A stretch of DNA of 64,000 nt from Betaproteobacteria bacterium (GTDB taxonomy: Bacteria > Bdellovibrionota_B > Oligoflexia > Silvanigrellales > Silvanigrellaceae): assembly GCA_016868315.1 (NCBI GenBank), contig VGHE01000001.1, positions 490,897 to 554,896 of the forward strand, given 5' to 3'. The position numbers and the translations under genes were made by a program. Below the pieces are notes generated by a model that saw only the letters and a program-made list of their open reading frames with translations, had not been told where the DNA came from and searched no databases. Positions 1-64,000 of the stretch are shown here, one piece after another. The stretch's first letter is position 1. Each line of letters starts with the position of its first letter.

Positions 1-129
1 TGGCTTTCGTCAAAACACGATAAAGGCATTTACTCGACCAATTCTCCTAACGCACCGTTTGGTCAGGATCCGCTCGAGTATTCTAATTTGAAGAAAAAGA
101 TTCAAAAGACATCAAAGAAAAAGAAGTGA
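1..129 (+). CDS. 3' end of an unknown CDS, truncated at the left edge
   Basis: The frame beginning at base 1 is open for 42 codons and stops with TGA at 127-129. The visible tail is hydrophilic and ends in a very lysine-rich stretch (KKKIQKTSKKKK). No domain can be recognised from so little. It ends 17 bases before the convergent end of the next gene, which fits a real gene terminus. It could also be chance read-through of a short open frame, so confidence is moderate. Confidence 0.45.
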   Translation, partial: WLSSKHDKGIYSTNSPNAPFGQDPLEYSNLKKKIQKTSKKKK

Positions 130-146
130 ACTGGCTTACATGGTGC

Positions 147-920
147 TCACGCACTCTCCGGTAGAACAGCAGAGCCCCCGGGCTCGGAGTCCGCTCCGGT
201 TTGGGGGCAAACTAGCAATTGATACTCCCACCTGATTGTCTCTCCATGAAAGGTCAGGCGCATGTCAGTCATGAGTTCGATTTGTGCGGTTGCATCTGAA
301 ATAAGTTGATTCTTGGACCAAACTGCTGAAATCCGAACTCCATCGGGCTGGCAATCCAAAGCGAAATAGACGTGAGTGTCGCACGACTGCGACAAATCCA
401 TGCTGGCATCCAAAAATTCAACAACATAACTGGTCAGTTCTTGATCGCCCCGGGTTGCTGAATACAGCGGATACGGAATCTGACTGCGTTCAATCTTCAG
501 TCTGGGGCGTGGCCTCATTTCAGATCGGCGCAGGCATGACTCGATTTTTTTGATGAGAGGATGCAACAGCTTTTCAGTGTCTTCACGAGATCGTGAAACG
601 CAAAGTTTGGGTGTCGCCTGTGTCGTGGGTGAGGGCAAATGCCGGCTCAACAGACAGTAGGAGCGGAATGCAGAAAGATGATAAATGCTGCCGTAGTTGA
701 AGACTCCAGACAATGGGAACGAGCGTTCGAAAGGGGTGCCATCGTGCCAGTGATTCTCGTGTCCCGTTCCAGAATCACTCGAACCTGATTCTTTTTTCTG
801 CTGCCCCTCACGGCTGAAAAAGAAGGCAACAACCAGCATGTAGCAGCTGACAGCAATGACGACCGTCGCTACGAAGCTGATCTCTGCAGAGATAATTTCA
901 TTTGAAAGAATGATGCTCAC
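147..920 (-). CDS. Membrane-anchored protein of unknown function
   Basis: A 257-residue protein with one strong N-terminal hydrophobic segment (about residues 14-36, ending AFFFSREGQQ). A polar, Ser/Gly-rich linker and a soluble domain of about 190 residues follow. The segment order suggests an inner-membrane anchor with a periplasmic or cytoplasmic domain. I recognise no family. The start is a GTG at 920, chosen because AGAGG lies five bases upstream on this strand and because it gives a complete membrane anchor. It is divergent from the next plus-strand unit across about 150 bases. Confidence 0.6.
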   Translation of the reverse strand: MSIILSNEIISAEISFVATVVIAVSCYMLVVAFFFSREGQQKKESGSSDSGTGHENHWHDGTPFERSFPLSGVFNYGSIYHLSAFRSYCLLSRHLPSPTTQATPKLCVSRSREDTEKLLHPLIKKIESCLRRSEMRPRPRLKIERSQIPYPLYSATRGDQELTSYVVEFLDASMDLSQSCDTHVYFALDCQPDGVRISAVWSKNQLISDATAQIELMTDMRLTFHGETIRWEYQLLVCPQTGADSEPGGSAVLPESA

Positions 921-1070
921 ACATGCCTCTTGCCTTCATTTCAAGTGTGCGTCAGACATAAGCAAACTCCCAAACGGTTTTTGCAGCCCTACGTCTGAAT
1001 TTTGTCGAGGTGCATATTCTGGTCGACGGCCTTGCGCTGGGTTAATCTCAAGGTCTGGAGGGTGAGAAAC

Positions 1071-1892
1071 GTGCCGCAGGCTTTGGACTCATTGCCGCCA
1101 CCCGCCGTAGAATGGCGTCGCGAGAGCGACGACGAACGTCGGGAGCGCCTGGAAAAGTCGGGGGTGCTCAACCCGCAGGTCAAACCTGCGCAGGGGAGCG
1201 GTACTCCTGCAGCTCCGGGTGCCTCGTCCTCTTGGTGGACTCCTGATAAATTTGTTGCTGATGCTCAGGAGCAAAAGAAAACATCGCAAAAATTTTACAC
1301 GCTCTGGTGCGGGGTTGACCTGGCGCGCTGGAATCCGGTGAAATCACCACGTGATACAAGAAACGTCGCCGATGGATCGTTCGGATTGAATTTTGAACTG
1401 ACTCATCCGCAATGGCGCGTTTTGAATGCGCAATTTGGCTTCGGCCCCAAGGCCGTTTTTTATCACGGCGGCCAGTATGCAAAACTCAATGAGCCTCCCT
1501 TCTCTGGGAGCGGATATGCGCGTTTTTCTTCCGGCGAACTTGGAATTCAAGCAAGCCTGACCCAGCGTGCCGATGAAACTCAAAGCGATTGGGTTGGTCT
1601 CTGGTCGTGGAGCTTTTATTATCTTCCTGTGCGTTTCATTGAGGCTGAGTCAACATCTTCAGTCAGCATGATTCCACGCTCAGATACTTATAGCCGCACG
1701 GCGTTGAGTCTGCCTGGAATCGGGTTGCAAACTGCACTTGGCTTCGACTGGAATTCGCTGCTTAAGGTGGACATGTTTGCTGGTATTCAAGGTGCATGGC
1801 CTTGGCAGCTCCGCTCACGTGTGGGTCTTCAGTTCTCGATGGCCTTGAGCCACGCTGCTCACTCAGCCTCTGCTGGGATGCCAACGCCATGA
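1071..1892 (+). CDS. Unknown protein with beta-barrel-like C-terminal part
   Basis: A protein of about 273 residues. The first 60 residues are charged and then Pro/Gly/Ser-rich. From about residue 80 there are alternating aromatic and polar strands (for example FGLNFELTH, VGLWSWSFYYLPVRF, RSRVGLQFSMAL) that resemble outer-membrane beta strands. No signal peptide is visible in this frame, and a stop at 996-998 prevents extension, so export is uncertain. GTG at 1071 is preferred because GGAGGG lies at 1057-1062; a TTG at 1002 is the other option. The stop overlaps the next start (ATGA, 1889-1892), so the two genes are probably translationally coupled. Confidence 0.5.
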   Translation: MPQALDSLPPPAVEWRRESDDERRERLEKSGVLNPQVKPAQGSGTPAAPGASSSWWTPDKFVADAQEQKKTSQKFYTLWCGVDLARWNPVKSPRDTRNVADGSFGLNFELTHPQWRVLNAQFGFGPKAVFYHGGQYAKLNEPPFSGSGYARFSSGELGIQASLTQRADETQSDWVGLWSWSFYYLPVRFIEAESTSSVSMIPRSDTYSRTALSLPGIGLQTALGFDWNSLLKVDMFAGIQGAWPWQLRSRVGLQFSMALSHAAHSASAGMPTP

Positions 1893-2644
1893 GTGCAGCT
1901 TTATTCTGCGGCTGGCTCCCGCTGACTTTGCTTTGTGTTTCGACCGTCTGTGTTACATGCACCAGCGTCGGAAAAAACGAACAAAAAGAAACTTTGGAAA
2001 GAATATTGAAGGTCGAGGAAGTGCCCAAGGCTGAGCCCACCGAGGCGCCGACTCCGGCAGTCACTGTTGCAGCGGCAACGCCCACGGCAACTCCGACTCC
2101 TGCTCCAACAATCGACTTGCCCGGGGGTGTCCGAGCCAAGCCAGCCCCCAACCTGCAGCAGCCTGCTCGTATGGATTTGCCACTGCCTCGCGGCGTGGTG
2201 CACGCGGATTTGTTTCATTTCATCAATGCGCATGCCGAGGTCATTGCAACCTACCAACCGCTGGCAGAAGAATGGAAACTGTATGCTCGCATGTTCACGC
2301 CTGAGAGCAACATTTCAGTCGATGAGATTGCAGCATTGCGAGCTCGGGTGCGGGAAAACTTGGCTCGTGCGCACTGGCTTTTTGCTTGGGGTGTCTTTCA
2401 AGCCTCTGGGCAGTTACTCACCCTGAATCAAAAGTACACACTGATGGTTGATCGCCAGCAGGATTTCATCGAACGCATGAATATTCTCGTTTTTTTGATG
2501 GGCGAAATGCAGGCCTCAGGCATGAAAACAAATCACCGCGCATTTCTGCGCGAGTTCTACAAATACGTCAACACGAAGCATTTCAAGCGCCCCATGCGCG
2601 ACCGCCCCGGCAAGCCGGTGGGACCACTGAATCCTATTCAATGA
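1889..2644 (+). CDS. Secreted or lipid-anchored protein of unknown function, Thr/Pro-rich linker
   Basis: About 251 residues. The N-terminus is a hydrophobic signal (LPLTLLCVSTVCVTCTS) whose second half resembles a lipobox without the usual small residues before the Cys. A linker rich in Ala, Thr and Pro ([12 protein letters not shown]) and a helical domain of about 150 residues follow. The ATG at 1889 overlaps the preceding stop and places the signal at the very N-terminus, so I prefer it over the longer frame from 1796. It converges on the aminomutase gene 63 bases downstream; no hairpin terminator is evident between them. Confidence 0.6.
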   Translation: MSAALFCGWLPLTLLCVSTVCVTCTSVGKNEQKETLERILKVEEVPKAEPTEAPTPAVTVAAATPTATPTPAPTIDLPGGVRAKPAPNLQQPARMDLPLPRGVVHADLFHFINAHAEVIATYQPLAEEWKLYARMFTPESNISVDEIAALRARVRENLARAHWLFAWGVFQASGQLLTLNQKYTLMVDRQQDFIERMNILVFLMGEMQASGMKTNHRAFLREFYKYVNTKHFKRPMRDRPGKPVGPLNPIQ

Positions 2645-2707
2645 TGCAAGCAAGCAGTGTCTGGAAGAAATGAAGACATTTGGGTTGGCAGCGCGTGCGA
2701 TTCAAGC

Positions 2708-3898
2708 TCAAAGTTCGGGAAGTGGTTGCCCAGTGGTGTAATCACCAAGCGGATTAACCTCACGCCACTGATTCTTTTTCAGATCGGTCATGACGACGCT
2801 GTCTCCGTCGCGCCCAACCAAATGGTTCGGTGAAAGCGGTACCTTTCCACTGGGTGTATCGAGCACGTATTGTGGAATAGCAAAACCCGTTGTGTTGCCT
2901 CTGAGACTACGCATGAGGTCGAGGCCTTTTTCGATGGGCACACGCATATGTGCGGTGCCTTCTACGGTTTGTGCCTGATATAAGTAGTACGGGCGCACGC
3001 GCATCCGTACTAAACCTTCAAAAAGTGCTTTGAGGCGCTCCGCGGTGTCGTTGATGCCCGCAAGCAGAACACTCTGGTTGCCTACGGGAATGCCGCGGCT
3101 CAGCAAGGTGTCTATTGCCGCTGATGCTTCGGGTGTGAGTTCTTCAGGGCAGTTAAAGTGAGTGTTGATCCAGAGCGGATGATAGCGTGCCAGCATGTCT
3201 GCAAGCTCTTCAGTAATCCGGTAAGGCAGAGTGACTGGAACGCGCGTGCCAATGCGGAGAATTTCCACATGTGGAATAGCACGCAGGCGCGAGAGCAGGT
3301 TTTCGAGAGTGCCATCTTGCGCAATGAGCGGATCACCACCGGTGATAAGCACATCGCGTATCGAAGGGTTCTTTGCGATGTAATCAATACCTTGATCAAC
3401 AATGCGTGGATTAAAATGCAATCCAACTTCTTCGTCTCTTCGTTTGCGGAAACAGTACCGGCAATAAACCGGACACAATTGTGCCACACAGAATGCGACT
3501 CGATCTTTGTAAACGTGAACGACTTCTTTCACAGGTGAGTTGCCGACTTCTTGAAGCGGGTCGGAAATGCCGATTCTGTCGACCGTCTCCTCAAGACGCG
3601 GGAGCGCTTGTAGGCGCACCGGGCAGAATTCGTTTTCAAGATCCATGAGCGCCAGATAATAAGGTGTGACGCCTGCCTCGAAGAGATCTTTCAGAGTGGA
3701 AAAAGCCTCTTGCTCGGACGCAGAGAGTTTGAGGATCCGTTGTGCTTCTTCGGCTGAAGTGACCTGATTTTTCATTTGCCAGCGCCAGTTGAGGAACTGC
3801 TCTTCTGTTGTGCCAAACAGCAATGCACCACGGGCAGTCACTGATTCTTTGCGCGTGGCTGTTTGCCTGTGGAGCGGCGTGAGCGAACGGAATGGCAT
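2708..3898 (-). CDS. kamA: KamA-family radical SAM lysine 2,3-aminomutase
   Basis: This 396-residue protein has the radical SAM cluster motif CPVYCRYC (Cys142, Cys146, Cys149) preceded by YKDRVAFCV. An N-terminal segment (FLNWRWQMKNQV) is typical of lysine 2,3-aminomutases. Near the C-terminus DTPSGKVPLSP resembles the segment that carries the PLP-binding lysine and a substrate aspartate, and RVRPYYLYQ is also conserved. Known family members convert lysine to beta-lysine using SAM, a 4Fe-4S cluster and PLP. The length favours KamA over the shorter EF-P modifying EpmB, but the substrate is not certain. No efp or epmA gene lies nearby. AAGGGGATGA upstream supports the ATG at 3898. Confidence 0.85.
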   Translation of the reverse strand: MPFRSLTPLHRQTATRKESVTARGALLFGTTEEQFLNWRWQMKNQVTSAEEAQRILKLSASEQEAFSTLKDLFEAGVTPYYLALMDLENEFCPVRLQALPRLEETVDRIGISDPLQEVGNSPVKEVVHVYKDRVAFCVAQLCPVYCRYCFRKRRDEEVGLHFNPRIVDQGIDYIAKNPSIRDVLITGGDPLIAQDGTLENLLSRLRAIPHVEILRIGTRVPVTLPYRITEELADMLARYHPLWINTHFNCPEELTPEASAAIDTLLSRGIPVGNQSVLLAGINDTAERLKALFEGLVRMRVRPYYLYQAQTVEGTAHMRVPIEKGLDLMRSLRGNTTGFAIPQYVLDTPSGKVPLSPNHLVGRDGDSVVMTDLKKNQWREVNPLGDYTTGQPLPEL

Positions 3899-3909
3899 GA
3901 TTCATCCCC

Positions 3910-3939
3910 TTGAAGACCAGGTCGTTGAGAGTCTATAAC
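3910..3939 (+). promoter_or_regulatory. Probable sigma-70-type promoter for the envelope operon
   Basis: TTGAAG at 3910-3915 and TATAAC at 3934-3939 are separated by 18 bases. The element sits between the divergent kamA start and the elbB start, about 85 bases ahead of elbB. It is the best promoter match upstream of the long plus-strand run. Assigned from consensus only. Confidence 0.5.
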
Positions 3940-4024
3940 TTGTGGACGCGGCTTGCGGAAGGGTGTTCCACGAGTCGGGCGGGGCTGTTCATCGGCTCTC
4001 AACAAGTTGCTCCAGGAGGCCGCT

Positions 4025-4747
4025 ATGTCCCTGAAATCATCGCACCACCCCGAATCGGGCACTGTGGCCGTCATTCTGGCAGGATGCGGAGCAAAGGATG
4101 GTTCTGAGATCACCGAGGCTGTCTCGCTGCTTGTTGCATTGAGCCAACAGGGCTTTCAGGTGCAATGTTTTGCTCCAGATAGAAGCACACATGATACCAT
4201 CAATCACTTGACCGGCGCCCCTCACCAGACGATGCGCAACCAGCTCGAGGAATCTGCTCGTATTGCGCGCGGACGCGTTCAACCGCTCTCGGAGCTCCGT
4301 GCACAAAGCTACGCTGCGGTCGTCATTGCGGGCGGATTCGGTGTGGTTAAGAATCTCTGCAATTATGCGGTGGCAGGCCGAGAGGCTCATCTTGAAGCAG
4401 ATGTACGCGCTTCACTTTTGCCGTTCGTAACCGCTCGCAAACCTTGCGCGGCATTGTGCATCGCACCCATGGTACTTGCACTCCTTTGTAAAGAAGCGGG
4501 CATTAAAGAAGCTGAGTTGACTCTCGGTAGTGGCGCAGCCCGGGACGCTGTAGCTGCGCTGGAATTCTGGGGTTCGCGACATGTGCCGACCCAACCGGGT
4601 CAGGCCTGCATTGATGCGAAAAATCATCTCGTGACAGCTCCTGCTTATATGTACGACGATGCTACTCCCGCAGATATTTTTGCCTCAGCAATAGCGCTTG
4701 TGGCGGGGCTATCAAAATTGATTGAGACCTCACATCGTGGCTCATGA
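4025..4747 (+). CDS. elbB: ElbB-like DJ-1/PfpI superfamily protein (glyoxalase III-like)
   Basis: A 240-residue member of the class I glutamine amidotransferase-like ES1/ElbB group. Visible features are the N-terminal VAVILAGCGAKDGSEITEA, the central VVIAGGFGVVKNL, and the nucleophile-elbow-like CAALCIAPMVLA around residue 145. E. coli ElbB is a little shorter (about 217 residues) and has weak glyoxalase activity; its cellular role is unclear. The ATG at 4025 is chosen because AGGAGG (4014-4019) lies five bases upstream, although the frame is open back to 3953. Its end overlaps the start region of the LolC/E gene, which makes it the first gene of the operon. Confidence 0.85.
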   Translation: MSLKSSHHPESGTVAVILAGCGAKDGSEITEAVSLLVALSQQGFQVQCFAPDRSTHDTINHLTGAPHQTMRNQLEESARIARGRVQPLSELRAQSYAAVVIAGGFGVVKNLCNYAVAGREAHLEADVRASLLPFVTARKPCAALCIAPMVLALLCKEAGIKEAELTLGSGAARDAVAALEFWGSRHVPTQPGQACIDAKNHLVTAPAYMYDDATPADIFASAIALVAGLSKLIETSHRGS

Positions 4748-6068
4748 TCCAACCCCCCTACGTCCTGGTCTGGCAGCGATACTTTTTCTTCTGAAAAGGT
4801 ATCTGTTTTCCTCTTGGACTGCCCGAAAAAGGAAATCTCAAGCTGCGTTTGGCGTTGCGCTTCCCGTTGTGGGAATTGCTGTGGGTGTTTGCGCATTCAC
4901 GGTGGTTCTGAGTGTGATGGGAGGATTCGTTCAAGGTCTCAAAAAGCGACTTCTTGGTGTTGAGCCACACATTGAAGTCGTTGTGCGCGAAGGATTTGGT
5001 CGAATCCCAGCGCAAGCAGAGCTGCTGCGCCGATTGCCACAACTTTCAAACCAAATTGTCTCCGTTTCTCCGTTCATCAAGAGCGACGTGATTGTTCAAT
5101 CGAGCCGTAAGCCCATGACTGCATTGCTTTGGGGAGTTGATACCCAGAACGCTGAAGAAGTTATGCGATTTAATTCTTATTTTTTAAATTCAGACTCGCG
5201 TTTCTCGGAGCTTGCAGAAGATGCTGAGGCTGAAACGTCTCTGCAAGACGAAAGCCAAGCGGGTGGAACCTTTCCAACTCTTTTTGCAGGCGAAAAGCTT
5301 CTTAATGTTCTCGACAGCTCTGTTGGCGATCGGCTCACATTGATTTCCACTCAGCCCGATGAAGGATTAGGAGGATTCGCTCCAACTCAGCAACCGGTTG
5401 TGGTCGCTGGTGCCTTTCACACAGGCTCTATGACCCACGATTCCAAAGTGATTTTTGCTCGACTCGAGCTGGTTCAGAAATTCATGGATGCCCCCGGAGA
5501 GTGGTCTGGGATTCAAGTGGCTTTGAGGGAGCCCCTGGAGGCGGAAACTGTCGCGCTCCAACTCAATGAAGCTCTGAAAGCTGATGGGCTGCGCGCTAAA
5601 CCTTGGACGGAATCCAATAAGGCACTGCTCAAAGCACTTCGACTTGAACGCTGGGGCATGTCTTTTGTTCTCTACATGGTCATTTTGGTTGGTTGTTTCA
5701 GCATCACAATTACGCTGGTTCTTGCAGTTCGACGCAAAGCTCGGGAAATGGCCATTCTGCGCTCTATCGGGTTGCGGCGCGTGGATCTTGGTTTGCTGTA
5801 TCTTCTCAAGGGTGGCATTATCGGCCTCGTTGGGGTTGTGTTGGGACTTGGATTCGGCCTTCTTTTGTTACAGGTTGTCTCGAAAATTCCGCTCTCAATC
5901 ATCGAGGATGCCTATCCTGGCCACGGTTTACCTGTGCTTGTTTCGTGGAGTGACGTCATCAGCGTGAGTCTGGGGAGTCTGTTGCTTTCGGTTGTTGCAG
6001 CGATATGGCCCGCGCTTGAAGTGATGCGGATCGATCCTGTGGAGACTCTTTCTGATCGTGCTGCCTGA
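4737..6068 (+). CDS. lolC: LolC/LolE-type lipoprotein-releasing ABC permease
   Basis: About 443 residues with the FtsX/MacB permease layout. There is one transmembrane segment near the N-terminus (VGIAVGVCAFTVVLSVMGGF), a periplasmic domain of about 220 residues, and three C-terminal membrane segments starting at MSFVLYMVILVGCF. The loop RKAREMAILRSIGLRR is the cytoplasmic coupling segment of this family. With LolD it would extract lipoproteins from the inner membrane and hand them to LolA. Only one permease gene is present, so a homodimer (LolF-like) is likely. Start uncertain: GTG at 4737 or TTG at 4722; both overlap elbB. No ATG is available near the N-terminus. Confidence 0.85.
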   Translation: MAHDPTPLRPGLAAILFLLKRYLFSSWTARKRKSQAAFGVALPVVGIAVGVCAFTVVLSVMGGFVQGLKKRLLGVEPHIEVVVREGFGRIPAQAELLRRLPQLSNQIVSVSPFIKSDVIVQSSRKPMTALLWGVDTQNAEEVMRFNSYFLNSDSRFSELAEDAEAETSLQDESQAGGTFPTLFAGEKLLNVLDSSVGDRLTLISTQPDEGLGGFAPTQQPVVVAGAFHTGSMTHDSKVIFARLELVQKFMDAPGEWSGIQVALREPLEAETVALQLNEALKADGLRAKPWTESNKALLKALRLERWGMSFVLYMVILVGCFSITITLVLAVRRKAREMAILRSIGLRRVDLGLLYLLKGGIIGLVGVVLGLGFGLLLLQVVSKIPLSIIEDAYPGHGLPVLVSWSDVISVSLGSLLLSVVAAIWPALEVMRIDPVETLSDRAA

Positions 6069-6096
6069 TTTGTTCGTCTGAGAGGTTTTTTAAAAA

Positions 6097-6864
6097 ATGC
6101 TGAACGCTTCCGAAAATGAAAAGTCTCCCACTGCGACTCTGTCCGGTCGGGTTGGCTCTCATGCTGATTTGGCCGTGGAAATTCGCGATCTACGCAAGGT
6201 CTACAATATGGGTGAGTTTTCCCTCGAGGCGTTGTGTGGCGTGAGCTTCACCATTCGCCGGGGCGAGGCTGTGGCGATTGTGGGTGAAAGTGGATCAGGT
6301 AAAAGCACTTTGCTGCATATTGTGGGTGCACTTGATTCGCCCACATCGGGTGATGTGAGGGTCGGCGGACTGAATCCATTTCAAGGAACCGATCACCAGG
6401 TCAGTCATTTTCGCAATCAACACGTCGGATTTGTTTTTCAGCACAACAATCTTTTGCCTGAATTCAATGCACTCGAGAATGTTGTGATGCCTGGTCTAAT
6501 TTCTGGGAAGAATGCGACACAAGTTTATCGCAGGGCTCAAGCGCTTTTGGAGCGTGTTGGTCTCGGCCAGAGGGTCGCACACTACCCCGGGCAACTCAGC
6601 GGCGGCGAGCAGCAACGGGTTGCCATCGCGCGCGCCCTAATCAATGAACCGGTTCTACTTCTGGCTGACGAGCCCTCAGGCAATCTGGATAGCCGAAATG
6701 CGGCCAACATCCATGCTCTATTTGCTGAATTGAATCGCGATTTGCACACCACCTTGGTGATCGTCACACACAATCAAGACTTCGCACACACCCTTCCACG
6801 CCGCATTGAGATGCGTGATGGGCGAATCGTTGCTGACTCTGCGGCTGCAATAAGCTCCCCGTAA
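6097..6864 (+). CDS. lolD: LolD-type lipoprotein-releasing ABC ATPase
   Basis: This 255-residue ATPase has Walker A GESGSGKST (residues 63-71), a Q-loop region FVFQHNNLLPEF, signature LSGGEQQRVAIARAL, Walker B LLLADEPSGNLD and the switch histidine in VIVTHN. This is the MacB/LolD subgroup. It lies 28 bases after the permease gene and would power it. The first 25 or so residues are an extra, poorly conserved extension; an internal start is possible but no better ATG is evident. Confidence 0.92.
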   Translation: MLNASENEKSPTATLSGRVGSHADLAVEIRDLRKVYNMGEFSLEALCGVSFTIRRGEAVAIVGESGSGKSTLLHIVGALDSPTSGDVRVGGLNPFQGTDHQVSHFRNQHVGFVFQHNNLLPEFNALENVVMPGLISGKNATQVYRRAQALLERVGLGQRVAHYPGQLSGGEQQRVAIARALINEPVLLLADEPSGNLDSRNAANIHALFAELNRDLHTTLVIVTHNQDFAHTLPRRIEMRDGRIVADSAAAISSP

Positions 6865-6932
6865 ATTTGCAAATTTTTCGATGATGGGAAATAGTCGCCC
6901 GGCGTGCCATCTCAGAGAAGGGTAAACGATCT

Positions 6933-9347
6933 ATGACCAAAAGGTTCTGGCGCACCAGGCCCACCTTACTTGTCCTGACGTGCATGACAGTTCTTTTTGC
7001 GGCTCTGCTGCTGCGTCGCCATGGAGCATTGGCATCAGAAGCTGAAGCTGCGCCAAAGGTTGTTGAAATCAAAGTTCAGGGCAATCGCGCAGTGCAATCC
7101 GAAGCTGTTCTTGGTCTGATGGAGACCAAGGTCGGCGGAGAACTCACACCTGAAGAAGTCAGCGACGATATCCGCAGTATTTTTAACAGCGGCTATTTCC
7201 GCGACGTCAGAGTCGATGCCCAGACTCGCCCCAACGGAGTTGCGCTGTTGGTTGTTGTCGATGAAAAACCGAGTGTGAAAGAAATTCGCTTCACTGGTTT
7301 CGATGCTATTTCGTCGTCGACCGTCTCGGAAAAGCTGTTGGTGAAAAAGTACACCATCCTTGATGAGCGTAAAATCACCTCAGACCTGCGCCTCATTGAG
7401 CAGCTTTATGTTGAAAAAGGCTATTATCTTGCGCGTGCATCTTACTCTGTGGAAGAGGTTGCTAACACGGAAGAGGTGGTGCTGACCTACCAGATCACCG
7501 AGAACAATCCTGTTTGGGTGTCGCACGTTAACTTTATCGGCAATGCGTTTTTCGGCGACACAGAGTTGAAAAGCAACATGGCTACGCGAGAGAAACGCTG
7601 GTCTTCTTGGCTCACCAATAGCGGTGCTTTCAAGGATGAATTCGTAAACCGCGACAAAGAATTTCTTGCGTATATCTACCGGGACAACGGTTATGCAGAA
7701 GCTAATGTTTCATCTCCTCAATCGCGGCTCGATTCTGGTCGGCAGACGGTTGATGTGAGCTTCAATATTGACGAGGGTGAGCGGTTTCGGGTTGGTTCGG
7801 TCACAATTACAGGTGACCTCCTGCTCAACGAGAAGGGCGAAAAAATTTACAGCGAGGCTGACCTTCTCGAAAAATTGAACATGAAAACAGGCAAGTGGTT
7901 CCGTATATCTCAGTTCCAAAATGACATGCGGATGATCACCGACCTCTATGGAGATCACGGTTTCGCTTTCGTCGATGTACTGCCAAAAACCCGCGCCGAC
8001 TCAAAAGAAAAGAAAATCGACATCGAGTTCGCCATCACAAAAGGCGAGAAGGTTTACTTCCGGAACATTGTTGTTGAGGGCAATGCGAAAACCAGAGACA
8101 ATGTGATTCGCCGCAACATCAAGGTTGCCGAAGGTGAGCTCTTTCATGCAACTCGCTTGGAGAAGAGCAAGGCTGCCATTGAGCGTCTCGGTTATTTCCA
8201 GGAAGTGCAGATCACACGCGAGCCCGATGTGCGCAACAAACGCATGGATTTGAGGGTTAAAGTCAAAGAAAAATCCACAGGAACCCTGAGTGCATCTTTT
8301 GGTGCATCGCCATCCTCTGACACCCGTTCAATCAACTTCTTTGCACAAGGCTCATATTCAGAAGCCAACCTGCTTGGTAAGGGTTGGAACGCAGGTTTGT
8401 CTGCGAATTATTCGCCTACGGGAAGTTACAGTCTCAATATTAACCTCACCGAGCCGAGCTGGAACGACGGCCCCTGGAGTGTGACTGGCTTTGCCAGCTT
8501 CGAATATGAGCTCTCTCGCCCGATTGCATTTGAGTCCGAGCGTTTCTCAAAAACTGTGCGTGGTGGTCTGAATGTTGGACGTGAGATCATCGAGGATCTA
8601 CGCGTCAGTGGTGGTTACTCACTCGAGCGAGTCACCCGCAACAACGTTACCCCCATTGGTCGGCTGTTTACCAAGCAGGGAACAACCGAGAAGTTAAGTC
8701 AATCAGTCAGCTTCGATAAAACCGACAATTACCTCATGCCCACAAGTGGTTTTTCGCTTTCAGCGACCAACTCGGTCGCAATCAAAGGGCTCGCGGGTAC
8801 CAACCAGTTCGGCCTCGCAGAGCTTGCGGTCAACTATTATGTGCCACTGTTCATTGGGGAAGACTTCAAAACCAATTTCCGGTTTGTCGTGGAACCGACC
8901 TTGGTTTACCCAATTCAGGGCAGCCCGATTCCTTATTGGGAGCGTCTCAATTTGGGAACGCTCTACAACATGAAAGCCTATTATCAGGAAGAGAAGGTCA
9001 TTGGGCCACGCATTGAAGTGGTCAACGGCCCTTTTGCCCAATCGGTCGATCGTATTGTTGTGGGCGGCAATCGTCGCCTTTACGGTGCGGGTGAGTACTT
9101 TATTCCCCTCATTCCAGAGGCCAACCTCAGGCTCGTGAGTTTCTGGGAATCGGGTACCGTTCTCGACGATAACGAGTCACTTTCAATGGAAAAGTTCAAG
9201 CATGACTTGGGTTTTGGTCTGCGGTGGCAGACTCCGATTGCCCCCTTCCGTTTTGAGTGGGCTTGGCCGCTCGAGAAGGGTCGTCTCGGCGAGCAGGAGT
9301 TCATCTTTTCCGTGGGTAATGATAATGTCTCGAGCTTGACCCGTTGA
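6933..9347 (+). CDS. bamA: Outer-membrane protein assembly factor BamA
   Basis: At 804 residues it has the usual BamA length. After a signal-like N-terminus (about residues 1-36) come five POTRA-like segments (for example KVVEIKVQGNRAVQ and YFRNIVVEGNAKTRDNVI). From about residue 430 a C-terminal 16-strand barrel begins, ending with GFGLRWQTPIAPFRFEWAWPL and a terminal strand FIFSVGND. BamA folds and inserts outer-membrane beta-barrels. The order bamA-skp-lpxD-fabZ-lpxA is a classic arrangement in Gram-negatives. GAAGGG precedes the ATG. The C-terminal residues (SSLTR) extend past the usual terminal aromatic. Confidence 0.95.
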   Translation: MTKRFWRTRPTLLVLTCMTVLFAALLLRRHGALASEAEAAPKVVEIKVQGNRAVQSEAVLGLMETKVGGELTPEEVSDDIRSIFNSGYFRDVRVDAQTRPNGVALLVVVDEKPSVKEIRFTGFDAISSSTVSEKLLVKKYTILDERKITSDLRLIEQLYVEKGYYLARASYSVEEVANTEEVVLTYQITENNPVWVSHVNFIGNAFFGDTELKSNMATREKRWSSWLTNSGAFKDEFVNRDKEFLAYIYRDNGYAEANVSSPQSRLDSGRQTVDVSFNIDEGERFRVGSVTITGDLLLNEKGEKIYSEADLLEKLNMKTGKWFRISQFQNDMRMITDLYGDHGFAFVDVLPKTRADSKEKKIDIEFAITKGEKVYFRNIVVEGNAKTRDNVIRRNIKVAEGELFHATRLEKSKAAIERLGYFQEVQITREPDVRNKRMDLRVKVKEKSTGTLSASFGASPSSDTRSINFFAQGSYSEANLLGKGWNAGLSANYSPTGSYSLNINLTEPSWNDGPWSVTGFASFEYELSRPIAFESERFSKTVRGGLNVGREIIEDLRVSGGYSLERVTRNNVTPIGRLFTKQGTTEKLSQSVSFDKTDNYLMPTSGFSLSATNSVAIKGLAGTNQFGLAELAVNYYVPLFIGEDFKTNFRFVVEPTLVYPIQGSPIPYWERLNLGTLYNMKAYYQEEKVIGPRIEVVNGPFAQSVDRIVVGGNRRLYGAGEYFIPLIPEANLRLVSFWESGTVLDDNESLSMEKFKHDLGFGLRWQTPIAPFRFEWAWPLEKGRLGEQEFIFSVGNDNVSSLTR

Positions 9348-9382
9348 TTTTTATAGAGTGACCCGGATTTATGGAGGTTTTC

Positions 9383-9970
9383 ATGCTGGTGAGCGCATTG
9401 TTTCGCAAAATTTCAACGCTGAGCCTGGGTGTCCTTCTGGCATCGACTGCATTGTCTGCAAACCAGCAAAGCGCATTTGCTGCTCCCGCCGGTGGCAAGC
9501 CGGGCGTGAATGCAACCCGTGTTGCTCTCATCGATTTCCAGGTTGCCATTCTTCAAACAGAAGAAGGCAAGGCGGCCAAAGCCAAAATTGAGAAAGAACT
9601 CGATTCACGCAAAAAAGAGCTCCTGACTCAGCAGTCCGAGCTCAAGAAAATGGAAGATGATTTCGATGCGAAGCGCTCAGTTCTGACAGAGGAAGATAAA
9701 GCTTCGAGAACCCGTGAGCTGCAAGGCAAGTTGATGGCGTTCCAGCGTTCTCAGATGGCTCTCGAACAGGAAGTGCGCCAGAAGGAAATGCAGGAAACAC
9801 AGAAAATCTTCCAAAACCTTTCTTCACTTGTGGAAGAGTACGCCAAGAAAAATAATTTTGACTTGGTTTTCGAAAAAGGTGCAGGTGCGGTTCTCTACGT
9901 TGCGCGTGGTTCAGACATTACATCCGACATCGTTAGCCTCTACAATCAGCGCCACAAGGTCAAAAAATGA
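9383..9970 (+). CDS. skp: OmpH/Skp-family periplasmic chaperone
   Basis: A 195-residue protein with a signal peptide (cleavage near SAFA/APAGG). The segment RVALIDFQVAILQTEEGKAA follows, then a long, strongly helical Lys/Glu-rich coiled-coil region (about residues 70-150) and the closing motif NFDLVFEKGAGAVLYV with ITSDIVSLYN. Skp trimers hold unfolded outer-membrane proteins for BamA, which is the preceding gene. ATG at 9383 is chosen because GGAGG (9373-9377) lies five bases upstream; the ATG at 9371 would place this site inside the coding region. Its stop overlaps the lpxD start (ATGA). Confidence 0.9.
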   Translation: MLVSALFRKISTLSLGVLLASTALSANQQSAFAAPAGGKPGVNATRVALIDFQVAILQTEEGKAAKAKIEKELDSRKKELLTQQSELKKMEDDFDAKRSVLTEEDKASRTRELQGKLMAFQRSQMALEQEVRQKEMQETQKIFQNLSSLVEEYAKKNNFDLVFEKGAGAVLYVARGSDITSDIVSLYNQRHKVKK

Positions 9971-11043
9971 AAAGCCTGACTCTCGCGGAGCTCGTCGAGA
10001 GGTTTGGCTGTGTTGTTCACGAGTGCTCTGGAGTGGCCGCTTCAGAGCCGCTGACTGGCATTTCAACTTTGTCGTCAGCAGAATCGAGACAAATCTCGTT
10101 CCTAACCAACTCGCGGTATTTTGAAGATGCGCTCACCTCGAAGGCGGGCGCAATTTTGTGCAGTGCACATGATGCGCAGCAGCTTGCTGCGCGCGCTCTT
10201 CAAAGCGGAGCGACTGAGGTCAATAAGACGCTGCTTGTGTGTCGTAATCCATACGCGACTTTTGCTCGCATTTCGCAATACTTTTTCGAGCCACGGCACG
10301 ATCCGCATGGTCGCCCCGCCTTTGCATACGTCGATGCAACTGCTGTGATTCACGAAAGTGCAAACCTTTTTCCCTTTGTTTATGTTGGCCCAGGTGCGCG
10401 CATTGGTGCACGTAGCGTGCTCTATCCGGGAAGTTTTGTTGGTGCAGCTGCAATTGTGGGCGACGACTGCCTCATTCACCCTAATGCCGTCATACGCGAG
10501 GGCTGCAAGCTGGGCGACAGATGCATTCTGAATCCGGGGGCAGTGGTCGGTGGCGATGGCTTTGGTTTTGCTCCCGATGGTGCAGAGAATGTTAAAATCC
10601 CCCAAACAGGTGGTGTAGTTCTCGGCAACGACGTTGAGCTCGGAAGCAATGCTTCGGTCGATCGTGGTGCTCTTTCTGACACTCGAATCGGCGAACAAAC
10701 GAAAATAGATTCGCTCGTTCAAGTGGGACACAACGCAATTGTTGGACGCGCTTGCTTTCTGGCCGCGGGAACTGGCGTTGCCGGTTCAACCGAGATTGGC
10801 AACAGGGTGACCCTAGCAGGGCAGGTGGGTGTCGTAGGCCACATAAAAATTGCGGACAACATTACTGTGCTGGCACAAGCTGGTGTGACCAGAAATTTGG
10901 AGGAGGCTGGAGTTTATTCGGGCTTTCCTGCAAGACCAAACCGCGAACAACTTTCTTTTGATGCGAGTCTGAACTGCATGGTGAAAGACTACAACGAGAA
11001 ACGCAAAGCCAAACTACAAAAATCTGAAACCAATGACCAATAA
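9967..11043 (+). CDS. lpxD: UDP-3-O-acylglucosamine N-acyltransferase
   Basis: This 358-residue acyltransferase catalyses the third step of lipid A synthesis. It has an N-terminal uridine-binding domain (SLTLAELVERFGC...ISFLTNSRY). A left-handed beta-helix of hexapeptide repeats follows (PFVYVGPGARIGARSV, GVVLGNDVELGSNASVDRG). The catalytic histidine lies in VQVGHNAIVG, and AGSTEIGNRVTLAGQVGVVGH is conserved. The C-terminal tail is slightly longer than in E. coli LpxD. The ATG overlaps the skp stop by four bases. Confidence 0.95.
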   Translation: MKSLTLAELVERFGCVVHECSGVAASEPLTGISTLSSAESRQISFLTNSRYFEDALTSKAGAILCSAHDAQQLAARALQSGATEVNKTLLVCRNPYATFARISQYFFEPRHDPHGRPAFAYVDATAVIHESANLFPFVYVGPGARIGARSVLYPGSFVGAAAIVGDDCLIHPNAVIREGCKLGDRCILNPGAVVGGDGFGFAPDGAENVKIPQTGGVVLGNDVELGSNASVDRGALSDTRIGEQTKIDSLVQVGHNAIVGRACFLAAGTGVAGSTEIGNRVTLAGQVGVVGHIKIADNITVLAQAGVTRNLEEAGVYSGFPARPNREQLSFDASLNCMVKDYNEKRKAKLQKSETNDQ

Positions 11044-11068
11044 TGTTACCTGTGGGAGTGTGCTGAAA

Positions 11069-11539
11069 ATGGAATCTGCAAAACCTTTGTTTGACTATCA
11101 AAGAGTGTGTGAACTCTTGCCGCATCGTCCACCTCTGCTTCTGGTCGACAAGGTCATGTCCATCGACTTTGATGCTCTCGAAATTCACGCTGTTAAATGT
11201 GTGACTGCGGGCGAACCCTATTTGGCAGGACATTTTCCAGGTCAGCCGATTGTGCCGGGAGTTTACCTCGTTGAAGGTTTGGCTCAAACCGCAGCTGCAA
11301 TGTGTTTTGCAAATTTTGAGCGCGAGAAACAACAGGTCGAGAAAAAATGCATGCTCACTGGCGTTGATGAAGTCAAATTCCGTCGTCCGGTTGTGCCTGG
11401 TGATGTCATTCACTACCACGCGAAGTATGATCGCCACCGTGGACCGTTCGTATGGTTCAATGGTACTGCAAAGGTTGACGGCGAAGTTGTCGCAGAGGCT
11501 AAGTTCTCCGCAATCTTGGCCAAGGCGCCGCGCACCTAA
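11069..11539 (+). CDS. fabZ: 3-hydroxyacyl-ACP dehydratase FabZ
   Basis: This hot-dog-fold dehydratase of about 156 residues has LLPHRPPLLLVDKV at the N-terminus, the catalytic His55 in HFPGQPIVPGV and the catalytic Glu69 in LVEGLAQTAA. It supplies unsaturated acyl-ACP for phospholipids, and its position between lpxD and lpxA balances that flux with lipid A. ATG at 11069 follows GGGAG at 11054-11058; an in-frame ATG at 11033 would overlap lpxD by 11 bases and cannot be excluded. Confidence 0.95.
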   Translation: MESAKPLFDYQRVCELLPHRPPLLLVDKVMSIDFDALEIHAVKCVTAGEPYLAGHFPGQPIVPGVYLVEGLAQTAAAMCFANFEREKQQVEKKCMLTGVDEVKFRRPVVPGDVIHYHAKYDRHRGPFVWFNGTAKVDGEVVAEAKFSAILAKAPRT

Positions 11540-11592
11540 GGTTGGCTGCCTCTAAAATCGCACTGCAACCCAGTTCACGAAGGAAGATTACC

Positions 11593-12426
11593 GTGAGTCA
11601 CAATGTCACCATCCATCCGACAGCCATCGTACATCCGGGCGCTGAGCTCGACACCGACGTGGTCATTGGACCTTTTTGCACTGTGGGAGCGAACGTTAAG
11701 GTCGGTCGCGGAACGCGCCTCATTTCGCATGTCGTTCTCGATGGCCACACGACTTTGGGTGAACACAATGAGGTGTTTCCGTTCGCGAGTGTTGGCACAG
11801 TTCCTCAGGATCTCAAGTACAAGGGTGAACCAACACTCTTGTTGATTGGTGACCGCAACAAAATTCGAGAGTGCGCAACACTCCAGCCAGGTACCGTGCA
11901 AGGTGGGGGTAAAACGGTCGTTGGCAACAACAACCTGTTTATGGCCTACACTCACGTGGCTCACGATTGCATCATCGGCAACGACAACATTTTTGCCAAC
12001 TCGGTGCAGCTGTCTGGGCATGTTGAAATCCACAACGGTGTAGTGGTTGGCGGAATCTCTGGAATCCACCAGTTCTGCCGTATTGGCGACATGGCCATGA
12101 TTGCCGCGGGTTCCATTGTGGTTCAGGATGTTCCGAATTTTTGTGTTGCACAGGGCGACCGAGCAAGCCTGCGCGGCATGAACGTTATTGGCATGAAGCG
12201 TAAAGGGCTGACGGCTTCTGACCTTGCAGCGCTCAAATCCGTTTACAAACAATTCTTCCTCTCTCCCTTGCCGACGGTTGATGAAACCGTGGAAGCTTGC
12301 CGGAGCAAAGGCCTGCTGGACAATCCGCATGCCCAGCGTCTGTCTGAATTCATTCGGACTGCACGCCGCGGTGTTGTTCGCCCGGCCGCTGGAGGAAACA
12401 GCGATGAACTCTCAGCCACAATTTGA
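11593..12426 (+). CDS. lpxA: UDP-N-acetylglucosamine acyltransferase
   Basis: A 277-residue enzyme of the first committed lipid A step. Hexapeptide repeats begin at once (IHPTAIVHPGAELDTDVVIG). The catalytic histidine lies in HVAHDCIIGND, the QLSGHVEIHNGVVVGGISGIHQF segment is conserved, and the helical C-terminal domain contains GMKRKGLTASDLAALKSVYK. The start is a GTG with AGGAAG at 11581-11586; the frame could run back to a TTG at 11542 but that has no support. The 3' end overlaps lpxB by 23 bases. Confidence 0.95.
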   Translation: MSHNVTIHPTAIVHPGAELDTDVVIGPFCTVGANVKVGRGTRLISHVVLDGHTTLGEHNEVFPFASVGTVPQDLKYKGEPTLLLIGDRNKIRECATLQPGTVQGGGKTVVGNNNLFMAYTHVAHDCIIGNDNIFANSVQLSGHVEIHNGVVVGGISGIHQFCRIGDMAMIAAGSIVVQDVPNFCVAQGDRASLRGMNVIGMKRKGLTASDLAALKSVYKQFFLSPLPTVDETVEACRSKGLLDNPHAQRLSEFIRTARRGVVRPAAGGNSDELSATI

Positions 12427-13687
12427 GAAGCGCGAACTTTCGGTTTGCATCGTGGCTGGTGAAGCCAGTGGTGATGCGCAGGGCGCATTGCTTGTTAAAG
12501 CGCTGCGCGCTGAACTTGATGCCTCCGGCGTTCGGCTGAACGCGTGGGGAAGTGGCGGCAAGCTTATGAAGGCTGCCGGAGTTGAGACTCTCGTGCACAT
12601 CGAAGAGCTCAGTGCCATGGGATTCGTTGAGGTGCTGACTGTTTATCCGCGCATCTCTGCTGCAGCTCATCGGCTTGGGAATGCACTGAGTTTGCGTCGT
12701 CCGGACATTACGGTTTTGATTGATTATCCTGGTTTGAATTTGCGGCTGATGGAGGATGCTTTTCATTTGGGGTCGTGTGTTGTTTATCACATCCCTCCAA
12801 AAGTTTGGGCACATGGCGCTCGCCGAGCTGCGCGTCTCCGTGACTCCAGCTACCTTGTCACCTGCATTTTACCTTTCGAGGAGGCTCTGCTGAAACGTGC
12901 TGGGGTCAACGCACGCTTCATTGGCAACCCGCTCAAAGATGAAATTTCTGATTTTTTAAGCTCTGTTGAAAAACGAAAATCAGCCAACAGCAATCAAACT
13001 CTTGTTGGTATTGTTCCGGGGAGCCGAAGTGGTGAAATTGAAAAGGTCTTCCCCACGCTCGTGCAGGCTTTTGTGCGCACGAGGAGAGCCTCTGCACAGG
13101 AATTGAAGGCTGTTGTGCCGGTTGCAAACACCGTTTCACGGTCACACCTGGAGTCGATTTTGCTGAGGGAACTGGCTCAGGAAGGTGCTGAGAAGTTGCG
13201 GGCCGATTTTGAACTTGTGTCGGAATCTTCTCTCAAGTCGGTGCTCTCGGAGTGCAGCTACGCCTGGGTTTGTTCGGGAACTGCAGCTCTCGAGACAGCT
13301 CTGCTCGGCATTCCCATGTCGGTTGTCTACAAGATGCATTGGATGAGTTACGGTATTGCCAAGCGGCTCGTGAATTTACCGCATGTCAGTCTTGTGAATC
13401 TTTGTGCAGGGCGTGAACTTGTTCCTGAGTACATTCAAGATGCGGCAACCGTAGAAGCACTTTCTGCGCATGCTCTTGCAATTCTAAATTCACCTGAAAA
13501 ATCTGATGCCATGAAGTCCGAGCTCGCCAGTTTGCGTGGAGTTTTTCCTGAGCACAGTGCGCGCAATGCAGCGCGTGCGATTCTCGAGTGCTATGGGCAG
13601 CTGCCCTCCGAGCCTGCGCATCGTTTTCACTACAAATCAGCGCGCGATGTCTGGCGTGAGGAACGCGAGTGGGGACTCAACCAGTGA
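12404..13687 (+). CDS. lpxB: Lipid-A-disaccharide synthase
   Basis: The 427-residue glycosyltransferase condenses UDP-diacylglucosamine with lipid X. Recognisable segments are VCIVAGEASGDAQGALL at the N-terminus, VLIDYPGLNLRL, VVYHIPPKVWAHGARR, VGIVPGSRSGEIEKVFPTL and VCSGTAALETALLGIPMSVVYK. It is about 45 residues longer than E. coli LpxB, mostly in a C-terminal tail (HRFHYKSARDVWREEREWG). ATG at 12404 follows GGAGG at 12391-12395 and lies inside the end of lpxA. Its stop overlaps the GTG of the next gene. Confidence 0.94.
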   Translation: MNSQPQFEKRELSVCIVAGEASGDAQGALLVKALRAELDASGVRLNAWGSGGKLMKAAGVETLVHIEELSAMGFVEVLTVYPRISAAAHRLGNALSLRRPDITVLIDYPGLNLRLMEDAFHLGSCVVYHIPPKVWAHGARRAARLRDSSYLVTCILPFEEALLKRAGVNARFIGNPLKDEISDFLSSVEKRKSANSNQTLVGIVPGSRSGEIEKVFPTLVQAFVRTRRASAQELKAVVPVANTVSRSHLESILLRELAQEGAEKLRADFELVSESSLKSVLSECSYAWVCSGTAALETALLGIPMSVVYKMHWMSYGIAKRLVNLPHVSLVNLCAGRELVPEYIQDAATVEALSAHALAILNSPEKSDAMKSELASLRGVFPEHSARNAARAILECYGQLPSEPAHRFHYKSARDVWREEREWGLNQ

Positions 13688-15570
13688 GCAGCACGCAGAC
13701 GAATACCTCGAACATCGCATCGGCAGATTCCACTGACCTGCAAAGCAAGACTCAGCGCACAGCACGTATCAACCATCCTTTGCGTTCAATCATCTGGAGA
13801 GCCGCTCGGCTAGACGTTGTTACAGGTGTTTTGATTAGCCCTGTGCACGCTCTGTGCGAGGTAGCCCTGGGATTTGTGACGGGTGCTCTGCTGCAGCTTA
13901 TTTTTTCTTCTGCATCGGAAAATAATTTTCAACGTATATTGCCGAAAGCTCTCGCCGATCTTTTGCCTAATCTGATTTCTGCGAGTCGCGAACAGTGGAT
14001 GACACTTGTTCCTGCAATGTTGGTGCTTGTGGGTTTTTGTCGCATGCTCACAAGCTTTGGCAGCAACTATTTGCTGGAACGTGCAGGGCATCGGGTTGCT
14101 CACGCTTTGAGAACACAGTTTCTCGATTCCTATTTGCAGACCTCTGGTCGCGTGCTTGATACACGCAATCCCGATGAGGTCACAAACCGCATTTTGCTTG
14201 ACACAACTCTGTTGCAGGGGCTCGTGAGCAAGGGAACCATTGGTGCATTACGTGATGGGCTGGTTGTTGTTGGCACTGCGCTCGCTATGCTCTATATTGC
14301 GTCTTACTTTTTTATTGTTTTGTTGTTTGTTTTTATTCCTGTTTTCCTTGCATTACGTTGGGTTTCGCGGCGGTTAGAATTCTACACACGTGAGAGTGCT
14401 CGGCGTCAGGTGGAGCTGGCCACTCGTGGGATGCAGACACGCAATGGTCTGGCTGCGATTTACGGTATGGGTGCGCAAAGCCGTGAAAAGCACGACTTGC
14501 AGTTGCTCTCCAACGAGTACTTTCAATTTATTCGCAAAACCTTTTTGCTGCGTGTGGGTTTTCGACCTGCCATGGAAGTCTTCGCTGTTGCTATTCTTGC
14601 TCTGGCGCTGCAGTGGCGTCTCAACACGGCCGGTGAAGTGGACGTTGCATCGTATTCCACCGTTTTTGTGCTTGCAGCGTTGTCGTTTCGCCCACTGAAG
14701 AATGTTTCTGGTTTCGTTTCGCAGTTCGCCGAGCTGAAGGCCGTTTGGAGCCGTCTGACCGACGAATGGGATGTTGTTCATACTGCGACTCATCGGCCGC
14801 AGTATTCTTTGCAGTCTGAGGTGCTGCGCCCGGGCGTAGCATTGCGGGTTTTTGACCTTGCCTACGATTCTCTCGATGGTCGCCGCATTCTTTATCCGAC
14901 CTCAATCGACTTCAAAGAGGGGCAACGCATCGCTCTTGTTGGAGAAAGTGGTGCTGGTAAATCAACTCTTTTGCGCTTACTTGCAGGACTTCTGCCACCG
15001 AATCAGGGACAGGTTGTGGGTGCCTCAAAATCGCTTTTGGCTACGCAGTCTCCCTATGTTTTTCAAGGCTCAATTTTTGAGAATATTGTTTATCCGCAGC
15101 TCCCAGAACAATCCTCGGAGTTGCGCCGTGCACGAGAGCGCGCTTTGGAGCTCGTGTTGACACTGATGCTGGCGCACACGGCTGCAGGAGCCGAACTTTT
15201 CTTGAACAAGAAAGTGGGTTTCATGGGCGAGGGGTTGTCTGGTGGTGAAAAGGCACGTGTCGCCTTGGCTCGGTTGTTGTTTGCCGACAAGCCTATTTTG
15301 TTGCTCGATGAACCTACGGCCAACCTGGATGCGACTTCCGCTGCGGCGTTTTGGGAAGCTGTCTGGCGCTGGCAACGCATGCCCGGGCGTGCTCGTACGG
15401 TTGTTGCTGTAACCCACGCGCGCAAAGAGCTCGAGCACTTCGACGAAGCCTATCTCTTTTCTGAAGGGAAACACGTTTGGAGTGGTTCCGGTAAAGAGGC
15501 ATCTGTGCTCGAAATGTCCGATCCCCAGAAGCTCTTAAAGCATGTAGTTCCGGAGCCTCTGCCGACATGA
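13684..15570 (+). CDS. msbA: MsbA-like lipid A/LPS core flippase (ABC exporter)
   Basis: About 628 residues in the half-transporter layout: an N-terminal six-helix membrane domain (residues about 40-340) and a C-terminal ATPase with Walker A GESGAGKST (near residue 419), signature LSGGEKARVALARLL and Walker B ILLLDEPTANLD. The switch histidine is in VAVTHARKEL. In this context it most likely flips lipid A core across the inner membrane. The transmembrane domain is divergent, so another lipid substrate is possible. GTG at 13684 makes a GTGA overlap with lpxB; a GTG at 13669 is the alternative. Confidence 0.8.
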   Translation: MSSTQTNTSNIASADSTDLQSKTQRTARINHPLRSIIWRAARLDVVTGVLISPVHALCEVALGFVTGALLQLIFSSASENNFQRILPKALADLLPNLISASREQWMTLVPAMLVLVGFCRMLTSFGSNYLLERAGHRVAHALRTQFLDSYLQTSGRVLDTRNPDEVTNRILLDTTLLQGLVSKGTIGALRDGLVVVGTALAMLYIASYFFIVLLFVFIPVFLALRWVSRRLEFYTRESARRQVELATRGMQTRNGLAAIYGMGAQSREKHDLQLLSNEYFQFIRKTFLLRVGFRPAMEVFAVAILALALQWRLNTAGEVDVASYSTVFVLAALSFRPLKNVSGFVSQFAELKAVWSRLTDEWDVVHTATHRPQYSLQSEVLRPGVALRVFDLAYDSLDGRRILYPTSIDFKEGQRIALVGESGAGKSTLLRLLAGLLPPNQGQVVGASKSLLATQSPYVFQGSIFENIVYPQLPEQSSELRRARERALELVLTLMLAHTAAGAELFLNKKVGFMGEGLSGGEKARVALARLLFADKPILLLDEPTANLDATSAAAFWEAVWRWQRMPGRARTVVAVTHARKELEHFDEAYLFSEGKHVWSGSGKEASVLEMSDPQKLLKHVVPEPLPT

Positions 15571-16895
15571 GTCTTGCGTGGAGCGAATATCTGCGGTCGC
15601 AAATTGAACGTCCGCTGCTCTTGCGCGACGCGTGGTTCGCTGTTGTGAGTGCGCTTTTCTTGCTGCCGTTAAGTTTTGTGTGGTCTGCTTTGGCGGCTGT
15701 GCGTGCAAGGAAGCGAAAGAAGCTCTCTGCACATCATGGCAGTGAACCTTGGGTTATTTCAGTAGGAAACGTGTCGGTCGGGGGCTCTGGTAAAAGTCCG
15801 ATTGTGCGCTCCGTGGCGCGTTTGGCATTAAATTCAGGTTACGATGTTGGGGTTTTTACCCGTGGGGTGGGACGCAATCAGGGCCAGCCTTTTCTCCTTT
15901 GCATCGATTCATCTTCGCAAGACATACCGACTGAAGCTTGGGAGAAGTTGAGCGATGAAACCATGGAACACCTTTTGCAATTGCGTCCGGTGCTCGCTCT
16001 AGGCGCAAAGATTTGGTTTGCTCAAGGGGTGAACCGCTCGCAGCTTCTCAACGACTTGCTGCACGCGCGGAAGGAATTTCAGTTGTATCCTTTCGCGAGC
16101 AAGCAGCGTCCTCTGATGATTTTAGTCGACGATGGCCTGCAGCAAACTGCACTCCCAGTGCACCGTGACGTGGTCGTCTGGGACCCTCATTCGCTCACAT
16201 CTGCTCCGCGTTTTGCTTTGCCCTTTGGCCCCTACAGGTCGGGTTGGCGCTGGGCTCGGCCATGGGGAAAGTCTCTTCCACACGCTGATATTGTTGTTTG
16301 GTCGAGAATGCGTTCTGCCGCTGAGAGATCCGCTTTTGAAGACCAAACAAAAAGAGCAGCCTCGGTTCTTTTCGGTGAGCTGCAGCGGGGTACTCACTCG
16401 GATGCCCTTCGTCAGAAGGCAATGGCACATCCGCAAACGCAATTCAGTGCAGTTGAGAAGACCTGGCTTGCCCGGGTGAGCCTTGCAGAACCTGCTCCCG
16501 GCTTTGGACTTGAGGCGATTGATTTTGAGCAAGTCCCGAGCGAGGTAAGCTTGTTGTGCGGGATCGCCAGGCCAGATCGATTTAAAAAGTCATTCCTTGA
16601 ATTTTGTGCTCAAGAGAGGCTGACGCCGCAAGTGGTTGGGGTGTTTCAGTGTGCTGACCACGGGGAACTCGACCCGAAGGTGCAACGTCTTTTGGACGAG
16701 AACTGTGCCGTGCTCACGACGCTTAAAGATCTTTGTCGATGGTGGAAAACCCCCGAGTTTAAGCAACTCATGAAGAAACAACGATTGTTTGTGTTGAGTC
16801 TTGAAGTCGATCTTATCTCAGCAGCCACCGGGGCGTCTGGGTTAGATGTCGAATGTTTTTTTCCCGGATCAAAAGAACAGGTGAACCATGACTGA
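15567..16895 (+). CDS. lpxK: Tetraacyldisaccharide 4'-kinase, unusually long
   Basis: It has the N-terminal membrane-associated helix (WFAVVSALFLLPLSFVWSAL), the P-loop GNVSVGGSGKSP (near residue 67), LALGAKIWFAQG, and the conserved MILVDDGLQQTALPVHRDVVVWD. The closing segment LCGIARPDRFKKSFLEF..HGELDPKVQ..AVLTTLKDLCRW is also typical. LpxK phosphorylates the lipid A disaccharide. At 442 residues it is roughly 100 longer than E. coli LpxK; the extra sequence is mostly in the middle (about residues 230-310) and a C-terminal extension. Start overlaps the msbA stop (ATGA). Confidence 0.9.
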   Translation: MSLAWSEYLRSQIERPLLLRDAWFAVVSALFLLPLSFVWSALAAVRARKRKKLSAHHGSEPWVISVGNVSVGGSGKSPIVRSVARLALNSGYDVGVFTRGVGRNQGQPFLLCIDSSSQDIPTEAWEKLSDETMEHLLQLRPVLALGAKIWFAQGVNRSQLLNDLLHARKEFQLYPFASKQRPLMILVDDGLQQTALPVHRDVVVWDPHSLTSAPRFALPFGPYRSGWRWARPWGKSLPHADIVVWSRMRSAAERSAFEDQTKRAASVLFGELQRGTHSDALRQKAMAHPQTQFSAVEKTWLARVSLAEPAPGFGLEAIDFEQVPSEVSLLCGIARPDRFKKSFLEFCAQERLTPQVVGVFQCADHGELDPKVQRLLDENCAVLTTLKDLCRWWKTPEFKQLMKKQRLFVLSLEVDLISAATGASGLDVECFFPGSKEQVNHD

Positions 16896-17376
16896 ACCTC
16901 TAACGAAGACTGGTCCGTGGCGGGCCAACGTGGCAGCACTGGTGAAAGTCGGTGACAAGTTTTTGCGCTGCGAGAGGAGTCAGCCGCGGGGAGTGTGGCA
17001 GACCGTTCAGGGGGGGATTGAGGAGTCAGATAAGTCCCTGCAGGATGCACTGTGCCGTGAGCTCCACGAAGAGCTGGGAGTAGATGTCGCGCATGTGAAG
17101 ATTGTTGCCCGCTCGCGCAGCTGGAGGCGCTATTCCTTTCCCCCCGAGGTTCTCCGGGCTCATCCGGAACGCAACAACATTGGGCAAGAGCAGATGTGGT
17201 TTCTTGTTGAACTTGGCGACCCGTCCTGCATCGATTTGGAACGCTCCGAAGGCGAATTTTTTCGGGTTGAGCTGGTTGAGCTCAATCAGTTGCTTGCGAA
17301 CATTGTGGCCTGGAAATTGCCCGTTATGAAAGATTTCTGCTATGAGATGGGACTGTTGTCCCCGTTTTCAGGTTGA
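16888..17376 (+). CDS. Nudix hydrolase, RppH-like
   Basis: 162 residues with a Nudix box GIEESDKSLQDALCRELHEELGV (residues about 43-65). Flanking features recall RNA 5'-pyrophosphohydrolase RppH and diadenosine polyphosphate hydrolases: GVWQTVQGGI before the box, then YSFPPEV and GQEQMWFLVEL. The first glutamate of the consensus (G-x5-E) is Lys here, but the REL-x-EE core that binds metal is intact. It overlaps lpxK by eight bases. Role in the operon is unknown; mRNA decapping is the best family-level guess. Confidence 0.75.
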   Translation: MTEPLTKTGPWRANVAALVKVGDKFLRCERSQPRGVWQTVQGGIEESDKSLQDALCRELHEELGVDVAHVKIVARSRSWRRYSFPPEVLRAHPERNNIGQEQMWFLVELGDPSCIDLERSEGEFFRVELVELNQLLANIVAWKLPVMKDFCYEMGLLSPFSG

Positions 17377-17387
17377 TTGAGGTCATC

Positions 17388-18716
17388 ATGTCGCAAAACC
17401 AGTCGCCACTAGATCATTCTTCGAACACAGCAGGCCACCAGCCAACCCAGGCTGGTACTGCTCCAGCGGGCTACGCGTATCAGCCGTCCGATGAAATTGA
17501 TTTGGTCGAGCTGCTCGGTTTCTTCTGGAAAATTAAACTTGAAATCGCTCTTGGAGCGGTTCTTGGAATTGCTGCGGGTGCGTTTGTTGCGCTCAAAGTT
17601 CTTCCCGTCAGCTACCACACTCAAATTCCGCTTGTGCTCGACAAAAGCGAACTCGCAGTGGCTGAGCCAAAAAAGCTGGTTGAATCTTTCAACAGTGCTT
17701 TGAATGTTTCTGACAACGCTCGTCTGATTTGGCGTTCTGTGTTCAATCAATCACCCGAATTGGCGCGCACTCTGAAAGAGCTCAATCTCAATGATGAGGC
17801 GCTGGCAGCGCAGCAAGCACTGGCTGATAAACCAGAAAAAGCACCGCTGCGCTTGCGTGAGTCTGCAAGTCCTCGCGACTTTGTTCTGGATGTGCGATTG
17901 CCGGTTCAAGGGCTGACCCAACGTTCGGGCGAACTTTTTGCATCGGCTATTCAAATGGCCTTAAGTGTCAATGCAGCTGCTGCGGCCGATGCCGATAAGG
18001 ATGTTCCTTCCAAGCCAACCAATGCAAACGCACCGAGTGGTACACCTGTTCAGAATCTGCAGCCCGATGAAAGCTCGGTGGTGCGCGACCAGCTTTTGAA
18101 GGCACGACAAGAGCTTTTGAAAATTGAGTATCTGTGCAGTAAACTTGGTCGAAATCTTCCCGAATTTTTTGCGTTCGTCGGCTCTGCCGATGCAGACATG
18201 AAATCACTCCAGGTGAATTTGCCTGCACCTCCTGCAGAGGGTTCCAATACAACACAGAATATGCTGACCAGCGACTTCTACGAACAGATTGGGGTTCAGG
18301 GTCAGTTCGAGCGCATTCAACGCATGACCGCAGTTCTTTTGGCGGAAGGGCGCATGAAGCCTGAAGACGCCAACGACACGGTCACCCGAGCACTGCAGGT
18401 GCGCGATGAAATCTTTCAGTTGATTCCCATGGCGCGCCGCGAAGCCACGCGCATGGCAAGTCTCGGTTTTGGACGTCGTACATCCGTTCGTGGTGAGGTT
18501 CGTGCAGGAAGCACTGTAGCTCTCAATGCTCTTCCTATTTTGGTTCCCGCAAGTGCTTCCGGTTCAACTCTTTCGCTTGAGGCTCCTGTCAGCAAGCGCA
18601 AGATTTCGCTTGTGCTGGGTGCATTTCTAGGCGCGTTCGCGGGATTTGCCGTGGGTGGCTTGCGTGTTTTCCTGAAGAAGAACGGACAACGGTTGCGTGA
18701 GGTCATGGCTCAATGA
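17388..18716 (+). CDS. Wzz-like polysaccharide chain-length/co-polymerase protein
   Basis: A protein of about 442 residues. An N-terminal cytoplasmic tail holds the Wzz-type lead-in [16 protein letters not shown], followed by a transmembrane helix ([20 protein letters not shown]). The periplasmic domain is about 330 residues long. A second helix ([24 protein letters not shown]) and a basic tail complete it. This two-helix topology is that of Wzz/Wzc polysaccharide co-polymerases; no kinase domain is present. It would set O-antigen or capsule chain length. ATG at 17388 follows GAGG by five bases. Confidence 0.75.
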
Positions 18717-19426
18717 AGATGCTCAAATACGCAAAACTTATCGACTCGGCGATGGATGCCATTGCTGATATTCAAGATGGCGCCACCCTGATGGTGGGCG
18801 GTTTTGGTTTGTGTGGCATTCCAGAGAATTTGATTGAGGCATTGAGGGTGAAGGGGGTTAAGAACCTCACCTGCATTTCCAACAACGCAGGTGTCGATGA
18901 CTTCGGCCTCGGTAAGCTACTGCAAACCGGCCAAATCAAAAAAATGATTTCAAGCTACGTGGGCGAGAATAAGATTTTCGAACAACAGTTTCTTTCCGGA
19001 AAATTGGAGGTCGAGCTCACTCCACAGGGCAACCTCGCCGAGCGCATCCGTGCAGGTGGAGCTGGTATTCCGGCATTTTACACACCCACAGGTGTGGGAA
19101 CACTGGTTGCTGAAGGCAAGGAAACAAAGATTTTCGATGGGCGCGAATATGTGCTCGAGCGTGCGCTCAAGGCAGACTTCGCTCTTATCAAAGCGTGGCG
19201 CGCTGATCCTCATGGCAACTTGCAGTACAATATGACCGCCATGAACTTTAACCCCATGATGGCGACTGCGGCGAAAGTGACCATTGCTGAAGTCGAGGAA
19301 ATGGTGGGTGAGGGTGAAATGAACCCTCTCGCAATTCACACGCCAGCAGTTTACGTGAAGCGTTTGTTGTTGGGGCGTAACTATGAAAAGCGCATTGAAC
19401 AGCGTACTGTTCAGGCACGTGTTTGA
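18713..19426 (+). CDS. scoA: 3-oxoacid CoA-transferase, subunit A
   Basis: 237 residues with the family-I CoA-transferase alpha-subunit motif [18 protein letters not shown] near the N-terminus. The later segment [20 protein letters not shown] is also typical, as is [16 protein letters not shown]. With the B subunit it moves CoA from succinyl-CoA to acetoacetate or a similar ketoacid. It overlaps the Wzz-like gene's stop (ATGA), so it is co-transcribed with envelope genes despite a metabolic role. Confidence 0.92.
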
Positions 19427-19444
19427 GCGGAAGAGAGCACTACC

Positions 19445-20113
19445 ATGAGTTTCAAACTTTTGTCCCGAGAACAGCTTGCCAAACGTGCTGCCGCAGAATT
19501 GCGCCCTGGAATGTATGTGAACCTCGGCATTGGTATCCCCACGCTTGTGGCGAACGAAATCACTCCCGAAATGAACATCACCCTGCAATCTGAAAATGGC
19601 ATTCTCGGCATGGGGCCTTTTCCGTTCGCTGGGTTCGAGCGAGCCGATCTCATCAACGCGGGCAAGCAAACCGTGACCTTGTTGCCCGGAGCGTCTGTGT
19701 TTTCCTCGGCCGATTCTTTCGCAATGATTCGCGGCGGGCATATTGATCTCACCGTTTTGGGCGCAATGGAGGTGTCCGAAAAAGGGGATATCGCCAACTG
19801 GATGATTCCCGGAAAAATGGTGAAGGGAATGGGTGGTGCCATGGATCTCGTTGCCGGTTCACCGAATGTGGTGGTGGTCATGCAGCATTGCGCTCCCGAT
19901 GGCAGCCCTAAGGTTTTGAAGAACTGCAAGCTTCCCCTCACTGGTAAAAATTGTGTGAAGAAGATTATTTCGGATCGCGCGGCCATGGTTGTTACGGGCG
20001 AAGGATTGGTTGTTACGGAAATTATCCAAGGTCTGAGTTTCGAAGAGCTGCAGGCCTGTACCGAAGCCCGTTTGTTGAAGTCGCCTGAAGGAATCAAGGT
20101 TCTCAATCCGTGA
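19445..20113 (+). CDS. scoB: 3-oxoacid CoA-transferase, subunit B
   Basis: 222 residues carrying YVNLGIGIPTLVANEI and the active-site segment SENGILGMGPFPF, in which the glutamate forms the CoA thioester in this family. GGHIDLTVLGAMEVSEKGDIANWMIPGK and the glycine-rich VKGMGGAMDLV are also conserved. It starts 18 bases after scoA and would form the heterotetramer with it. Its stop overlaps the GTG start of aroA. Confidence 0.93.
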   Translation: MSFKLLSREQLAKRAAAELRPGMYVNLGIGIPTLVANEITPEMNITLQSENGILGMGPFPFAGFERADLINAGKQTVTLLPGASVFSSADSFAMIRGGHIDLTVLGAMEVSEKGDIANWMIPGKMVKGMGGAMDLVAGSPNVVVVMQHCAPDGSPKVLKNCKLPLTGKNCVKKIISDRAAMVVTGEGLVVTEIIQGLSFEELQACTEARLLKSPEGIKVLNP

Positions 20114-21495
20114 CGCTTGCTGCTTGCAAGGCGTTATTTGAACCCTCGCTACCTGCGCATTTGGTGCAGAGTCTGCGTGTTACGGGGTGTTCGAGTCGCT
20201 TGTGGCGGTTGAGCGTGCCGGGTTCTAAAAGTGTGACCAACCGCGCCATCGTCCTTGCCGGTCTGGCGGGGCAGCCCATTGAAATAATTTCGCCGCTTCT
20301 TGCCGACGATACCTGGTGGGGCTTCGTTGCCCTCGAAGGGCTGGGTTTCGATTTGGATGTTTCACGGCTACCAGATCGCGTTGTTGTTGGAGCCTGCACT
20401 CGCTCCGATAATAAAAGAGTTGAACTTCATTTAGGGCAGGCTGGTACTCTTGCACGTTTTCTGCCGGCATTGTTGCTCAATTGGAAAACCGTGCAATCGG
20501 GCAGCGCGCTTGAATCGTTCTTTCTCGATGCCAATGCACAACTCAAACGCCGGCCGCTCACACCTTTACTGCAAGCGTTGCGTGGTCTTGGCGCGCAAAT
20601 TGAATCCGATGTATTGCCCCTTGAAATTCGTCCGGCTGTGCTGCAAGGCGAGACAACCATCGACGGTTCGCAGTCGGGGCAGTTTGTCAGCGGCCTGCTG
20701 ATTGCTGCCGCAGGAGCGCGCAGGGCGGTGCGTATTATGCGCACGCAGGGGTTGGTGCAGCCCGATTACGTGCGCATCACTCTGGCCATGCTCGCTGAAT
20801 TCGGGGCGCATGTGGAATACGATTCCGAGCTGCGTGAATTTTCGGTCGCAGCACAGGAATGGAAACCACCTTCTTCCTACACAGTAGAAGCCGATGCCTC
20901 CACGGCGTGTTACTTTATGGCGCTGGCTTGCGCACTTGGTGCTGAGCTGCAAATAGAAAATTTAGGAAGCTCAACCTTACAGCCCGATTTTCAGTTCCTC
21001 GGATTGCTCAAGCAGTTTGGATTTGCGGTTCATTGGAATGCGCACAGCTGCGGTGTTGCTGCTGAGCTTTCAAATACAAATGCAGCTTCAGAGTGTGCGC
21101 TTCACTTCGACATGTCTGCTTGCAGCGACCAGGCCATCACCGCAGGGGTGATGGCGCTGTGCACAGGGCGTGCGCTGCATGTTTCGGGGGTGGCGCACAT
21201 TCGTCATCATGAATCCGATCGCATTGCAGCCTTCTGTGCCAATGCGCGCGCCTTGGGAGTGGCCGTGCAGGAATATCCGGATGGATTTCTGGTTCCCGCT
21301 GGAACCCGCGCGTTCGAACTCGCAGGCGCGTGGCGTACACACAGCGATCACCGCTTTGCACTTGCAGGCATTGTGCTAGCAGCATGTGCACCGCAGGTGA
21401 GTGTGTTAGATGCGGGCTGTATGAAAAAAACAGCGCCGCATTTCGTTGAACAGCTCACTGGGTTGGGTTTTCAATTTGCTCAGGGAATAGTGTAA
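20110..21495 (+). CDS. aroA: 3-phosphoshikimate 1-carboxyvinyltransferase (EPSP synthase), divergent
   Basis: 461 residues. Family marks are LSVPGSKSVTNRAIVLAGLA, GSQSGQFVSGLLIAA, VEADASTACYFMAL, HESDRIAAF, HSDHRFALAGIVLA and the C-terminal KKTAPHFVEQL. EPSP synthase joins PEP to shikimate-3-phosphate in the chorismate pathway. Two classical sites are altered: the usual NAGTAxR reads QAGTLAR here, and the Lys of the KE(S/T)DR motif is His. That makes it a divergent class rather than a broken gene. GTG at 20110 overlaps the scoB stop. Its end overlaps the convergent giant lipoprotein gene by 16 bases. Confidence 0.88.
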   Translation: MTLAACKALFEPSLPAHLVQSLRVTGCSSRLWRLSVPGSKSVTNRAIVLAGLAGQPIEIISPLLADDTWWGFVALEGLGFDLDVSRLPDRVVVGACTRSDNKRVELHLGQAGTLARFLPALLLNWKTVQSGSALESFFLDANAQLKRRPLTPLLQALRGLGAQIESDVLPLEIRPAVLQGETTIDGSQSGQFVSGLLIAAAGARRAVRIMRTQGLVQPDYVRITLAMLAEFGAHVEYDSELREFSVAAQEWKPPSSYTVEADASTACYFMALACALGAELQIENLGSSTLQPDFQFLGLLKQFGFAVHWNAHSCGVAAELSNTNAASECALHFDMSACSDQAITAGVMALCTGRALHVSGVAHIRHHESDRIAAFCANARALGVAVQEYPDGFLVPAGTRAFELAGAWRTHSDHRFALAGIVLAACAPQVSVLDAGCMKKTAPHFVEQLTGLGFQFAQGIV

Positions 21496-24400
21496 ACGCT
21501 GCACGTCCGTGGGCGGAGGTTGGCGTTGGCGGTCACATTTGCGGTCCAGTTCACCAGGACGGGGACTTTGGAGCAGTATTGAACATCACCACTCGGATCG
21601 CAGTCATCTGCCAGACCATTCCCGCTCGCGGTTACATTGTTGTTGCCTAATTGTCCTTCGAGCCCTTCTCCCCAGCACTTAACTTCACCATCAAAGGTGA
21701 CTGCGCAGGTGTGGCGTCCACCTGCACTCAGTGCAACGACATTTGAGTTTGCAGATCCCAATGTTGAGACTTCTACGGGACTCGAATTGTTTGTCGTTGC
21801 ATTATTTCCAAGCTGTCCGCTTTCGTTGGCTCCCCAGCACAGCACAGCATGATTCGAGCGGAGAGCGCAGGTGTGGTTCCGGCCTGCAGAGAGTGAAACC
21901 ACATTGGAAAGGGTTCCTGCTCCGGCAATTCCTTTGACTTGAACAGGAGTGTGGGTGCTTGTGGTGGTGTTGTCGCCCAGCTGGCCGCTTGCATTCAAGC
22001 CCCAACAGAACACCGCGCCATCGTTACGCAAAGCACATGAATGCTTTTCACCCGCTACAACCTGCGTGAACCAAGTCGTGTTGCTTGTCGTGCCTTGTGA
22101 ACCCGCGGCAACCGCAATTGCAGTGTTGCTTGAAGTGGTCGCAAGAGCAGCGCCAATTTGGCCATTAGAGTTAGAGCCCCAACAGTAGAGCCCAGCTGTG
22201 AAATCAGCATGATATTTGAGCGCAGCACATGTGTGCGACCCACCAACAGCAACCGAACGGACATGAGCCAAAGCTGGGAAGGTGTCTGGAGTGCCAGGAA
22301 CCAATCGAACAACCTGAACAGCGCTGCTGCTGTCTGTTGTCGAATTGTTTCCCAGTTGCCCAGACGCACCTAAGCCCCAGCAGCTCACATTGCCCGCAGC
22401 TGTCACTGCGCATGCGTGAGAACCGTTTTTGCTCGCAGAAATCGCCACAGGATCGGTGAGCCCTTTAACAAGGGTAGCACTTGGAATTTGTGAGGCAGAG
22501 GTCGAGACACCGCCGCGGCCGAGCTGGAAGAAGTCATTGTTACCCCAGCAACTGACACCCTGTGTAGTGCTTCCCAAGAGGCAGGTAAATTCCTTCCCTG
22601 CTGCAATCTGGGTATGCGTAAAACTCGGAATGTTTGTTGTAACAATGGCTGAGGGCATCTTGAAATTGCCGTTTGGATCTCCGAGTCGCCCGCTGCCGCT
22701 GCTTCCCCAACATTTGGTGGTTCCGGTTGCTTCAATCAGGCATGTATGAGCATTGCCCGCAGATATGGATACAAAAGGTGAGGCTGTGCACGTGCGGCAT
22801 CCACTCGTAGTCACGTAGTTCGGTTGTTGACCATCACTGTGCATTTCGAGTGCTGTGGTCGCAGCGCCCTCGGTTCCGCCCTGGCGCACTGCAAGTGCTT
22901 CGAGTGTGCGTGTGATTGTGTAATTTGCGCTGTTAGCAACCGCACTTAAAATCTGCGTGACCGGCGGGTTGAAGCCTGCACCCGCGAGTGTGCCCTGATT
23001 GACAAGAATATTCGCTGTTGCAGAGCCCGTAGAGGTTGTTTTGGTGGGCGGTGAAGGCAGAAGAGGCGTTGTTAAAAGTTGCGCCGTTAGGTCTGTGTTG
23101 AAGGTTGCTGTTCCCGTTGAGCCTGCAATATTTCCAGTACTGGCAACCGCGCCAGGTGCAGACGTCGAGGCTTCCCAATTCAGATTGCTAACGTTCGCAG
23201 ATGCCGTAATATTACTGCTGCTTTCAACAAGGCAGGTGTCGGAAATTGTGGGTGTCGCTGGTGCAACTGCAGTCAGCGTGAAATTCGAAACGACCACGGA
23301 GTGAGTGCTCAATGCGGTGCACGCGTTTGAAGTGTCGCAGGCCTTGAGTCGATAACGGCAGGATCCAAATGCTCCGGAGGTTGCAAAGGCGCCTGTGATG
23401 CTCGTGTCACCGGCCGTTGAAGAGATTGTTGCAGGACAAGAAAATCCCTCCGAAATACTCGCCGCCGTTTCGGCTGATTCAAGAATGTACGTTAAGGTGT
23501 CGTTTTCCACGTCGGTGGCTCCGGTGCAGCCACTCAGAGTCCAGGCACTCCCGTCTGAAATTTTAGTGCGGAAAACGTTTCCAGTATCTAGACCTGTGCA
23601 ACTCACAGTGCCCGTGGGTGCATCATTCTCAGCCGCAATATTCAAGGTCACTGGCTCGGTATCGCTGAGTGCACCTGTGCCTCCGTTTGCATTATCATTG
23701 ATGCTGATATCGAAGCTGGCGTTGCCATTTGAATTCGCAGCAAGGGTCACTGTTGCGGTGCAATTAGCACCGTCCTGTCCAAAGGTAACTCCGGTGATCT
23801 GGGCTGTAGCATTGCTAAATGTTGCTGATGCGCATGCAAGAGCGCCATCTGGGTCGTTTAGCGTAAAGGGAACAACCGGAGCAGGGTTTGGATCCTCTGT
23901 GACGGCAGGCAGGGTACCCAGGGTGATTGTCGGTGCATCGTTTTCACCCGTGATGGTGATTTGGAATGTTCTTGAAGCTGAGAGTTGCGTGGGGTCTGTC
24001 ACGATGAATGTTAGGAGAGTGGAACCTGTGGCATTCAATACCGGAGTGACTCGCACCTCACAGTTTGGAAATGCGCCGGCAAAGGAGATTCCAGTTGTCG
24101 TTGACACTTTGCTTTGGTCGTTTGAGAGAACAAGGATACCTGTGCTGCAGGAAAGCGGGTCGCCATCCGGGTCGCCCAGAACAACAGGAATTGCAACGAG
24201 TTTGTCTTCAGCTGTTGTCTGGTTTGCAATCACACCCATGGTTGGACTGTCGGGCCGCGGGTTCACTTCCAATGTGAAACTTTCCAGATCCTGAGCCAGA
24301 CCATCACTGAGTTGCACAGTGACCAAACTGCTACCGCTTTTGTTCGCAGCCGGAGTGAGTGTCATGAGGCATTTTCCGGGCTGATTGCCTTCGGTGAAAC

Positions 24401-27400
24401 TCACGGCGTTCAATGGCAAGAGTGTTGAGTCAGTGGAGCTCTCGACACTCAAGGCAGCTGCACAGACGAGTGCGCTGTCAACGTCAGAAACAGTGAGTTC
24501 AATCGCCGAAGTCGGGAGATCTTCGTCAGTGATTTGGTTTGCGATGGCTTCCAGAATAGGGGGATCGTTCTCAGCAGCAACATTCAGTGTCACTCTCTTG
24601 GTATCACTGAGTGATCCTGCGCCTCCGTTCGCACTGTCATTGACGATGATGTCGAAGCTGGCAGAGCCATTTGAATTCGCTGCTAAAGCCACAGTGGCTG
24701 TGCAGTTTGCTCCATCATGTCCAGATGTAACTCCCGTGACCTGGCTACTGGCGTTGCTGAATGTAGCAGATGAGCAATCAAGAGAGCCATCGGGATCAGT
24801 AATCGTAAAGGGTACAACAGGGTTCGTGACTGGATCCTCGGTCACAGTGGGCAAGACACCCAATGTGATTTTGGGAGGATCATTAACTCCAGTGATGGTG
24901 AGGTTGGTCGATGCTGCGGAAGAAGTGAGTGTGCCATCGGTGATTGTGAAACCCAGTGTGGTTGTTCCATGCTTATTGGCAACAGGTACAACAATCGCCT
25001 TACAATCGCCCCAAGTTCCCGAGAATGCAATCGACTGAATGAAAGAAGCATCTCGCGTGAAGCTGAGGTGTGTTGCACTGCAACTCAGTGCACCATCGTT
25101 GTCTCCCAGTGTTAAGTTGATTTCTATTTGCGTATCTTCATCGATTGTTGCAGTGGCCGGTGCCGTAATTGTCGGCGCATCGTTTTGTGAAGTTACGGTC
25201 AAATTGACTGTTGCAGCGGAAGTTCCTCCAGCTCCATCAGCAACATTCAGTGTGATGATTGCGCTGCCATGCTGATTTGCAGCTGGCGTAATTGTAAGTG
25301 TGCAGGCTGTTGTTGCGACTCCATTGGTCACACTCAGAGTTCCACCCGTGACAACGAGTGACCCTGCCGGCAATAGAGTTGGATTGTTCGCACTCGGAGT
25401 CACCGCAGTTCCGCATGAAATTGAATTAGTGTCGTCAACCAGGTCAAACATGATGGTCTGATCTGCAGGCTGTGGGTCTTCTGGCATGGATTTCGACGTA
25501 GTTGAGAAATTCTGCAGCTGAGGAGCATCGTTGACCGAATTGACTGTCAGAGTGAATTTCTTGGTGACTTGCGTTTCATTATCCGAGAGCTGAACGGTGA
25601 TCGTGGATGTTCCGTGTTGGTTCGCTACTGGTTTTAGAGTCATTCTACACTTGCCTGAGCTGGGCGGATTTTCATCGAAACTGATGTTTGCTGGGTTGAT
25701 TGGTAGCAGGTCAGCATTCGTAGAACTGACGACCGAAAGTGAGTTCGCGCAAGTGAGTGTTGACTCTAAGTCGGCAATTGAAATGTTTCCAATCGACACG
25801 GGAGTGTCCTCGCTCGTGCTGATATCGGGCAAGTCTGAGAGCGTGGGGGCGTCATTTTGCGGAGTCACATTCAAACGGATGTAATAATCAGTGTGATCGG
25901 TTCCGTCTGATGCTCTGATTGTGATGTCTGAGGAACCAGAAGCATTTGCTGCAGGGGAAAGAGTCACTCTGCATTTTTCGCTATTATTTGTATCGATGGC
26001 AAAACTGATATTCTGAGTCGGCAAAACTGACGTGTCGCTCGATGAAGTTGCAGACAAGCTACCGCCGCATGTGAACTGTGAGTCGACGTCTGCGAGAGTC
26101 AGGTTGCCGAGAATCAGGGCAGTGTCTTCGTTTGTGTTGAGTGTTCCCGGATTACTCAAATCCAAGCTCAGGGCTGCATTGCCTTCGAGTGTTGGAGCAT
26201 CATTCGTGGGTGTTACGGTCAATGTAAACTGTTGCTCTGCATTAAGCGAACCGTCAGAAACACGCACTGTTACAAGCGCCATACCATGTTGGTTCGCAGC
26301 TGGAGTTAATCTAATTTTGCATTTTCCCGTGTTTGTTGTGTCGTCTGCAAAACTGATGTTTCCAGTCGGCAAAAGAGTTGTGTTGTTCGATGAAACAGCC
26401 GACATGCTTCCATTGCAGGTCAACGTTGTGCCAGGATCGACGTCGTCGATTGCCACATTCAATATCTCTTTTGCTGTGTCTTCAGCCGTGCTTGTGTCTG
26501 AGATGGCAGACAGGGTCGGTGCATCATTTATTGAAGCTATGGAGACAGCTTGAACAAACGGCGCACCGCCATCTGCCAGCGTCACGGTGATGTCTGTGCT
26601 TCCACTCGCATTCGCCACAGGGTTGAGCGTGAGCTTACAGCCACCGCTGATTGCCGAAGCCACGTTGGATTGTCCGTTGGTCACCCGTAAAGTGTTGCTG
26701 GAAGAGTAAGTCACCATGGTTGGGCAATTGAGATCACCGTCTACGTCTGTCACATCAAACCGTAATTCGAATGGCAAATCCTCGGTGGGAGTTCCCACAA
26801 TCTGTTTTGTACCGACCACAAACGGGTCAGGTTGCCCTGCCACGTTTACTTTGTACGTGAAGTTAGAGGTCGTGTTGAAGTCGGTCAGGGCGATGTTTAG
26901 TGTAACCAGTCCGAATTTATTTGCCTCGGGAACCAACTGAACCTGACAAAAGGGAAAGACTCCTGAAACGGTGATTTTCGATTTCTGTAAAATAGCTTGG
27001 TCGGGCGCACTCAAATTGAAATCATATACTGCAGAGCAGAGTCCCAAATCACTCTCATCATCTTGCGCGAGCAACTGGAAAGTGGGTGTTGTTGAGATCG
27101 TCACATCTTCATTGATGGTTGCAGTTCCGGTTGATGCATTTACAGTTCCGCTTGGCCCCGTGAAGCCAAGGAAAATCGGAGAACGATTTGCAGCCAGCAC
27201 GTTCACAACCACCCTTTTTTCATCGGAGCATTGGCCGCTCGGGTCGCACGCCTGGTAGCGGAATTCATCTTGGCCTATAAAAGTTGCGACCGGCTGGTAC
27301 TCAAAGGTTTCTGATGATGTCTGGCGCAGAACACCTTGCTTACTGAGAGTAGAAATCCGGTAGAGGACACTATCGCCATTGGGGTCTGTCGCTGCCTCGG

Positions 27401-28820
27401 CTGTGTAGTTCAGTACGCTTCCCTGATTCATGCTCTCGGTCTGCAGCTCTGGAATTTCACCGGATTGAAAGACAGGTGGTGCCGAGCGCACGGTGACAAC
27501 CTCGCCGGCAATCTCATAAACTTTGTTTAATCCCCACAGCACGCGCACAAGGCATTGAACCTGGTCGCCTATTGCAAAAGGCTGAGTGTTGTAGAGGTAT
27601 GTTTTGCTCGTTGAAGGAAACGTCCAGTCAACGAGTGTTGTATTGCTCTTCTCCCAGCGGAAAGAATACTTCATTTGCTCGTTGCCCTGTCCGTCAATGC
27701 TACAAGAGAGTGGTTCAACATTTGAGATGCGTTTATTGGTAAAAAACACACCGCCAAAAAAACCTTCCCCTTCGAGAGCGTCTACAGATGCGCCAATCGC
27801 ATTGAAGCGAATGACAGGATCCGACTTTTTAAGGGAATCTCGCAGGAGTTTGAAATAGCCTCCAACTAACGGCTCTTTCAGAGCAGCTGATTTACGGATT
27901 GCATCGACCAGGCTCGTGCGTGTTTGGGTGTTGAGATTTGGTTTAACATATTCGTCAATAACTGCAGAAAAGTCGTTGATAGATTCCAGCGGCAGGCGGT
28001 TAACGAGTTTGATAAACAATGAAGTATTACTTTCAGCGGGGTCGAGTTTGCTGAGTGTCGCGAAGTAAAGTTGCCGTGATGCACTCAAGCTCAGAATCTG
28101 AGTTAGAGCAGCAAAATCAGTGGCCGCGCTGACTGCAGAGAGCTTTAATGAAACACTCAGGTAGTTCTCTCGATTTTGATTGTCGTCGGAGAAGGAAGAC
28201 CAAAGCTGCAAAACCTTCGCAATATTTTCGCGATTCGCCTTCGGGAAAAGAGTTTCGAGATTTGTTTTTAGGCTCTCGTTCTTTGCTGCGAGGCTCGCAA
28301 GTTTTTGAGCTTGGTTGAGAGCTTCGATTCGCTCTGCCGCGGCAGCGGATTCGATACCTTCTGCAATTTTTTGCAACGAAGCATCCACTTCTTCGGCAAT
28401 GCTGGTCAGCGTGCGAATGGCACCGGGCACCTGGCTGCGGGTCTCGTTTTGATTTCTAACACTCGCAACAGCTTTAAATACGGCATCCAGGGTCGTGTTT
28501 TTGTCTGACTGAGCGGGTTCACGGTTCAGAATGACACCCACGAGAGTGTTTAGGAGTTGCCTTTCATCTTCGGTCAGATTCGCAGTCAGGTTTTTATAAG
28601 TCGTACCCAGTGCAGGGTTCGAGATCGTGGTTTCGATTCTCTGCTGCATGGCAGTTCGTTCTTTGTTTTCCCATTTCACTGATGCTGTGGAATCGCAGCC
28701 ATTGAGCATTGGATTCGAAACGAGGACAAAACAAAACAACGCGAAAATACGCCATTGCACCGGCATTTTCTCGGAATTCTTTGTTTTCAGAAATGTCGGG
28801 CATTTCAGCCGACGCCTCAT
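21480..28820 (-). CDS. Giant lipoprotein: cadherin-like tandem repeats plus seven-bladed RCC1 propeller
   Basis: 2446 residues. A long basic n-region leads to a hydrophobic signal with lipobox MLNGC (Cys42). A helical region of about 250 residues and one mixed domain follow. About 12 cadherin-like repeats of roughly 100 residues occupy residues 540-1730; they are marked by NDAPT junctions, a TxEDT motif and LxPAAN..G. A junction domain of about 280 residues (1731-2010) ends in QPNYVTT..CRTC. Seven RCC1 blades run to the C-terminus, each with H-x-C and CWG..GQLG. Most repeats and every blade carry a Cys pair, consistent with disulfides. It is probably surface-exposed and adhesive (inference). 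Start: AGGAGG at 28825-28830 supports ATG 28820; an ATG at 28766 would give a more usual signal length. Confidence 0.85.
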   Translation of the reverse strand: MRRRLKCPTFLKTKNSEKMPVQWRIFALFCFVLVSNPMLNGCDSTASVKWENKERTAMQQRIETTISNPALGTTYKNLTANLTEDERQLLNTLVGVILNREPAQSDKNTTLDAVFKAVASVRNQNETRSQVPGAIRTLTSIAEEVDASLQKIAEGIESAAAAERIEALNQAQKLASLAAKNESLKTNLETLFPKANRENIAKVLQLWSSFSDDNQNRENYLSVSLKLSAVSAATDFAALTQILSLSASRQLYFATLSKLDPAESNTSLFIKLVNRLPLESINDFSAVIDEYVKPNLNTQTRTSLVDAIRKSAALKEPLVGGYFKLLRDSLKKSDPVIRFNAIGASVDALEGEGFFGGVFFTNKRISNVEPLSCSIDGQGNEQMKYSFRWEKSNTTLVDWTFPSTSKTYLYNTQPFAIGDQVQCLVRVLWGLNKVYEIAGEVVTVRSAPPVFQSGEIPELQTESMNQGSVLNYTAEAATDPNGDSVLYRISTLSKQGVLRQTSSETFEYQPVATFIGQDEFRYQACDPSGQCSDEKRVVVNVLAANRSPIFLGFTGPSGTVNASTGTATINEDVTISTTPTFQLLAQDDESDLGLCSAVYDFNLSAPDQAILQKSKITVSGVFPFCQVQLVPEANKFGLVTLNIALTDFNTTSNFTYKVNVAGQPDPFVVGTKQIVGTPTEDLPFELRFDVTDVDGDLNCPTMVTYSSSNTLRVTNGQSNVASAISGGCKLTLNPVANASGSTDITVTLADGGAPFVQAVSIASINDAPTLSAISDTSTAEDTAKEILNVAIDDVDPGTTLTCNGSMSAVSSNNTTLLPTGNISFADDTTNTGKCKIRLTPAANQHGMALVTVRVSDGSLNAEQQFTLTVTPTNDAPTLEGNAALSLDLSNPGTLNTNEDTALILGNLTLADVDSQFTCGGSLSATSSSDTSVLPTQNISFAIDTNNSEKCRVTLSPAANASGSSDITIRASDGTDHTDYYIRLNVTPQNDAPTLSDLPDISTSEDTPVSIGNISIADLESTLTCANSLSVVSSTNADLLPINPANISFDENPPSSGKCRMTLKPVANQHGTSTITVQLSDNETQVTKKFTLTVNSVNDAPQLQNFSTTSKSMPEDPQPADQTIMFDLVDDTNSISCGTAVTPSANNPTLLPAGSLVVTGGTLSVTNGVATTACTLTITPAANQHGSAIITLNVADGAGGTSAATVNLTVTSQNDAPTITAPATATIDEDTQIEINLTLGDNDGALSCSATHLSFTRDASFIQSIAFSGTWGDCKAIVVPVANKHGTTTLGFTITDGTLTSSAASTNLTITGVNDPPKITLGVLPTVTEDPVTNPVVPFTITDPDGSLDCSSATFSNASSQVTGVTSGHDGANCTATVALAANSNGSASFDIIVNDSANGGAGSLSDTKRVTLNVAAENDPPILEAIANQITDEDLPTSAIELTVSDVDSALVCAAALSVESSTDSTLLPLNAVSFTEGNQPGKCLMTLTPAANKSGSSLVTVQLSDGLAQDLESFTLEVNPRPDSPTMGVIANQTTAEDKLVAIPVVLGDPDGDPLSCSTGILVLSNDQSKVSTTTGISFAGAFPNCEVRVTPVLNATGSTLLTFIVTDPTQLSASRTFQITITGENDAPTITLGTLPAVTEDPNPAPVVPFTLNDPDGALACASATFSNATAQITGVTFGQDGANCTATVTLAANSNGNASFDISINDNANGGTGALSDTEPVTLNIAAENDAPTGTVSCTGLDTGNVFRTKISDGSAWTLSGCTGATDVENDTLTYILESAETAASISEGFSCPATISSTAGDTSITGAFATSGAFGSCRYRLKACDTSNACTALSTHSVVVSNFTLTAVAPATPTISDTCLVESSSNITASANVSNLNWEASTSAPGAVASTGNIAGSTGTATFNTDLTAQLLTTPLLPSPPTKTTSTGSATANILVNQGTLAGAGFNPPVTQILSAVANSANYTITRTLEALAVRQGGTEGAATTALEMHSDGQQPNYVTTSGCRTCTASPFVSISAGNAHTCLIEATGTTKCWGSSGSGRLGDPNGNFKMPSAIVTTNIPSFTHTQIAAGKEFTCLLGSTTQGVSCWGNNDFFQLGRGGVSTSASQIPSATLVKGLTDPVAISASKNGSHACAVTAAGNVSCWGLGASGQLGNNSTTDSSSAVQVVRLVPGTPDTFPALAHVRSVAVGGSHTCAALKYHADFTAGLYCWGSNSNGQIGAALATTSSNTAIAVAAGSQGTTSNTTWFTQVVAGEKHSCALRNDGAVFCWGLNASGQLGDNTTTSTHTPVQVKGIAGAGTLSNVVSLSAGRNHTCALRSNHAVLCWGANESGQLGNNATTNNSSPVEVSTLGSANSNVVALSAGGRHTCAVTFDGEVKCWGEGLEGQLGNNNVTASGNGLADDCDPSGDVQYCSKVPVLVNWTANVTANANLRPRTCSVYTIP

Positions 28821-28936
28821 TCGCCCTCCTAATGAGAGCAATTTCGGCTTTTTCGGGAAACTTTTGAGGATACCTGGGCTTTGCGTAGCGGGCTTAAGTT
28901 GAGTTTTTCTTCAAGAAACTGTTTTCTTTGTCGAAA

Positions 28937-30061
28937 TTATTCAATCACAAAATCATTGTTCTTTTTTGCTTTATCCAGGAATTCCTGCTCCGCATTCTTT
29001 GTCTTCTCGAAAGTTTCTTTAGAGTTTTTGAGACCCTGCCTCAGCTGCTGCGACGGATCGGGTTTTGGCGTTTTGGTTGGCGCGGCTGTGGGTGTGGGTG
29101 TTGGGTTTTTGACTTCCGGAGCCGCTTGGGGCTTTGGACTCGGCACCGGAGTGACTGCTGCTGTGGGTTGGCTATTCACTTTTGTAGCTGGCTTTGCCGT
29201 GGGTTTTGGTGCTGCTTTCGTCGGTGTTGCTACCGGAGGCACTGCTGGTGTGGGGTCGACCGTGCGACCCTTCATTGGAATCATGATTTCGGACGTGGGC
29301 AAACTGGGAGCAGGTGTCGCTGTTGGTGTTGCGGTTGGTGTCACCTTGGGAGCAGGTGTCGCCGTTGGCGTTGCTGTTGGTGTCACCTTGGGCGTTGGTG
29401 TTGCCGTTGCTGTTGGTGTCACCTTGGGCGTTGGTGTTGCCGTTGGCGTTGCCGTTGGCGTTGCCGTTGGCGTTGCCGTTGGCGTTGCCGTTGGCGTTGG
29501 CGTTACTGTTGGCGTTGCCGTTGGCGTTGCCGTTGGCGTTGCCGTTGGCGTTGCCGTTGGTGTTGCCGTTGGCGTTGCCGTTGGTGTCACCTGGGGTGTG
29601 GGTGTTGCAGTGGCTTTTGCTGGCACAGGGCTCTGCTTGTTATCGACCGTGCTTTCCTCAGCCTGCGCTGTGTTCTCATCAGCCTCTTCTTCGCTTGTGT
29701 TTTGGCTATGGTGGTATGGAGCAATAAGCTCACCTTGCGGGTTGATTGCCCAGCCGCCCTGAAGAGGACACTTGAGGATTGGAATAAGAACTTTGGTGCC
29801 CGGTGGAATTTTCGTGTTGCGAAACTTCTCGAGCTTCGGATTCATGGCTATGGTTTTTTCTATCCATCCGCGTTTGCCATAGACAGGTTCAGTACCCAGG
29901 TACCAGAGCACCTCAGAGAGTGTATCGCCCTCGCGAAAAACAAAAGATGCTTTCTTTGGACACTCTGCTGCGGATGCCAGTGAAGGGCTCAACAGGGTCG
30001 CAGATAGAGTCAGAAACAACGATGAGACCTGTGTCAGCGACAAATTCGACAGACGCGCCAT
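28937..30061 (-). CDS. LysM-like envelope protein with long Thr-Pro-Thr-Ala repeat linker
   Basis: About 374 residues. After a signal peptide (cleavage near [10 protein letters not shown]) comes a LysM-like domain: [42 protein letters not shown]. LysM domains bind peptidoglycan. The middle is low-complexity Thr/Pro/Ala, including a run of 12-bp units coding for ATPT. The C-terminal 60 residues are charged and helical, rich in Lys, Glu and Gln. ATG at 30061 has a GGGGA upstream; an ATG at 30091 lacks a site. It lies 116 bases upstream of the giant lipoprotein gene on the same strand and may be co-transcribed with it. Confidence 0.75.
29316..29600. repeat. 12-bp tandem coding repeat (ATPT units)
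   Basis: On the plus strand a GTTGCCGTTGGC-type 12-mer recurs with small variants (GGTGTCACCTTGG insertions at the left end). On the minus strand it codes Ala-Thr-Pro-Thr units separated by PKVTP variants. The array lies inside the LysM gene linker, and because the unit length is a multiple of three, copy-number change would not shift the frame. Confidence 0.85.
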
Positions 30062-30098
30062 CTTGTATCCCCACGCGAGCTTCTTTAACATAACAACA

Positions 30099-31868
30099 AT
30101 GCGCAGTCATTTTGACAAACATCTTTGCCAGAGTAACACATTCAATCCATGTTTTGCGACGCATGGGTTGCGTCGTTTTTTCGTCTCTGCCCTGATTGGC
30201 GTGAGCTCTAGTCTGGCCCCACAGTGCTCCTTGGCGCAGACACTCGGCCAGAAGCAGAGCATTCCCGCTCAGCCAGCGCCATCTGCTTCTCCTCAGGGTG
30301 CTGCACAGGTGCAAACTTCGACCGATTCACTCCTGCGTCTCAATGCAGTGCGCCTCCGTATTTTCTTCGACACACGTTTGTTTGAGGCCAACTCCGACAA
30401 GCAGCGGCTTGAGCAGCTGGCCACGTTCTGCAGAGTTTGGCAGGAGGCATTCCTGCGGGAGAAGGGTCCCTGGGGTTTTGGGATAGCGTCTGAGGTCTCG
30501 TGCACTATCTTGTCACCTAGTGTCTCTGCTGCGCCGGCTGCGAAAGAGAATTTCGATGCCTGGACACTCACGGTCGAGAAAACGACGCTTTTCTCAAAAG
30601 ATGTGATTCAGGCTCGGTTGTGTCGGCCTCGGCTCTCTCCGCCTAAGCCCGGTGAAAACTTGGAAGACGATGCTGAGCAGGGCTGCGAAGCGAAAAAATC
30701 TTTCCCGTGGTCGGATTTTCGCCTCCGATTCGTGAGGCACAGAGCTTTTGTTCGACTTCTTGTTGCCTCGCTTTACGATCAGCTTCCCCTGCAATCGATT
30801 CTCTCCCGCAACCTTGTGCGTTTCGATAAACTCAGAGTTGAAGGCTTCCCCGAGCCCAGCTCACCTGAAGTTAATTATCCTCCACCACCGAAGAGTCTTG
30901 TTTTTGTTGAAGCACGCTTCGAGCCCGGTACGAACCGTTTTCGTTTGAAAGAGATTGCTGAAAAGGAAGCCATTCAGCTCACTGTGGGGCAGTCGGGTAC
31001 TGCGTGGATTGTCGGCCGTGATGGTCGCGGGGCACGCAGTGATGAGTTCACAAAAAATATTGAAAGTGCCTACGTCGCGCTTGCTTCCATCTTTCAGCTT
31101 GACCGTCTGAAGTATGAAAAGAAAGCAGTTGAATCGGTGGCGAATACACTTATCAACCGTGCAGCCACGAACTTTTTTCTGCGCGGTGCAGGTTTATTTG
31201 CTGCACCGGTTCTGGCGCAGCAATCAGGAGTGGGTGGTCAGGTCAATTTAGGTTTACGAATCCGCTCTAAATATGTTGTATCGCTTGGCTCCAATTATTT
31301 GAGCTCGCAGTATCGGGTTGGAACGCAGGTGGTGGAGAAGGATGGTTTTGAACCTTCAAATGGCACGGCGGCGGTGAACCTTAAAGAGCTCGACGGCATG
31401 CTGGAAGGGCACTACATTTATCCTTTGCGTTTGGGCAAATTAGCACCCATCGAAATCTCTGCAGGTGCGCGTCTGGGTTATGTATCAGGCTCGGGCGATT
31501 TCAAGGCACCCGGCGGTCTGCCCGAGGAGAACCTCACACTTCGGAGCCGTTCCGTTGTTGTTGGGGCTGCGTTGGGGATTGCGTATCCATTGTCGTCTGC
31601 CTTCCAACTCGCAAACAAATCAACCCTTGGTTTTGCGCTGGCCACGAGTTCGTTAAGTCTCAAGAGTGGGCTTGAGTGGAGTTGGATTCTTTCAAGGATT
31701 GTGATTCCTGGGCGTCCCGATCGTCCTCCTGGCCTACAGCTTGGTCTCTCGGCTTCGTTCGCATCTTTGGCGCGCCGTTTTGAAAATAACGACGCTGCGC
31801 GCAGCTACAAAACAGATGTCTCTCTCAACGGCATCCACAGCAGTCTGTTTGTCGAGAAAGCGTTCTGA
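30099..31868 (+). CDS. Probable outer-membrane protein of unknown function
   Basis: About 589 residues. A signal peptide with an extended n-region ([23 protein letters not shown]) is followed by a soluble region of about 310 residues. From about residue 370 there are amphipathic beta strands suggesting a C-terminal outer-membrane barrel ([45 protein letters not shown]). It ends in SLFVEKAF with a terminal Phe, as in barrels inserted by Bam. No family recognised. ATG at 30099 chosen; it diverges from the LysM gene with only 37 bases between starts. A hairpin plus T-run follows. Confidence 0.65.
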
Positions 31869-31870
31869 AT

Positions 31871-31901
31871 TGAGTTTCGTTTAAACTCAGTTGATTTTTT
31901 T
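31871..31901 (+). terminator. Weak rho-independent terminator
   Basis: A seven-base stem TGAGTTT (31871-31877) and AAACTCA (31883-31889) with a five-base loop is followed after GTTGA by seven T residues. The stem is A/T-rich, so it may be weak, but it lies directly after the stop of the outer-membrane protein gene. The remaining 200 bases up to 32110 show no further gene or clear promoter. Confidence 0.5.
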
Positions 31902-32109
31902 AAAATGCGTTGCATTTTTCTCTTTGATTTTCTTGGAAAAAATTAAGAACCAGAGTCAGCACTGCAAATTTTTCTCAAGTTTGCGCATCATCTTCCGAAA
32001 CCCCCTTCAACGTGCGCTGGTCAGCAGCATGTAGGTGCCACAACGCAACACAGTTGCGGAGTGCGCAAAATGAGCCGCTGGTTGACCGTTGCATTCGGAG
32101 GGATTGCAA

Positions 32110-33147
32110 ATGAGTTGGCTCCATCGTCCGTTTGTCGGCTTGATCGCTTTGGGCTCCGTAGCCATGCTGCTCTCTTGCCAGCCCAGGCGCTTCAACGAGA
32201 ACACCTCTCAAGCAGTCGGCAGCGGCGGAAATGCCTTCGTCGAGGAGTTGCTCAACCATCATCGCAACACGATGTCCCCCGACCTTGTTGGTAAACTCGG
32301 CGACACGAGCTTTTACGTGTTCAACCGAGGTTGTGCAGCGGGCATGCCCTCAGACGAGGTGGCGCGCCGCCCCATCGATGGCTCGCGCGATCCGGCGTTC
32401 AACAACAGCCCCGACCCGTTCCCGCACCCTGACACTTGCCAGAACAGCTACATTGACCCAGCCAACTACGACATGCGCGCGGTTGTGAGAAGAAAATTCG
32501 ACTCCACGCCGGGCTCAGGTTCTCCGGGAACTCCACGCATGGAAGGTCAATCATCTGTTGTGGATGTCTTCCAGATTCCGCCGAATAGCCCACGCTTCAA
32601 AAAGCGCTGCTACAACTCGCTCCCCAGTGGCCGTGCAATTTATCGTGTGTTCAATAAATCTGGTTCTTCATTCAGCGGCGTGCCCTATTATGAGGTGCGC
32701 TCCCACGACGTAACCGTTGGCGTGATTGTCGACATTCAAAGAGTCGTGAACGAAGGGTTGGATAGGAGCGCTTCAGATCAAGTTGACCTCGAGGGTGGAT
32801 TCTACCCGCGCGTTTATCTGATGCCTGGTCTGTGTGGTGTGGGAACTCCAGTCAGTTCGAAGATTGGTAAGACCCCGGGCGGTTTGCCTGGTTCTTTACC
32901 GGCACCAGGAAGTTGCAATCCATCGGCGCAGAACCCAACCGCTCAGAACCCAGCTTGCAAGCCCAACCCAACGGTGCAGAACCCAATGCCCGGCAACCCA
33001 TCTGTTCAGCAACCCAACAGTGGGAATCCGACACTTCAACAACCCGCGGGCGGTAATCCGACACTCCAGCAGCCCGGTTCCGGTAATCCTGCGCAGCAAG
33101 GTCCCGTGCTGATGCCTCGCGGTCCGAATGGTTCCTCACAGCAGTGA
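32110..33147 (+). CDS. Lipoprotein with Asn-Pro/Gln repeat tail, unknown function
   Basis: 345 residues. The signal ends in lipobox AMLLSC (Cys24), so it is a lipoprotein. A folded region of about 225 residues contains several cysteines. A tail of about 75 residues follows, made of short imperfect units of the pattern NPxxQQPxxG (for example GNPTLQQPAG, GNPTLQQPGS). Such tails are flexible and often reach the surface or contact cell wall (inference). ATG at 32110 follows GGAGGG (32098-32103). A strong shared terminator separates it from the convergent htpG. Confidence 0.7.
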   Translation: MSWLHRPFVGLIALGSVAMLLSCQPRRFNENTSQAVGSGGNAFVEELLNHHRNTMSPDLVGKLGDTSFYVFNRGCAAGMPSDEVARRPIDGSRDPAFNNSPDPFPHPDTCQNSYIDPANYDMRAVVRRKFDSTPGSGSPGTPRMEGQSSVVDVFQIPPNSPRFKKRCYNSLPSGRAIYRVFNKSGSSFSGVPYYEVRSHDVTVGVIVDIQRVVNEGLDRSASDQVDLEGGFYPRVYLMPGLCGVGTPVSSKIGKTPGGLPGSLPAPGSCNPSAQNPTAQNPACKPNPTVQNPMPGNPSVQQPNSGNPTLQQPAGGNPTLQQPGSGNPAQQGPVLMPRGPNGSSQQ

Positions 33148-33184
33148 GGAACTCGCTCACGATAAGGGTGTTCGGGTGACATGA

Positions 33185-33214
33185 AAAAAGCCTGAGGGAA
33201 ACCTCAGGCTTTTT
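33185..33214. terminator. Bidirectional rho-independent terminator between the NP-repeat lipoprotein gene and htpG
   Basis: The arm AAAAAGCCTGAGG (33185-33197), loop GAAA and arm CCTCAGGCTTTTT (33202-33214) pair perfectly over 13 bases. Each strand ends in a T-run, so it serves both converging genes. The htpG stop codon (33204-33206) lies inside the stem. Confidence 0.93.
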
Positions 33215-35072
33215 GTGTTTCGAGCATTTTGGTGAGCTTGCGGGCGAATGCTCCCGGGTTACGGACGGGCGAACCTTCTGCGAGAAGCGCAGTATCATAG
33301 AGGACATCGACCCACTCTTCGAGCGCAACATCGGCAGGATTGCTCTCTGCCTTGCTGACCAGTGAGCGAATAATAGGGTGGCTTGGATTCACTTCCAAAA
33401 TGCGTTTTGCTCCGGTGAATTCCTTATTTGTTGCCTTCATCATGCGCTCCATATGCGCGCTGAGTCCGAATTCGTCGGCGACAAGGCAACACGGACTATC
33501 CACCAAACGTTTTGAGATTTTCACATCTTTTAGGCTTTCTCCACATTTTCTGCGGAAGATCTCAAGCAGCGGGGCGATTTTCTCAGGAGCGAGCTCGTCC
33601 TCGTTCTGTTTCTTTTCAGGTTCCTGTCCGACACCCGAAAGATCCAAATCACCTTTGGCAATTGACTTCAGACTCGCTTCACCGTGCTTCGGATAATCCA
33701 TCACGAACCACTCATCGATCGGATCACTCAGCAGCAGGACTTCAATTCCGCGCGAGGTGAGCGCCTCGAGGTGTGGGCTGGCCGAAACAGCGTCGTATGA
33801 CGACCCGCTGAGATAATAAATATCTCGCTGGCCATCGGCCTTACGCTCCCAATATTCCTTGAGAGAAACCCAGCTGTCGCTCCCAGTTTTGGTGGAACGG
33901 AAACGCACGAGTTCAGAAAGTGTTTCATGACTGTCGCGATCGAAGTGGAATCCTTCTTTCAGCACCGCGCCAAAGTTTGCATAGAAGCTCGTGTATTTTT
34001 CAGGCTCGTTCTTGGCGAGGTTCTGCAACGCTCCGAGAAGCTTTTTGACGATCTGTTTGCGGATAGCGGGGAGCTTGGTGTTCTGTTGAAGAATTTCACG
34101 CGACACGTTCAGTGGAAGTTCATCGGTTTCAACAACACCACTGACAAAACGCAGATACTCAGGAATAAGCTCTTTGCACTTGTCAGAAATGCTGACGCGC
34201 TTCACGTAAAGATGCAAGCCGTGTGAATCGCGCTGATACAGGTCAAAAGGCACCGCTGAAGGAATGTACACAACCGCCTGGAACGGGGTAAGCCCCTCTA
34301 CGCTCATGTGCTCCCACAACAAAGGCTCTTGCCAGTCACCGCTCAGTTGTTTGTAGAGTTCCTGATAATCTTCGGGCTTGTTGTCTTTCTTGGCGCGTGC
34401 CCAAACAGGAGTGGACTTGTTGAGGCGCTCTTCCTTGTTGTCCTTGTCGAGCCAGACAATCGGATAGGTGACGTAGTCAGAATATTTACGAATAATACCC
34501 TTGATGCGCCACTCTTCAAGGAACTCTTTTTCATCATCCTTAAGTGTCAGTTCAATGCGTGTTCCACGCGCCGACTTACTGCCTGAGGCAAGGGTGTAAG
34601 TACCATTGCCGGTGCTTTCCCACAGCCATGCCTGTTCTCCAGAAGCAGAACGGCTCTCCACAGTTATTTTTTCAGCAACCATAAAGGCTGCGTAGAAACC
34701 AACGCCAAACTGTCCGATCAGGTTTGCGTCTTTTTTGTCGGTCTCGGTGAGTTTATCAAGAAACTTTTTCGTACCCGAATTCGCAATTGTACCGAGATTG
34801 GAAATCAGCTCATCGCGAGTCATTCCAATGCCCGTGTCTTCGATAACCAGCTTTCTGCTTTGCGCATCAACGCTCAAACGAATTCCGCTCTCGCCTTCCG
34901 CCGCGAGCAAGTTCTTCTTGGTGATCTCTTCAAAGCGCACTTTATCGATGGCGTCTGATGCGTTTGAGATCAGTTCCCTCAGGAAGATTTCTTTATTGGA
35001 GTAGAGGGAGTGGATCATCAGGTTGAGGAGTTGCTGGGTCTCAGCCTGAAAGGAATGGACTTCTTGTGACAT
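33204..35072 (-). CDS. htpG: Hsp90-family molecular chaperone HtpG
   Basis: 622 residues, full HtpG length. The N-terminal ATPase (GHKL) domain shows EIFLRELISNASDA, DTGIGMTRDEL, NLGTIANSGTK and GQFGVGFYAAFMVA. The middle domain has the arginine-containing LPLNVSREILQQN. The C-terminal dimerisation domain contains CCLVADEFGLSAHMERMMKA. Cytosolic chaperone, usually heat-inducible. ATG at 35072 follows GGAGG; the frame is open further upstream without support. A weak promoter-like pair (TTGACG at 35129-35124, TAACTT at 35107-35102, 16-base spacer) lies just upstream. Confidence 0.97.
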   Translation of the reverse strand: MSQEVHSFQAETQQLLNLMIHSLYSNKEIFLRELISNASDAIDKVRFEEITKKNLLAAEGESGIRLSVDAQSRKLVIEDTGIGMTRDELISNLGTIANSGTKKFLDKLTETDKKDANLIGQFGVGFYAAFMVAEKITVESRSASGEQAWLWESTGNGTYTLASGSKSARGTRIELTLKDDEKEFLEEWRIKGIIRKYSDYVTYPIVWLDKDNKEERLNKSTPVWARAKKDNKPEDYQELYKQLSGDWQEPLLWEHMSVEGLTPFQAVVYIPSAVPFDLYQRDSHGLHLYVKRVSISDKCKELIPEYLRFVSGVVETDELPLNVSREILQQNTKLPAIRKQIVKKLLGALQNLAKNEPEKYTSFYANFGAVLKEGFHFDRDSHETLSELVRFRSTKTGSDSWVSLKEYWERKADGQRDIYYLSGSSYDAVSASPHLEALTSRGIEVLLLSDPIDEWFVMDYPKHGEASLKSIAKGDLDLSGVGQEPEKKQNEDELAPEKIAPLLEIFRRKCGESLKDVKISKRLVDSPCCLVADEFGLSAHMERMMKATNKEFTGAKRILEVNPSHPIIRSLVSKAESNPADVALEEWVDVLYDTALLAEGSPVRNPGAFARKLTKMLETQKA

Positions 35073-35157
35073 GAATGCCTCCGGACGTTGAAATCGCCGT
35101 AAAGTTAAGGCGGATACAGGCAACGTCAAGGGGTGTGTGTATTTAAAATTTTATTCA

Positions 35158-36072
35158 TTATATTAGGTTATTAGAGATAACCCAAGCGAACTCTGCAGAA
35201 GTGGAATGGGTTCCGGTGGGGGTATCGAAGTGCAGAATCGGGCCGTCGCTCGGGATGTTGGTTGGTTCAATTCCAACCGTAGAGTGCGGTCGTCCATCGC
35301 CCCAGCCATTGTGGCACCACCAGATTCCCACCCAGGGCAGGTGAGCGTTCTGAAGGACGTCGATGCGCACACCCAGTTTTTTGCGGATGAGCGATGTACA
35401 AAATATCCCTCCCGGTGTGGCCTGTACGTAGAATTTTGAGGCCAACGGTTGGGCATCGGGGGCGAATTTTCTTGAGGCAAGAATCTCAACTGCGAAGTCA
35501 GACTGCAGGAGCGAATCGAGTTCAGAGTGCCCGCGCACAATTCCCCATTCCACAACGTCACCCGGTTCAGCAGCGAATAAGGCATGCGATGCGTAAACGC
35601 CCAGTGCACAAAAACTCGCATGCAATTCGGGGTTGAAGGTTTTCAGCGGAACGGAATTGTTGAACTGAACTTGAAAGTGAAAGGCTCCCCACCGGCTTGC
35701 AGGAAGAGTTTCGCTTTTGCCAACGATAGTTCGTTTAAAATGTGCACTGCCCCACGACCAGCCACTGCTTGACTGGTTGTCATGAGCAAAATTGAGGTCG
35801 GGAGACTTCCCCCAAACATTACCGTGATCGCGCAGGTTCCAAAGAGCAGACCCACCCACAGTCGGATAGCATTCGTCGCCACCCCAAGCATCGAGACTGG
35901 TAAACTGCATTCTGTTTTCATCGCTGAGGGCATGCTTCCATTCATCCGCAAGCGGCTCGACCAAGAGATTTCCTGCAGGACTCACCAGGCGAGAAAGCTT
36001 ACCCGTCGTGTGTGCCACGCCCAGAGTGGTGGAGCCAGAGACGAGCTGAATCTCGTTTTGCGGAGGGGTCAT
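35158..36072 (-). CDS. Aldose 1-epimerase (galactose mutarotase)-like protein
   Basis: 304 residues with the all-beta mutarotase-like layout. Indicators are IQLVSGSTTLGVAHTTGKLSRLVSPAGNLL at the N-terminus, AWGGDECYPTVGG (substrate-loop region), WGAFHFQVQF, and the late LPWVGIWWCHNGWG. In known family members a His/Glu pair interconverts sugar anomers; I cannot assign these residues with confidence here, so the substrate is open. ATG at 36072 starts eight bases after the stop of the upstream FAD/Fe-S gene; the in-frame extension to 36216 would lie inside that gene and is rejected. Confidence 0.6.
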   Translation of the reverse strand: MTPPQNEIQLVSGSTTLGVAHTTGKLSRLVSPAGNLLVEPLADEWKHALSDENRMQFTSLDAWGGDECYPTVGGSALWNLRDHGNVWGKSPDLNFAHDNQSSSGWSWGSAHFKRTIVGKSETLPASRWGAFHFQVQFNNSVPLKTFNPELHASFCALGVYASHALFAAEPGDVVEWGIVRGHSELDSLLQSDFAVEILASRKFAPDAQPLASKFYVQATPGGIFCTSLIRKKLGVRIDVLQNAHLPWVGIWWCHNGWGDGRPHSTVGIEPTNIPSDGPILHFDTPTGTHSTSAEFAWVISNNLI

Positions 36073-36079
36073 GAGAAAG

Positions 36080-39000
36080 TCATCCTGCAGGGGTGTTTTT
36101 TGAGGATTCGGAAAGACGCAAGTCGGCAACGATCTGCTGGAAGATGCCCGAAACCTCAAATTCTGCGACGCGTTCCTTGCGCGCGAGCAGAATGCCCTGT
36201 TGAATTTTGACTCCATCGCGACAGCTTGGACATCCGCTCAACACCACGCTGGCGGGAGCCGAACGAATCTGGTCGAACAGGTTCTCAGCAATCTGGGTTC
36301 CAATGCGCGGGTTCTTCAAACGCGCTGTTCCAGAAAGGCCGCAGCAATTGTCGTATGCCTCAACACCCGAATAGTACATTTTGAGCAATTCAAGCTGCGC
36401 AGCAGTGGCTTGTTTTGTATTATGGCAGGGCACTTTGAGGCCAACTGTGCGCTGGATTTTTTCGCTCGGTTGGGGCAGCTGAGGCTGTGGGATTTTTTCC
36501 GAGCTCAACTTTTTCATAAGTTCCATGGCAATTTCAGCCGTATCTTGAACTTGGTAGTCGAGCAGAGAAAGGTCGAATGAACTCGGAAGCGACGCCTTGG
36601 CCTTGAGGTATTCAAGTTTCTCAGGCTGCTTGAGCAGTGCTTTGAATTCGCGGATGGCCTCGCAGCAGGTAGGACAGTTCGAAAAAAGAACGAACTTGGG
36701 TTGGCCATGAGGTGCACCTGCGCGCCATTCTTCAACGAGACGGTGAATGCACTTAGCAATTTCGACGAGCGAAGCCATATGTGCTTGTTTGGCGCGCTCA
36801 TGTAAACCTTCGGCTTCAAACGGAAAGCCACAGCACATTTTCTTTTCCAAATCGACAAGACGCACTCTCAGAACCGATTTGAAATAGGTGTCTACGGCTG
36901 TTGTGGCCTGGGGCAAACCGAAGGTGTCCATGCAGCCTCGGTAGCGGATGTATATAGTGTGCGGTGCAAGGGTGTCGTGTGCAGCAACTGCATTGCCCAA
37001 GTCCGGCTTGACCAAGACGAAGTTATCGGCTGAGCGCAGTTTGTGGCCGTGCGCAGCGGGCTCATAGTGGGAGACCGAGAGAGTCGGAGGCACAGTGTAG
37101 GTTTTGAGCCAATCGGGCACCGTTTTCATTTTGCGAATGACATTGAGCAACGGCAAACCCAACTGAATGAAGAACGCCAAGAGCTTGTATGTGAGGGGCT
37201 TGAAGAAATCATCACCCATGAGTCGCTCATAGAGGAAGCCCCAGAGTTTTGAGCCCATTGAGGGCAACTTACCCATGGTGTGGTAGGCGCGCATCAGTGG
37301 ATGCACATCGATTTCAACCGGACAAGCTTTGTCGCAGCGACGGCAATAAAAACACTTCTTGAGCAATGAAGCACTTTCGCTCAGCATCTGCTGTGTCGCG
37401 CCCATAATTTTGTCGAACTGAGCTGAGTTATGGGTCGATCGCGCCGAGGCGCGCAAGACTGCAATGCGCTCCATGAACATCAGCACATTGCGCTTGCTTG
37501 GAAGAACGGGCTGCTTACTTTTGCGTTGCCCCTTTTTCTCAAGCTGGTGCTCGGCATCAATAACAGGGCAGACCTTACAACTGTTGCAACGTGTGCACTT
37601 TTGTCCTTCGCTGATGGCAAGCTTTTCTGACTCAAGCATTGTTTCATCGGCAAGTTTATTGCCCGACTTCAGAGACTCCTGGATTTGCCGTGAGCTGATG
37701 TTGAGAAGGCGTGCACGCAGGGAGCGCGACAGACTCGTGCGCAGGAAGAGAGTTTCCGGGTTGAACAGGTCATCAGGGTCGAGGATGTCTTTGATACGGC
37801 ACATGCGCTCGAAGTCATCTTTGGGGATGTGATTGATCCAGAGGAAAGCGGCTTTACCTGCGACCCCGTGCTCGCCTGTGAAACGCGCACTGCCGTGTGG
37901 ATCGTTCTTTGGGGCGAGGTTCTGAGCCTCATCGATAACTTTTTCGAGGTAATCCCAGGCCAGAGTTGCCTGCTCTTCATCGTAGAGGTCAAATCCACCG
38001 ATGTTCCAGTGGATGATAGCGGTGTGACGCGGAGTCAGGTGCCCAAACAAAACGTCTTGTTTGCGGTCAGCCAAGCGTGCGGGCTTACTGCGCTCAACGA
38101 TTTTGAGAACCTCCGGCAGATACTCGCTCCGGATTTCCATGTCGGTTTTGCATTTGGTGCGTAGCTTTTTGGGAAGCTCCTCGCGCGGACGTTTCATCAA
38201 TTCGAATTCATGCAGGCCTCGTTTTACATCGAGCACTTCAGTTTTCTCGACGTGGCGCATTTCTTCAGAGGGTGTCAGGCCAGCATCTGCAAGGGCAATA
38301 TAGGCTGTAGCCTCGCAGCGCTGCAGACGCGTTCGACAGGTGGTGGCATCTTGCTCTTCAACAGAGAGAATGATGACAGCCTCATCTTGCGGTGAAAAAA
38401 CGTGCGGAAAATCTTGCAACAGGAAACGGCGAATGCTGTGTCCTGTGATGATTTCAAAGTATTCCGGGTGATCGCGCTGGGGCAGTGATTTGATGGCTCG
38501 CGTAACGCGTGTTGCAGCCTCCACGGATTTGAAGTGCCAGCGCGCTCCCATCAAGTATTGTCTTGGCTTTTCGATTTCAAACGTGACTTCATAAATGAAG
38601 CCTGTGGTGCCCTCTGCGCCCACGAAAGCAGACAGCGGCAGCTTTGGTGCATCTGCCATGGTGTCTGTTTGCAGATAGTTTTCGGGCTGCTCGGCTCTGA
38701 GTGCCTGCTGCGCCAGCATATTTGCGTGTGCTTTCATTCCCTGCAGGGGCACATTCACCTGTTCAGGTGAGGGCTCACACACAGCTTTCAACTCTCTCTT
38801 GGCAAGGCCTTTGAACTCGCGGTCGAATTGGGTGGTATCGTGAACGCTGAAAAACTTTCTCGCCATGAGGAACGGTTCGTTTTCAATGTCTTTGGCTTCA
38901 CGTTCGTTGGGTGCAAAGCATACCGCCGTACCGCGCGATGTGACCGCTCGTCCATGTATTATAACCTCATAAGCCTTGCGTCCGCCGTTGCTGCCAGTTG

Positions 39001-39688
39001 CTGCAATACCTCCTGTGGCTGCACGCGGAGTGTTGGGGTCACAGCGCAGCACATATCCGCGCTTGTTGAGGTAGTTGACTAGATCCTTGAACGGCACACC
39101 TGCACCCACCGTGACCTCAAAGTTGCCATTGCAGCGACGGCTGGGGCGGATTTCGGAAATGTGATCGATGCCGCGCAAGCTAACGGTAACTGCGGGAGCC
39201 ATGGGTGTGACTCCCATGTTGTAGCCACCGCCTTCTCCGTAAGGAATCATCGGAATTTTGTGAGTGTAGAAGAGTTTGACGAGCTTCTGCAACGCATTCG
39301 AAGAATACACATGGATGACCGCTTCTGTGACAAGCGCGCGGTGCTCCATGCTGTCAGCGGAAAATGCTTCGCGGTCGAGCCAAAGGGCTGAGAAGTTTCC
39401 GGCACCAACAATAGCCTCGATGCGCGACCTCAGTTCCGACAGTTTCTTGCGCAGCATGAAGGTCTTCGAAATTCGGGTGACAATAAACTTGATGATGTCG
39501 GGCGAGACGTTGCGCTGCAACTGCGGAAGCACGTGTGTGTAGAAGTCTGTTTCGGTGAGCAGGTTTGGGATGAACGTGTGCGAACCGGAGGTGTCGCCCC
39601 CCGTTTTGGCGAAGAGCTTTTGCGACACATCAGCAGGGAGCGGCGGCATTAAGCCGGCAACGTCGAGCCACTGGTCTAGTCCGTCCAT
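36080..39688 (-). CDS. FAD-linked oxidase fused to 4Fe-4S and CCG domains (D-lactate/2-hydroxyacid dehydrogenase-like)
   Basis: About 1202 residues. The first third carries a PCMH-type FAD-binding domain (IPYGEGGGYNMG, CDPNTPRAATGGIAATGSNGG) and ends with the FAD-oxidase C-terminal signature FTGEHGVAGKAAFLW. Two 4Fe-4S motifs follow, CTRCNSCKVCP and CFYCRRCDKACP. Two CCG-type domains close the protein (MCCGFPFEAEG and NCCGLSGTARL). The fusion resembles single-chain D-lactate or glycolate dehydrogenases that feed electrons to quinone, but here both modules and an extra N-terminal region are unusually large. The first Fe-S motif has one residue fewer than usual before the last Cys. ATG at 39688 preferred. 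Confidence 0.8.
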   Translation of the reverse strand: MDGLDQWLDVAGLMPPLPADVSQKLFAKTGGDTSGSHTFIPNLLTETDFYTHVLPQLQRNVSPDIIKFIVTRISKTFMLRKKLSELRSRIEAIVGAGNFSALWLDREAFSADSMEHRALVTEAVIHVYSSNALQKLVKLFYTHKIPMIPYGEGGGYNMGVTPMAPAVTVSLRGIDHISEIRPSRRCNGNFEVTVGAGVPFKDLVNYLNKRGYVLRCDPNTPRAATGGIAATGSNGGRKAYEVIIHGRAVTSRGTAVCFAPNEREAKDIENEPFLMARKFFSVHDTTQFDREFKGLAKRELKAVCEPSPEQVNVPLQGMKAHANMLAQQALRAEQPENYLQTDTMADAPKLPLSAFVGAEGTTGFIYEVTFEIEKPRQYLMGARWHFKSVEAATRVTRAIKSLPQRDHPEYFEIITGHSIRRFLLQDFPHVFSPQDEAVIILSVEEQDATTCRTRLQRCEATAYIALADAGLTPSEEMRHVEKTEVLDVKRGLHEFELMKRPREELPKKLRTKCKTDMEIRSEYLPEVLKIVERSKPARLADRKQDVLFGHLTPRHTAIIHWNIGGFDLYDEEQATLAWDYLEKVIDEAQNLAPKNDPHGSARFTGEHGVAGKAAFLWINHIPKDDFERMCRIKDILDPDDLFNPETLFLRTSLSRSLRARLLNISSRQIQESLKSGNKLADETMLESEKLAISEGQKCTRCNSCKVCPVIDAEHQLEKKGQRKSKQPVLPSKRNVLMFMERIAVLRASARSTHNSAQFDKIMGATQQMLSESASLLKKCFYCRRCDKACPVEIDVHPLMRAYHTMGKLPSMGSKLWGFLYERLMGDDFFKPLTYKLLAFFIQLGLPLLNVIRKMKTVPDWLKTYTVPPTLSVSHYEPAAHGHKLRSADNFVLVKPDLGNAVAAHDTLAPHTIYIRYRGCMDTFGLPQATTAVDTYFKSVLRVRLVDLEKKMCCGFPFEAEGLHERAKQAHMASLVEIAKCIHRLVEEWRAGAPHGQPKFVLFSNCPTCCEAIREFKALLKQPEKLEYLKAKASLPSSFDLSLLDYQVQDTAEIAMELMKKLSSEKIPQPQLPQPSEKIQRTVGLKVPCHNTKQATAAQLELLKMYYSGVEAYDNCCGLSGTARLKNPRIGTQIAENLFDQIRSAPASVVLSGCPSCRDGVKIQQGILLARKERVAEFEVSGIFQQIVADLRLSESSKNTPAG

Positions 39689-39736
39689 TTTAACCCTTTC
39701 TTGCACACGTGATGTGTGCTTCCTCTCCGATTTCGT

Positions 39737-41020
39737 TCAAAAGTCTTGGGTTTGCAAGCGTGTCTCATCGAAGTGAAGCAGCCCCCCAAGAATTTTCTTC
39801 CGAACCGTCTGGAGTTGGTTTGATTTGTACTGTTCGTGAGAGGCCGGTCCGAACTGGGCGACCTCGTGGCTTCTGCGATCAAAAATCTGAATTTCCAAGG
39901 GAAAGAAACGCGCGTTCTCTTCTGGAATCAGCCCCATGAGAAGCGGGTCGTCTTCTGGCTCAAGCCCGCGCGCGTGGCGCAATTGCCCCGCAAGTGAACT
40001 GAGCACCAAAAATGCAGGGTTGGGGGTGCGCACCAGGTGTCTTACAGTCAATTGTATTGATTTGTACTTTGCACTCGAATGAATGTTCTGGCGGCCTTTG
40101 CCCTTGGGTTCGTCGAAAGACATGCTCCAGTCGACTCGGTTGCACATCTGCATGAATTCCTCGGGACTCACAGTACCCGTTTGCAGCAAATCATATGCGA
40201 GAGACAATTGTCGGTGCGCACTGCTCAGATTTAGCAGCGCGTTGCGGGTGCGTAAATTCAAAACCTGGTGGGGAATGATGATGTCGGTTTCCATCAAAAT
40301 ACGCAGGAGCTTGGCGATGTCGTGCGCCTCGGAAACCACGAAGCGAACTCCCAGGTAATCGAAGACCTCTTCAGCCATAGCCTCAGGTTTGTGCAGGAGT
40401 TTGAGCAGAACGCTGTGTCTGGTTTTGGCTTCTTTCCACTCCAGGTTGACGAGCTGGACTTCCAAATTTTGCGATTGAGCCTTCCAACCCTGATCTGTGC
40501 GTTGCGAGATGATTGAGCGGATTCGTCCAAAAATTTGTTCTCGGGCCGCATCGAGCTCTCTGAGCTTGCCGTTGAACTCGAGGTGCGAGATGGCGTTCAT
40601 CACTTTGAGCAGCGCACATGACCATAACCGCAAATATCTGCGCCTTGGAACGCGCTGGCTTGCAAACACAAGCAGCCGCCTTGGATCCTCGAGGTGAAGG
40701 AGCTCGTTGGGAACTGGGAAACGCTCACGCTCGTCGGTGGAGAGCAAAGTGTGTCGTATAAAAAACAAGGCCTCACCAAAAAATTGCTCTATCTGTTTAC
40801 GGTGTTCAAACTTGCTCAGGTCAAACCCGCAGTGCCGCAGAAATTCAGCTGCTCGCTCGCGGTGAGGAATATTCATGTTGCGATGAGCGAGAATGTTTTG
40901 TTGTCCCAGCACAACAGAAAGCTCTTGCCAGGGCATAGCCCAGATGTTCTCCGCGGAACGCTTCATGCTTAAGTGCTCAGCAGATGTGTCTGCCTGAGAG
41001 GGAGTGTCAACGTATTCCAA
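39737..41020 (-). CDS. Uncharacterised protein with RelA/SpoT-like nucleotidyltransferase motifs (TIGR04552-like)
   Basis: 427 residues from a TTG at 41020 with GAGGG five bases upstream (ATG at 40966 would give 409). The middle and C-terminal parts contain, in order, DYLGVRFVVSEAHDIAKLLRIL, SSAKYKSIQLTVRHLV and FPLEIQIFDRRSHEV..SHEQYKSNQ. The order and content match the conserved DxxGxR, GYxSxHLxV and EIQIRT..H..YK blocks of (p)ppGpp synthetases. From memory the protein belongs to the conserved hypothetical group TIGR04552 found in deltaproteobacteria-like genomes. No HD, TGS or ACT domain is present. Activity is inference. It diverges from the gene at 41108. Confidence 0.6.
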   Translation of the reverse strand: MEYVDTPSQADTSAEHLSMKRSAENIWAMPWQELSVVLGQQNILAHRNMNIPHRERAAEFLRHCGFDLSKFEHRKQIEQFFGEALFFIRHTLLSTDERERFPVPNELLHLEDPRRLLVFASQRVPRRRYLRLWSCALLKVMNAISHLEFNGKLRELDAAREQIFGRIRSIISQRTDQGWKAQSQNLEVQLVNLEWKEAKTRHSVLLKLLHKPEAMAEEVFDYLGVRFVVSEAHDIAKLLRILMETDIIIPHQVLNLRTRNALLNLSSAHRQLSLAYDLLQTGTVSPEEFMQMCNRVDWSMSFDEPKGKGRQNIHSSAKYKSIQLTVRHLVRTPNPAFLVLSSLAGQLRHARGLEPEDDPLLMGLIPEENARFFPLEIQIFDRRSHEVAQFGPASHEQYKSNQLQTVRKKILGGLLHFDETRLQTQDF

Positions 41021-41030
41021 GGTGCCCTCG

Positions 41031-41061
41031 TTTATTCTTCGAGCAATCGTGACAATATAAT
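41031..41061 (+). promoter_or_regulatory. Possible promoter for the gene at 41108
   Basis: A perfect TATAAT lies at 41056-41061, 46 bases before the ATG. The -35 side is poor (TTATTC at 41032-41037 with an 18-base spacer). Placement in the divergent intergenic gap supports it. Confidence 0.4.
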
Positions 41062-41107
41062 ACCGACTCTTTCCGCGGAGTCACCTTATGTCTTGGGAGG
41101 CAGGCAT

Positions 41108-41710
41108 ATGAACTGTGACAAATGCACTGTTAGTTACTCGAAGCAAAAGTTGTGCGGGTGGCGCATTGGTCTTGGCGCACTGGCAGTCGCACCTGCGGCT
41201 CTGTGTCTTACGCCTCTGGCATGGGCAGCCGCATCTGGTTCTGTGCCGGCCGGCAATAAACCGACGCCCGACCCTTCACCCTACGAGCGCAAGGTCTCAC
41301 TACCACCGCTTGTGTTGCTCGCACCCGACCAAACGAAAGGGCAGAGTTTTGAACCCCAGAAGTATCGCCTCTCGTTCGTCTGTTTGTTGGGAACCTGGAA
41401 CAAGCAAAGCGATCAGGTGCATCTCTATTTTGAAAAGAACCATGAATTTTTTGTTGAACGCAAAATCGCGGCAGTTGCTGCATTTTCGCACGACACAGCA
41501 GAGAACCTCAAACTTTGGGCGGAACAACGCAAGCCACGTTACCTTTTTGGTCTTGCACCAACAGAGTTCGTCGATCAGCTGAAGAATCCGAAAGTTCCGA
41601 CCTGTTGGCTGCTCTCGCGAGAAGGTCAGTTGTTACGTAAGTTCGAGCTTCCAAGTGAGAAGGATTTGGGTTCTGTTTACGATAAGTTGAAACGATGGAC
41701 TGATTTTTGA
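41108..41710 (+). CDS. Exported protein with degenerate thioredoxin-like fold
   Basis: 200 residues. The N-terminus has an unusual cysteine-containing head (MNCDKCT) and then a signal or anchor segment (GLGALAVAPAALCLTPLAWAAA). The mature part has the strand-helix pattern of AhpC/TlpA-like proteins: YRLSFVCLLGTWNKQSDQVHLYF in place of the usual FWxxWCxxC, and PTCWLLSREGQLLRKF where the cis-proline strand belongs. The redox CxxC is absent, so a structural or binding role is more likely than disulfide chemistry. ATG at 41108 follows GGGAGG. It precedes the motor cluster by 83 bases. Fold assignment is inference. Confidence 0.55.
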   Translation: MNCDKCTVSYSKQKLCGWRIGLGALAVAPAALCLTPLAWAAASGSVPAGNKPTPDPSPYERKVSLPPLVLLAPDQTKGQSFEPQKYRLSFVCLLGTWNKQSDQVHLYFEKNHEFFVERKIAAVAAFSHDTAENLKLWAEQRKPRYLFGLAPTEFVDQLKNPKVPTCWLLSREGQLLRKFELPSEKDLGSVYDKLKRWTDF

Positions 41711-41727
41711 CGGCCAATTAAGTAACA

Positions 41728-41757
41728 TTGACTCGCCGCGTCCAAGCTCCCTAAAAT
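41728..41757 (+). promoter_or_regulatory. Sigma-70-type promoter for the motor cluster
   Basis: TTGACT at 41728-41733 and TAAAAT at 41752-41757 with an 18-base spacer, 36 bases ahead of the TolQ-like start. Both hexamers match consensus at five of six positions. No other good promoter is seen before the long co-directional run. Confidence 0.65.
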
Positions 41758-41793
41758 TCTAAACGAAATCATCCATGAGCGTGGGGGCTTCAA

Positions 41794-42453
41794 ATGGAGT
41801 TAATTCAAAGGGCGTTTTTGTACGGTGGCTGGATCATGTACGTGATCCTCTTTTTCTTCATCTGTGTAGTTGCACTGGCTCTGTGGAGAGGATGGCTTCT
41901 TTATTATGTCTTCGACACACAGAATGCTCGTGGCATGTGGTCAGAGATCTACAAACAAGTTGCCAACAATCAAATTGAGAGTGCAATCCGCTTGTGTGAA
42001 CGTCAGCCTGCAAAGCAGATTCTTCCCCGTGTGTGGAAGAAAGGTTTGCAGAGCGCGAGTCGCACGGCCGAAGAAACTCAGAATGCAATTGAATCTGCAA
42101 CCCTTGAGCGTCTTCCTCTCGTTAATCGCTACCTGAACTACTTCGGTACACTTGCTAACATCACTACACTTCTCGGTTTGTTGGGTACTATTGCTGGTCT
42201 CATCATTTCCTTCAGTGCGGTGGCAACTCTTACGGGTGCTGCAAAGCAAACGAAGCTCGCCGAGGGTATCTCGCACGCGCTGTATGCAACCGGTTTCGGC
42301 TTGGGTACTGCTCTTGTGGCCATGGTTGTTCACGGTTTGTTGACCTTCAAAGCAAATCAGACCACCGAGACAACAGATGAGTTCGCAGCCAAGCTAATCG
42401 AGTTACTGCAGATGCGTCGCGCGAACCTGACTTCCAAGTCCTCTCCTGAATAA
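41794..42453 (+). CDS. TolQ/ExbB/MotA-family proton-channel protein (AglR-like)
   Basis: 219 residues with three membrane segments: an N-terminal one (WIMYVILFFFICVVALALW) and a C-terminal pair built around TTLLGLLGTIAGLIISF and GLGTALVAMVVHGLL. The LLGTIAGLI..F block is the family signature. It would form the inner-membrane channel with the two following TolR-like proteins and convert proton flow into work. The order TolQ-TolR-TolR followed by TPR and FHA/TonB proteins matches AglR-AglQ-AglS plus Glt components of Myxococcus gliding. It is the first gene of the cluster. Confidence 0.88.
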   Translation: MELIQRAFLYGGWIMYVILFFFICVVALALWRGWLLYYVFDTQNARGMWSEIYKQVANNQIESAIRLCERQPAKQILPRVWKKGLQSASRTAEETQNAIESATLERLPLVNRYLNYFGTLANITTLLGLLGTIAGLIISFSAVATLTGAAKQTKLAEGISHALYATGFGLGTALVAMVVHGLLTFKANQTTETTDEFAAKLIELLQMRRANLTSKSSPE

Positions 42454-42476
42454 CGAAGTTACCGCGAGGAAAAGAA

Positions 42477-43037
42477 ATGAGCGGATTCAAGCTCAAGAAA
42501 AGAAAGCAGGTGCAGACGGCGTTCCAGATCAACGTGACGCCGATGCTCGACTTGTTCTCTGTGCTCATTATCTTCCTGCTTGCAACTTCTGTTTTTTCGG
42601 CAACGGGCGAGACACTAATCGAAGTCCCCTTCTTGTCGAGTCAGCCGCCTCCAAAGCAGGAGGAGATTGAAAAGAATCCCGAGAAGACCGTCAGCATCAC
42701 TATCGACAGCAAGACTGTGAAATATCAGCAAGCAACGACGGCAAGCTCGGTCATTCAAGAAGAGATTGAAGTTCCGCTCACCGAAGAGGGGCTCGATAAG
42801 ATTCAGCAGAAGATTTACGACATTCGTAAGGTGACTCCGAAATTCGACAAAGTCACTGTCTTCACTCAAGCGGAAGTTTCGTACGAAAAATTGATCATGG
42901 TTCTCGATACGGTGCGTGAGTACAGGTCAGGGCGAGCTCCCATTGAATTTCCACCTGACTACAAGATGCCTGCGGGTGTTGACCCAACAAGTCTTGTGAC
43001 AAAGGTCGTATTGGGTAACGTGATTTTCGCAGATTGA
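42477..43037 (+). CDS. TolR/ExbD-family protein (AglQ/AglS-like), first copy
   Basis: 186 residues. A short basic cytoplasmic head, one transmembrane helix with the channel aspartate in NVTPMLDLFSVLIIFLLAT, and a periplasmic domain that could bind peptidoglycan. The conserved Asp (in PMLD) is essential for proton passage in TolR and ExbD. It is 23 bases after the TolQ-like gene and seven bases before a second TolR-like gene; the two are only distantly alike outside the membrane segment, suggesting distinct roles in one complex. Confidence 0.88.
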   Translation: MSGFKLKKRKQVQTAFQINVTPMLDLFSVLIIFLLATSVFSATGETLIEVPFLSSQPPPKQEEIEKNPEKTVSITIDSKTVKYQQATTASSVIQEEIEVPLTEEGLDKIQQKIYDIRKVTPKFDKVTVFTQAEVSYEKLIMVLDTVREYRSGRAPIEFPPDYKMPAGVDPTSLVTKVVLGNVIFAD

Positions 43038-43044
43038 GGTAAGC

Positions 43045-43560
43045 ATGGCCGGTGTAGATGTAGGTGGCGACTCCTTTGAACTGAATCTCTATCCGATGTT
43101 GGATGTGTTCAGTATTCTTATCGTGTTTTTGCTCATGAACTTCTCTGTGAGTGGCGAGAGTGCAGAGGTTTCTGCGAATCTTGAGCTACCCATGTCTTCT
43201 GTAAAAATAAGTCTCGATTCGGCTGCAACTGTGGCAATCACTCGAACGGAAATAGTGATTCAGGGCGGGCTTAAAATTCCACTGACGCCCAATTCTCAAG
43301 ATGTGGTTGAAGTTTACAAAAAAGACGGTCAAGGCGCAATTCGCTCTGCTTATGATTCATTCAAAAAGCTTAAAGCTCAGAATGAAACTCTGAAGAACCG
43401 ACAAAAGAACCTTGCGCTCAGCAATTCAGATATTTCAACACTTGTTATGCAGTCGGATAAATCGATTCCCTACAGAATTATCAAAAGAATATTGGCCTCG
43501 GCGCAACAGGCAGAATTCATTTCCTGGAAGTTTGCAGTTCAGAAGAGGGATGTGAACTAA
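43045..43560 (+). CDS. TolR/ExbD-family protein (AglQ/AglS-like), second copy
   Basis: 171 residues. The membrane helix LNLYPMLDVFSILIVFLLMNF again holds the aspartate of the family. The periplasmic part has a coiled-coil-like stretch (SAYDSFKKLKAQNETLKNRQKN). As in AglRQS motors, two different TolR-like subunits follow one TolQ-like subunit. The stop is immediately followed by the ATG of the next gene. Confidence 0.87.
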   Translation: MAGVDVGGDSFELNLYPMLDVFSILIVFLLMNFSVSGESAEVSANLELPMSSVKISLDSAATVAITRTEIVIQGGLKIPLTPNSQDVVEVYKKDGQGAIRSAYDSFKKLKAQNETLKNRQKNLALSNSDISTLVMQSDKSIPYRIIKRILASAQQAEFISWKFAVQKRDVN

Positions 43561-44241
43561 ATGAAAACAAGCTGCAGAATCATGGCTGCAATTTCTACGT
43601 TGCTGGTGCCGACTCTGGCTGAAGCTCAGAAGGCAAATACGTTCAGTAACTTTGAAATTCGTGTGATTCGGCCGAAGTATTTTCAAAAATCTGTGAGGCT
43701 TGAGGCCGGCGCAAGCCTTGGCGCCGTGATGAACAGCACGTTTACTTATACGTATTTGCCTGGACTCAGGGCGTCGCTCCACCTCACCGAACTTGTAGAA
43801 CTTTTTGGTGAAGGTGCCGCAGGCATCACTATAAATAAATCAGACTGCACGGAACTCGGCGGTAAATTCAACATTGAACCGATCGTTGAAGAAACCGAAA
43901 TGCTTGCTGGTGGAGGAGTTGCTCTGACTCCTATCTATGGAAAGTATCAGCGCGCCAGTGGCGATGTGCTTTACTTCGATTGGTACTTCACGGGTGGTGG
44001 AGGGGTTGCCAACATGAAACGTCGTAAGCAGGGCTGTCGAACGCTGCTTCCGAACGAGCAGGCAGCGCCGCCGAAGCCCTACACGGCAACTCAGTTCAAT
44101 CTGGGTACAGGGCAGCGTTATTTTGTGTCCAAGAATCTCTCTGTAAATTGGGGTTTCAGGCTGTTTTTTATTACCGGATTCGAGGGCTCTGGAATGTCGC
44201 AAAACGCGGTCCTTACGGTCGGAACGGGTTACTTTTTTTGA
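43561..44241 (+). CDS. Small outer-membrane beta-barrel protein (CglE-like)
   Basis: 226 residues with a signal peptide (cleaving near LAEAQ). Alternating strands follow, typical of an eight-strand barrel (SVRLEAGASLGAVMNSTFTYTYLPGLRASLHL; LYFDWYFTGGGGVANM; LSVNWGFRLFFITGF), and it ends in a Bam-type GTGYFF. Myxococcus gliding and related clusters carry similar small barrels next to TPR proteins. Identification with CglE is by size, topology and neighbourhood. It would give the inner-membrane motor an outer-membrane partner. Confidence 0.6.
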   Translation: MKTSCRIMAAISTLLVPTLAEAQKANTFSNFEIRVIRPKYFQKSVRLEAGASLGAVMNSTFTYTYLPGLRASLHLTELVELFGEGAAGITINKSDCTELGGKFNIEPIVEETEMLAGGGVALTPIYGKYQRASGDVLYFDWYFTGGGGVANMKRRKQGCRTLLPNEQAAPPKPYTATQFNLGTGQRYFVSKNLSVNWGFRLFFITGFEGSGMSQNAVLTVGTGYFF

Positions 44242-44258
44242 ATGGGAAGCTCACAGCA

Positions 44259-45830
44259 ATGAGATCAGACATCAGGTCAAAGTTCTCTCTTGTGAAAGGG
44301 CATCTTGTTCCCAAGGCGCTTGGGCTTGTGTTGTGTTGCGCAATCTCTTTCCGGGCAGACGCGGGACCGCTTGATGACGCTAAAAGATTCCGTCGCTCTG
44401 GAGATTACCTGAATGCAGCCCGGATTTTTTATCAGGTTGTTGCGTCCTCGGGCGGCGACACTCGCTCTCAAGCCGAGTTCGGACTTGCGGATGCGCTACG
44501 TGGTGCTGGTTTTCCCTACGGAGCAGCGTTTTTCTACGGCAGATTGGTTCAGCAGGGAGCCAGGAACGATCTGTTCCGCCCCGCCTTGGAAGCCCTTAGC
44601 GACATAAACGCCCGCACACCTCTTGGCCGTGCCAGTATCGCTGGTTTATTCCAAACCAAACTAGATCCATTGTCTATTCCACCCTCGGCGCAGGGTTTCT
44701 ATTTTTACTACAAGGGTCTCGAGGCATTCGATACGAATCCAAGTGTCAGTTCGAACCTCGCGCGTGCGAAGGCCGATTTCGATCGGGTGCCACCAAATAG
44801 CCCGTATTTTGCACTCGCACAGCTCTACTTGGGGATGATTTACTCATTCACAGGGAATGAAGACCTTGCAATTGGCGCATTTAAGCGTGCTCAATCGAGA
44901 GGCCAAAGCGGCAGTTTGAAGCAGCTGGCAGCGATGAACCTGGCGCGTGCATTCTATGAACGCAAAGAGTTTAAATCGTCACTCGAACAATACTCAAAAA
45001 TCCCCCGAGAATCCGATTTGTGGCTCCAGACCCTGCTTGAAGGGGCATGGGCGTTCTTCCTCATCCAAAAACACAACAACACCCTTGGCAACATTCACAC
45101 AATTCATTCGCCGTTCTTCCAAAACAGATTTTACCCCGAGAGTTATATCCTCAGTGCAATTACCTATCTGCGTTTGTGTCGTTATGAGAGCGCAAAGACC
45201 TCTTTAAAACGATTTGGCGATCGGTACCGTGCAAAGTTCTCGGACTTGAACCTATTGCTCAAATCATACAACAAGCAGTACTCAAGTTTTTATGATTTGA
45301 TTGCGAATTACACCAATACGAAGCGCCTCAACCAGTACACAGCAGCCGTTGATATTGTTGACTCGGTGAGCCGAAGCGACGGTTTCAAAGAAGGACAGCA
45401 AGTGGTGCGCGGGTTAGATCGTGAAAAGGCGTTGCTGCGCACCCGAGGGGCTCGTTTTGACGGCCTCGCTGAGGTTCTTAAGAAAGTTTATGAAGACTTG
45501 CGTGTTGCAACTGCTGAACGGACTGGCCAGCAGTCATTCGACCAAGGTGTGCAGCTTTTCCGGCATCTAAAAGATCTCAGTAACCAAGCTCAGCTTATTA
45601 ACCTCGAGTTGCTCGGTGGAATCACAGACAAGCTGCGCAACGAGTATCAGGGCGATGATGCACCCGCGGATAAAACCGAATGGGGTGAAGGCATGCGTCC
45701 ATTGAATCTTGGCCAACAGCTCGAATTCTGGCCGTTCGAAGGCGAGTATTGGGAAGACGAACTTGGAGCCTACGTCTACAATATTGATTCAAAATGCCCC
45801 GGCAGTGGTGGCAAAGGCAGATCAAAATGA
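44259..45830 (+). CDS. Secreted TPR-like repeat protein
   Basis: 523 residues. A signal peptide (GLVLCCAISFRADA) precedes a helical-hairpin region: DAKRFRRSGDYLNAARIFYQVV, AQLYLGMIYSFTGNEDLAIGAFKRAQ, AMNLARAFYERKEFKSSLEQYSKI. These are TPR/SEL1-like repeats that scaffold protein complexes. The C-terminal third is less repetitive. ATG at 44259 is chosen because it puts the signal peptide at the N-terminus and has GGGAAG upstream. Its stop overlaps the next start (ATGA at 45827-45830). Confidence 0.7.
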   Translation: MRSDIRSKFSLVKGHLVPKALGLVLCCAISFRADAGPLDDAKRFRRSGDYLNAARIFYQVVASSGGDTRSQAEFGLADALRGAGFPYGAAFFYGRLVQQGARNDLFRPALEALSDINARTPLGRASIAGLFQTKLDPLSIPPSAQGFYFYYKGLEAFDTNPSVSSNLARAKADFDRVPPNSPYFALAQLYLGMIYSFTGNEDLAIGAFKRAQSRGQSGSLKQLAAMNLARAFYERKEFKSSLEQYSKIPRESDLWLQTLLEGAWAFFLIQKHNNTLGNIHTIHSPFFQNRFYPESYILSAITYLRLCRYESAKTSLKRFGDRYRAKFSDLNLLLKSYNKQYSSFYDLIANYTNTKRLNQYTAAVDIVDSVSRSDGFKEGQQVVRGLDREKALLRTRGARFDGLAEVLKKVYEDLRVATAERTGQQSFDQGVQLFRHLKDLSNQAQLINLELLGGITDKLRNEYQGDDAPADKTEWGEGMRPLNLGQQLEFWPFEGEYWEDELGAYVYNIDSKCPGSGGKGRSK

Positions 45831-48800
45831 AGAATTTAATAGGTTTGAGTGCATTCGCTGTTCTTGCTGTTCAAGCTCTCCCAGCTCAGGCACAGAGCCC
45901 CGCTTCGCTCGGTGGCTCGGGGCAGGCGAAGGTCAGCACATCGCAACAGCCTGTGACTGTAAAAGAGCGCACAGATAACGAGGTCGAGCGAAAGAAAAAG
46001 CAAGGCAAGTCCCAACGCGAATTGCGCGAAGAAAAAGGTGGCGGTCTTTCTCGGAGCGACTTCGAGACTGCGGCAATCGAGAAAGATTTAAGCTCAGCAC
46101 TCGACAACGAAATTCGATACATGGAGCCTCTGGTTGCGAAGCTTCGGCCTAACTCCGAGCAGCGACCCGAGATCATGCGGCGCTTGATTGAAAGTCTTCA
46201 TCAGCAGTCTCTTCTCGCGTTCTTTAAAGAATCGCGACAATACGATGAGACGTGGAATAAATGGGATCAGGGTGGACGCCGTGGTGCCGAACCGCGCCTC
46301 ACCATGACGAAGAGCAAGATTGCAACCAGTAAGGTTATTCAGCGCTGCCAGCAATTTATTGTTGAATATCCGAAGGGGAAAGGCATTGACGAGGTGACTT
46401 TCCAGCTTGCCTATGCCTTTGACCAGCTTGGTCAAAACAAGGAAGCTGCTCAGTACTACAGCCGACTTGTTGCTAACTATCCGAACAGCAAACGCGTTGC
46501 CGATGCACACTTCGCATTGGGTGAATATCACTTTGGCCGCCTCGATTTTCCAAAGGCGCTGACCTCGTTCACCGAGGTGGTTCGTTACACGCGCGCTCCC
46601 ATTCGTCCATGGGCAGAATTCAAGATTGCATGGTGTCTTTACAATCTGCAGAAGTATCAGCAGGCACTCGAACGTTGGCAGCTCGTAGTTAATTTGGCAA
46701 ATACATCCAACACAACCGCAAAAGGCGCGCGCCTAAAGATGAAGGATGAGGCGCTTCGAGACATGCTTTTGGCGTACGTTGAATTGGGTCAAGTCAAGGA
46801 AGCCATGGATTACATGACCCGCAACGCCAATGAAAAGAATATGGGTGACCTATTCAATAAGCTTGCAGGTCTTGTTCAGGATAAAGGCGAATATGACAAA
46901 GCGGTTGTCGTTTTAAAGACCTACATTGCAATGAAGCCCAACGATTTTCGTTCGGCTGAGCTGCAGATTCAAATTGCCGATACGGCAAACCTCAAGAACG
47001 ACAAAACTCTGCTGTGGCTGGAAATCATTGCGCTCAACAAGAACTATGGACCAGATTCAAGTTGGGCAAAGGTGAATGCGAACAATCCTGACTTCAAGGA
47101 AACTCAAGAAAAGATTCACAACGTGAGTTACACGTATGCGAAGAAAATGCACTTCCTGGGCCAAAAGGAAAAGCAGCAATATTATCTCGAGCAGGCGATA
47201 AAAGGGTATAAAATCTATCTTGCAACTTATCCCAATCGGAAGGAAACCAACGAGATCCGATTCCTTTTGGGCGAGCTTCAGTACCTGCGCGATCAATTTC
47301 GCGATGCGGGGAAGACTTTTGCGTCCTTCACGGCAAAGAAAGAGTTTCGTACGGCTGATCCACAACGGTACGAAAAGGCTTTCGACTATCAACGCACCTC
47401 AGCTTATTTCGTGATTCAAAAAGAAATGGCCGGTCTGCGTTCTCAGCGGTTTAATGCAGCTCAACCGAGCCGTTCATTGTCACCTGATGTTCAAGAATAC
47501 GTGACCGTCTGCGATTCCTACGCATCTCTTTTTCCAAAAAAGCAAGGAACGCTCGACTGCCAGGTCGACACAGCAGAGATTTTCTTGAAGACCAACAATA
47601 TTCCTCAAGCTGAAAAGCGCTTGATGGTTCTTGCGAAAGAGCGAGCAGGTCAAAAGGAAGGAGCTGCAGCAGCAGAGTTCCTTTTGCTCCTCTCGAAGGA
47701 TGACAAGAAAAAACTTATTAGCACAACCGATTCGCTTCTTCAGATTCCTCAATACAAGGGCGGAGAGCTTGGAAAACGTTTGTCGCTCATCAAGAGTGCT
47801 AACCGTTTCGATGAGCTCAAGGAGCTCGAGAGTGGTGGTAAGTTTGAGCAGGCCGCGCAGGAGTTCGAGCGTCTCGCAGCCGATCGAGCCTACAATAAAG
47901 CTGACGCAGCCCTTTTTAACGCGGGGGTAAACTACAAGCGTGCCAACCGTCTTGATAAGGCGACTGCGGCATATCAACGCGTTATTAATGAACATCCAAA
48001 GAGTGAACTTGTCGATGACGCTATGCTTGAAATCATTGACCTGACTTCTGGTCGGTTGCAGCTCCAGACTGCAGTCAGCTATGTGCGCATGTTTCTCACG
48101 CGATATCCCACCAATCCAAAGTCACCCAAGCTCATGGCGGGTGCCTGTGCTTATTATGAAGCGTTGTCGCAGGCAGAACGTGCACGTGAGGTTTGTCCTC
48201 AGGTTATTAAAGCGGGCGGGCCTGCAGCTGCAGTTGCTGCTGAGTCTATGGCAGGCGTGCTGGAGCGCGCGGGGCGTTACCAAGAGTTTTGGAGTTTTGC
48301 GGAAAAAGATTTGCTCCGTTTCTCAAAAACAACCACTGAGAAAATTGAAGTTTGGAACCGTATTGCCGAGGCAGCAAAAAAGGCTGGTAATGGCGGAAAG
48401 GTTGCTTCAGCGCAGCAACAAATTATGAAGCTCTACAACGCAGATAAGGGATCTGTGTCTGCTGGACCACCTCTTTCGTACGTAGGTGCTATTCGCTTCG
48501 CTCAGGAATTCCCGAGTCTGGAGAAGTTCAGGCGCGAAGTGCTTGTTGGCGGTAAATCAGGTGCTGAATTCCAGCAGAACATAATTAAGCGCAACGCCGA
48601 GCTCAAAAAACTGACCGATAAATTTACGGGCATTGTTCAAAGTGTCGGTGATGCAGAATGGTCAGTCGCGAGTCTTTATGTTGTGGGATATGCGCATGAG
48701 CTCGTTGCAGCAGAGCTTCTCAATCCGCCACAGCCTCCTGGAATCACGGGAGAGGGGTGGCAAAAGGTGAAGGCAACCCTCGCAGGTCTGGGTGTTCAGT

Positions 48801-49021
48801 TGCAGAAAAAAGCAAAAGACTACTACCAAAGTGGTGGTGACATCGTTGCGAAATTTAACGTCTACACCGACTACGGTCAAAAGGTTTTGTCTGCTCTCGC
48901 TCGACTTGAGCCAACGAAGTACCGCAAATCTGAAGAGTGGATTCCGAATGTGATGTTTGTGGGTACCGAGGTTATCGATTCTGCGAAGTACAAATCTGTT
49001 CTTGATCCGAAGGGATTCTGA
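45827..49021 (+). CDS. Large periplasmic TPR protein (AgmU/GltD-like)
   Basis: 1064 residues. A signal peptide (LSAFAVLAVQALPAQAQ) and a Lys/Arg/Glu-rich linker precede about 15 TPR-type hairpins. Examples are VTFQLAYAFDQLGQNKEAAQYYSRLVANYPNSK (split here by hairpin) and DAHFALGEYHFGRLDF, with ALFNAGVNYKRANRLDKATAAYQRV further on. Size, signal, repeat type and neighbours match Myxococcus AgmU/GltD, a periplasmic scaffold of the gliding machine. Start overlaps the previous stop. It is the largest gene of the cluster. Confidence 0.78.
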   Translation: MKNLIGLSAFAVLAVQALPAQAQSPASLGGSGQAKVSTSQQPVTVKERTDNEVERKKKQGKSQRELREEKGGGLSRSDFETAAIEKDLSSALDNEIRYMEPLVAKLRPNSEQRPEIMRRLIESLHQQSLLAFFKESRQYDETWNKWDQGGRRGAEPRLTMTKSKIATSKVIQRCQQFIVEYPKGKGIDEVTFQLAYAFDQLGQNKEAAQYYSRLVANYPNSKRVADAHFALGEYHFGRLDFPKALTSFTEVVRYTRAPIRPWAEFKIAWCLYNLQKYQQALERWQLVVNLANTSNTTAKGARLKMKDEALRDMLLAYVELGQVKEAMDYMTRNANEKNMGDLFNKLAGLVQDKGEYDKAVVVLKTYIAMKPNDFRSAELQIQIADTANLKNDKTLLWLEIIALNKNYGPDSSWAKVNANNPDFKETQEKIHNVSYTYAKKMHFLGQKEKQQYYLEQAIKGYKIYLATYPNRKETNEIRFLLGELQYLRDQFRDAGKTFASFTAKKEFRTADPQRYEKAFDYQRTSAYFVIQKEMAGLRSQRFNAAQPSRSLSPDVQEYVTVCDSYASLFPKKQGTLDCQVDTAEIFLKTNNIPQAEKRLMVLAKERAGQKEGAAAAEFLLLLSKDDKKKLISTTDSLLQIPQYKGGELGKRLSLIKSANRFDELKELESGGKFEQAAQEFERLAADRAYNKADAALFNAGVNYKRANRLDKATAAYQRVINEHPKSELVDDAMLEIIDLTSGRLQLQTAVSYVRMFLTRYPTNPKSPKLMAGACAYYEALSQAERAREVCPQVIKAGGPAAAVAAESMAGVLERAGRYQEFWSFAEKDLLRFSKTTTEKIEVWNRIAEAAKKAGNGGKVASAQQQIMKLYNADKGSVSAGPPLSYVGAIRFAQEFPSLEKFRREVLVGGKSGAEFQQNIIKRNAELKKLTDKFTGIVQSVGDAEWSVASLYVVGYAHELVAAELLNPPQPPGITGEGWQKVKATLAGLGVQLQKKAKDYYQSGGDIVAKFNVYTDYGQKVLSALARLEPTKYRKSEEWIPNVMFVGTEVIDSAKYKSVLDPKGF

Positions 49022-49023
49022 AA

Positions 49024-50139
49024 ATGAAATCGGTGATTTCTTCATTCGTTGCAGTTTGTACTTTGTTTTCCTCGGCCTATCTGGTTGCGTGTCAATCCAC
49101 CCAGAGTGAGCAGGCTCAGAGCGCAGATGCGCCAGACGAAAATGAAGATAAGCAAACTCGGCAGAAAGGTACTAAAGGCAAGGAGCCTTCAGCATCTCAG
49201 GAACGCGGCACCCAGCAACAAAACGGCGGTGGTGCGCAACAGCCCAAGAATGCTCCGTCAGCTCAATCTTCGGTGAGCTACGTGGTTACTACTCTTGCGA
49301 ACGAGGAAACCTTCGTCGGGCAGATTGCTCAACCGAAAATTGAGGATGTTCTGCGCTCACTCGAGCAAACCTATCGAGAGCGCAGCGACGACGGTGGAGC
49401 AGTTATTTCATACTTGGTCTTTCGTCGGCTTTCGGGAACCAGCCGTGATTTTCTTTCTGTTCTTGAACGACGCGGTTCAACAGCATCATCGCGTGATCCT
49501 TGGATACTCTTAGAAAGTTCTTACACAGCCCTGCTGCGTAGCGATTATGGGATGGCTCAGTACCTTCTCGATACCGCAGAGGCGGTGGGTAAGGGAGCTG
49601 CCAAAGTGAATGCGGCAATCATGCATGCCCGTGGTTTGATGCACTACCAGCAGAAGAAAACTGTGCTCGCGATGGCCGCTTTTCGTGAAGCAGCAAAGCT
49701 TTCGTACGAACCAGCAATGCTGACGCTCGCTCTTTTTGCGCTTAAAGTTGGCGACCATGTGGGTGCGCTTGAGCAATTAGGTAAGCTCAAAGATTTTGGC
49801 ATAGGAAATTTGAACGTGAAGGCTGCTCTCGGGATCGCCTACAGACAGGCCGGCAAGCCTGAAGAGGCCGCGGAATTTCTCAATCAGGTCGTTCGCGGTC
49901 GTCCCAGCGATAAGCGCGTGCTCTGGAACTACGCTTTGGCACTTTCCGAGATCCCTGCCAAGCGCCGGGATGCCATTGCGACTCTTGAGAAGTACAGCAG
50001 TGCTGAGGGTTACTTGATGGATATCGACAATCGTGCGCGCAGCCTTCTTGAGAAGTTGAAGGCTCAAGAGGAAGCAGCCAAAACACAAGCGAGCAAGCCC
50101 CCGGAAGCAGCTCCAGAGGCTAAGCCCGGGGGTCAATGA
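49024..50139 (+). CDS. TPR lipoprotein (AglT/GltE-like)
   Basis: 371 residues. The signal ends in lipobox YLVAC (Cys24). A disordered Gln/Glu/Ala-rich linker follows, then TPR-like hairpins (residues about 130-340: GMAQYLLDTAEAVGKG, AIMHARGLMHYQQKKTVLAMAAFREAAKLS, NVKAALGIAYRQAGKPEEAAEFLNQV). A Lys/Ala/Pro-rich tail closes it. In Myxococcus, AglT/GltE is a TPR lipoprotein placed next to AgmU, as here. It starts two bases after the preceding stop. Confidence 0.75.
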   Translation: MKSVISSFVAVCTLFSSAYLVACQSTQSEQAQSADAPDENEDKQTRQKGTKGKEPSASQERGTQQQNGGGAQQPKNAPSAQSSVSYVVTTLANEETFVGQIAQPKIEDVLRSLEQTYRERSDDGGAVISYLVFRRLSGTSRDFLSVLERRGSTASSRDPWILLESSYTALLRSDYGMAQYLLDTAEAVGKGAAKVNAAIMHARGLMHYQQKKTVLAMAAFREAAKLSYEPAMLTLALFALKVGDHVGALEQLGKLKDFGIGNLNVKAALGIAYRQAGKPEEAAEFLNQVVRGRPSDKRVLWNYALALSEIPAKRRDAIATLEKYSSAEGYLMDIDNRARSLLEKLKAQEEAAKTQASKPPEAAPEAKPGGQ

Positions 50140-50182
50140 GTTGAGAACAGTGTTTGGTCGTTCTGACGAAGGGAATTGAGAT

Positions 50183-52135
50183 ATGGCTCTGTTTCTTGTC
50201 GCAAATAAAGTTGCGCCCGGCTACCCAGATTCCTTTGTGCTTGAATCTGGGCAGGTCATCATTGGGCGTCTGACGACCAATCACCTTGTGATTCAGGGGA
50301 ACCTCGTTGAACCCATTCACGCGATGATTGAAGTTGATCCTCAAACGGGTCAGGCTGCCGTTGTCGATATGGCGAGTGAGCATGGTGTCAAGGTCAATGG
50401 TCGTCCGATTGATGTTTCTGCGAATATTTCAGTGGGCGACGAAATCACCATTGGTGATGTCACAATCACAGTAAAGAAGGCTGCTGATACTGCTGCAGCG
50501 GCTGGTGCTGAAAATGAAGATGAGCAGACTGGCGACAGCAAGGGAACACAGTCCAAGGCTGCCGTTCCTCGCATTTCAAATTCAAGATTGCTGTTCACGG
50601 CGGAAAAGGATCGTCGCACCGGGAGCACCCTCGAAGTCGTCGCATTCTGGGATCAAAGTATTCTTGATGTGCGCCATTACGGTGGTGAGCAGCTCAGCAC
50701 AGATGAAGAGCGCAGCAACAAAGTTGTGATTGGCAACGAGTCCGATGGCGATTTGATTGGCGTGGGTCCAAAGGCAAATACCCGTAACCTCAAGATCGCT
50801 GATGTTCGCGGCTCGAAGGCAGTGGTCTTTTTGAACGATGAGATGCGTGCTCGTGTTCGTCGTGGTGCTCGATTCGAGCAGGTCAAAGGGCCGGCGGAAG
50901 TGCAGTTGTCTGCAAACGACATGGTTTTGTTGCAGCATGGCACGCTGAGTTATTTCATGACCCGCGTGTCGCTGCCGAATCCTGTTTTGAGGAAGGTCGA
51001 CGACCTAGACGGCAAGCCTGTCATCTTTGCCTACGCGGTTGGGCTTTATCTTGCGCTTGCCGCGTTGCTCCTCATGGTCAATGCAAACTATGTACCGAGC
51101 GAAGCTGATAAGGAAGAGGCGTGGAGCAACGTCTTTACTGTCACCACTCCCACACCCAAACCCAAAGACAAGAAAGAACCACCGGCACCCAAGCCAACGG
51201 TTGCCGTGAAAACCCCGGCTCCGGTGAAAAAGCCACCCGAGGCTAAGCGCACTCAGCCTCCGGCTCCTCAGCCGACGGCCAAGCCTGTGGCGAAGCGCCC
51301 CGAACCCAAGCCCGAGGCGCCCGCGAAGAACAAGGGGCCAACCACCGGCGAGAAGAAGAACACAAAGGACACTTTTTTGGGCAACAAGGCCAATGCGAAT
51401 CCCGGTAACAGCGGAGGTCCGCGGGGTGGTACCTCGGGTGCGTTCGCAGGTCAGCGTCAGGGCAACGACAAAAACAGCATGATGGGAGTCGAGGGAGGCA
51501 AGAAGGATGAACTGGGCGGCCTGAACCTCGATGTCCTGGGCAACTCCATCGGCAAGACAATTAACGCTGAGGGAGCAGGCAAGATTGCCACGGGAGTCAA
51601 GTCGACGGGCGGCGGACTTGGAGGCGGCAGTGGTAGCGGCAAGCGCGGTTCCTTTGGTTTGGGAGGAATTGGCGAAGGCAACTCGATTTCCTCTGGTGGA
51701 CCCGGCGATGCACTGAAAGGGTTGGGAGCAGGTGGTCTTGGTTCCGGAGGAAGTGGTGCTGGCGGCCGTCGTGACAGCGGTGGTGGCAAGCTCTCTGTGG
51801 GTTCGGTCAGCGCTCCTGCGGGAGACAGTGTACTAGAAGGAAACCTCAGCCGTGAGGAAATCGAGGCTGTGGTTAAAGCTAACTTAGCCAAGATCAAGGC
51901 CTGCTATGAAAGGCAACTCCAAGCAAAGCGTGGCATGGCAGGTCGTGTCAAAACCAAGTTTTTGATTTCACCCGAGGGGCGAGTCACGTCGTCGAGCGTG
52001 ACCAGCTCAGAGTTGAACGACCGTCCCACGGAGAACTGTATTGCAAATGAAATTCGGCGCTGGAAGTTCCCACTTCCTCGTGGGGGTGGTGAAGTCAACG
52101 TGAACTATCCGTTCGACTTCCGGCCGAGCAGTTGA
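50183..52135 (+). CDS. FHA-like, single-TM protein with Gly-rich linker and TonB-like C-terminus (GltG/AgmX-like)
   Basis: 650 residues. An N-terminal FHA-like fold (FVLESGQVIIGRLTTNHLVI..IHAMIEV..VKVNG) and a second soluble region precede a single transmembrane segment (AYAVGLYLALAALLLMVNA, near residue 290). Then come Lys/Pro-rich and Gly/Ser-rich periplasmic linkers and a C-terminal AgmX/TonB-type domain with IKACYERQLQAKRGMAGRVKTKF-like features (in two parts) and RRWKFPLP. The layout fits GltG/AgmX-like proteins that link a cytosolic side to outer-membrane partners. The FHA phosphothreonine-contacting Ser and Asn are not conserved, so phosphopeptide binding may be lost. Confidence 0.78.
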   Translation: MALFLVANKVAPGYPDSFVLESGQVIIGRLTTNHLVIQGNLVEPIHAMIEVDPQTGQAAVVDMASEHGVKVNGRPIDVSANISVGDEITIGDVTITVKKAADTAAAAGAENEDEQTGDSKGTQSKAAVPRISNSRLLFTAEKDRRTGSTLEVVAFWDQSILDVRHYGGEQLSTDEERSNKVVIGNESDGDLIGVGPKANTRNLKIADVRGSKAVVFLNDEMRARVRRGARFEQVKGPAEVQLSANDMVLLQHGTLSYFMTRVSLPNPVLRKVDDLDGKPVIFAYAVGLYLALAALLLMVNANYVPSEADKEEAWSNVFTVTTPTPKPKDKKEPPAPKPTVAVKTPAPVKKPPEAKRTQPPAPQPTAKPVAKRPEPKPEAPAKNKGPTTGEKKNTKDTFLGNKANANPGNSGGPRGGTSGAFAGQRQGNDKNSMMGVEGGKKDELGGLNLDVLGNSIGKTINAEGAGKIATGVKSTGGGLGGGSGSGKRGSFGLGGIGEGNSISSGGPGDALKGLGAGGLGSGGSGAGGRRDSGGGKLSVGSVSAPAGDSVLEGNLSREEIEAVVKANLAKIKACYERQLQAKRGMAGRVKTKFLISPEGRVTSSSVTSSELNDRPTENCIANEIRRWKFPLPRGGGEVNVNYPFDFRPSS

Positions 52136-52282
52136 GCTGCACAAACGTGCAAATCAGACCACTTGACTTCATTGAAAAAATTCCCCTGAGGCGCCAAAAA
52201 TCTATAACTTCTTAAAATTGCAGTCGCTTCCATGGGTTGCAACAAGCGGCGAATCGGTCTAGGGTTTATTCATTGACTGAGC

Positions 52283-52317
52283 AACCAAGAGAGCGCCCGC
52301 CGGGCGCAATCTTGGTT
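52283..52317 (+). terminator. Rho-independent terminator of the motor cluster
   Basis: An outer stem AACCAAGA/TCTTGGTT (8 bp) and an inner stem GCGCCC/GGGCGC (6 bp) with a GCC loop, separated by a small internal loop, then TGTTTA. It sits 148 bases after the FHA/TonB gene. The rest of the 318-base gap to 52454 shows only a lone TTGACA (52330-52335) without a good -10 partner. Confidence 0.75.
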
Positions 52318-52453
52318 TGTTTACCGAATTTGACACACCTCATTCAAGCCAGGCGAGGGTTCTACCGAGCCTCCATGGGGCGAAGATTTTAAAATCTGCA
52401 CGACTCCATGGCTGCGGTGAGAGTGTTGGGTGTCCAGATCACGGGAGTGAGGA

Positions 52454-53209
52454 ATGTTTTCAGGTCGTTTGAGCAGATGTGTAGCGCTGTGTGCCGTTTT
52501 GGCATCAGTGGGCTGCATCGCAAAACGCGAAACTTCAGAGCTGTTCTTGCGTGGCTCAATCGCAGAATCGTCTGAAGTCGTGCAATTGGATCCCGTTTTT
52601 CTTTCGCGTCAGCGGCAAGTCGAAACCCGATTCTTTGGATTCGATGACCAATCCACTGCGGAAAAGCCTCAAGGTTCTGACGTCAACGACAGCGCGGTCG
52701 CTGAAAGCGAAGCCGAGGATGTTGATGTGACTATCGTTGCAGGTGGTGTTGGCGCTCCCTCTGACTCAATCACCAATCGGCTTTTCCCGGTTGATTTGAG
52801 CTGGCCTTTGGATGGTCATGTGACCAGTCCCTTTGGAATGCGTCGCGGTCGTCTTCATGCGGGCGTTGATATTAAAGGTTTTAGAGGCGATCCGATCATT
52901 GCTGCAGCTGACGGGCAAGTTCTTCTTGCAAAAAGAAAGCGCGCATATGGTGTTGTCGCGATTGTTGGCCACGACCATGACACGCAAACCCTATACGCAC
53001 ATATGCTTCGCCTAGCAGTGCGTGAAGGTCAGTTTGTGAAAGCGGGCGATCTTCTCGGTTACGTTGGACGCAGCGGTCGTGCCACGGGTTACCATCTGCA
53101 CTTTGAAACTCGCGTTGCAGGCGGTGTTCCTCAAGATCCTATGCGTTTTCTTCCTTCGACTCGCGCGACACGCGTCGGCTTGTCTCCGGATTCAGCTTTC
53201 TTCCGCTGA
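52454..53209 (+). CDS. M23 (LytM) family lipoprotein, probable cell-wall endopeptidase
   Basis: 251 residues with lipobox ASVGC (Cys21) and a linker of about 90 residues. The M23 domain has all zinc-site features: HAGVD in RLHAGVDIKGF, the DG at AAADGQVLLA, LYAHM, and the final HLHFE. Being complete, it should cleave peptidoglycan cross-bridges rather than act only as an activator. It follows the motor cluster terminator, so it is likely separately expressed. Its last 79 bases overlap the convergent methyltransferase gene. Confidence 0.88.
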   Translation: MFSGRLSRCVALCAVLASVGCIAKRETSELFLRGSIAESSEVVQLDPVFLSRQRQVETRFFGFDDQSTAEKPQGSDVNDSAVAESEAEDVDVTIVAGGVGAPSDSITNRLFPVDLSWPLDGHVTSPFGMRRGRLHAGVDIKGFRGDPIIAAADGQVLLAKRKRAYGVVAIVGHDHDTQTLYAHMLRLAVREGQFVKAGDLLGYVGRSGRATGYHLHFETRVAGGVPQDPMRFLPSTRATRVGLSPDSAFFR

Positions 53210-53976
53210 GGAACAGCAGCCTGTCGGCTGAACTCGTTCAGTACAATGGCTGTCGCACTGGCCACGTTGAGACTCTCAACGTGGCCAGTTCCTTTTATAC
53301 GCAATTTGAAGTCTGCCGATTCAAGGATGGGCGAGGAAATGCCCTCTGACTCCGAGCCCATGACCAGCACGCAGCGCTTGGGGAGCCGCGTTGCGTTGAG
53401 ATCTTTGCTTTGTCCGTGACTCGATGTTGCAACAATTGTCCAGCCCTGTTCCTTACGCAGTCGCTTCAGTAAGCCCGCTGCGTCTTCGGCAAGGTAGAGG
53501 TTGACGTGCACGCCACCGCCCTCCGCGGTACGGTGATAGGCTCCAGAAAGGAGCGCTTTCCTTGATTCCTCTCCAACGTTGCACAGAATGATGTGCTCGA
53601 CGCCAAAATGTGCAGAGGTTCGAGCTATCGCTCCAAGATTGTGGGGATTGGCAATTCCATCGAGGCACAGCAAACAATGCGAAGCGCTTTTCGCAATTTT
53701 TTTCACTGCCACGCTGAGTTCGTCTTCTGATTTTAATCCCTGACGTTCAACCAGCAAACACAAGCCTTCGTGATGTTCCGATTCGCAGATTTTGTTCAGG
53801 TCAGCGTCGGTCACTATATGATACGCTTTTTTCTTCTCTGCCATAAATTTAAGGAGAGTGCCGAGCCTGCCGCGGTTGGTTTCGGTGCAATACGCACGAA
53901 TTACGGCCTGAGGAAAGCGCTTGGCGAACGCAAGGCAAGCATTGCGTCCGTAGATTTTTTGTTCAGAGGATTTCAT
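53131..53976 (-). CDS. SpoU/TrmH-family RNA 2'-O-methyltransferase
   Basis: 281 residues. A substrate-binding domain (YGRNACLAFAKRFPQAVIRAYC) is followed by the SPOUT knot motifs NPHNLGAIARTSAHFG, VLVMGSESEGIS and SLNVASATAIVLNEF. These correspond to motifs 1-3 of the TrmH family that methylate 23S rRNA or tRNA ribose; the order and length resemble RlmB/YfiF. The target is not decidable here. The C-terminus is a basic tail (QRKKAESGDKPTRVARVEGRKR) encoded opposite the end of the M23 gene. Its ATG overlaps the upstream stop by four bases on the minus strand. Confidence 0.85.
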   Translation of the reverse strand: MKSSEQKIYGRNACLAFAKRFPQAVIRAYCTETNRGRLGTLLKFMAEKKKAYHIVTDADLNKICESEHHEGLCLLVERQGLKSEDELSVAVKKIAKSASHCLLCLDGIANPHNLGAIARTSAHFGVEHIILCNVGEESRKALLSGAYHRTAEGGGVHVNLYLAEDAAGLLKRLRKEQGWTIVATSSHGQSKDLNATRLPKRCVLVMGSESEGISSPILESADFKLRIKGTGHVESLNVASATAIVLNEFSRQAAVPQRKKAESGDKPTRVARVEGRKRIGS

Positions 53977-54485
53977 TTTTCGCCTATGAGTTTGTCGATG
54001 TTCAGGAAATAGCTTTCTTCAAGAGCATCGAACTGGAGTTCGGCTCCACAGCTGTGGATGATTTGAGGGGCTCTCTTTTTGAGGAGCGCTTTTTTGTGGT
54101 GCGCAACGGAAAGTTTGCAGCTGAGTTCGAGATTACACTGCGGACAAAAATAGGGAGCGAAGAATGAAATCACCTTCGCTTGTGCGAGAATCTGGGGAAC
54201 GATATTGACCTGATCAATAAAAACGACGGAGCATTCTTCGAGCGTCACCTGTGCTTTTTGGGTTAGCTGATACATGAATTGCGACCACTCTCGAATTCCC
54301 AACGAGTTTATCGAGCGCAGTCCCGATAGGTTCATAATGTAGGACTCGGCGGGCGGCAGCGCGACTTGCTGTGTTTTGAAATTCTCGTGGATCTCACCAT
54401 CGAACCAAACCATCAAGGTGGATTGTCCGCCCTCCTCAATACGAATTTGCAGATTGTCGTATTTATATGTTCTCGATTGAGTCAT
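53973..54485 (-). CDS. STAS-like domain protein with zinc-ribbon-like C-terminus
   Basis: 170 residues. The first 110 have the pattern of STAS/anti-anti-sigma domains: TLMVWFDGEIHENF, ESYIMNLSGLRSINSLGIREWSQFM (split by strand), VTLEECSVVFIDQVNIVPQIL. The rest carries FCPQC, LSC and HSCGAEL, four-plus cysteines suited to bind zinc. Such proteins are known in signalling contexts but I recognise no exact homologue. AGAGGATCTC precedes the ATG. It forms a two-gene unit with the methyltransferase. Confidence 0.6.
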   Translation of the reverse strand: MTQSRTYKYDNLQIRIEEGGQSTLMVWFDGEIHENFKTQQVALPPAESYIMNLSGLRSINSLGIREWSQFMYQLTQKAQVTLEECSVVFIDQVNIVPQILAQAKVISFFAPYFCPQCNLELSCKLSVAHHKKALLKKRAPQIIHSCGAELQFDALEESYFLNIDKLIGEK

Positions 54486-54620
54486 GAGATCCTCTCGCGC
54501 GACGGACGTTCCCTTGATCCATATAATATCCCATTTCTAATGCAAAAAGCCGTGCAACTTTAGCAGGCAAAACGGACAGACGCTCGGTAATCAAGAACAA
54601 AGCGATTGAAGCTTGACAGG

Positions 54621-54643
54621 TTATCCACGAAACCTGTGGATAA
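54621..54643. promoter_or_regulatory. Inverted pair of DnaA boxes
   Basis: TTATCCACG at 54621-54629 (plus) and a perfect TTATCCACA on the minus strand at 54635-54643, five bases apart. An A/T-rich stretch (54659-54730) follows. The 370-base divergent region 54486-54855 holds no gene; it holds these boxes and the palindrome at 54739-54768. Sequence match only; binding is not shown. Confidence 0.55.
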
Positions 54644-54738
54644 GTGCTAAATACGCCTTTCTTTTTATTCCGTAAGACTCCGTTAATAATAGAAATATTT
54701 TTTATTTTCAGGCTAAATGAGGATTTTTTGGCAGTACG

Positions 54739-54768
54739 CCATCAAACACTACAGGTAGTGTTCGATGG
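54739..54768. promoter_or_regulatory. 30-bp palindrome, operator-like
   Basis: Left arm CCATCAAACACTAC and right arm GTAGTGTTCGATGG pair at 13 of 14 positions around a two-base centre AG. There is no T-run and the genes on both sides diverge from it, so an operator is more likely than a terminator. It lies 88 bases before the DUF2058 gene. Confidence 0.55.
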
Positions 54769-54855
54769 GTTTTGAGATCGCTATTTGCAGATACTGTTCG
54801 TGAGGCTGTTCCTGTGCTTTAAGTGAGGCATTGTCCGATTCTCGGAGGGTGACTC

Positions 54856-55392
54856 ATGAGTCTTCGCGACCAACTTTTGAAAGCTGGATTGGTCTCAAAA
54901 AAGCAGGCGAAGCAGGCCGAGTCTCAGGCTAAGTCGCAGGCTCATCAAGCAAAGAAGAGCAAAACTGTCGCCGAGGAGCTTGAGGCTCAGCGTCAGGAAG
55001 AACTTCGGCAAATCGAAAACGAGCGTCTGGCGAAACAGAAAGCTGACCTCGAGTTGAATATCCAACGCGAGCAGAAGCGCATTGAACGCGAAAATCACCT
55101 GCGCTGTATGCAGTTGATGCGCTCAAATGCAGTGAACGAAAGAAACGCGCCGGAGCAGTATTACTTCTTAGAAGCAGGGCGGTTCGTGCGTCGCGTCGGT
55201 GTCAGTGCCTGGCAACGCGAGATGCTGGCTCGCGGCAGGATGGCCATTGGAAGAATTTATGAGCAAGTAGATGAATTTGTAATTCTACCGTATCATGTAG
55301 CGCAAACTGTTTTAGAGTTGAATCCATCAATGATTCTCACCTTGCATTCCCCTGTCGCGGATGACTCGGAAATCTCGGTGACCGAAGAGTGA
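54856..55392 (+). CDS. DUF2058-family protein (YaiL-like)
   Basis: 178 residues. The family start MSLRDQLLKAGLVSKKQAKQ is followed by a long Lys/Glu/Gln-rich helix (about residues 20-85). A small conserved C-terminal domain follows (APEQYYFLEAGRFVRRV..RGRMAIGRI). In E. coli the YaiL/DUF2058 protein is described as nucleoprotein/polynucleotide-associated, with no settled function. GGAGGGTGACTC precedes the ATG. The DsbA-like gene follows after 18 bases, so they may be one unit. Confidence 0.85.
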   Translation: MSLRDQLLKAGLVSKKQAKQAESQAKSQAHQAKKSKTVAEELEAQRQEELRQIENERLAKQKADLELNIQREQKRIERENHLRCMQLMRSNAVNERNAPEQYYFLEAGRFVRRVGVSAWQREMLARGRMAIGRIYEQVDEFVILPYHVAQTVLELNPSMILTLHSPVADDSEISVTEE

Positions 55393-55410
55393 ACCAAGAG
55401 AGGGATCTTT

Positions 55411-56562
55411 ATGTCGAATGCCAAGGTCGTAGGGGTTTTGCTGGGTGGAGTGTGTTTGGGTGCCGCTGTGGGCGTTGCGGTGACAACCACCGTGCTTAAA
55501 AACAACTCATCAAAGAGCGCTGCATCCACCGGAGGGTCTTGTTCGGTTGATGGTGCTGCTTCAGGTGTCCACGCCGCCCTTTTTGAAGTGGATGGCAAAG
55601 TTTTCAATCGCGAAGATCTCCCCTCTGAGCTGCAGGATCAGCTGTTTCAAATGCAAAATCAGTTGCACGATGCATCTGCCAACATGGTGCGCGAAGTTGC
55701 CCTCCGGGTTGCACTTGCTAACGATAAGAAAATCAAAATCGCAGCAGGCAGCGACATTCCTGAATTGAAAACTCTGATTCAGCCCAAAGCGGTTAGCGAA
55801 GCTGACATGCGCGCATTCTTTGAAGCTAACAAGGGCGGCTTGCCCCCAGGCACCACGTTTGAGCAGATTCGTCCGCAGCTCGAACAGTTCATGCAGGGTC
55901 AGCAGCAGTCAGAGCAAATCCGTGCTGAAGTGGCCAAGTTTGAAGAGAAAGGTCGCTTGAAGGTTTTGCTCAAGGCGCCTGTCGCACCGCTAGTGAATCT
56001 TGATTTGACTGGTCTGCCTTTCAAGGGTGCCGACAAAGCTCAGGTTGTTGTTGTTGAGGCGTCCGATTATCTCTGCACGCATTGCCGATCCGCTAACATT
56101 GAAGTGGATAAAATCATCGAGCAGTACGGCAGCAAAATTAAATTTGTGCAGGCTAACTTTGCGCTGCGTCCTGATGGCTTGAGTGGTTATCTCGCGCGCG
56201 GTGCATGGTGTGCAGGTAAGCAAGGCAACGATCAGTTCTGGAAGTTCCACAACAAGGCTTTTGCGGTTCCATTGCAAGCTGCGAATCCTGTCTCTCCAAA
56301 CACGGAGAAGGAATTCACCAGCACAACAATCCAGGCAGCTCAAGATGCAGGTATTGAAGTGAAAGACTTTGAAAAGTGCATTGCTTCGGAGGAGTCCAAG
56401 AAAGCCATTAAAGATACCAGCACGATGTTGAGTACCGCAGGCGTTACTGGCACTCCCACATTCTTTGTCAACAACCGCAAGGTTGGTTCCGCAGCTCAAC
56501 TGGGCTCTGCTATTGCAGTTGAGCTTGAGCGTTTGAGCTCGAATCCCTCCAAGGCAAATTGA
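55411..56562 (+). CDS. Membrane-anchored DsbA-like thiol-disulfide oxidoreductase
   Basis: 383 residues. An N-terminal anchor (VVGVLLGGVCLGAAVGVAVTTTVL) is followed by a SurA/PpiC-N-like helical region (about 60-190). A DsbA/thioredoxin domain then carries active site CTHC (222-225) in EASDYLCTHCRSANIE and the cis-proline segment VTGTPTFFVNNRKVG. A helical insertion lies between them, as in DsbA. It would introduce or shuffle disulfides in the periplasm, a fitting service in a genome with very Cys-rich surface proteins (inference). Extra Cys residues are present at about 44, 212-270 and 375 in the sequence context. Confidence 0.85.
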   Translation: MSNAKVVGVLLGGVCLGAAVGVAVTTTVLKNNSSKSAASTGGSCSVDGAASGVHAALFEVDGKVFNREDLPSELQDQLFQMQNQLHDASANMVREVALRVALANDKKIKIAAGSDIPELKTLIQPKAVSEADMRAFFEANKGGLPPGTTFEQIRPQLEQFMQGQQQSEQIRAEVAKFEEKGRLKVLLKAPVAPLVNLDLTGLPFKGADKAQVVVVEASDYLCTHCRSANIEVDKIIEQYGSKIKFVQANFALRPDGLSGYLARGAWCAGKQGNDQFWKFHNKAFAVPLQAANPVSPNTEKEFTSTTIQAAQDAGIEVKDFEKCIASEESKKAIKDTSTMLSTAGVTGTPTFFVNNRKVGSAAQLGSAIAVELERLSSNPSKAN

Positions 56563-56570
56563 AAAGCAAA

Positions 56571-56598
56571 GAGTGTGGCTCTCTTGAGAGCCACACTC
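56571..56598. terminator. Strong hairpin between the DsbA-like gene and the gal operon
   Basis: GAGTGTGGCTCTC (56571-56583) pairs perfectly with GAGAGCCACACTC (56586-56598) over 13 bases. Read on the minus strand it is followed by TTTGCTTTT, so it best serves as terminator of the galactose operon; on the plus strand the T-run is lacking. Confidence 0.8.
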
Positions 56599-56613
56599 AA
56601 CTCTCGGCGCATT

Positions 56614-58770
56614 TCACGTGAGTAGCTCGACAAGAATCGCACTTCGTCCCGGAATCGAGAGGCTTTGCGAATCAGATTGCGTGATGAGCTCAACCTGAGC
56701 CTGAAGGTTTTTGTCTAGGCTCATGAGAACGCTACTTCCTATTTTTTGCTGTGCTGGAAGTGAAATAGAGGACGGATGCTGTCCAAAATGTACACCGGCG
56801 AGAAACTTCCGGTTTCCGCTCTCGAGGAGCTGCAACTGGAGCTCGCTTGCGCTTGAGATTGCGCGTGCCGGCAGGTCGAGAATTTTTCTCAGTGCAGACC
56901 AGGCCTCCTTCTGCGGCATTGGACATGTGGCAAGGTGCACATGTGCTCCATGCTGCCCATCTTCTTTCAGTTTGAGGATTGCTGGTGAACCTGCATAGAT
57001 GGATTTGTTGCTGAAAGTCGCCTCAGTCGTCCAGGATTTGTTGAGGACTTGGATTTTCTCAGACCATAGATGCCCCTCAATGTGACCACCCGCCGCTGTG
57101 TCGGTCAGATCACACGTCTCGGTTTCACTTTCAAGAAGTGCGCCATAGTCATCGAGATAGAAATCAGTTTCAGAGTAAAAGACTGCAGGTAGCGGGCTGA
57201 GTTTGTTGTTTCTGGTTTTGTAGCCAGTTCTTGGAAGCGAGAGAACGCGTCCGCCCTTGCTCCGGAAGTTTTTGAGTAGGTGCCGCTCCGCTGCGGTAAG
57301 CTCAAAGGCATGTCCCGGAAGGACGATGAGTTTGTAAGCATCTAGCCGATCTTTTTCTGCTTCTAATGAGGGAGCAAACCAGAGGCCAAGACCGCTCTGC
57401 AGACAGAACTGGGTGATGTGGTCGATCTGCTTACGGGTGGTGTAGGTCACGCTCTGTGATGTGATTTCATGACTCCAAAGACTCTCTGAGTCGTGGATAC
57501 ACAGTACGTCGCGTGCTGCCAGTGGTAGGGCATCTGTAAAGCCAAATTCGTTCTTGAGTTTGGTAAAGGTGTGATTCTTTGCTTCAATCAATTTTTCCTG
57601 TTGCGATTTTTCGATACGCACATCGTGTGGAACAACCCCGTCGTGGTATTGCTCGCACCCTCCAGGCATGCGCTGCCAGCTGAAATAAAGCATTCCTGAT
57701 GCACCTTGAAAGGCTGATTGCAGGCCCCAAAGAAACAGCCAATCAAAAGAGAATCTGCGGTTGGTGGGCTGCCAATTCACCTGCAGCGGCTGTTGCTCAA
57801 GAATCAAAAAATGCCTCTGCTTGGTTGAGCGCATCAGTGCAAATTGCCATGCAGATGTCACGGGATGTGGTTCGCTCTCCATTTGGTAGTGGTCGAAGCC
57901 CGAATAGTCGAGATCCTTTGAGGCCATCCAAGGGCAGAGGTCTGTAAAAAGTGTCATCAGGTTGTGGGTCACGGGGCGGTTCGGGCTGTGCTTGCGGATA
58001 ATTTCGATTTGGTCGCGCTGAAATGCACACAATGCCTCATTGCTGAAGCGCCTGAAATCGAGTTCCAAATGTGGGTTTTGGTCGGCCCAGGAGGCTAATG
58101 GCAGGTCGATTTCTTTAAAGCTGCGATAGTGCTGCGACCAGAAGCAGGTGAACCAGTTTTCGTTGAGCGCTTCAATTTCGCCGTTGTAGCGTTGTTCGAG
58201 CCACTTGTGAAAAGCGGTTTTTGCATTCTGCGTAAACAAGAAAACCGAATTGTGGCACCCGAATTCATTGTCAGTTTGCCACGATTTCACTGCTGGATGA
58301 TTGCCGAAACTTTTTGCGAAAAGTTCAGTGATGCGTTTATTTTGTTTTTGATATTCGGGGTGATGAAAATCGTAATGCCGGCGTGAACCAAAGGGAATTT
58401 TCTGGCCAGTGCGTGTGACCGGAAGGATATCTGGATGAGCGTCGATGAGCCATTTTGGCGGTGTTGCCGTGGGCGTGCAGAAAATTACCTCGATGTTGTG
58501 TTTGTGCGCCAAATCAAGTGCATCTTTGAAAACCTCGGGTTTCCACACGCCTGGCGCAGGTTCAACTTTTGCCCAGCTGAATTCGCCGAGCCGGATTGTG
58601 TGAATGCCCTGCTTAACCATTCGTTTGAAATCTTCCGTGAGTCGCTCTTTATTGGTGAGCCATTCCAATCGACCTGAGTCGACCCGTCGGGTCAAGGTCT
58701 TTTCGTTTGAAATGTAGTCGGGGTAGTAGGCTGCACCAAGTTTGAAGAGGTTTTGTTGAGTTGAGTTCAT
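56614..58770 (-). CDS. GH42-family beta-galactosidase
   Basis: 718 residues, the usual size. The N-terminus LFKLGAAYYPDYIS and HTIRLGEFSWAKVEP are GH42 features. The general acid/base is Glu169 in QTDNEFGC and the nucleophile Glu325 in FLILEQQP. A trimerisation (glutamine amidotransferase-like) domain and a small beta domain follow. No signal peptide is seen, so it is likely cytosolic and hydrolyses beta-galactosides taken up by transporters not present in the window. It is the last gene of the galT-galK-GH42 unit, 17 bases after galK. Confidence 0.93.
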   Translation of the reverse strand: MNSTQQNLFKLGAAYYPDYISNEKTLTRRVDSGRLEWLTNKERLTEDFKRMVKQGIHTIRLGEFSWAKVEPAPGVWKPEVFKDALDLAHKHNIEVIFCTPTATPPKWLIDAHPDILPVTRTGQKIPFGSRRHYDFHHPEYQKQNKRITELFAKSFGNHPAVKSWQTDNEFGCHNSVFLFTQNAKTAFHKWLEQRYNGEIEALNENWFTCFWSQHYRSFKEIDLPLASWADQNPHLELDFRRFSNEALCAFQRDQIEIIRKHSPNRPVTHNLMTLFTDLCPWMASKDLDYSGFDHYQMESEPHPVTSAWQFALMRSTKQRHFLILEQQPLQVNWQPTNRRFSFDWLFLWGLQSAFQGASGMLYFSWQRMPGGCEQYHDGVVPHDVRIEKSQQEKLIEAKNHTFTKLKNEFGFTDALPLAARDVLCIHDSESLWSHEITSQSVTYTTRKQIDHITQFCLQSGLGLWFAPSLEAEKDRLDAYKLIVLPGHAFELTAAERHLLKNFRSKGGRVLSLPRTGYKTRNNKLSPLPAVFYSETDFYLDDYGALLESETETCDLTDTAAGGHIEGHLWSEKIQVLNKSWTTEATFSNKSIYAGSPAILKLKEDGQHGAHVHLATCPMPQKEAWSALRKILDLPARAISSASELQLQLLESGNRKFLAGVHFGQHPSSISLPAQQKIGSSVLMSLDKNLQAQVELITQSDSQSLSIPGRSAILVELLT

Positions 58771-58787
58771 GATGTTAAATTTTCCTG

Positions 58788-60176
58788 TTACTCGATGGTT
58801 TCTAGCCCAGCAGAAAAGCCTGCAGAAGGTCGGGTGACAAAAATGTCAGGCAGAATGCCGGTTGCTTGCGTGTAGGGATTGTTCTTGTCGGCAAAGCGCT
58901 CAAGCAATGCATCGCAGAGATTGCGGTGCACAAGTTGAACAGTGCTGCCGCCAAATCCTCCCCCAGTCATACGCGGCCCAATTAAGCCGGTCAGCGCAAG
59001 TGAGGGATGTGCTCGACACAGGTCGCGCACCACAGTCTCCATGGCCTCACATGCAACATTCAACTCAGGGCAAGTGACTTCATAGAGTGCATCGAGAGAT
59101 TTGTGGCTTGCACGCATCGCCTGGTTGAGCATCTGCAGGTCGCCCGTGCTGAGAGCTTTAGTAGCAGCCAGAACGCGTGCGTTTTCGAGCATTGCATGGG
59201 TTGCGCGTCGTGCAAGAATTTTGTGATCTTTTTTACCCGCCAGAAGTGTTTCGATGTTTTTCAGGAACTCATCTTCGGTCGCAACTTCCTTGAAACGAGG
59301 CAAGCGGGCCAGCTCTCCGAGCGAGTGAGCTCCGAGCCCTAGCGCTTCGTTGATGCCTTTGAGAGCTGACTCGCAGGAGGCTCGACGTTCGTTGTAGGCA
59401 CTCTCTGCGAGAGAATGGCTCACCCCTGTTTTGAAAATCACGAGAGCATGGTTGTGGAATTCCTCGTGTGCCTTCGCGTATGAGATGTGGAAACTGCGCG
59501 CAACCGGAAACTCGAGAAAATCAACTCGGGTATAGTGGTCTGGGCGCGAGCACAACACAGCAAGTTGATCCATCAGCCCACACCGAGTGCCCGCAAAGCG
59601 ATGCTCGACCAGCATGGCCAAGCGTGCCAAGGTCGCTGCATCGAGTGGGGCGCCACTGAGGAAATTGAGCTGTCCGAGCAAAGAAATGCACAGTGCTGCA
59701 GAGCTGCTGAGGCCTGCACCCTGAGGTAGAGTTGAATCCAGAATGAGGCTCAGAGTTTTTTCCGACCAAGGTGTGCGGTTGATTTGCCGGGTGAGAAGTG
59801 CAGCCTCAAACAACGCAAAACTCCCAATGACGTAACGTGCCCAGTGCCCCATCCTGAGTTCGGGGAGAGCAACGGGGTCACCTTTTTCGAGGCCAGTCGA
59901 GAGCAAATTCGACGCCCATTGAGTGATTTCTGCAGTTGATAACTCCAAAGTCTCATTCGCTGTTCGGGTGGCACAAAAGATGATGCCCTCGGTCGAATTG
60001 AGAAGCTTGGTTTCGCAGCGCAACCCCAGGTCGAGTGCTGCAGGCATAACCATGCCGCCGTTGTAGTCGGTGTGTTCACCAATCAGGTTCACCCGTCCCG
60101 GAGTGAAGCTAACCAATTTTTGAAGTGTTGATCCGGGATCGTTGGGAAGCGGATGGACGCCAGGAGTGATTTTCAT
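58788..60176 (-). CDS. galK: Galactokinase
   Basis: 462 residues with the GHMP-kinase motifs: TPGRVNLIGEHTDYNGG at the N-terminus (galactokinase signature), LPQGAGLSSSAALCISLLG (ATP-binding loop) and RMTGGGFGGSTVQLV near the C-terminus. It phosphorylates galactose at C1. The length is some 70 residues above E. coli GalK, from an N-terminal and several internal additions. ATG at 60176 is chosen; the frame continues only to a TTG at 60185. It lies 33 bases after galT. Confidence 0.94.
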   Translation of the reverse strand: MKITPGVHPLPNDPGSTLQKLVSFTPGRVNLIGEHTDYNGGMVMPAALDLGLRCETKLLNSTEGIIFCATRTANETLELSTAEITQWASNLLSTGLEKGDPVALPELRMGHWARYVIGSFALFEAALLTRQINRTPWSEKTLSLILDSTLPQGAGLSSSAALCISLLGQLNFLSGAPLDAATLARLAMLVEHRFAGTRCGLMDQLAVLCSRPDHYTRVDFLEFPVARSFHISYAKAHEEFHNHALVIFKTGVSHSLAESAYNERRASCESALKGINEALGLGAHSLGELARLPRFKEVATEDEFLKNIETLLAGKKDHKILARRATHAMLENARVLAATKALSTGDLQMLNQAMRASHKSLDALYEVTCPELNVACEAMETVVRDLCRAHPSLALTGLIGPRMTGGGFGGSTVQLVHRNLCDALLERFADKNNPYTQATGILPDIFVTRPSAGFSAGLETIE

Positions 60177-60209
60177 GCAAGACAATCCTTTGTCTGTGTG
60201 GGTTCCTGA

Positions 60210-61304
60210 TTAGAAATCAAAAGAACCTATGTCGACTTCAATTTTTCTGAGTTCAGCCGCCTTCTCTTCCGGATAGGTGTCATTGATGAAAAAGCCCGTG
60301 CCACTTTCAACACCCGCGAGATACTTGAGCTTCTGAGCCGTCCGGTAAGGCGGATATATTTCGATATGCCAATGGTAATGAGAGCAGTTTTCGTCGCGGG
60401 CTGCCGCTTGGTGATGAGCCATAATGTAGGGCATGGGGAAGCCAAACAGGGCGTCGTATTTCATGAGAATGGTTTTGAGAGCAATCGAGAGTTCTCGGCA
60501 CTCAGAGGGTGTGAGCTGTTGTAAAAGAGGCCGATGAGCGCGTGTGGTGATGTGAACTTCGTAGGGATAGCGCGCTGCAAACGGAATAAAGGCAACAATT
60601 TCCTGACCCTCAAAAACAATCCGGTTTTTATCCTTCAGTTCGTTTTCTGTGAGCGAGCAAATCAGACATTGCTTGTTTTTTTCAAAATGCGCTTGTGCAG
60701 CCAGGTGTTCATTTTTGATGAACGGGGGTAAATGATTAAATGCGTAGATTTGCCCGTGAGGGTGATGAAGTGTCACTCCAACTTCAGTCCCTTTGTTCTC
60801 GAACGGGAAAACAAATTCTATGTTGGGGTCGCGCGAAATTTCTTTGCAGCGATCTTGCCAGACGTGAACTAGCCCTTCGATTTGCGAGAGTGGTTCGCGG
60901 GCAAGGGTTGAGTCGTGGCGGGGTGAGTAGAGAACGACCTCGCATTTTCCTGTGGGAGTTTCACCAGACAAGGAGAGCCCAGGAAACATGTTTTCAAACA
61001 CAGCCCACTCGTAATTACCGACACCATGTGGGACTTCGGTGTCCAACTGCGTTCCATCTGCAAGTGGTGTGGTCGGACAGAGGGGGCAATATTCGCGTGG
61101 GGGTAGAAATGGGCGATCTTGTCGGCTTGCAGAAATGCTTACAAACTCGCCGCGCATGGCATTCCAGCGCAGGTGAGGCGGAGTCCATGTGCCCGGACGC
61201 ACCAAACCTGCTGCGGTAGGTTGGTGATCTTTTGCAAAAGGTGCACGGCTGTATTGAATCCAGGCGCGGCCATCAGGCTTCCGCCATTCAAACTTGTGCA
61301 GCAT
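60210..61304 (-). CDS. galT: Galactose-1-phosphate uridylyltransferase
   Basis: 364 residues. It has a zinc-type CPLC in EYCPLCPTT, the HIT-superfamily active site HPHGQIYAF with its nucleophilic histidine, and a downstream SHYHWHIEIYPP. It exchanges UMP between UDP-glucose and galactose-1-phosphate in the Leloir pathway. AAGGAGATCC precedes the ATG. A weak promoter-like pair (TTTGCC and TAAAGT on the minus strand, 17-base spacer) lies in the 75-base gap upstream. No galE, regulator or transporter is adjacent. Confidence 0.94.
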   Translation of the reverse strand: MLHKFEWRKPDGRAWIQYSRAPFAKDHQPTAAGLVRPGTWTPPHLRWNAMRGEFVSISASRQDRPFLPPREYCPLCPTTPLADGTQLDTEVPHGVGNYEWAVFENMFPGLSLSGETPTGKCEVVLYSPRHDSTLAREPLSQIEGLVHVWQDRCKEISRDPNIEFVFPFENKGTEVGVTLHHPHGQIYAFNHLPPFIKNEHLAAQAHFEKNKQCLICSLTENELKDKNRIVFEGQEIVAFIPFAARYPYEVHITTRAHRPLLQQLTPSECRELSIALKTILMKYDALFGFPMPYIMAHHQAAARDENCSHYHWHIEIYPPYRTAQKLKYLAGVESGTGFFINDTYPEEKAAELRKIEVDIGSFDF

Positions 61305-61379
61305 GGTCAGGATCTCCTTGTTTGACCCAACACTTTAGCGCGTTTTGTGGAATGGGCAAAGCAGGATTGGAACGGAAAA

Positions 61380-64000
61380 TCATGGAATGACGTATTTACT
61401 GCACATTCTCGGACGGGGTGAAGTGAGAGGGGTGGTTGCATTACATGACGTGTTGCTGCCACAGATGAAGGCTGGGCTTGAAACCTGTTGGAAATTTGAA
61501 GTGCCTAGCTGACCCGAGGCGTTGTTGCCCCAGCAGTAGCTTGTACCCTCAATGCTCATGGCGCAGGTATGAGCGTCACCTGCGGAAAGCGAAACGATTG
61601 TCGCAGTAGCAGGAAAGTTGATGGCTGTGGGAGATTTCTTGCAAAAGGTGGCGTTTACAGCGCCACTGCCTGAGTTGCAGTCATCATTTGAGCCATCGGT
61701 TGTGGTTACGCTGCCTACGCCAAGCTGGCCTGTGTTGCCAAGACCCCAACAGCTGACGCTGAAGTCATTCAGCAGAGCGCATGTGTGATATGTTCCGGCA
61801 GAAATTTGTACTGCATTTGAGTTGATGTCTGCCACCTGCACGGGAACATTGCTTGAAGATGTCGATCCGATACCCAGCTGCCCAACAGAGTTGTCCCCCC
61901 AGCAGTAAACATCGCCACCCGAGCGCAGTGCACATGTATGACTATAGCCGGCTGTGAGCTGTAGCACATTGGTACCTAATTGTGAGGTCTCAACCGCAAC
62001 TGGAACACTGCTATTTGATGTGGAGTTGTTTCCCAATTTGCCTGAGGCGCCATTGCCCCAGCAATAAACAGAGTTCACCCCAGAGCCCTGATTTTGAATT
62101 GCACACGCATGTTGATGTCCTGCGGAGAGTGCAAACACATCTGCGTTGCTACCTGAGAATGCGCCTTTCGAGACTGCCACAACACTTCCGACCGAAGGGG
62201 TCGTGTTTGTGCCATTGCCCAGTTGTCCTGAACTATTCAATCCCCAACAGTGCACGTGCCCCGAGCTGGATGCACCTGTATCATTGAGAATGGCACAGGC
62301 GAATTGACCAAATTTTCCGCCGCTGATGGCAACGGGAGTGCGGCTGGCAAAGTTGATTGCGGATGCAAAAGAACTTGTTGCACCACTCGATCGACCGAGT
62401 TGGCCGTGCGTATTGCTTCCTGCACAGCGAATTTCTTTGCTCGAAGTGCCATTGCCAAGTGCGCAAGTAAAATCAGAACCCGCCGAAACCTGCAGCGGCG
62501 TGAATGAGGCAATACTTATTGTCTGCGGGAAATTATATGTCGTGGTGTTTCCTGTTCCCAGTTGCGAAGATGAATTGCCTCCCCAACATTTCAAAGTTGA
62601 AACATCTATGAGGCAGCTGTGTCCGGTTGCCGCTGAAATCGATGCAAGATTTCCGGTACAAAGTCTGCACACAGAGGCAGTCGTCACATAGTCGGGCTGG
62701 AATCCATCCAGATTTACGGTTGTCTCTGAAATGCTATTGGCATGATTTGCAATGTTTCTGATGGTTATATTTTCAAGCGTACGGTTAATCGAATAGGAGG
62801 TTGAGGTACCTGAAATTCTGGGGGAGAGACCAAAGGCTGTGTTGTTGTTTATTCCACTCAGAAAATTGATGGAAGTTGCTTCAAACAATGCTGTGGTTGA
62901 GACCTGCGATTTGTTGCGTGTTGGCGGTGAATCGATGAGATAGGAAGAGCTAAATGTTGTATCGAAGGCGGTGGGTGAGGTCGAACTTGTTCCCGTGCTT
63001 GCAACAGCTCCTGTGAACCTAAGATTCGAACTGTGGCTAAATGAGTTGATATTACCTGACTTTGAAAACTGAGCTGAACTTGAGACAGTGCAGATCGAGT
63101 TGGAGGTAGCACTGAGACTTGGTTTGCTGACGCTTGATATAGAAAGCTGGTAGTGGTTGAGCTCAACTGAAAACGAAGAAAATGCGGTGCAGGTCGACGC
63201 TGCATCACAGGCACGAACCTTATATTTGCAGGTACCGTAGTTCGGGGAAGTTGTGTACGTTCCCGTGAGCGAACCAGTCGTAGAAGTAAATGATTCAGGG
63301 CAAGTGAATCCTGAAATGTTCTGATCCGATTGAAATTCCATTTTATAGGTGAGTGTGTCGCCGGAGTCTATGTCACTTGCGCCCGTACAGCTCAAATTCC
63401 ACGTCGCCCCGTTTCGGCCACTGTACCTAATTTCCGCAGTCGAACTTCCTGCACACGAGATTGTCCCGGTAGGCGCATCGTTGGTGTTGCTGACTTGAAG
63501 AGTAAAGACGGTCGATGCAGTCAGCACTTTGTGATCGGTAGCAACGCCATCATCTGTTAATGTGAAGGTCAGCTGTGCAGAACCAAACTGATTGGCCAAG
63601 GGTGTGAGCGTCGCCGTGCAATTCGGCCAAGTCCCCCCCCAAGCCACGCCACTGTTCGGTATAAGGGTTGTGTTGGTTGATGACATACTCAGATAGATAG
63701 AGCTACAGGTATAACTTTTGTCCGGGTCGTTGGCTGAAAAATTGATGGTCAACGAGCTGTCTTCTGAGGTGGATTGTGGCGAGGAAATTGAGCTGATTGT
63801 GGGGGCATGGTTGATGGGAGTGACGGTCAGTTGAAAGGATGCTGAAGCTGTAGCCGCGCCGTCATCGACGGTGAAGGTCAAATTCGTTGAACCGCTTTTG
63901 TTACTGACCGGTGTAACTGTCGCAGTGCAGTTTGGAACTGTCCCCGAAAAGGAAACTGCACCTGAGTTTGCAACGAGATTGTTGTCTCCGGTTGCATAAC
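61380..64000 (-). CDS. Second cadherin-like/RCC1 giant protein, 5' end beyond the right edge
   Basis: At least 873 codons; the frame is open to base 64000. The visible part begins inside a cadherin-like repeat (LVANSGAVSFSGTVPNCTATVTP). It continues through two more repeats and the junction domain (NDAPTGTISCAG..; QPDYVTT..CRLC), then seven RCC1 blades with H-x-C and CWG/CAG pairs. It ends PRPRMCSKYVIP, against LRPRTCSVYTIP in the giant at 21480-28820. The two are clear paralogues over the last 620 or so residues. It lies just upstream of galT on the same strand. Confidence 0.85.
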   Translation of the reverse strand, partial: YATGDNNLVANSGAVSFSGTVPNCTATVTPVSNKSGSTNLTFTVDDGAATASASFQLTVTPINHAPTISSISSPQSTSEDSSLTINFSANDPDKSYTCSSIYLSMSSTNTTLIPNSGVAWGGTWPNCTATLTPLANQFGSAQLTFTLTDDGVATDHKVLTASTVFTLQVSNTNDAPTGTISCAGSSTAEIRYSGRNGATWNLSCTGASDIDSGDTLTYKMEFQSDQNISGFTCPESFTSTTGSLTGTYTTSPNYGTCKYKVRACDAASTCTAFSSFSVELNHYQLSISSVSKPSLSATSNSICTVSSSAQFSKSGNINSFSHSSNLRFTGAVASTGTSSTSPTAFDTTFSSSYLIDSPPTRNKSQVSTTALFEATSINFLSGINNNTAFGLSPRISGTSTSYSINRTLENITIRNIANHANSISETTVNLDGFQPDYVTTASVCRLCTGNLASISAATGHSCLIDVSTLKCWGGNSSSQLGTGNTTTYNFPQTISIASFTPLQVSAGSDFTCALGNGTSSKEIRCAGSNTHGQLGRSSGATSSFASAINFASRTPVAISGGKFGQFACAILNDTGASSSGHVHCWGLNSSGQLGNGTNTTPSVGSVVAVSKGAFSGSNADVFALSAGHQHACAIQNQGSGVNSVYCWGNGASGKLGNNSTSNSSVPVAVETSQLGTNVLQLTAGYSHTCALRSGGDVYCWGDNSVGQLGIGSTSSSNVPVQVADINSNAVQISAGTYHTCALLNDFSVSCWGLGNTGQLGVGSVTTTDGSNDDCNSGSGAVNATFCKKSPTAINFPATATIVSLSAGDAHTCAMSIEGTSYCWGNNASGQLGTSNFQQVSSPAFICGSNTSCNATTPLTSPRPRMCSKYVIP

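Follow-up and report, generated by a model that had tools for sequence, protein, structure and literature searches.

RCC1-propeller proteins at the locus

The window analysed here is a stretch of 64,000 nucleotides (positions 490897-554896 of contig C1, ending where the contig ends) from a freshwater Silvanigrellales-related bacterium, which carries a small family of RCC1 proteins that are probably cell-surface lipoproteins. Two open reading frames (ORFs) of this family, here called W1 and W2, were confirmed as real, both on the minus strand (Table 1). The original prediction had described both products as giants, which is true of W1 but not of W2, whose gene is interrupted by the end of contig C1. 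The assembly break falls inside the W2 gene, yet the contig can be joined to contig C16: window positions 63874-64000 are identical to L048 1-127, the start of C16, and the overlap is exactly 127 bases. Joining produced a single ORF of only 1218 codons, ruling out W2 as a giant protein, with a lipoprotein-like start (...VCLVVLVMTGC/FRAAPPLEEDE); the complete W2 ortholog in a congeneric metagenome-assembled genome (MAG) has 1225 codons. We reached C16 via a gene for a barrel-like protein at its start, and the same gene lies upstream of the W2 ortholog in the congeneric MAG. Downstream of W2 and of this ortholog alike are galT, galK, and a beta-galactosidase-like gene (names by sequence reading alone). 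Directly upstream of W1 (window 28937-30091) lies a gene for an exported protein whose N-terminus is LysM-like and which carries a long Pro/Thr/Ala linker of the TPTATPTA type; a Pfam search with it returned no match.

Table 1. Features of W1, W2, and the barrel-like gene family (window positions, or positions within the named locus)
Feature	Position	Strand	Basis or remark
Giant protein W1	21480..28841	-	ORF of 2453 aa from TTG; likelier start ATG at 28766, giving 2428 aa
W1 probable lipoprotein-type signal peptide, MPVQWRIFALFCFVLVSNPMLNG/C	28695..28766	-	Sequence
W1 stalk, tandem Big_9 / Cadherin_5 / tandem-95 repeats	23628..27476	-	Pfam and NCBIfam profiles
W1 junction domain a, six invariant cysteines	23286..23627	-	Module alignment
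W1 junction domain b, one invariant cysteine	22836..23285	-	Module alignment
W1 link, DGQQPNYVTTSGCRTC	22788..22835	-	Module alignment
W1 RCC1 propeller, seven repeats	21516..22787	-	Pfam and repeat count
W1 C-terminal tip, RPRTCSVYTIP	21483..21515	-	Translation and tip pattern search
W2, cut at contig end	61380..64000	-	872 aa visible; ORF to 63998; full ORF 1218 codons with C16
W2 stalk portion within window, two Big_9 / Cadherin-like repeats	63483..63998	-	Pfam
W2 junction domain a	63156..63482	-	Module alignment
W2 junction domain b	62709..63155	-	Module alignment
W2 link, DGFQPDYVTTASVCRLC	62658..62708	-	Module alignment
W2 seven-bladed RCC1 propeller	61416..62657	-	AlphaFold model and fold search
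W2 C-terminal tip, RPRMCSKYVIP	61383..61415	-	Translation and tip pattern search
DsbA / Thioredoxin_4 family protein (CTHC), possible disulfide-forming enzyme	55411..56562	+	Same window, context only
Barrel-like gene, L048	1174..1956		
Barrel-like gene, L049	6252..6887		
Barrel-like gene, L020	7177..7836		
Barrel-like gene, L028	2228..2956		
Barrel-like gene, L142	4582..5223		
Barrel-like gene, L143	3979..4644		
Barrel-like gene, L029	2934..3572		
Barrel-like gene, L141	2049..2714		

The whole C-terminal composite was found to be common to W1 and W2 (BLASTP, 407 bits, E = 1e-125, 36% identity over 935 aa), with the alignment also taking in the last stalk repeats. A shared module of 620 residues had been proposed; the module is real, but its length is about 700 residues, arranged as domain a, domain b, a DGxQ...T..C(RxC) link, seven RCC1 repeats, and the C-terminal tip. 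Both proteins contain the predicted QPxYVTT..CRxC link and RPRxCSxYxIP end, the latter widening to [RK]P[RKN]xC[SH]xYx[IV]P across the family, and the expected seven-bladed propeller corresponds to seven C..CWG RCC1 repeats in each. The junction of about 280 residues preceding the link is likewise present, but rather than forming a single domain it splits into domains a (~110 residues) and b (~150-160 residues).

In W1 and W2, Pfam profiles matched only the stalk repeats (Big_9, Cadherin_5, and Cadherin_4) and the RCC1 repeats, and NCBIfam added tandem-95 repeats (NF012211) to the stalk. PF17963 (Big_9) covered 8 stretches in W1 and, in the portion of W2 inside the window, 2, as tandem repeats above the Pfam cut-off; the RCC1-type profiles PF13540, PF00415, and PF25390 scored above the curated cut-off in both proteins. 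The stalk is long in W1 and in a third copy on contig C14, and short in W2 and its orthologs. As far as Pfam, NCBIfam, and PDB sequences are concerned, the junction indeed belongs to no named family: the ~270-285 residues between stalk and RCC1 repeats had zero matches by sequence. In hhalign comparisons based on thin profiles, domains a and b resembled neither the stalk repeats nor one another, a distant Ig fold being conceivable, and a literature search on the W1/W2-type family found nothing.

Family members and conservation of the C-terminal tip

Instead of the two copies originally counted, the host genome has three, plus a one-blade remnant bearing the tip. The third copy (3660 codons on C14, its 5' end cut off by the start of the contig) ends in RPRTCHRYAVP. 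On the same contig, a lone ORF without a signal peptide (L018 17120-17335) is the remnant of a further copy and consists of one RCC1 blade and the tip KPNTCHRYTIP. The initial 3 kb of C14 lie within the third giant and are repeated exactly 4503 bases later (region L018 1-7500); the repeat reflects either an artefact of the assembly or a tandem duplication inside the gene that is very recent. A lipoprotein-like trypsin-family protease (PF00089) with stalk-like C-terminal repeats is encoded at L018 13200-14894, the third giant lying a few kilobases away.

Outside the host, the congeneric genomes G001 and G002 carry one copy each, with the ends RPKMCSKYVIP and RPRMCSRYFIP. A protein of another genus in the same taxonomic family (genome G003; L027 2984-6730) has 14 RCC1 repeats after the junction, or two propellers' worth, and no tip. 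The junction profile was found in 4 of 58 genomes of the phylum, and one short peptide pattern, which remote relatives may escape, returned the same three outside genomes when run against about 85,000 species genomes. Viral contigs and plasmids searched for the junction yielded nothing, and no ORF of the viral RCC1 relatives used to deepen the propeller alignment ends in the tip. Conservation thus extends beyond the first two copies, but narrowly: the tip is limited to one genus, and the junction to two genera of a single family.

Within these limits, the tip is strikingly constant. Among five proteins, the last 11 residues share 68% mean pairwise identity, compared with 37% for the preceding 35. 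Recent common descent, with no function in the tip, would fit the presence of every tip-bearing copy in one genus, but the modules fall to 35-42% identity between subfamilies with the tip still at 68%, and we consider this account very improbable.

The tip had been suggested to serve as a sorting, anchoring, or propeller-closing element. As the very last stretch of the protein, strongly conserved amid a variable neighbourhood and kept even in the one-blade remnant, it could be taken for a C-terminal signal for sorting or secretion that is recognised by machinery dedicated to export or anchoring; sortase and myxosortase substrates likewise have a short conserved motif at the C-terminus. In contrast to those substrates, however, family members have neither a transmembrane segment nor a basic tail, the motif being the last 11 residues, and no hydrophobic segment was detected in the last 60 residues of the tip-bearing copies (maximum 19-residue hydropathy 0.55). 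The DNA pattern P-x-x-C-x-x-Y-x-[IVM]-P-stop gave six hits in 56 genomes of the phylum (three genomes, one genus), all of them ends of this family, against four scattered hits for the reversed control. No unrelated protein in the host genome or the 55 others carries the tip, and a relaxed version of the motif remained at background in the host genome (11 matches vs 17 for the reversed control). Because it is confined to the RCC1 family described here, the tip is unlike a general sorting signal, which would be common to unrelated cargo.

Anchors of another kind are already there in most members, as lipobox-like N-termini judged by eye: MTGC in joined W2, LGAC in G001, MSGC in G002, and LGGC in G003. 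These four proteins appear to be of the bacterial lipoprotein type. W1 is less sure, since its LNGC site has Asn at -2, off the strict lipobox pattern, and Asn at -2 together with Asp at +2 is unusual for an outer-membrane lipoprotein. A sorting or anchoring role of the tip is accordingly disfavoured, and we regard a dedicated signal as decidedly unlikely; of the suggested roles, closing or latching of the propeller is favoured.

Predicted propeller fold and proposed cysteine pairing

AlphaFold modelling of the propeller with link and tip (40-sequence alignment) gave a pLDDT of 84.9 and a pTM of 0.87, with strands falling into seven blades. The best match among solved structures was UVR8 (Z = 54.8, rmsd 1.8, 362 aligned residues, model residues 19-430), followed by HERC2, HERC1, RPGR, and RCC1. 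Judged from strand order rather than coordinates, strand 409-414 stands in the position of the C-terminal strand that completes the first blade, and the tip as a supplier of the closing strand was dropped from consideration, its place in the model being already taken. The model thus predicts that the closed seven-bladed propeller forms without the tip, which would instead staple an already closed fold. The link (model residues 1-18) and the tip (432-442) lie just outside either end of the matched fold, and the two ends of a closed propeller are neighbours. Residues 1-19 and 433-442 have pLDDT < 50, and AlphaFold predicts no pairing of link and tip. Modelling of the whole module from five sequences (pLDDT 54.5) gave no usable junction fold.

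Cysteine counts are consistent with a covalent connection at this place. The five tip-bearing proteins have six cysteines in domain a, one in domain b, two in the link, and one in the tip, together with one pair per blade, and their remaining cysteines come in twos; the total is even in all six family members (26, 28, 26, 28, 28, and 36). G003 retains the six of domain a and the one of domain b but has one in the link and none in the tip. This joint absence of the tip and second link cysteines fits a latch, although the co-loss is seen in the single protein G003, whose 14 repeats make its C-terminus not equivalent. The simplest pairing we infer from these counts would join the domain b cysteine to the first link cysteine and the tip cysteine to the second; alternatively, the CRxC cysteines could pair with each other and that of domain b with that of the tip. 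The DsbA-family gene within the same window was counted in favour of the latch.

Link and tip might also cap the closing blade non-covalently, or serve in metal binding, with conservation reflecting the packing of Tyr, Pro, and Ile. Conservation of Y, P, and I/V besides C would be expected of such caps, as would the placement of both segments at the neighbouring ends of the fold. The invariance of two link cysteines and one tip cysteine in all five tip-bearing copies, and the coupled absence in G003, speak against this reading, which we judge rather unlikely.

A barrel-like family beside the lipoprotein genes

The gene through which C16 was reached belongs to a family of eight members in three genomes of the genus (Table 1), whose products of about 210 residues carry a signal peptide and two invariant cysteines and are called barrel-like from their length, signal peptide, and strand-like sequence rather than from a model. 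Pfam and NCBIfam searches with this family returned no match. A lipoprotein gene, mostly for a propeller-bearing product (RCC1 or FG-GAP), adjoins seven of the eight. In three cases the neighbour is a W2-type RCC1 lipoprotein (host genome, G001, and G002), and in two it is a shorter RCC1 lipoprotein; the last two neighbours are a CFRPAPP lipoprotein carrying FG-GAP repeats and, on contig C18, a CFRAAPP lipoprotein that has no Pfam match. This adjacency suggests a shared export or anchoring function.

The barrel-like proteins also bear on whether the tip cysteine forms intermolecular disulfides, either in head dimers or with a partner, for which the barrel-like protein encoded next door would be a candidate. 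Cysteines placed at flexible ends are typical of such bonds, UVR8-type propellers can dimerise, and the two invariant cysteines of the barrel-like proteins would offer a counterpart. However, with even totals in every module, no cysteine need be free, and no barrel-like gene is known beside W1 or the C14 copy; we therefore hold intermolecular bonding to be quite improbable. The most far-reaching possibility, that junction and tip form a cassette covalently locking an RCC1 propeller on a lipoprotein stalk as a new display device, served by a dedicated barrel-like partner that might help surface delivery, likewise seems unlikely to us.

A putative latched head on a lipoprotein stalk

The explanation we prefer, to which we give about an even chance, is that the family consists of lineage-specific surface lipoproteins anchored at the N-terminus, with a propeller head stapled by disulfides. 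The signal peptide with its lipobox-like site would lead to lipid anchoring of the N-terminus, and the stalk of cadherin/Ig-like repeats would hold out the C-terminal head, made up of the six-cysteine domain, the second junction domain, and the seven-bladed RCC1 propeller with a cysteine pair per blade. A bond between the domain b cysteine and one cysteine of the CRxC link, and another between the second link cysteine and that of the tip, would form a covalent latch, tying both propeller ends together and to the junction, which would keep a head on a long stalk from unzipping outside the cell. The head would then most likely bind either a soluble partner or a ligand carried by another surface. 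Lipobox-like sites, a cadherin-like stalk, and an oxidised propeller head together point to a surface-displayed binding protein; the disulfide pairing, the surface location, and the binding role are all inferred.

Several known systems share parts of this architecture. Seven repeats, Pfam scores, and a UVR8-like fold relate the head to the RCC1, RCC1_2, and WD40_RLD propellers (UVR8, HERC2 RLD, and RCC1), but the family described here is exported by a signal peptide, has a cysteine pair in each blade and link and tip cysteines at the ends, and shows no sign of a role with Ran or ubiquitin. We know of no related link, junction, or tip in the plant CRINKLY4/ACR4 ectodomain. This is also an extracellular RCC1-like propeller (PDB 7a0j and 7a0k; Z = 26), but it belongs to a receptor kinase and is a lower structural match. 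BLIP-II, a secreted inhibitor (PDB 1jtd; Z = 27.6), is likewise a bacterial, exported RCC1-like propeller, but is a small stand-alone protein without stalk, junction, or tip. The stalk matches tandem-95, Big_9, and Cadherin-like repeat proteins (NF012211, PF17963, and PF17892), which differ from the present family in that the latter ends in a junction and propeller head.

Since the family occurs in just one narrow lineage, the general importance of these findings is modest. The order of the host, which is poorly studied, counts zooplankton parasites among its members (PMC12321486), and the junction domains without a name provide new targets in it, as does the family of barrel-like neighbours. 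If the latch is real, it would show how a fold best known from eukaryotic propellers is stabilised outside a Gram-negative cell, and the link CRxC together with the tip cysteine would offer a sequence handle for finding similar heads.

Follow-up and report, generated by a model that had tools for sequence, protein, structure and literature searches.

An Agl-Glt-type core operon and a motorless paralogue cluster in class Oligoflexia, both missing from one genus

Introduction

Which trans-envelope machine is encoded by the compact operon at 41794-52135 of the window, and what work would that machine do for the cell? The window, by which we mean the whole stretch of 64,000 nucleotides that was analysed, has Silvanigrellales MAGs as its nearest named relatives. 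A sequence-only reading of this DNA had proposed an Agl/Glt-like motor, perhaps a minimal machine, with gliding, surface protein export or polysaccharide movement as candidate tasks. A 2026 review (PMC13104615) counts the gliding motor of Bdellovibrio as not yet identified. Class Oligoflexia offers a compact gene set with which the task of the core complex can be tested outside Myxococcota.

Results

The operon consists of eight co-directional, tightly packed genes on the + strand, in the order aglR-tolR-tolR-barrel-gltC-D-E-G that is typical of Oligoflexia. The stop codon of gltC and the start codon of gltD share ATGA (45827-45830), and the second tolR gene abuts the barrel gene. Domain matches for all eight products confirmed the earlier description of one TolQ, two TolR, a barrel, two secreted TPR proteins, a TPR lipoprotein and an FHA/TM/TonB-C protein in a single unit. 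Its features are:

41711..41770, + strand: conserved non-coding block with promoter-like TTGACT-N18-TAAAAT (41728-41757); 50/60 positions identical in three species
41794..42453, + strand: aglR, TolQ/ExbB-type proton channel of 219 aa; MotA_ExbB PF01618, E=4e-23
42477..43037, + strand: aglQ/S-type TolR no. 1, with proton-carrying Asp25; ExbD PF02472, 1e-15
43045..43560, + strand: aglQ/S-type TolR no. 2, with Asp20; ExbD PF02472, 4e-12
43561..44241, + strand: secreted 8-stranded outer-membrane barrel of GltA/GltB type; TIGR04565 (OMP_myx_plus), 9e-19
43654..43668, + strand: EIRVI codons, candidate TonB box at the mature N-terminus of the barrel; E32, R34, V35 and R37 each conserved in 90% or more of rows
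44259..45830, + strand: gltC, secreted periplasmic TPR-like solenoid; NF033756 gliding_GltC, 2e-48; all-helical predicted model
45827..49021, + strand: gltD, large secreted TPR protein; TPR_6, 4e-17; GltD-like position and size; one clade across the class
49024..50139, + strand: gltE, TPR lipoprotein with lipobox LVAC, read from the sequence; NF033758 gliding_GltE, 1e-6
50183..52135, + strand: gltG, FHA - TM - Pro-rich linker - TonB-C transducer; NF033760 gliding_GltG, 4e-43; myxo_SS_tail, 2e-30; FHA, 2e-11; TonB_C, 6e-7
about 52281..52316, + strand: terminator-like hairpin; -24 kcal/mol, z=-4.5

The operon had been credited with its own promoter and terminator. The three species that share the upstream 60-nt block are congeneric, and because a scan of the region found 6 promoter-like sites against 10.7 expected from shuffles, with no excess, the candidate promoter draws its support only from conservation. 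The terminator hairpin stands out by its z score, and only one of two close relatives has a hairpin, a weaker one, at the corresponding position. Independent support for the operon limits comes from a related genus, here called g5, in which an interval of 117-118 bp lies between the secreted gene on the upstream side and the M23 lipoprotein gene on the downstream side. Both of these flanking genes (41108-41710 and 52454-53209 respectively) are retained by g5 despite its loss of the block, which rules them out as operon members. Elsewhere in the window, reading of the translation pointed to two very large proteins, putatively of the cell surface, in which Ig/cadherin-like modules recur and RCC1-like repeats occupy the C-terminus (21480-28841 and 61380-63881, both - strand), and to a LysM-like secreted protein in which TPTATPTA is repeated at length (28937-30091, - strand).

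The membrane Asp of both TolR proteins and the Thr residues in TM2/TM3 of AglR are conserved in at least 90% (18 class members). The AlphaFold model of the barrel (pLDDT 88) has eight strands and was OmpA-like in PDB comparison, with EIRVI situated in a flexible low-confidence tail ahead of strand 1. EIRVI is a candidate TonB box, with a putative function in transducer contact; possible TonB boxes had already been ascribed to GltA and GltB (PMC5349195). GltC had been listed among the missing parts, which is wrong, as the first TPR protein matches the NCBIfam GltC model; no GltC homologues were found in PDB. The large TPR protein was matched by no GltD family model and is assigned as GltD from its TPR content, size, position and phylogeny. 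Judged by these matches, the homology of GltC, GltG and GltE is clear, yet the label 'gliding equivalog' is unearned because their bit scores are all well below the NCBI curated gliding cut-offs (166 against 450 for GltC, 148 against 650 for GltG and 28 against 225 for GltE).

The TolQ, TolR and TonB-C domains of the operon would also suit a divergent Tol-Pal or ExbBD/TonB system, a reading to which we give almost no credence. The genome encodes seven TolQ/MotA-family proteins, belonging to a TolQ-R-A-B set, an ExbBD-like set, MotAB-type stators, the window AglR and a unit without the membrane Asp. Since the genome thus has its own TolQ-TolR-TolA-TolB elsewhere (G000:C4; TolQ 196 bits, TolB 286 bits) the Tol-Pal reading fails, and both systems were rejected on the existence of these separate sets. 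The window TolQ, moreover, scored only 61 bits against the tolQ equivalog model, under the cut-off of 221; TolB, Pal and TolA are absent from the operon; and the GltC, GltE and GltG models match. Tol-Pal membership being refuted, the proposed Agl/Glt-like trans-envelope motor is backed by family models, gene order and class-wide synteny as well as by this exclusion. On the evidence of homology and gene content, the operon is a genuine, complete core Agl-Glt operon and an ordinary member of its family; the kind of machine is known, and what this member adds is that across the class it is paired with a motorless cluster and that one genus has cleanly lost both.

This second cluster (L003:4517-17265; G000:C3) encodes a barrel, GltC2, GltD2, GltE2 and a small GltF/CglF-like protein, CglF being GltF (PMC4488436). 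Its barrel matches TIGR04565 (3e-24) and its small protein the CglF model (2e-7). The cluster is conserved in 18 loci of the class, all without a motor, with the small protein seen in 12 of these 18; it has no motor, transducer or GltG of its own. In the GltD tree the two clusters form two clades, each spanning the class (SH-aLRT 100 and 99), and the duplication is therefore old, the paralogues having split before the class radiated. The earlier description of a minimal machine consequently holds for the operon and not for the genome, which adds the second barrel, the GltC/D/E paralogues, the GltF/CglF-like protein and an MglA.

The window operon itself proved collinear across class Oligoflexia in 20 loci when synteny was compared, a few of these being incomplete or having a GltE too divergent for tblastn detection. 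It is missing from g5, a genus of eight genomes in the same family as the window, several of them assembled in one or few contigs. All four g5 genomes examined retain the RelA/SpoT-like gene, the secreted gene and the M23 lipoprotein gene in the same order, and the short interval given above replaces eight genes in the two genomes measured. No AglR orthologue was found elsewhere in seven g5 genomes, where the best matches reached about 45 bits; in other families, true orthologues score about 150. Collinear in the class and excised whole in g5, the operon has been inherited as one unit. The second cluster is also lost from g5, with the flanks of both loci intact and empty sites seen, and a single evolutionary event may account for this double loss.

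Both GltC types occur in 32 of 56 genomes and the window type only in 14; 10 have neither, and none has the second type only. Incompleteness of MAGs may inflate the 14 window-type-only cases, and one of the 10 'neither' genomes (G025) has an AglR orthologue with GltC not found, a status that probably reflects fragmentation. The probability of such a nested distribution is about 6e-5 if labels are independent, a value that is descriptive only as the genomes are related. This distribution bears on the possibility that the two clusters are independent, the second being a separate envelope system and the co-loss in one genus a coincidence or driven by lifestyle. The second cluster does have its own GltC/D/E; in the window's family, and there only, it sits directly behind BagA-BagB-MlaE-MlaF-MCE (BagA/BagB-like ATPases and a lipid-transport set) and not behind motor genes; and the co-loss is essentially that of one clade. 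With no second-only genome among the 56, no motor or transducer in the second cluster, and BagAB-MlaEF-MCE genes that stay in g5 although the second Glt cluster is gone, we regard independence as rather unlikely. A TolQ-TolR-TolR-GltG-like unit beside an RNase J-like gene (G000:C4:220630-224233; L022:6631-10234), whose TolR-like proteins have no membrane Asp, was considered as the motor of the second cluster; this is unlikely, as the unit is also kept in Silvanigrellales genomes that lost Glt and persists in g5.

A search of the rest of the genome for the parts absent from the window recovered some of them, namely an MglA, the GltF/CglF-like protein and the second barrel. The MglA-like GTPase (L019:1468-2079; G000:C6) has an Arf match, the P-loop GKTTNL and the switch region TLPHH, and adjoins a mannose-6-phosphate isomerase-like gene. 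GltJ was not found in the genome, the GltJ model matching the shared TonB-C tail only, and for MglB there was no Robl_LC7 match over the cut-off in this assembly, which is 95% complete. Of 58 class genomes, 50 encode MglA, and 7 of the 8 that have no Glt are among them. It does not track the machine, because g5 keeps MglA without any Glt, and it was rejected as a marker.

Discussion

In motors of the Tol/Exb/Agl kind, GltG is believed to be set in motion by proton flow. We propose, with somewhat more confidence than doubt, that the window encodes an Agl-Glt core machine, that its motor is shared with the motorless cluster and that its task is most likely gliding-type lateral transport of surface adhesions. 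Proton flow through AglR and the two TolR proteins, via the membrane Asp of each TolR, would cyclically drive the single-pass GltG, whose proline-rich periplasmic arm would reach through the peptidoglycan and present the TonB-C domain to the barrel in the outer membrane; contact would probably be made via the conserved EIRVI strand at the N-terminal end of the mature barrel protein. GltC, GltD and the lipoprotein GltE would form a periplasmic/outer-membrane scaffold, and the same motor would most likely also serve the second barrel, GltC2/D2/E2 and GltF. The most likely task would then be to carry adhesion complexes laterally along the cell surface, in other words slow gliding of the Bdellovibrio kind.

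Several published observations touch on this proposal. GltG is believed to contact outer-membrane partners through its TonB-C domain (PMC5349195); an AglR-GltG contact, published for M. xanthus only, and PMF dependence were reported in that organism (PMC3169522); GltA, GltB and GltC are mutually stabilising (PMC4488436); and a single Agl motor is able to supply two outputs of Glt type (PMC3858216). In the speculation of Luciano et al., possession of AglRQS and GltA-G makes any bacterium a potential glider. An aglS insertion in Bdellovibrio abolishes prey attachment (PMC6561027). We favour gliding-type surface transport because the window's genome has homologues of each of AglRQS and GltA-G, together with the Agl precedents and this Bdellovibrio phenotype. 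Against it stand GltJ and MglB, which were not found, the Glt scores below curated cut-offs, the uncoupling of MglA from Glt, the lack of a GltG in the second cluster and the literature, in which we found no gliding record for this lineage.

The main rival to gliding-type surface transport is polymer transport, in which the same machine would move or lay a surface polymer or protein coat without propelling the cell. The core complex occurs in bacteria without recorded gliding, and GltJ, not found here, is essential for M. xanthus gliding (PMC3169522); the Agl-Nfs system, which does this for the M. xanthus spore coat, is a precedent (PMC3858216), and the uncoupled distribution of MglA is in keeping with such a task. 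However, Bdellovibrio, a gliding relative, is also without GltH, I, J and K (PMC3169522), and comparison of synteny across the class, short of a systematic search of the neighbours, revealed no cluster of polysaccharide or coat genes next to either locus. We consider this rival possible but the less probable assignment.

Returning to the gliding-type reading, a bolder form of it is offered tentatively, as a conjecture that may well prove wrong: the window AglRQS-GltG would power two paralogous outer-membrane stacks from separate loci as one gliding hetero-machine, ancestral to Oligoflexia, doing its work with neither MglB nor GltJ, and gone as a whole from a genus that is probably the cultured Silvanigrellaceae. 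The whole core in one operon, the motorless partner cluster and the empty sites at both loci in g5 amount to a natural double knockout, and the clean loss together with the second, motorless copy makes the job of the operon testable.

By comparison with known systems, the Group B core complex (aglRQS gltCDEG; Luciano et al. 2011) has all seven of its genes in one cluster here, with the same domain architectures; the window differs by an extra gene, for an OmpA-like barrel (TIGR04565), that separates the motor genes from gltC. The expanded core complex of Bdellovibrio (Bd0828-0838) is from the same phylum, and as in Bdellovibrio GltJ was not found in the window's genome, which has MglA, with MglB not found; the difference from Bd0828-0838 is that GltF and the second barrel are here encoded apart, in the motorless cluster. 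Tol-Pal has the stator family and the TonB-C principle in common with the operon, whereas bona fide TolQRAB lies elsewhere in the genome. The Agl-Glt system of Myxococcus xanthus differs in that GltJ and MglB were not found here and the scores lie below the gliding cut-offs, but it shares AglRQS, GltC, D, E, G and a GltA/B-type barrel with the window, and the GltF/CglF-like protein and second barrel with the rest of the genome.
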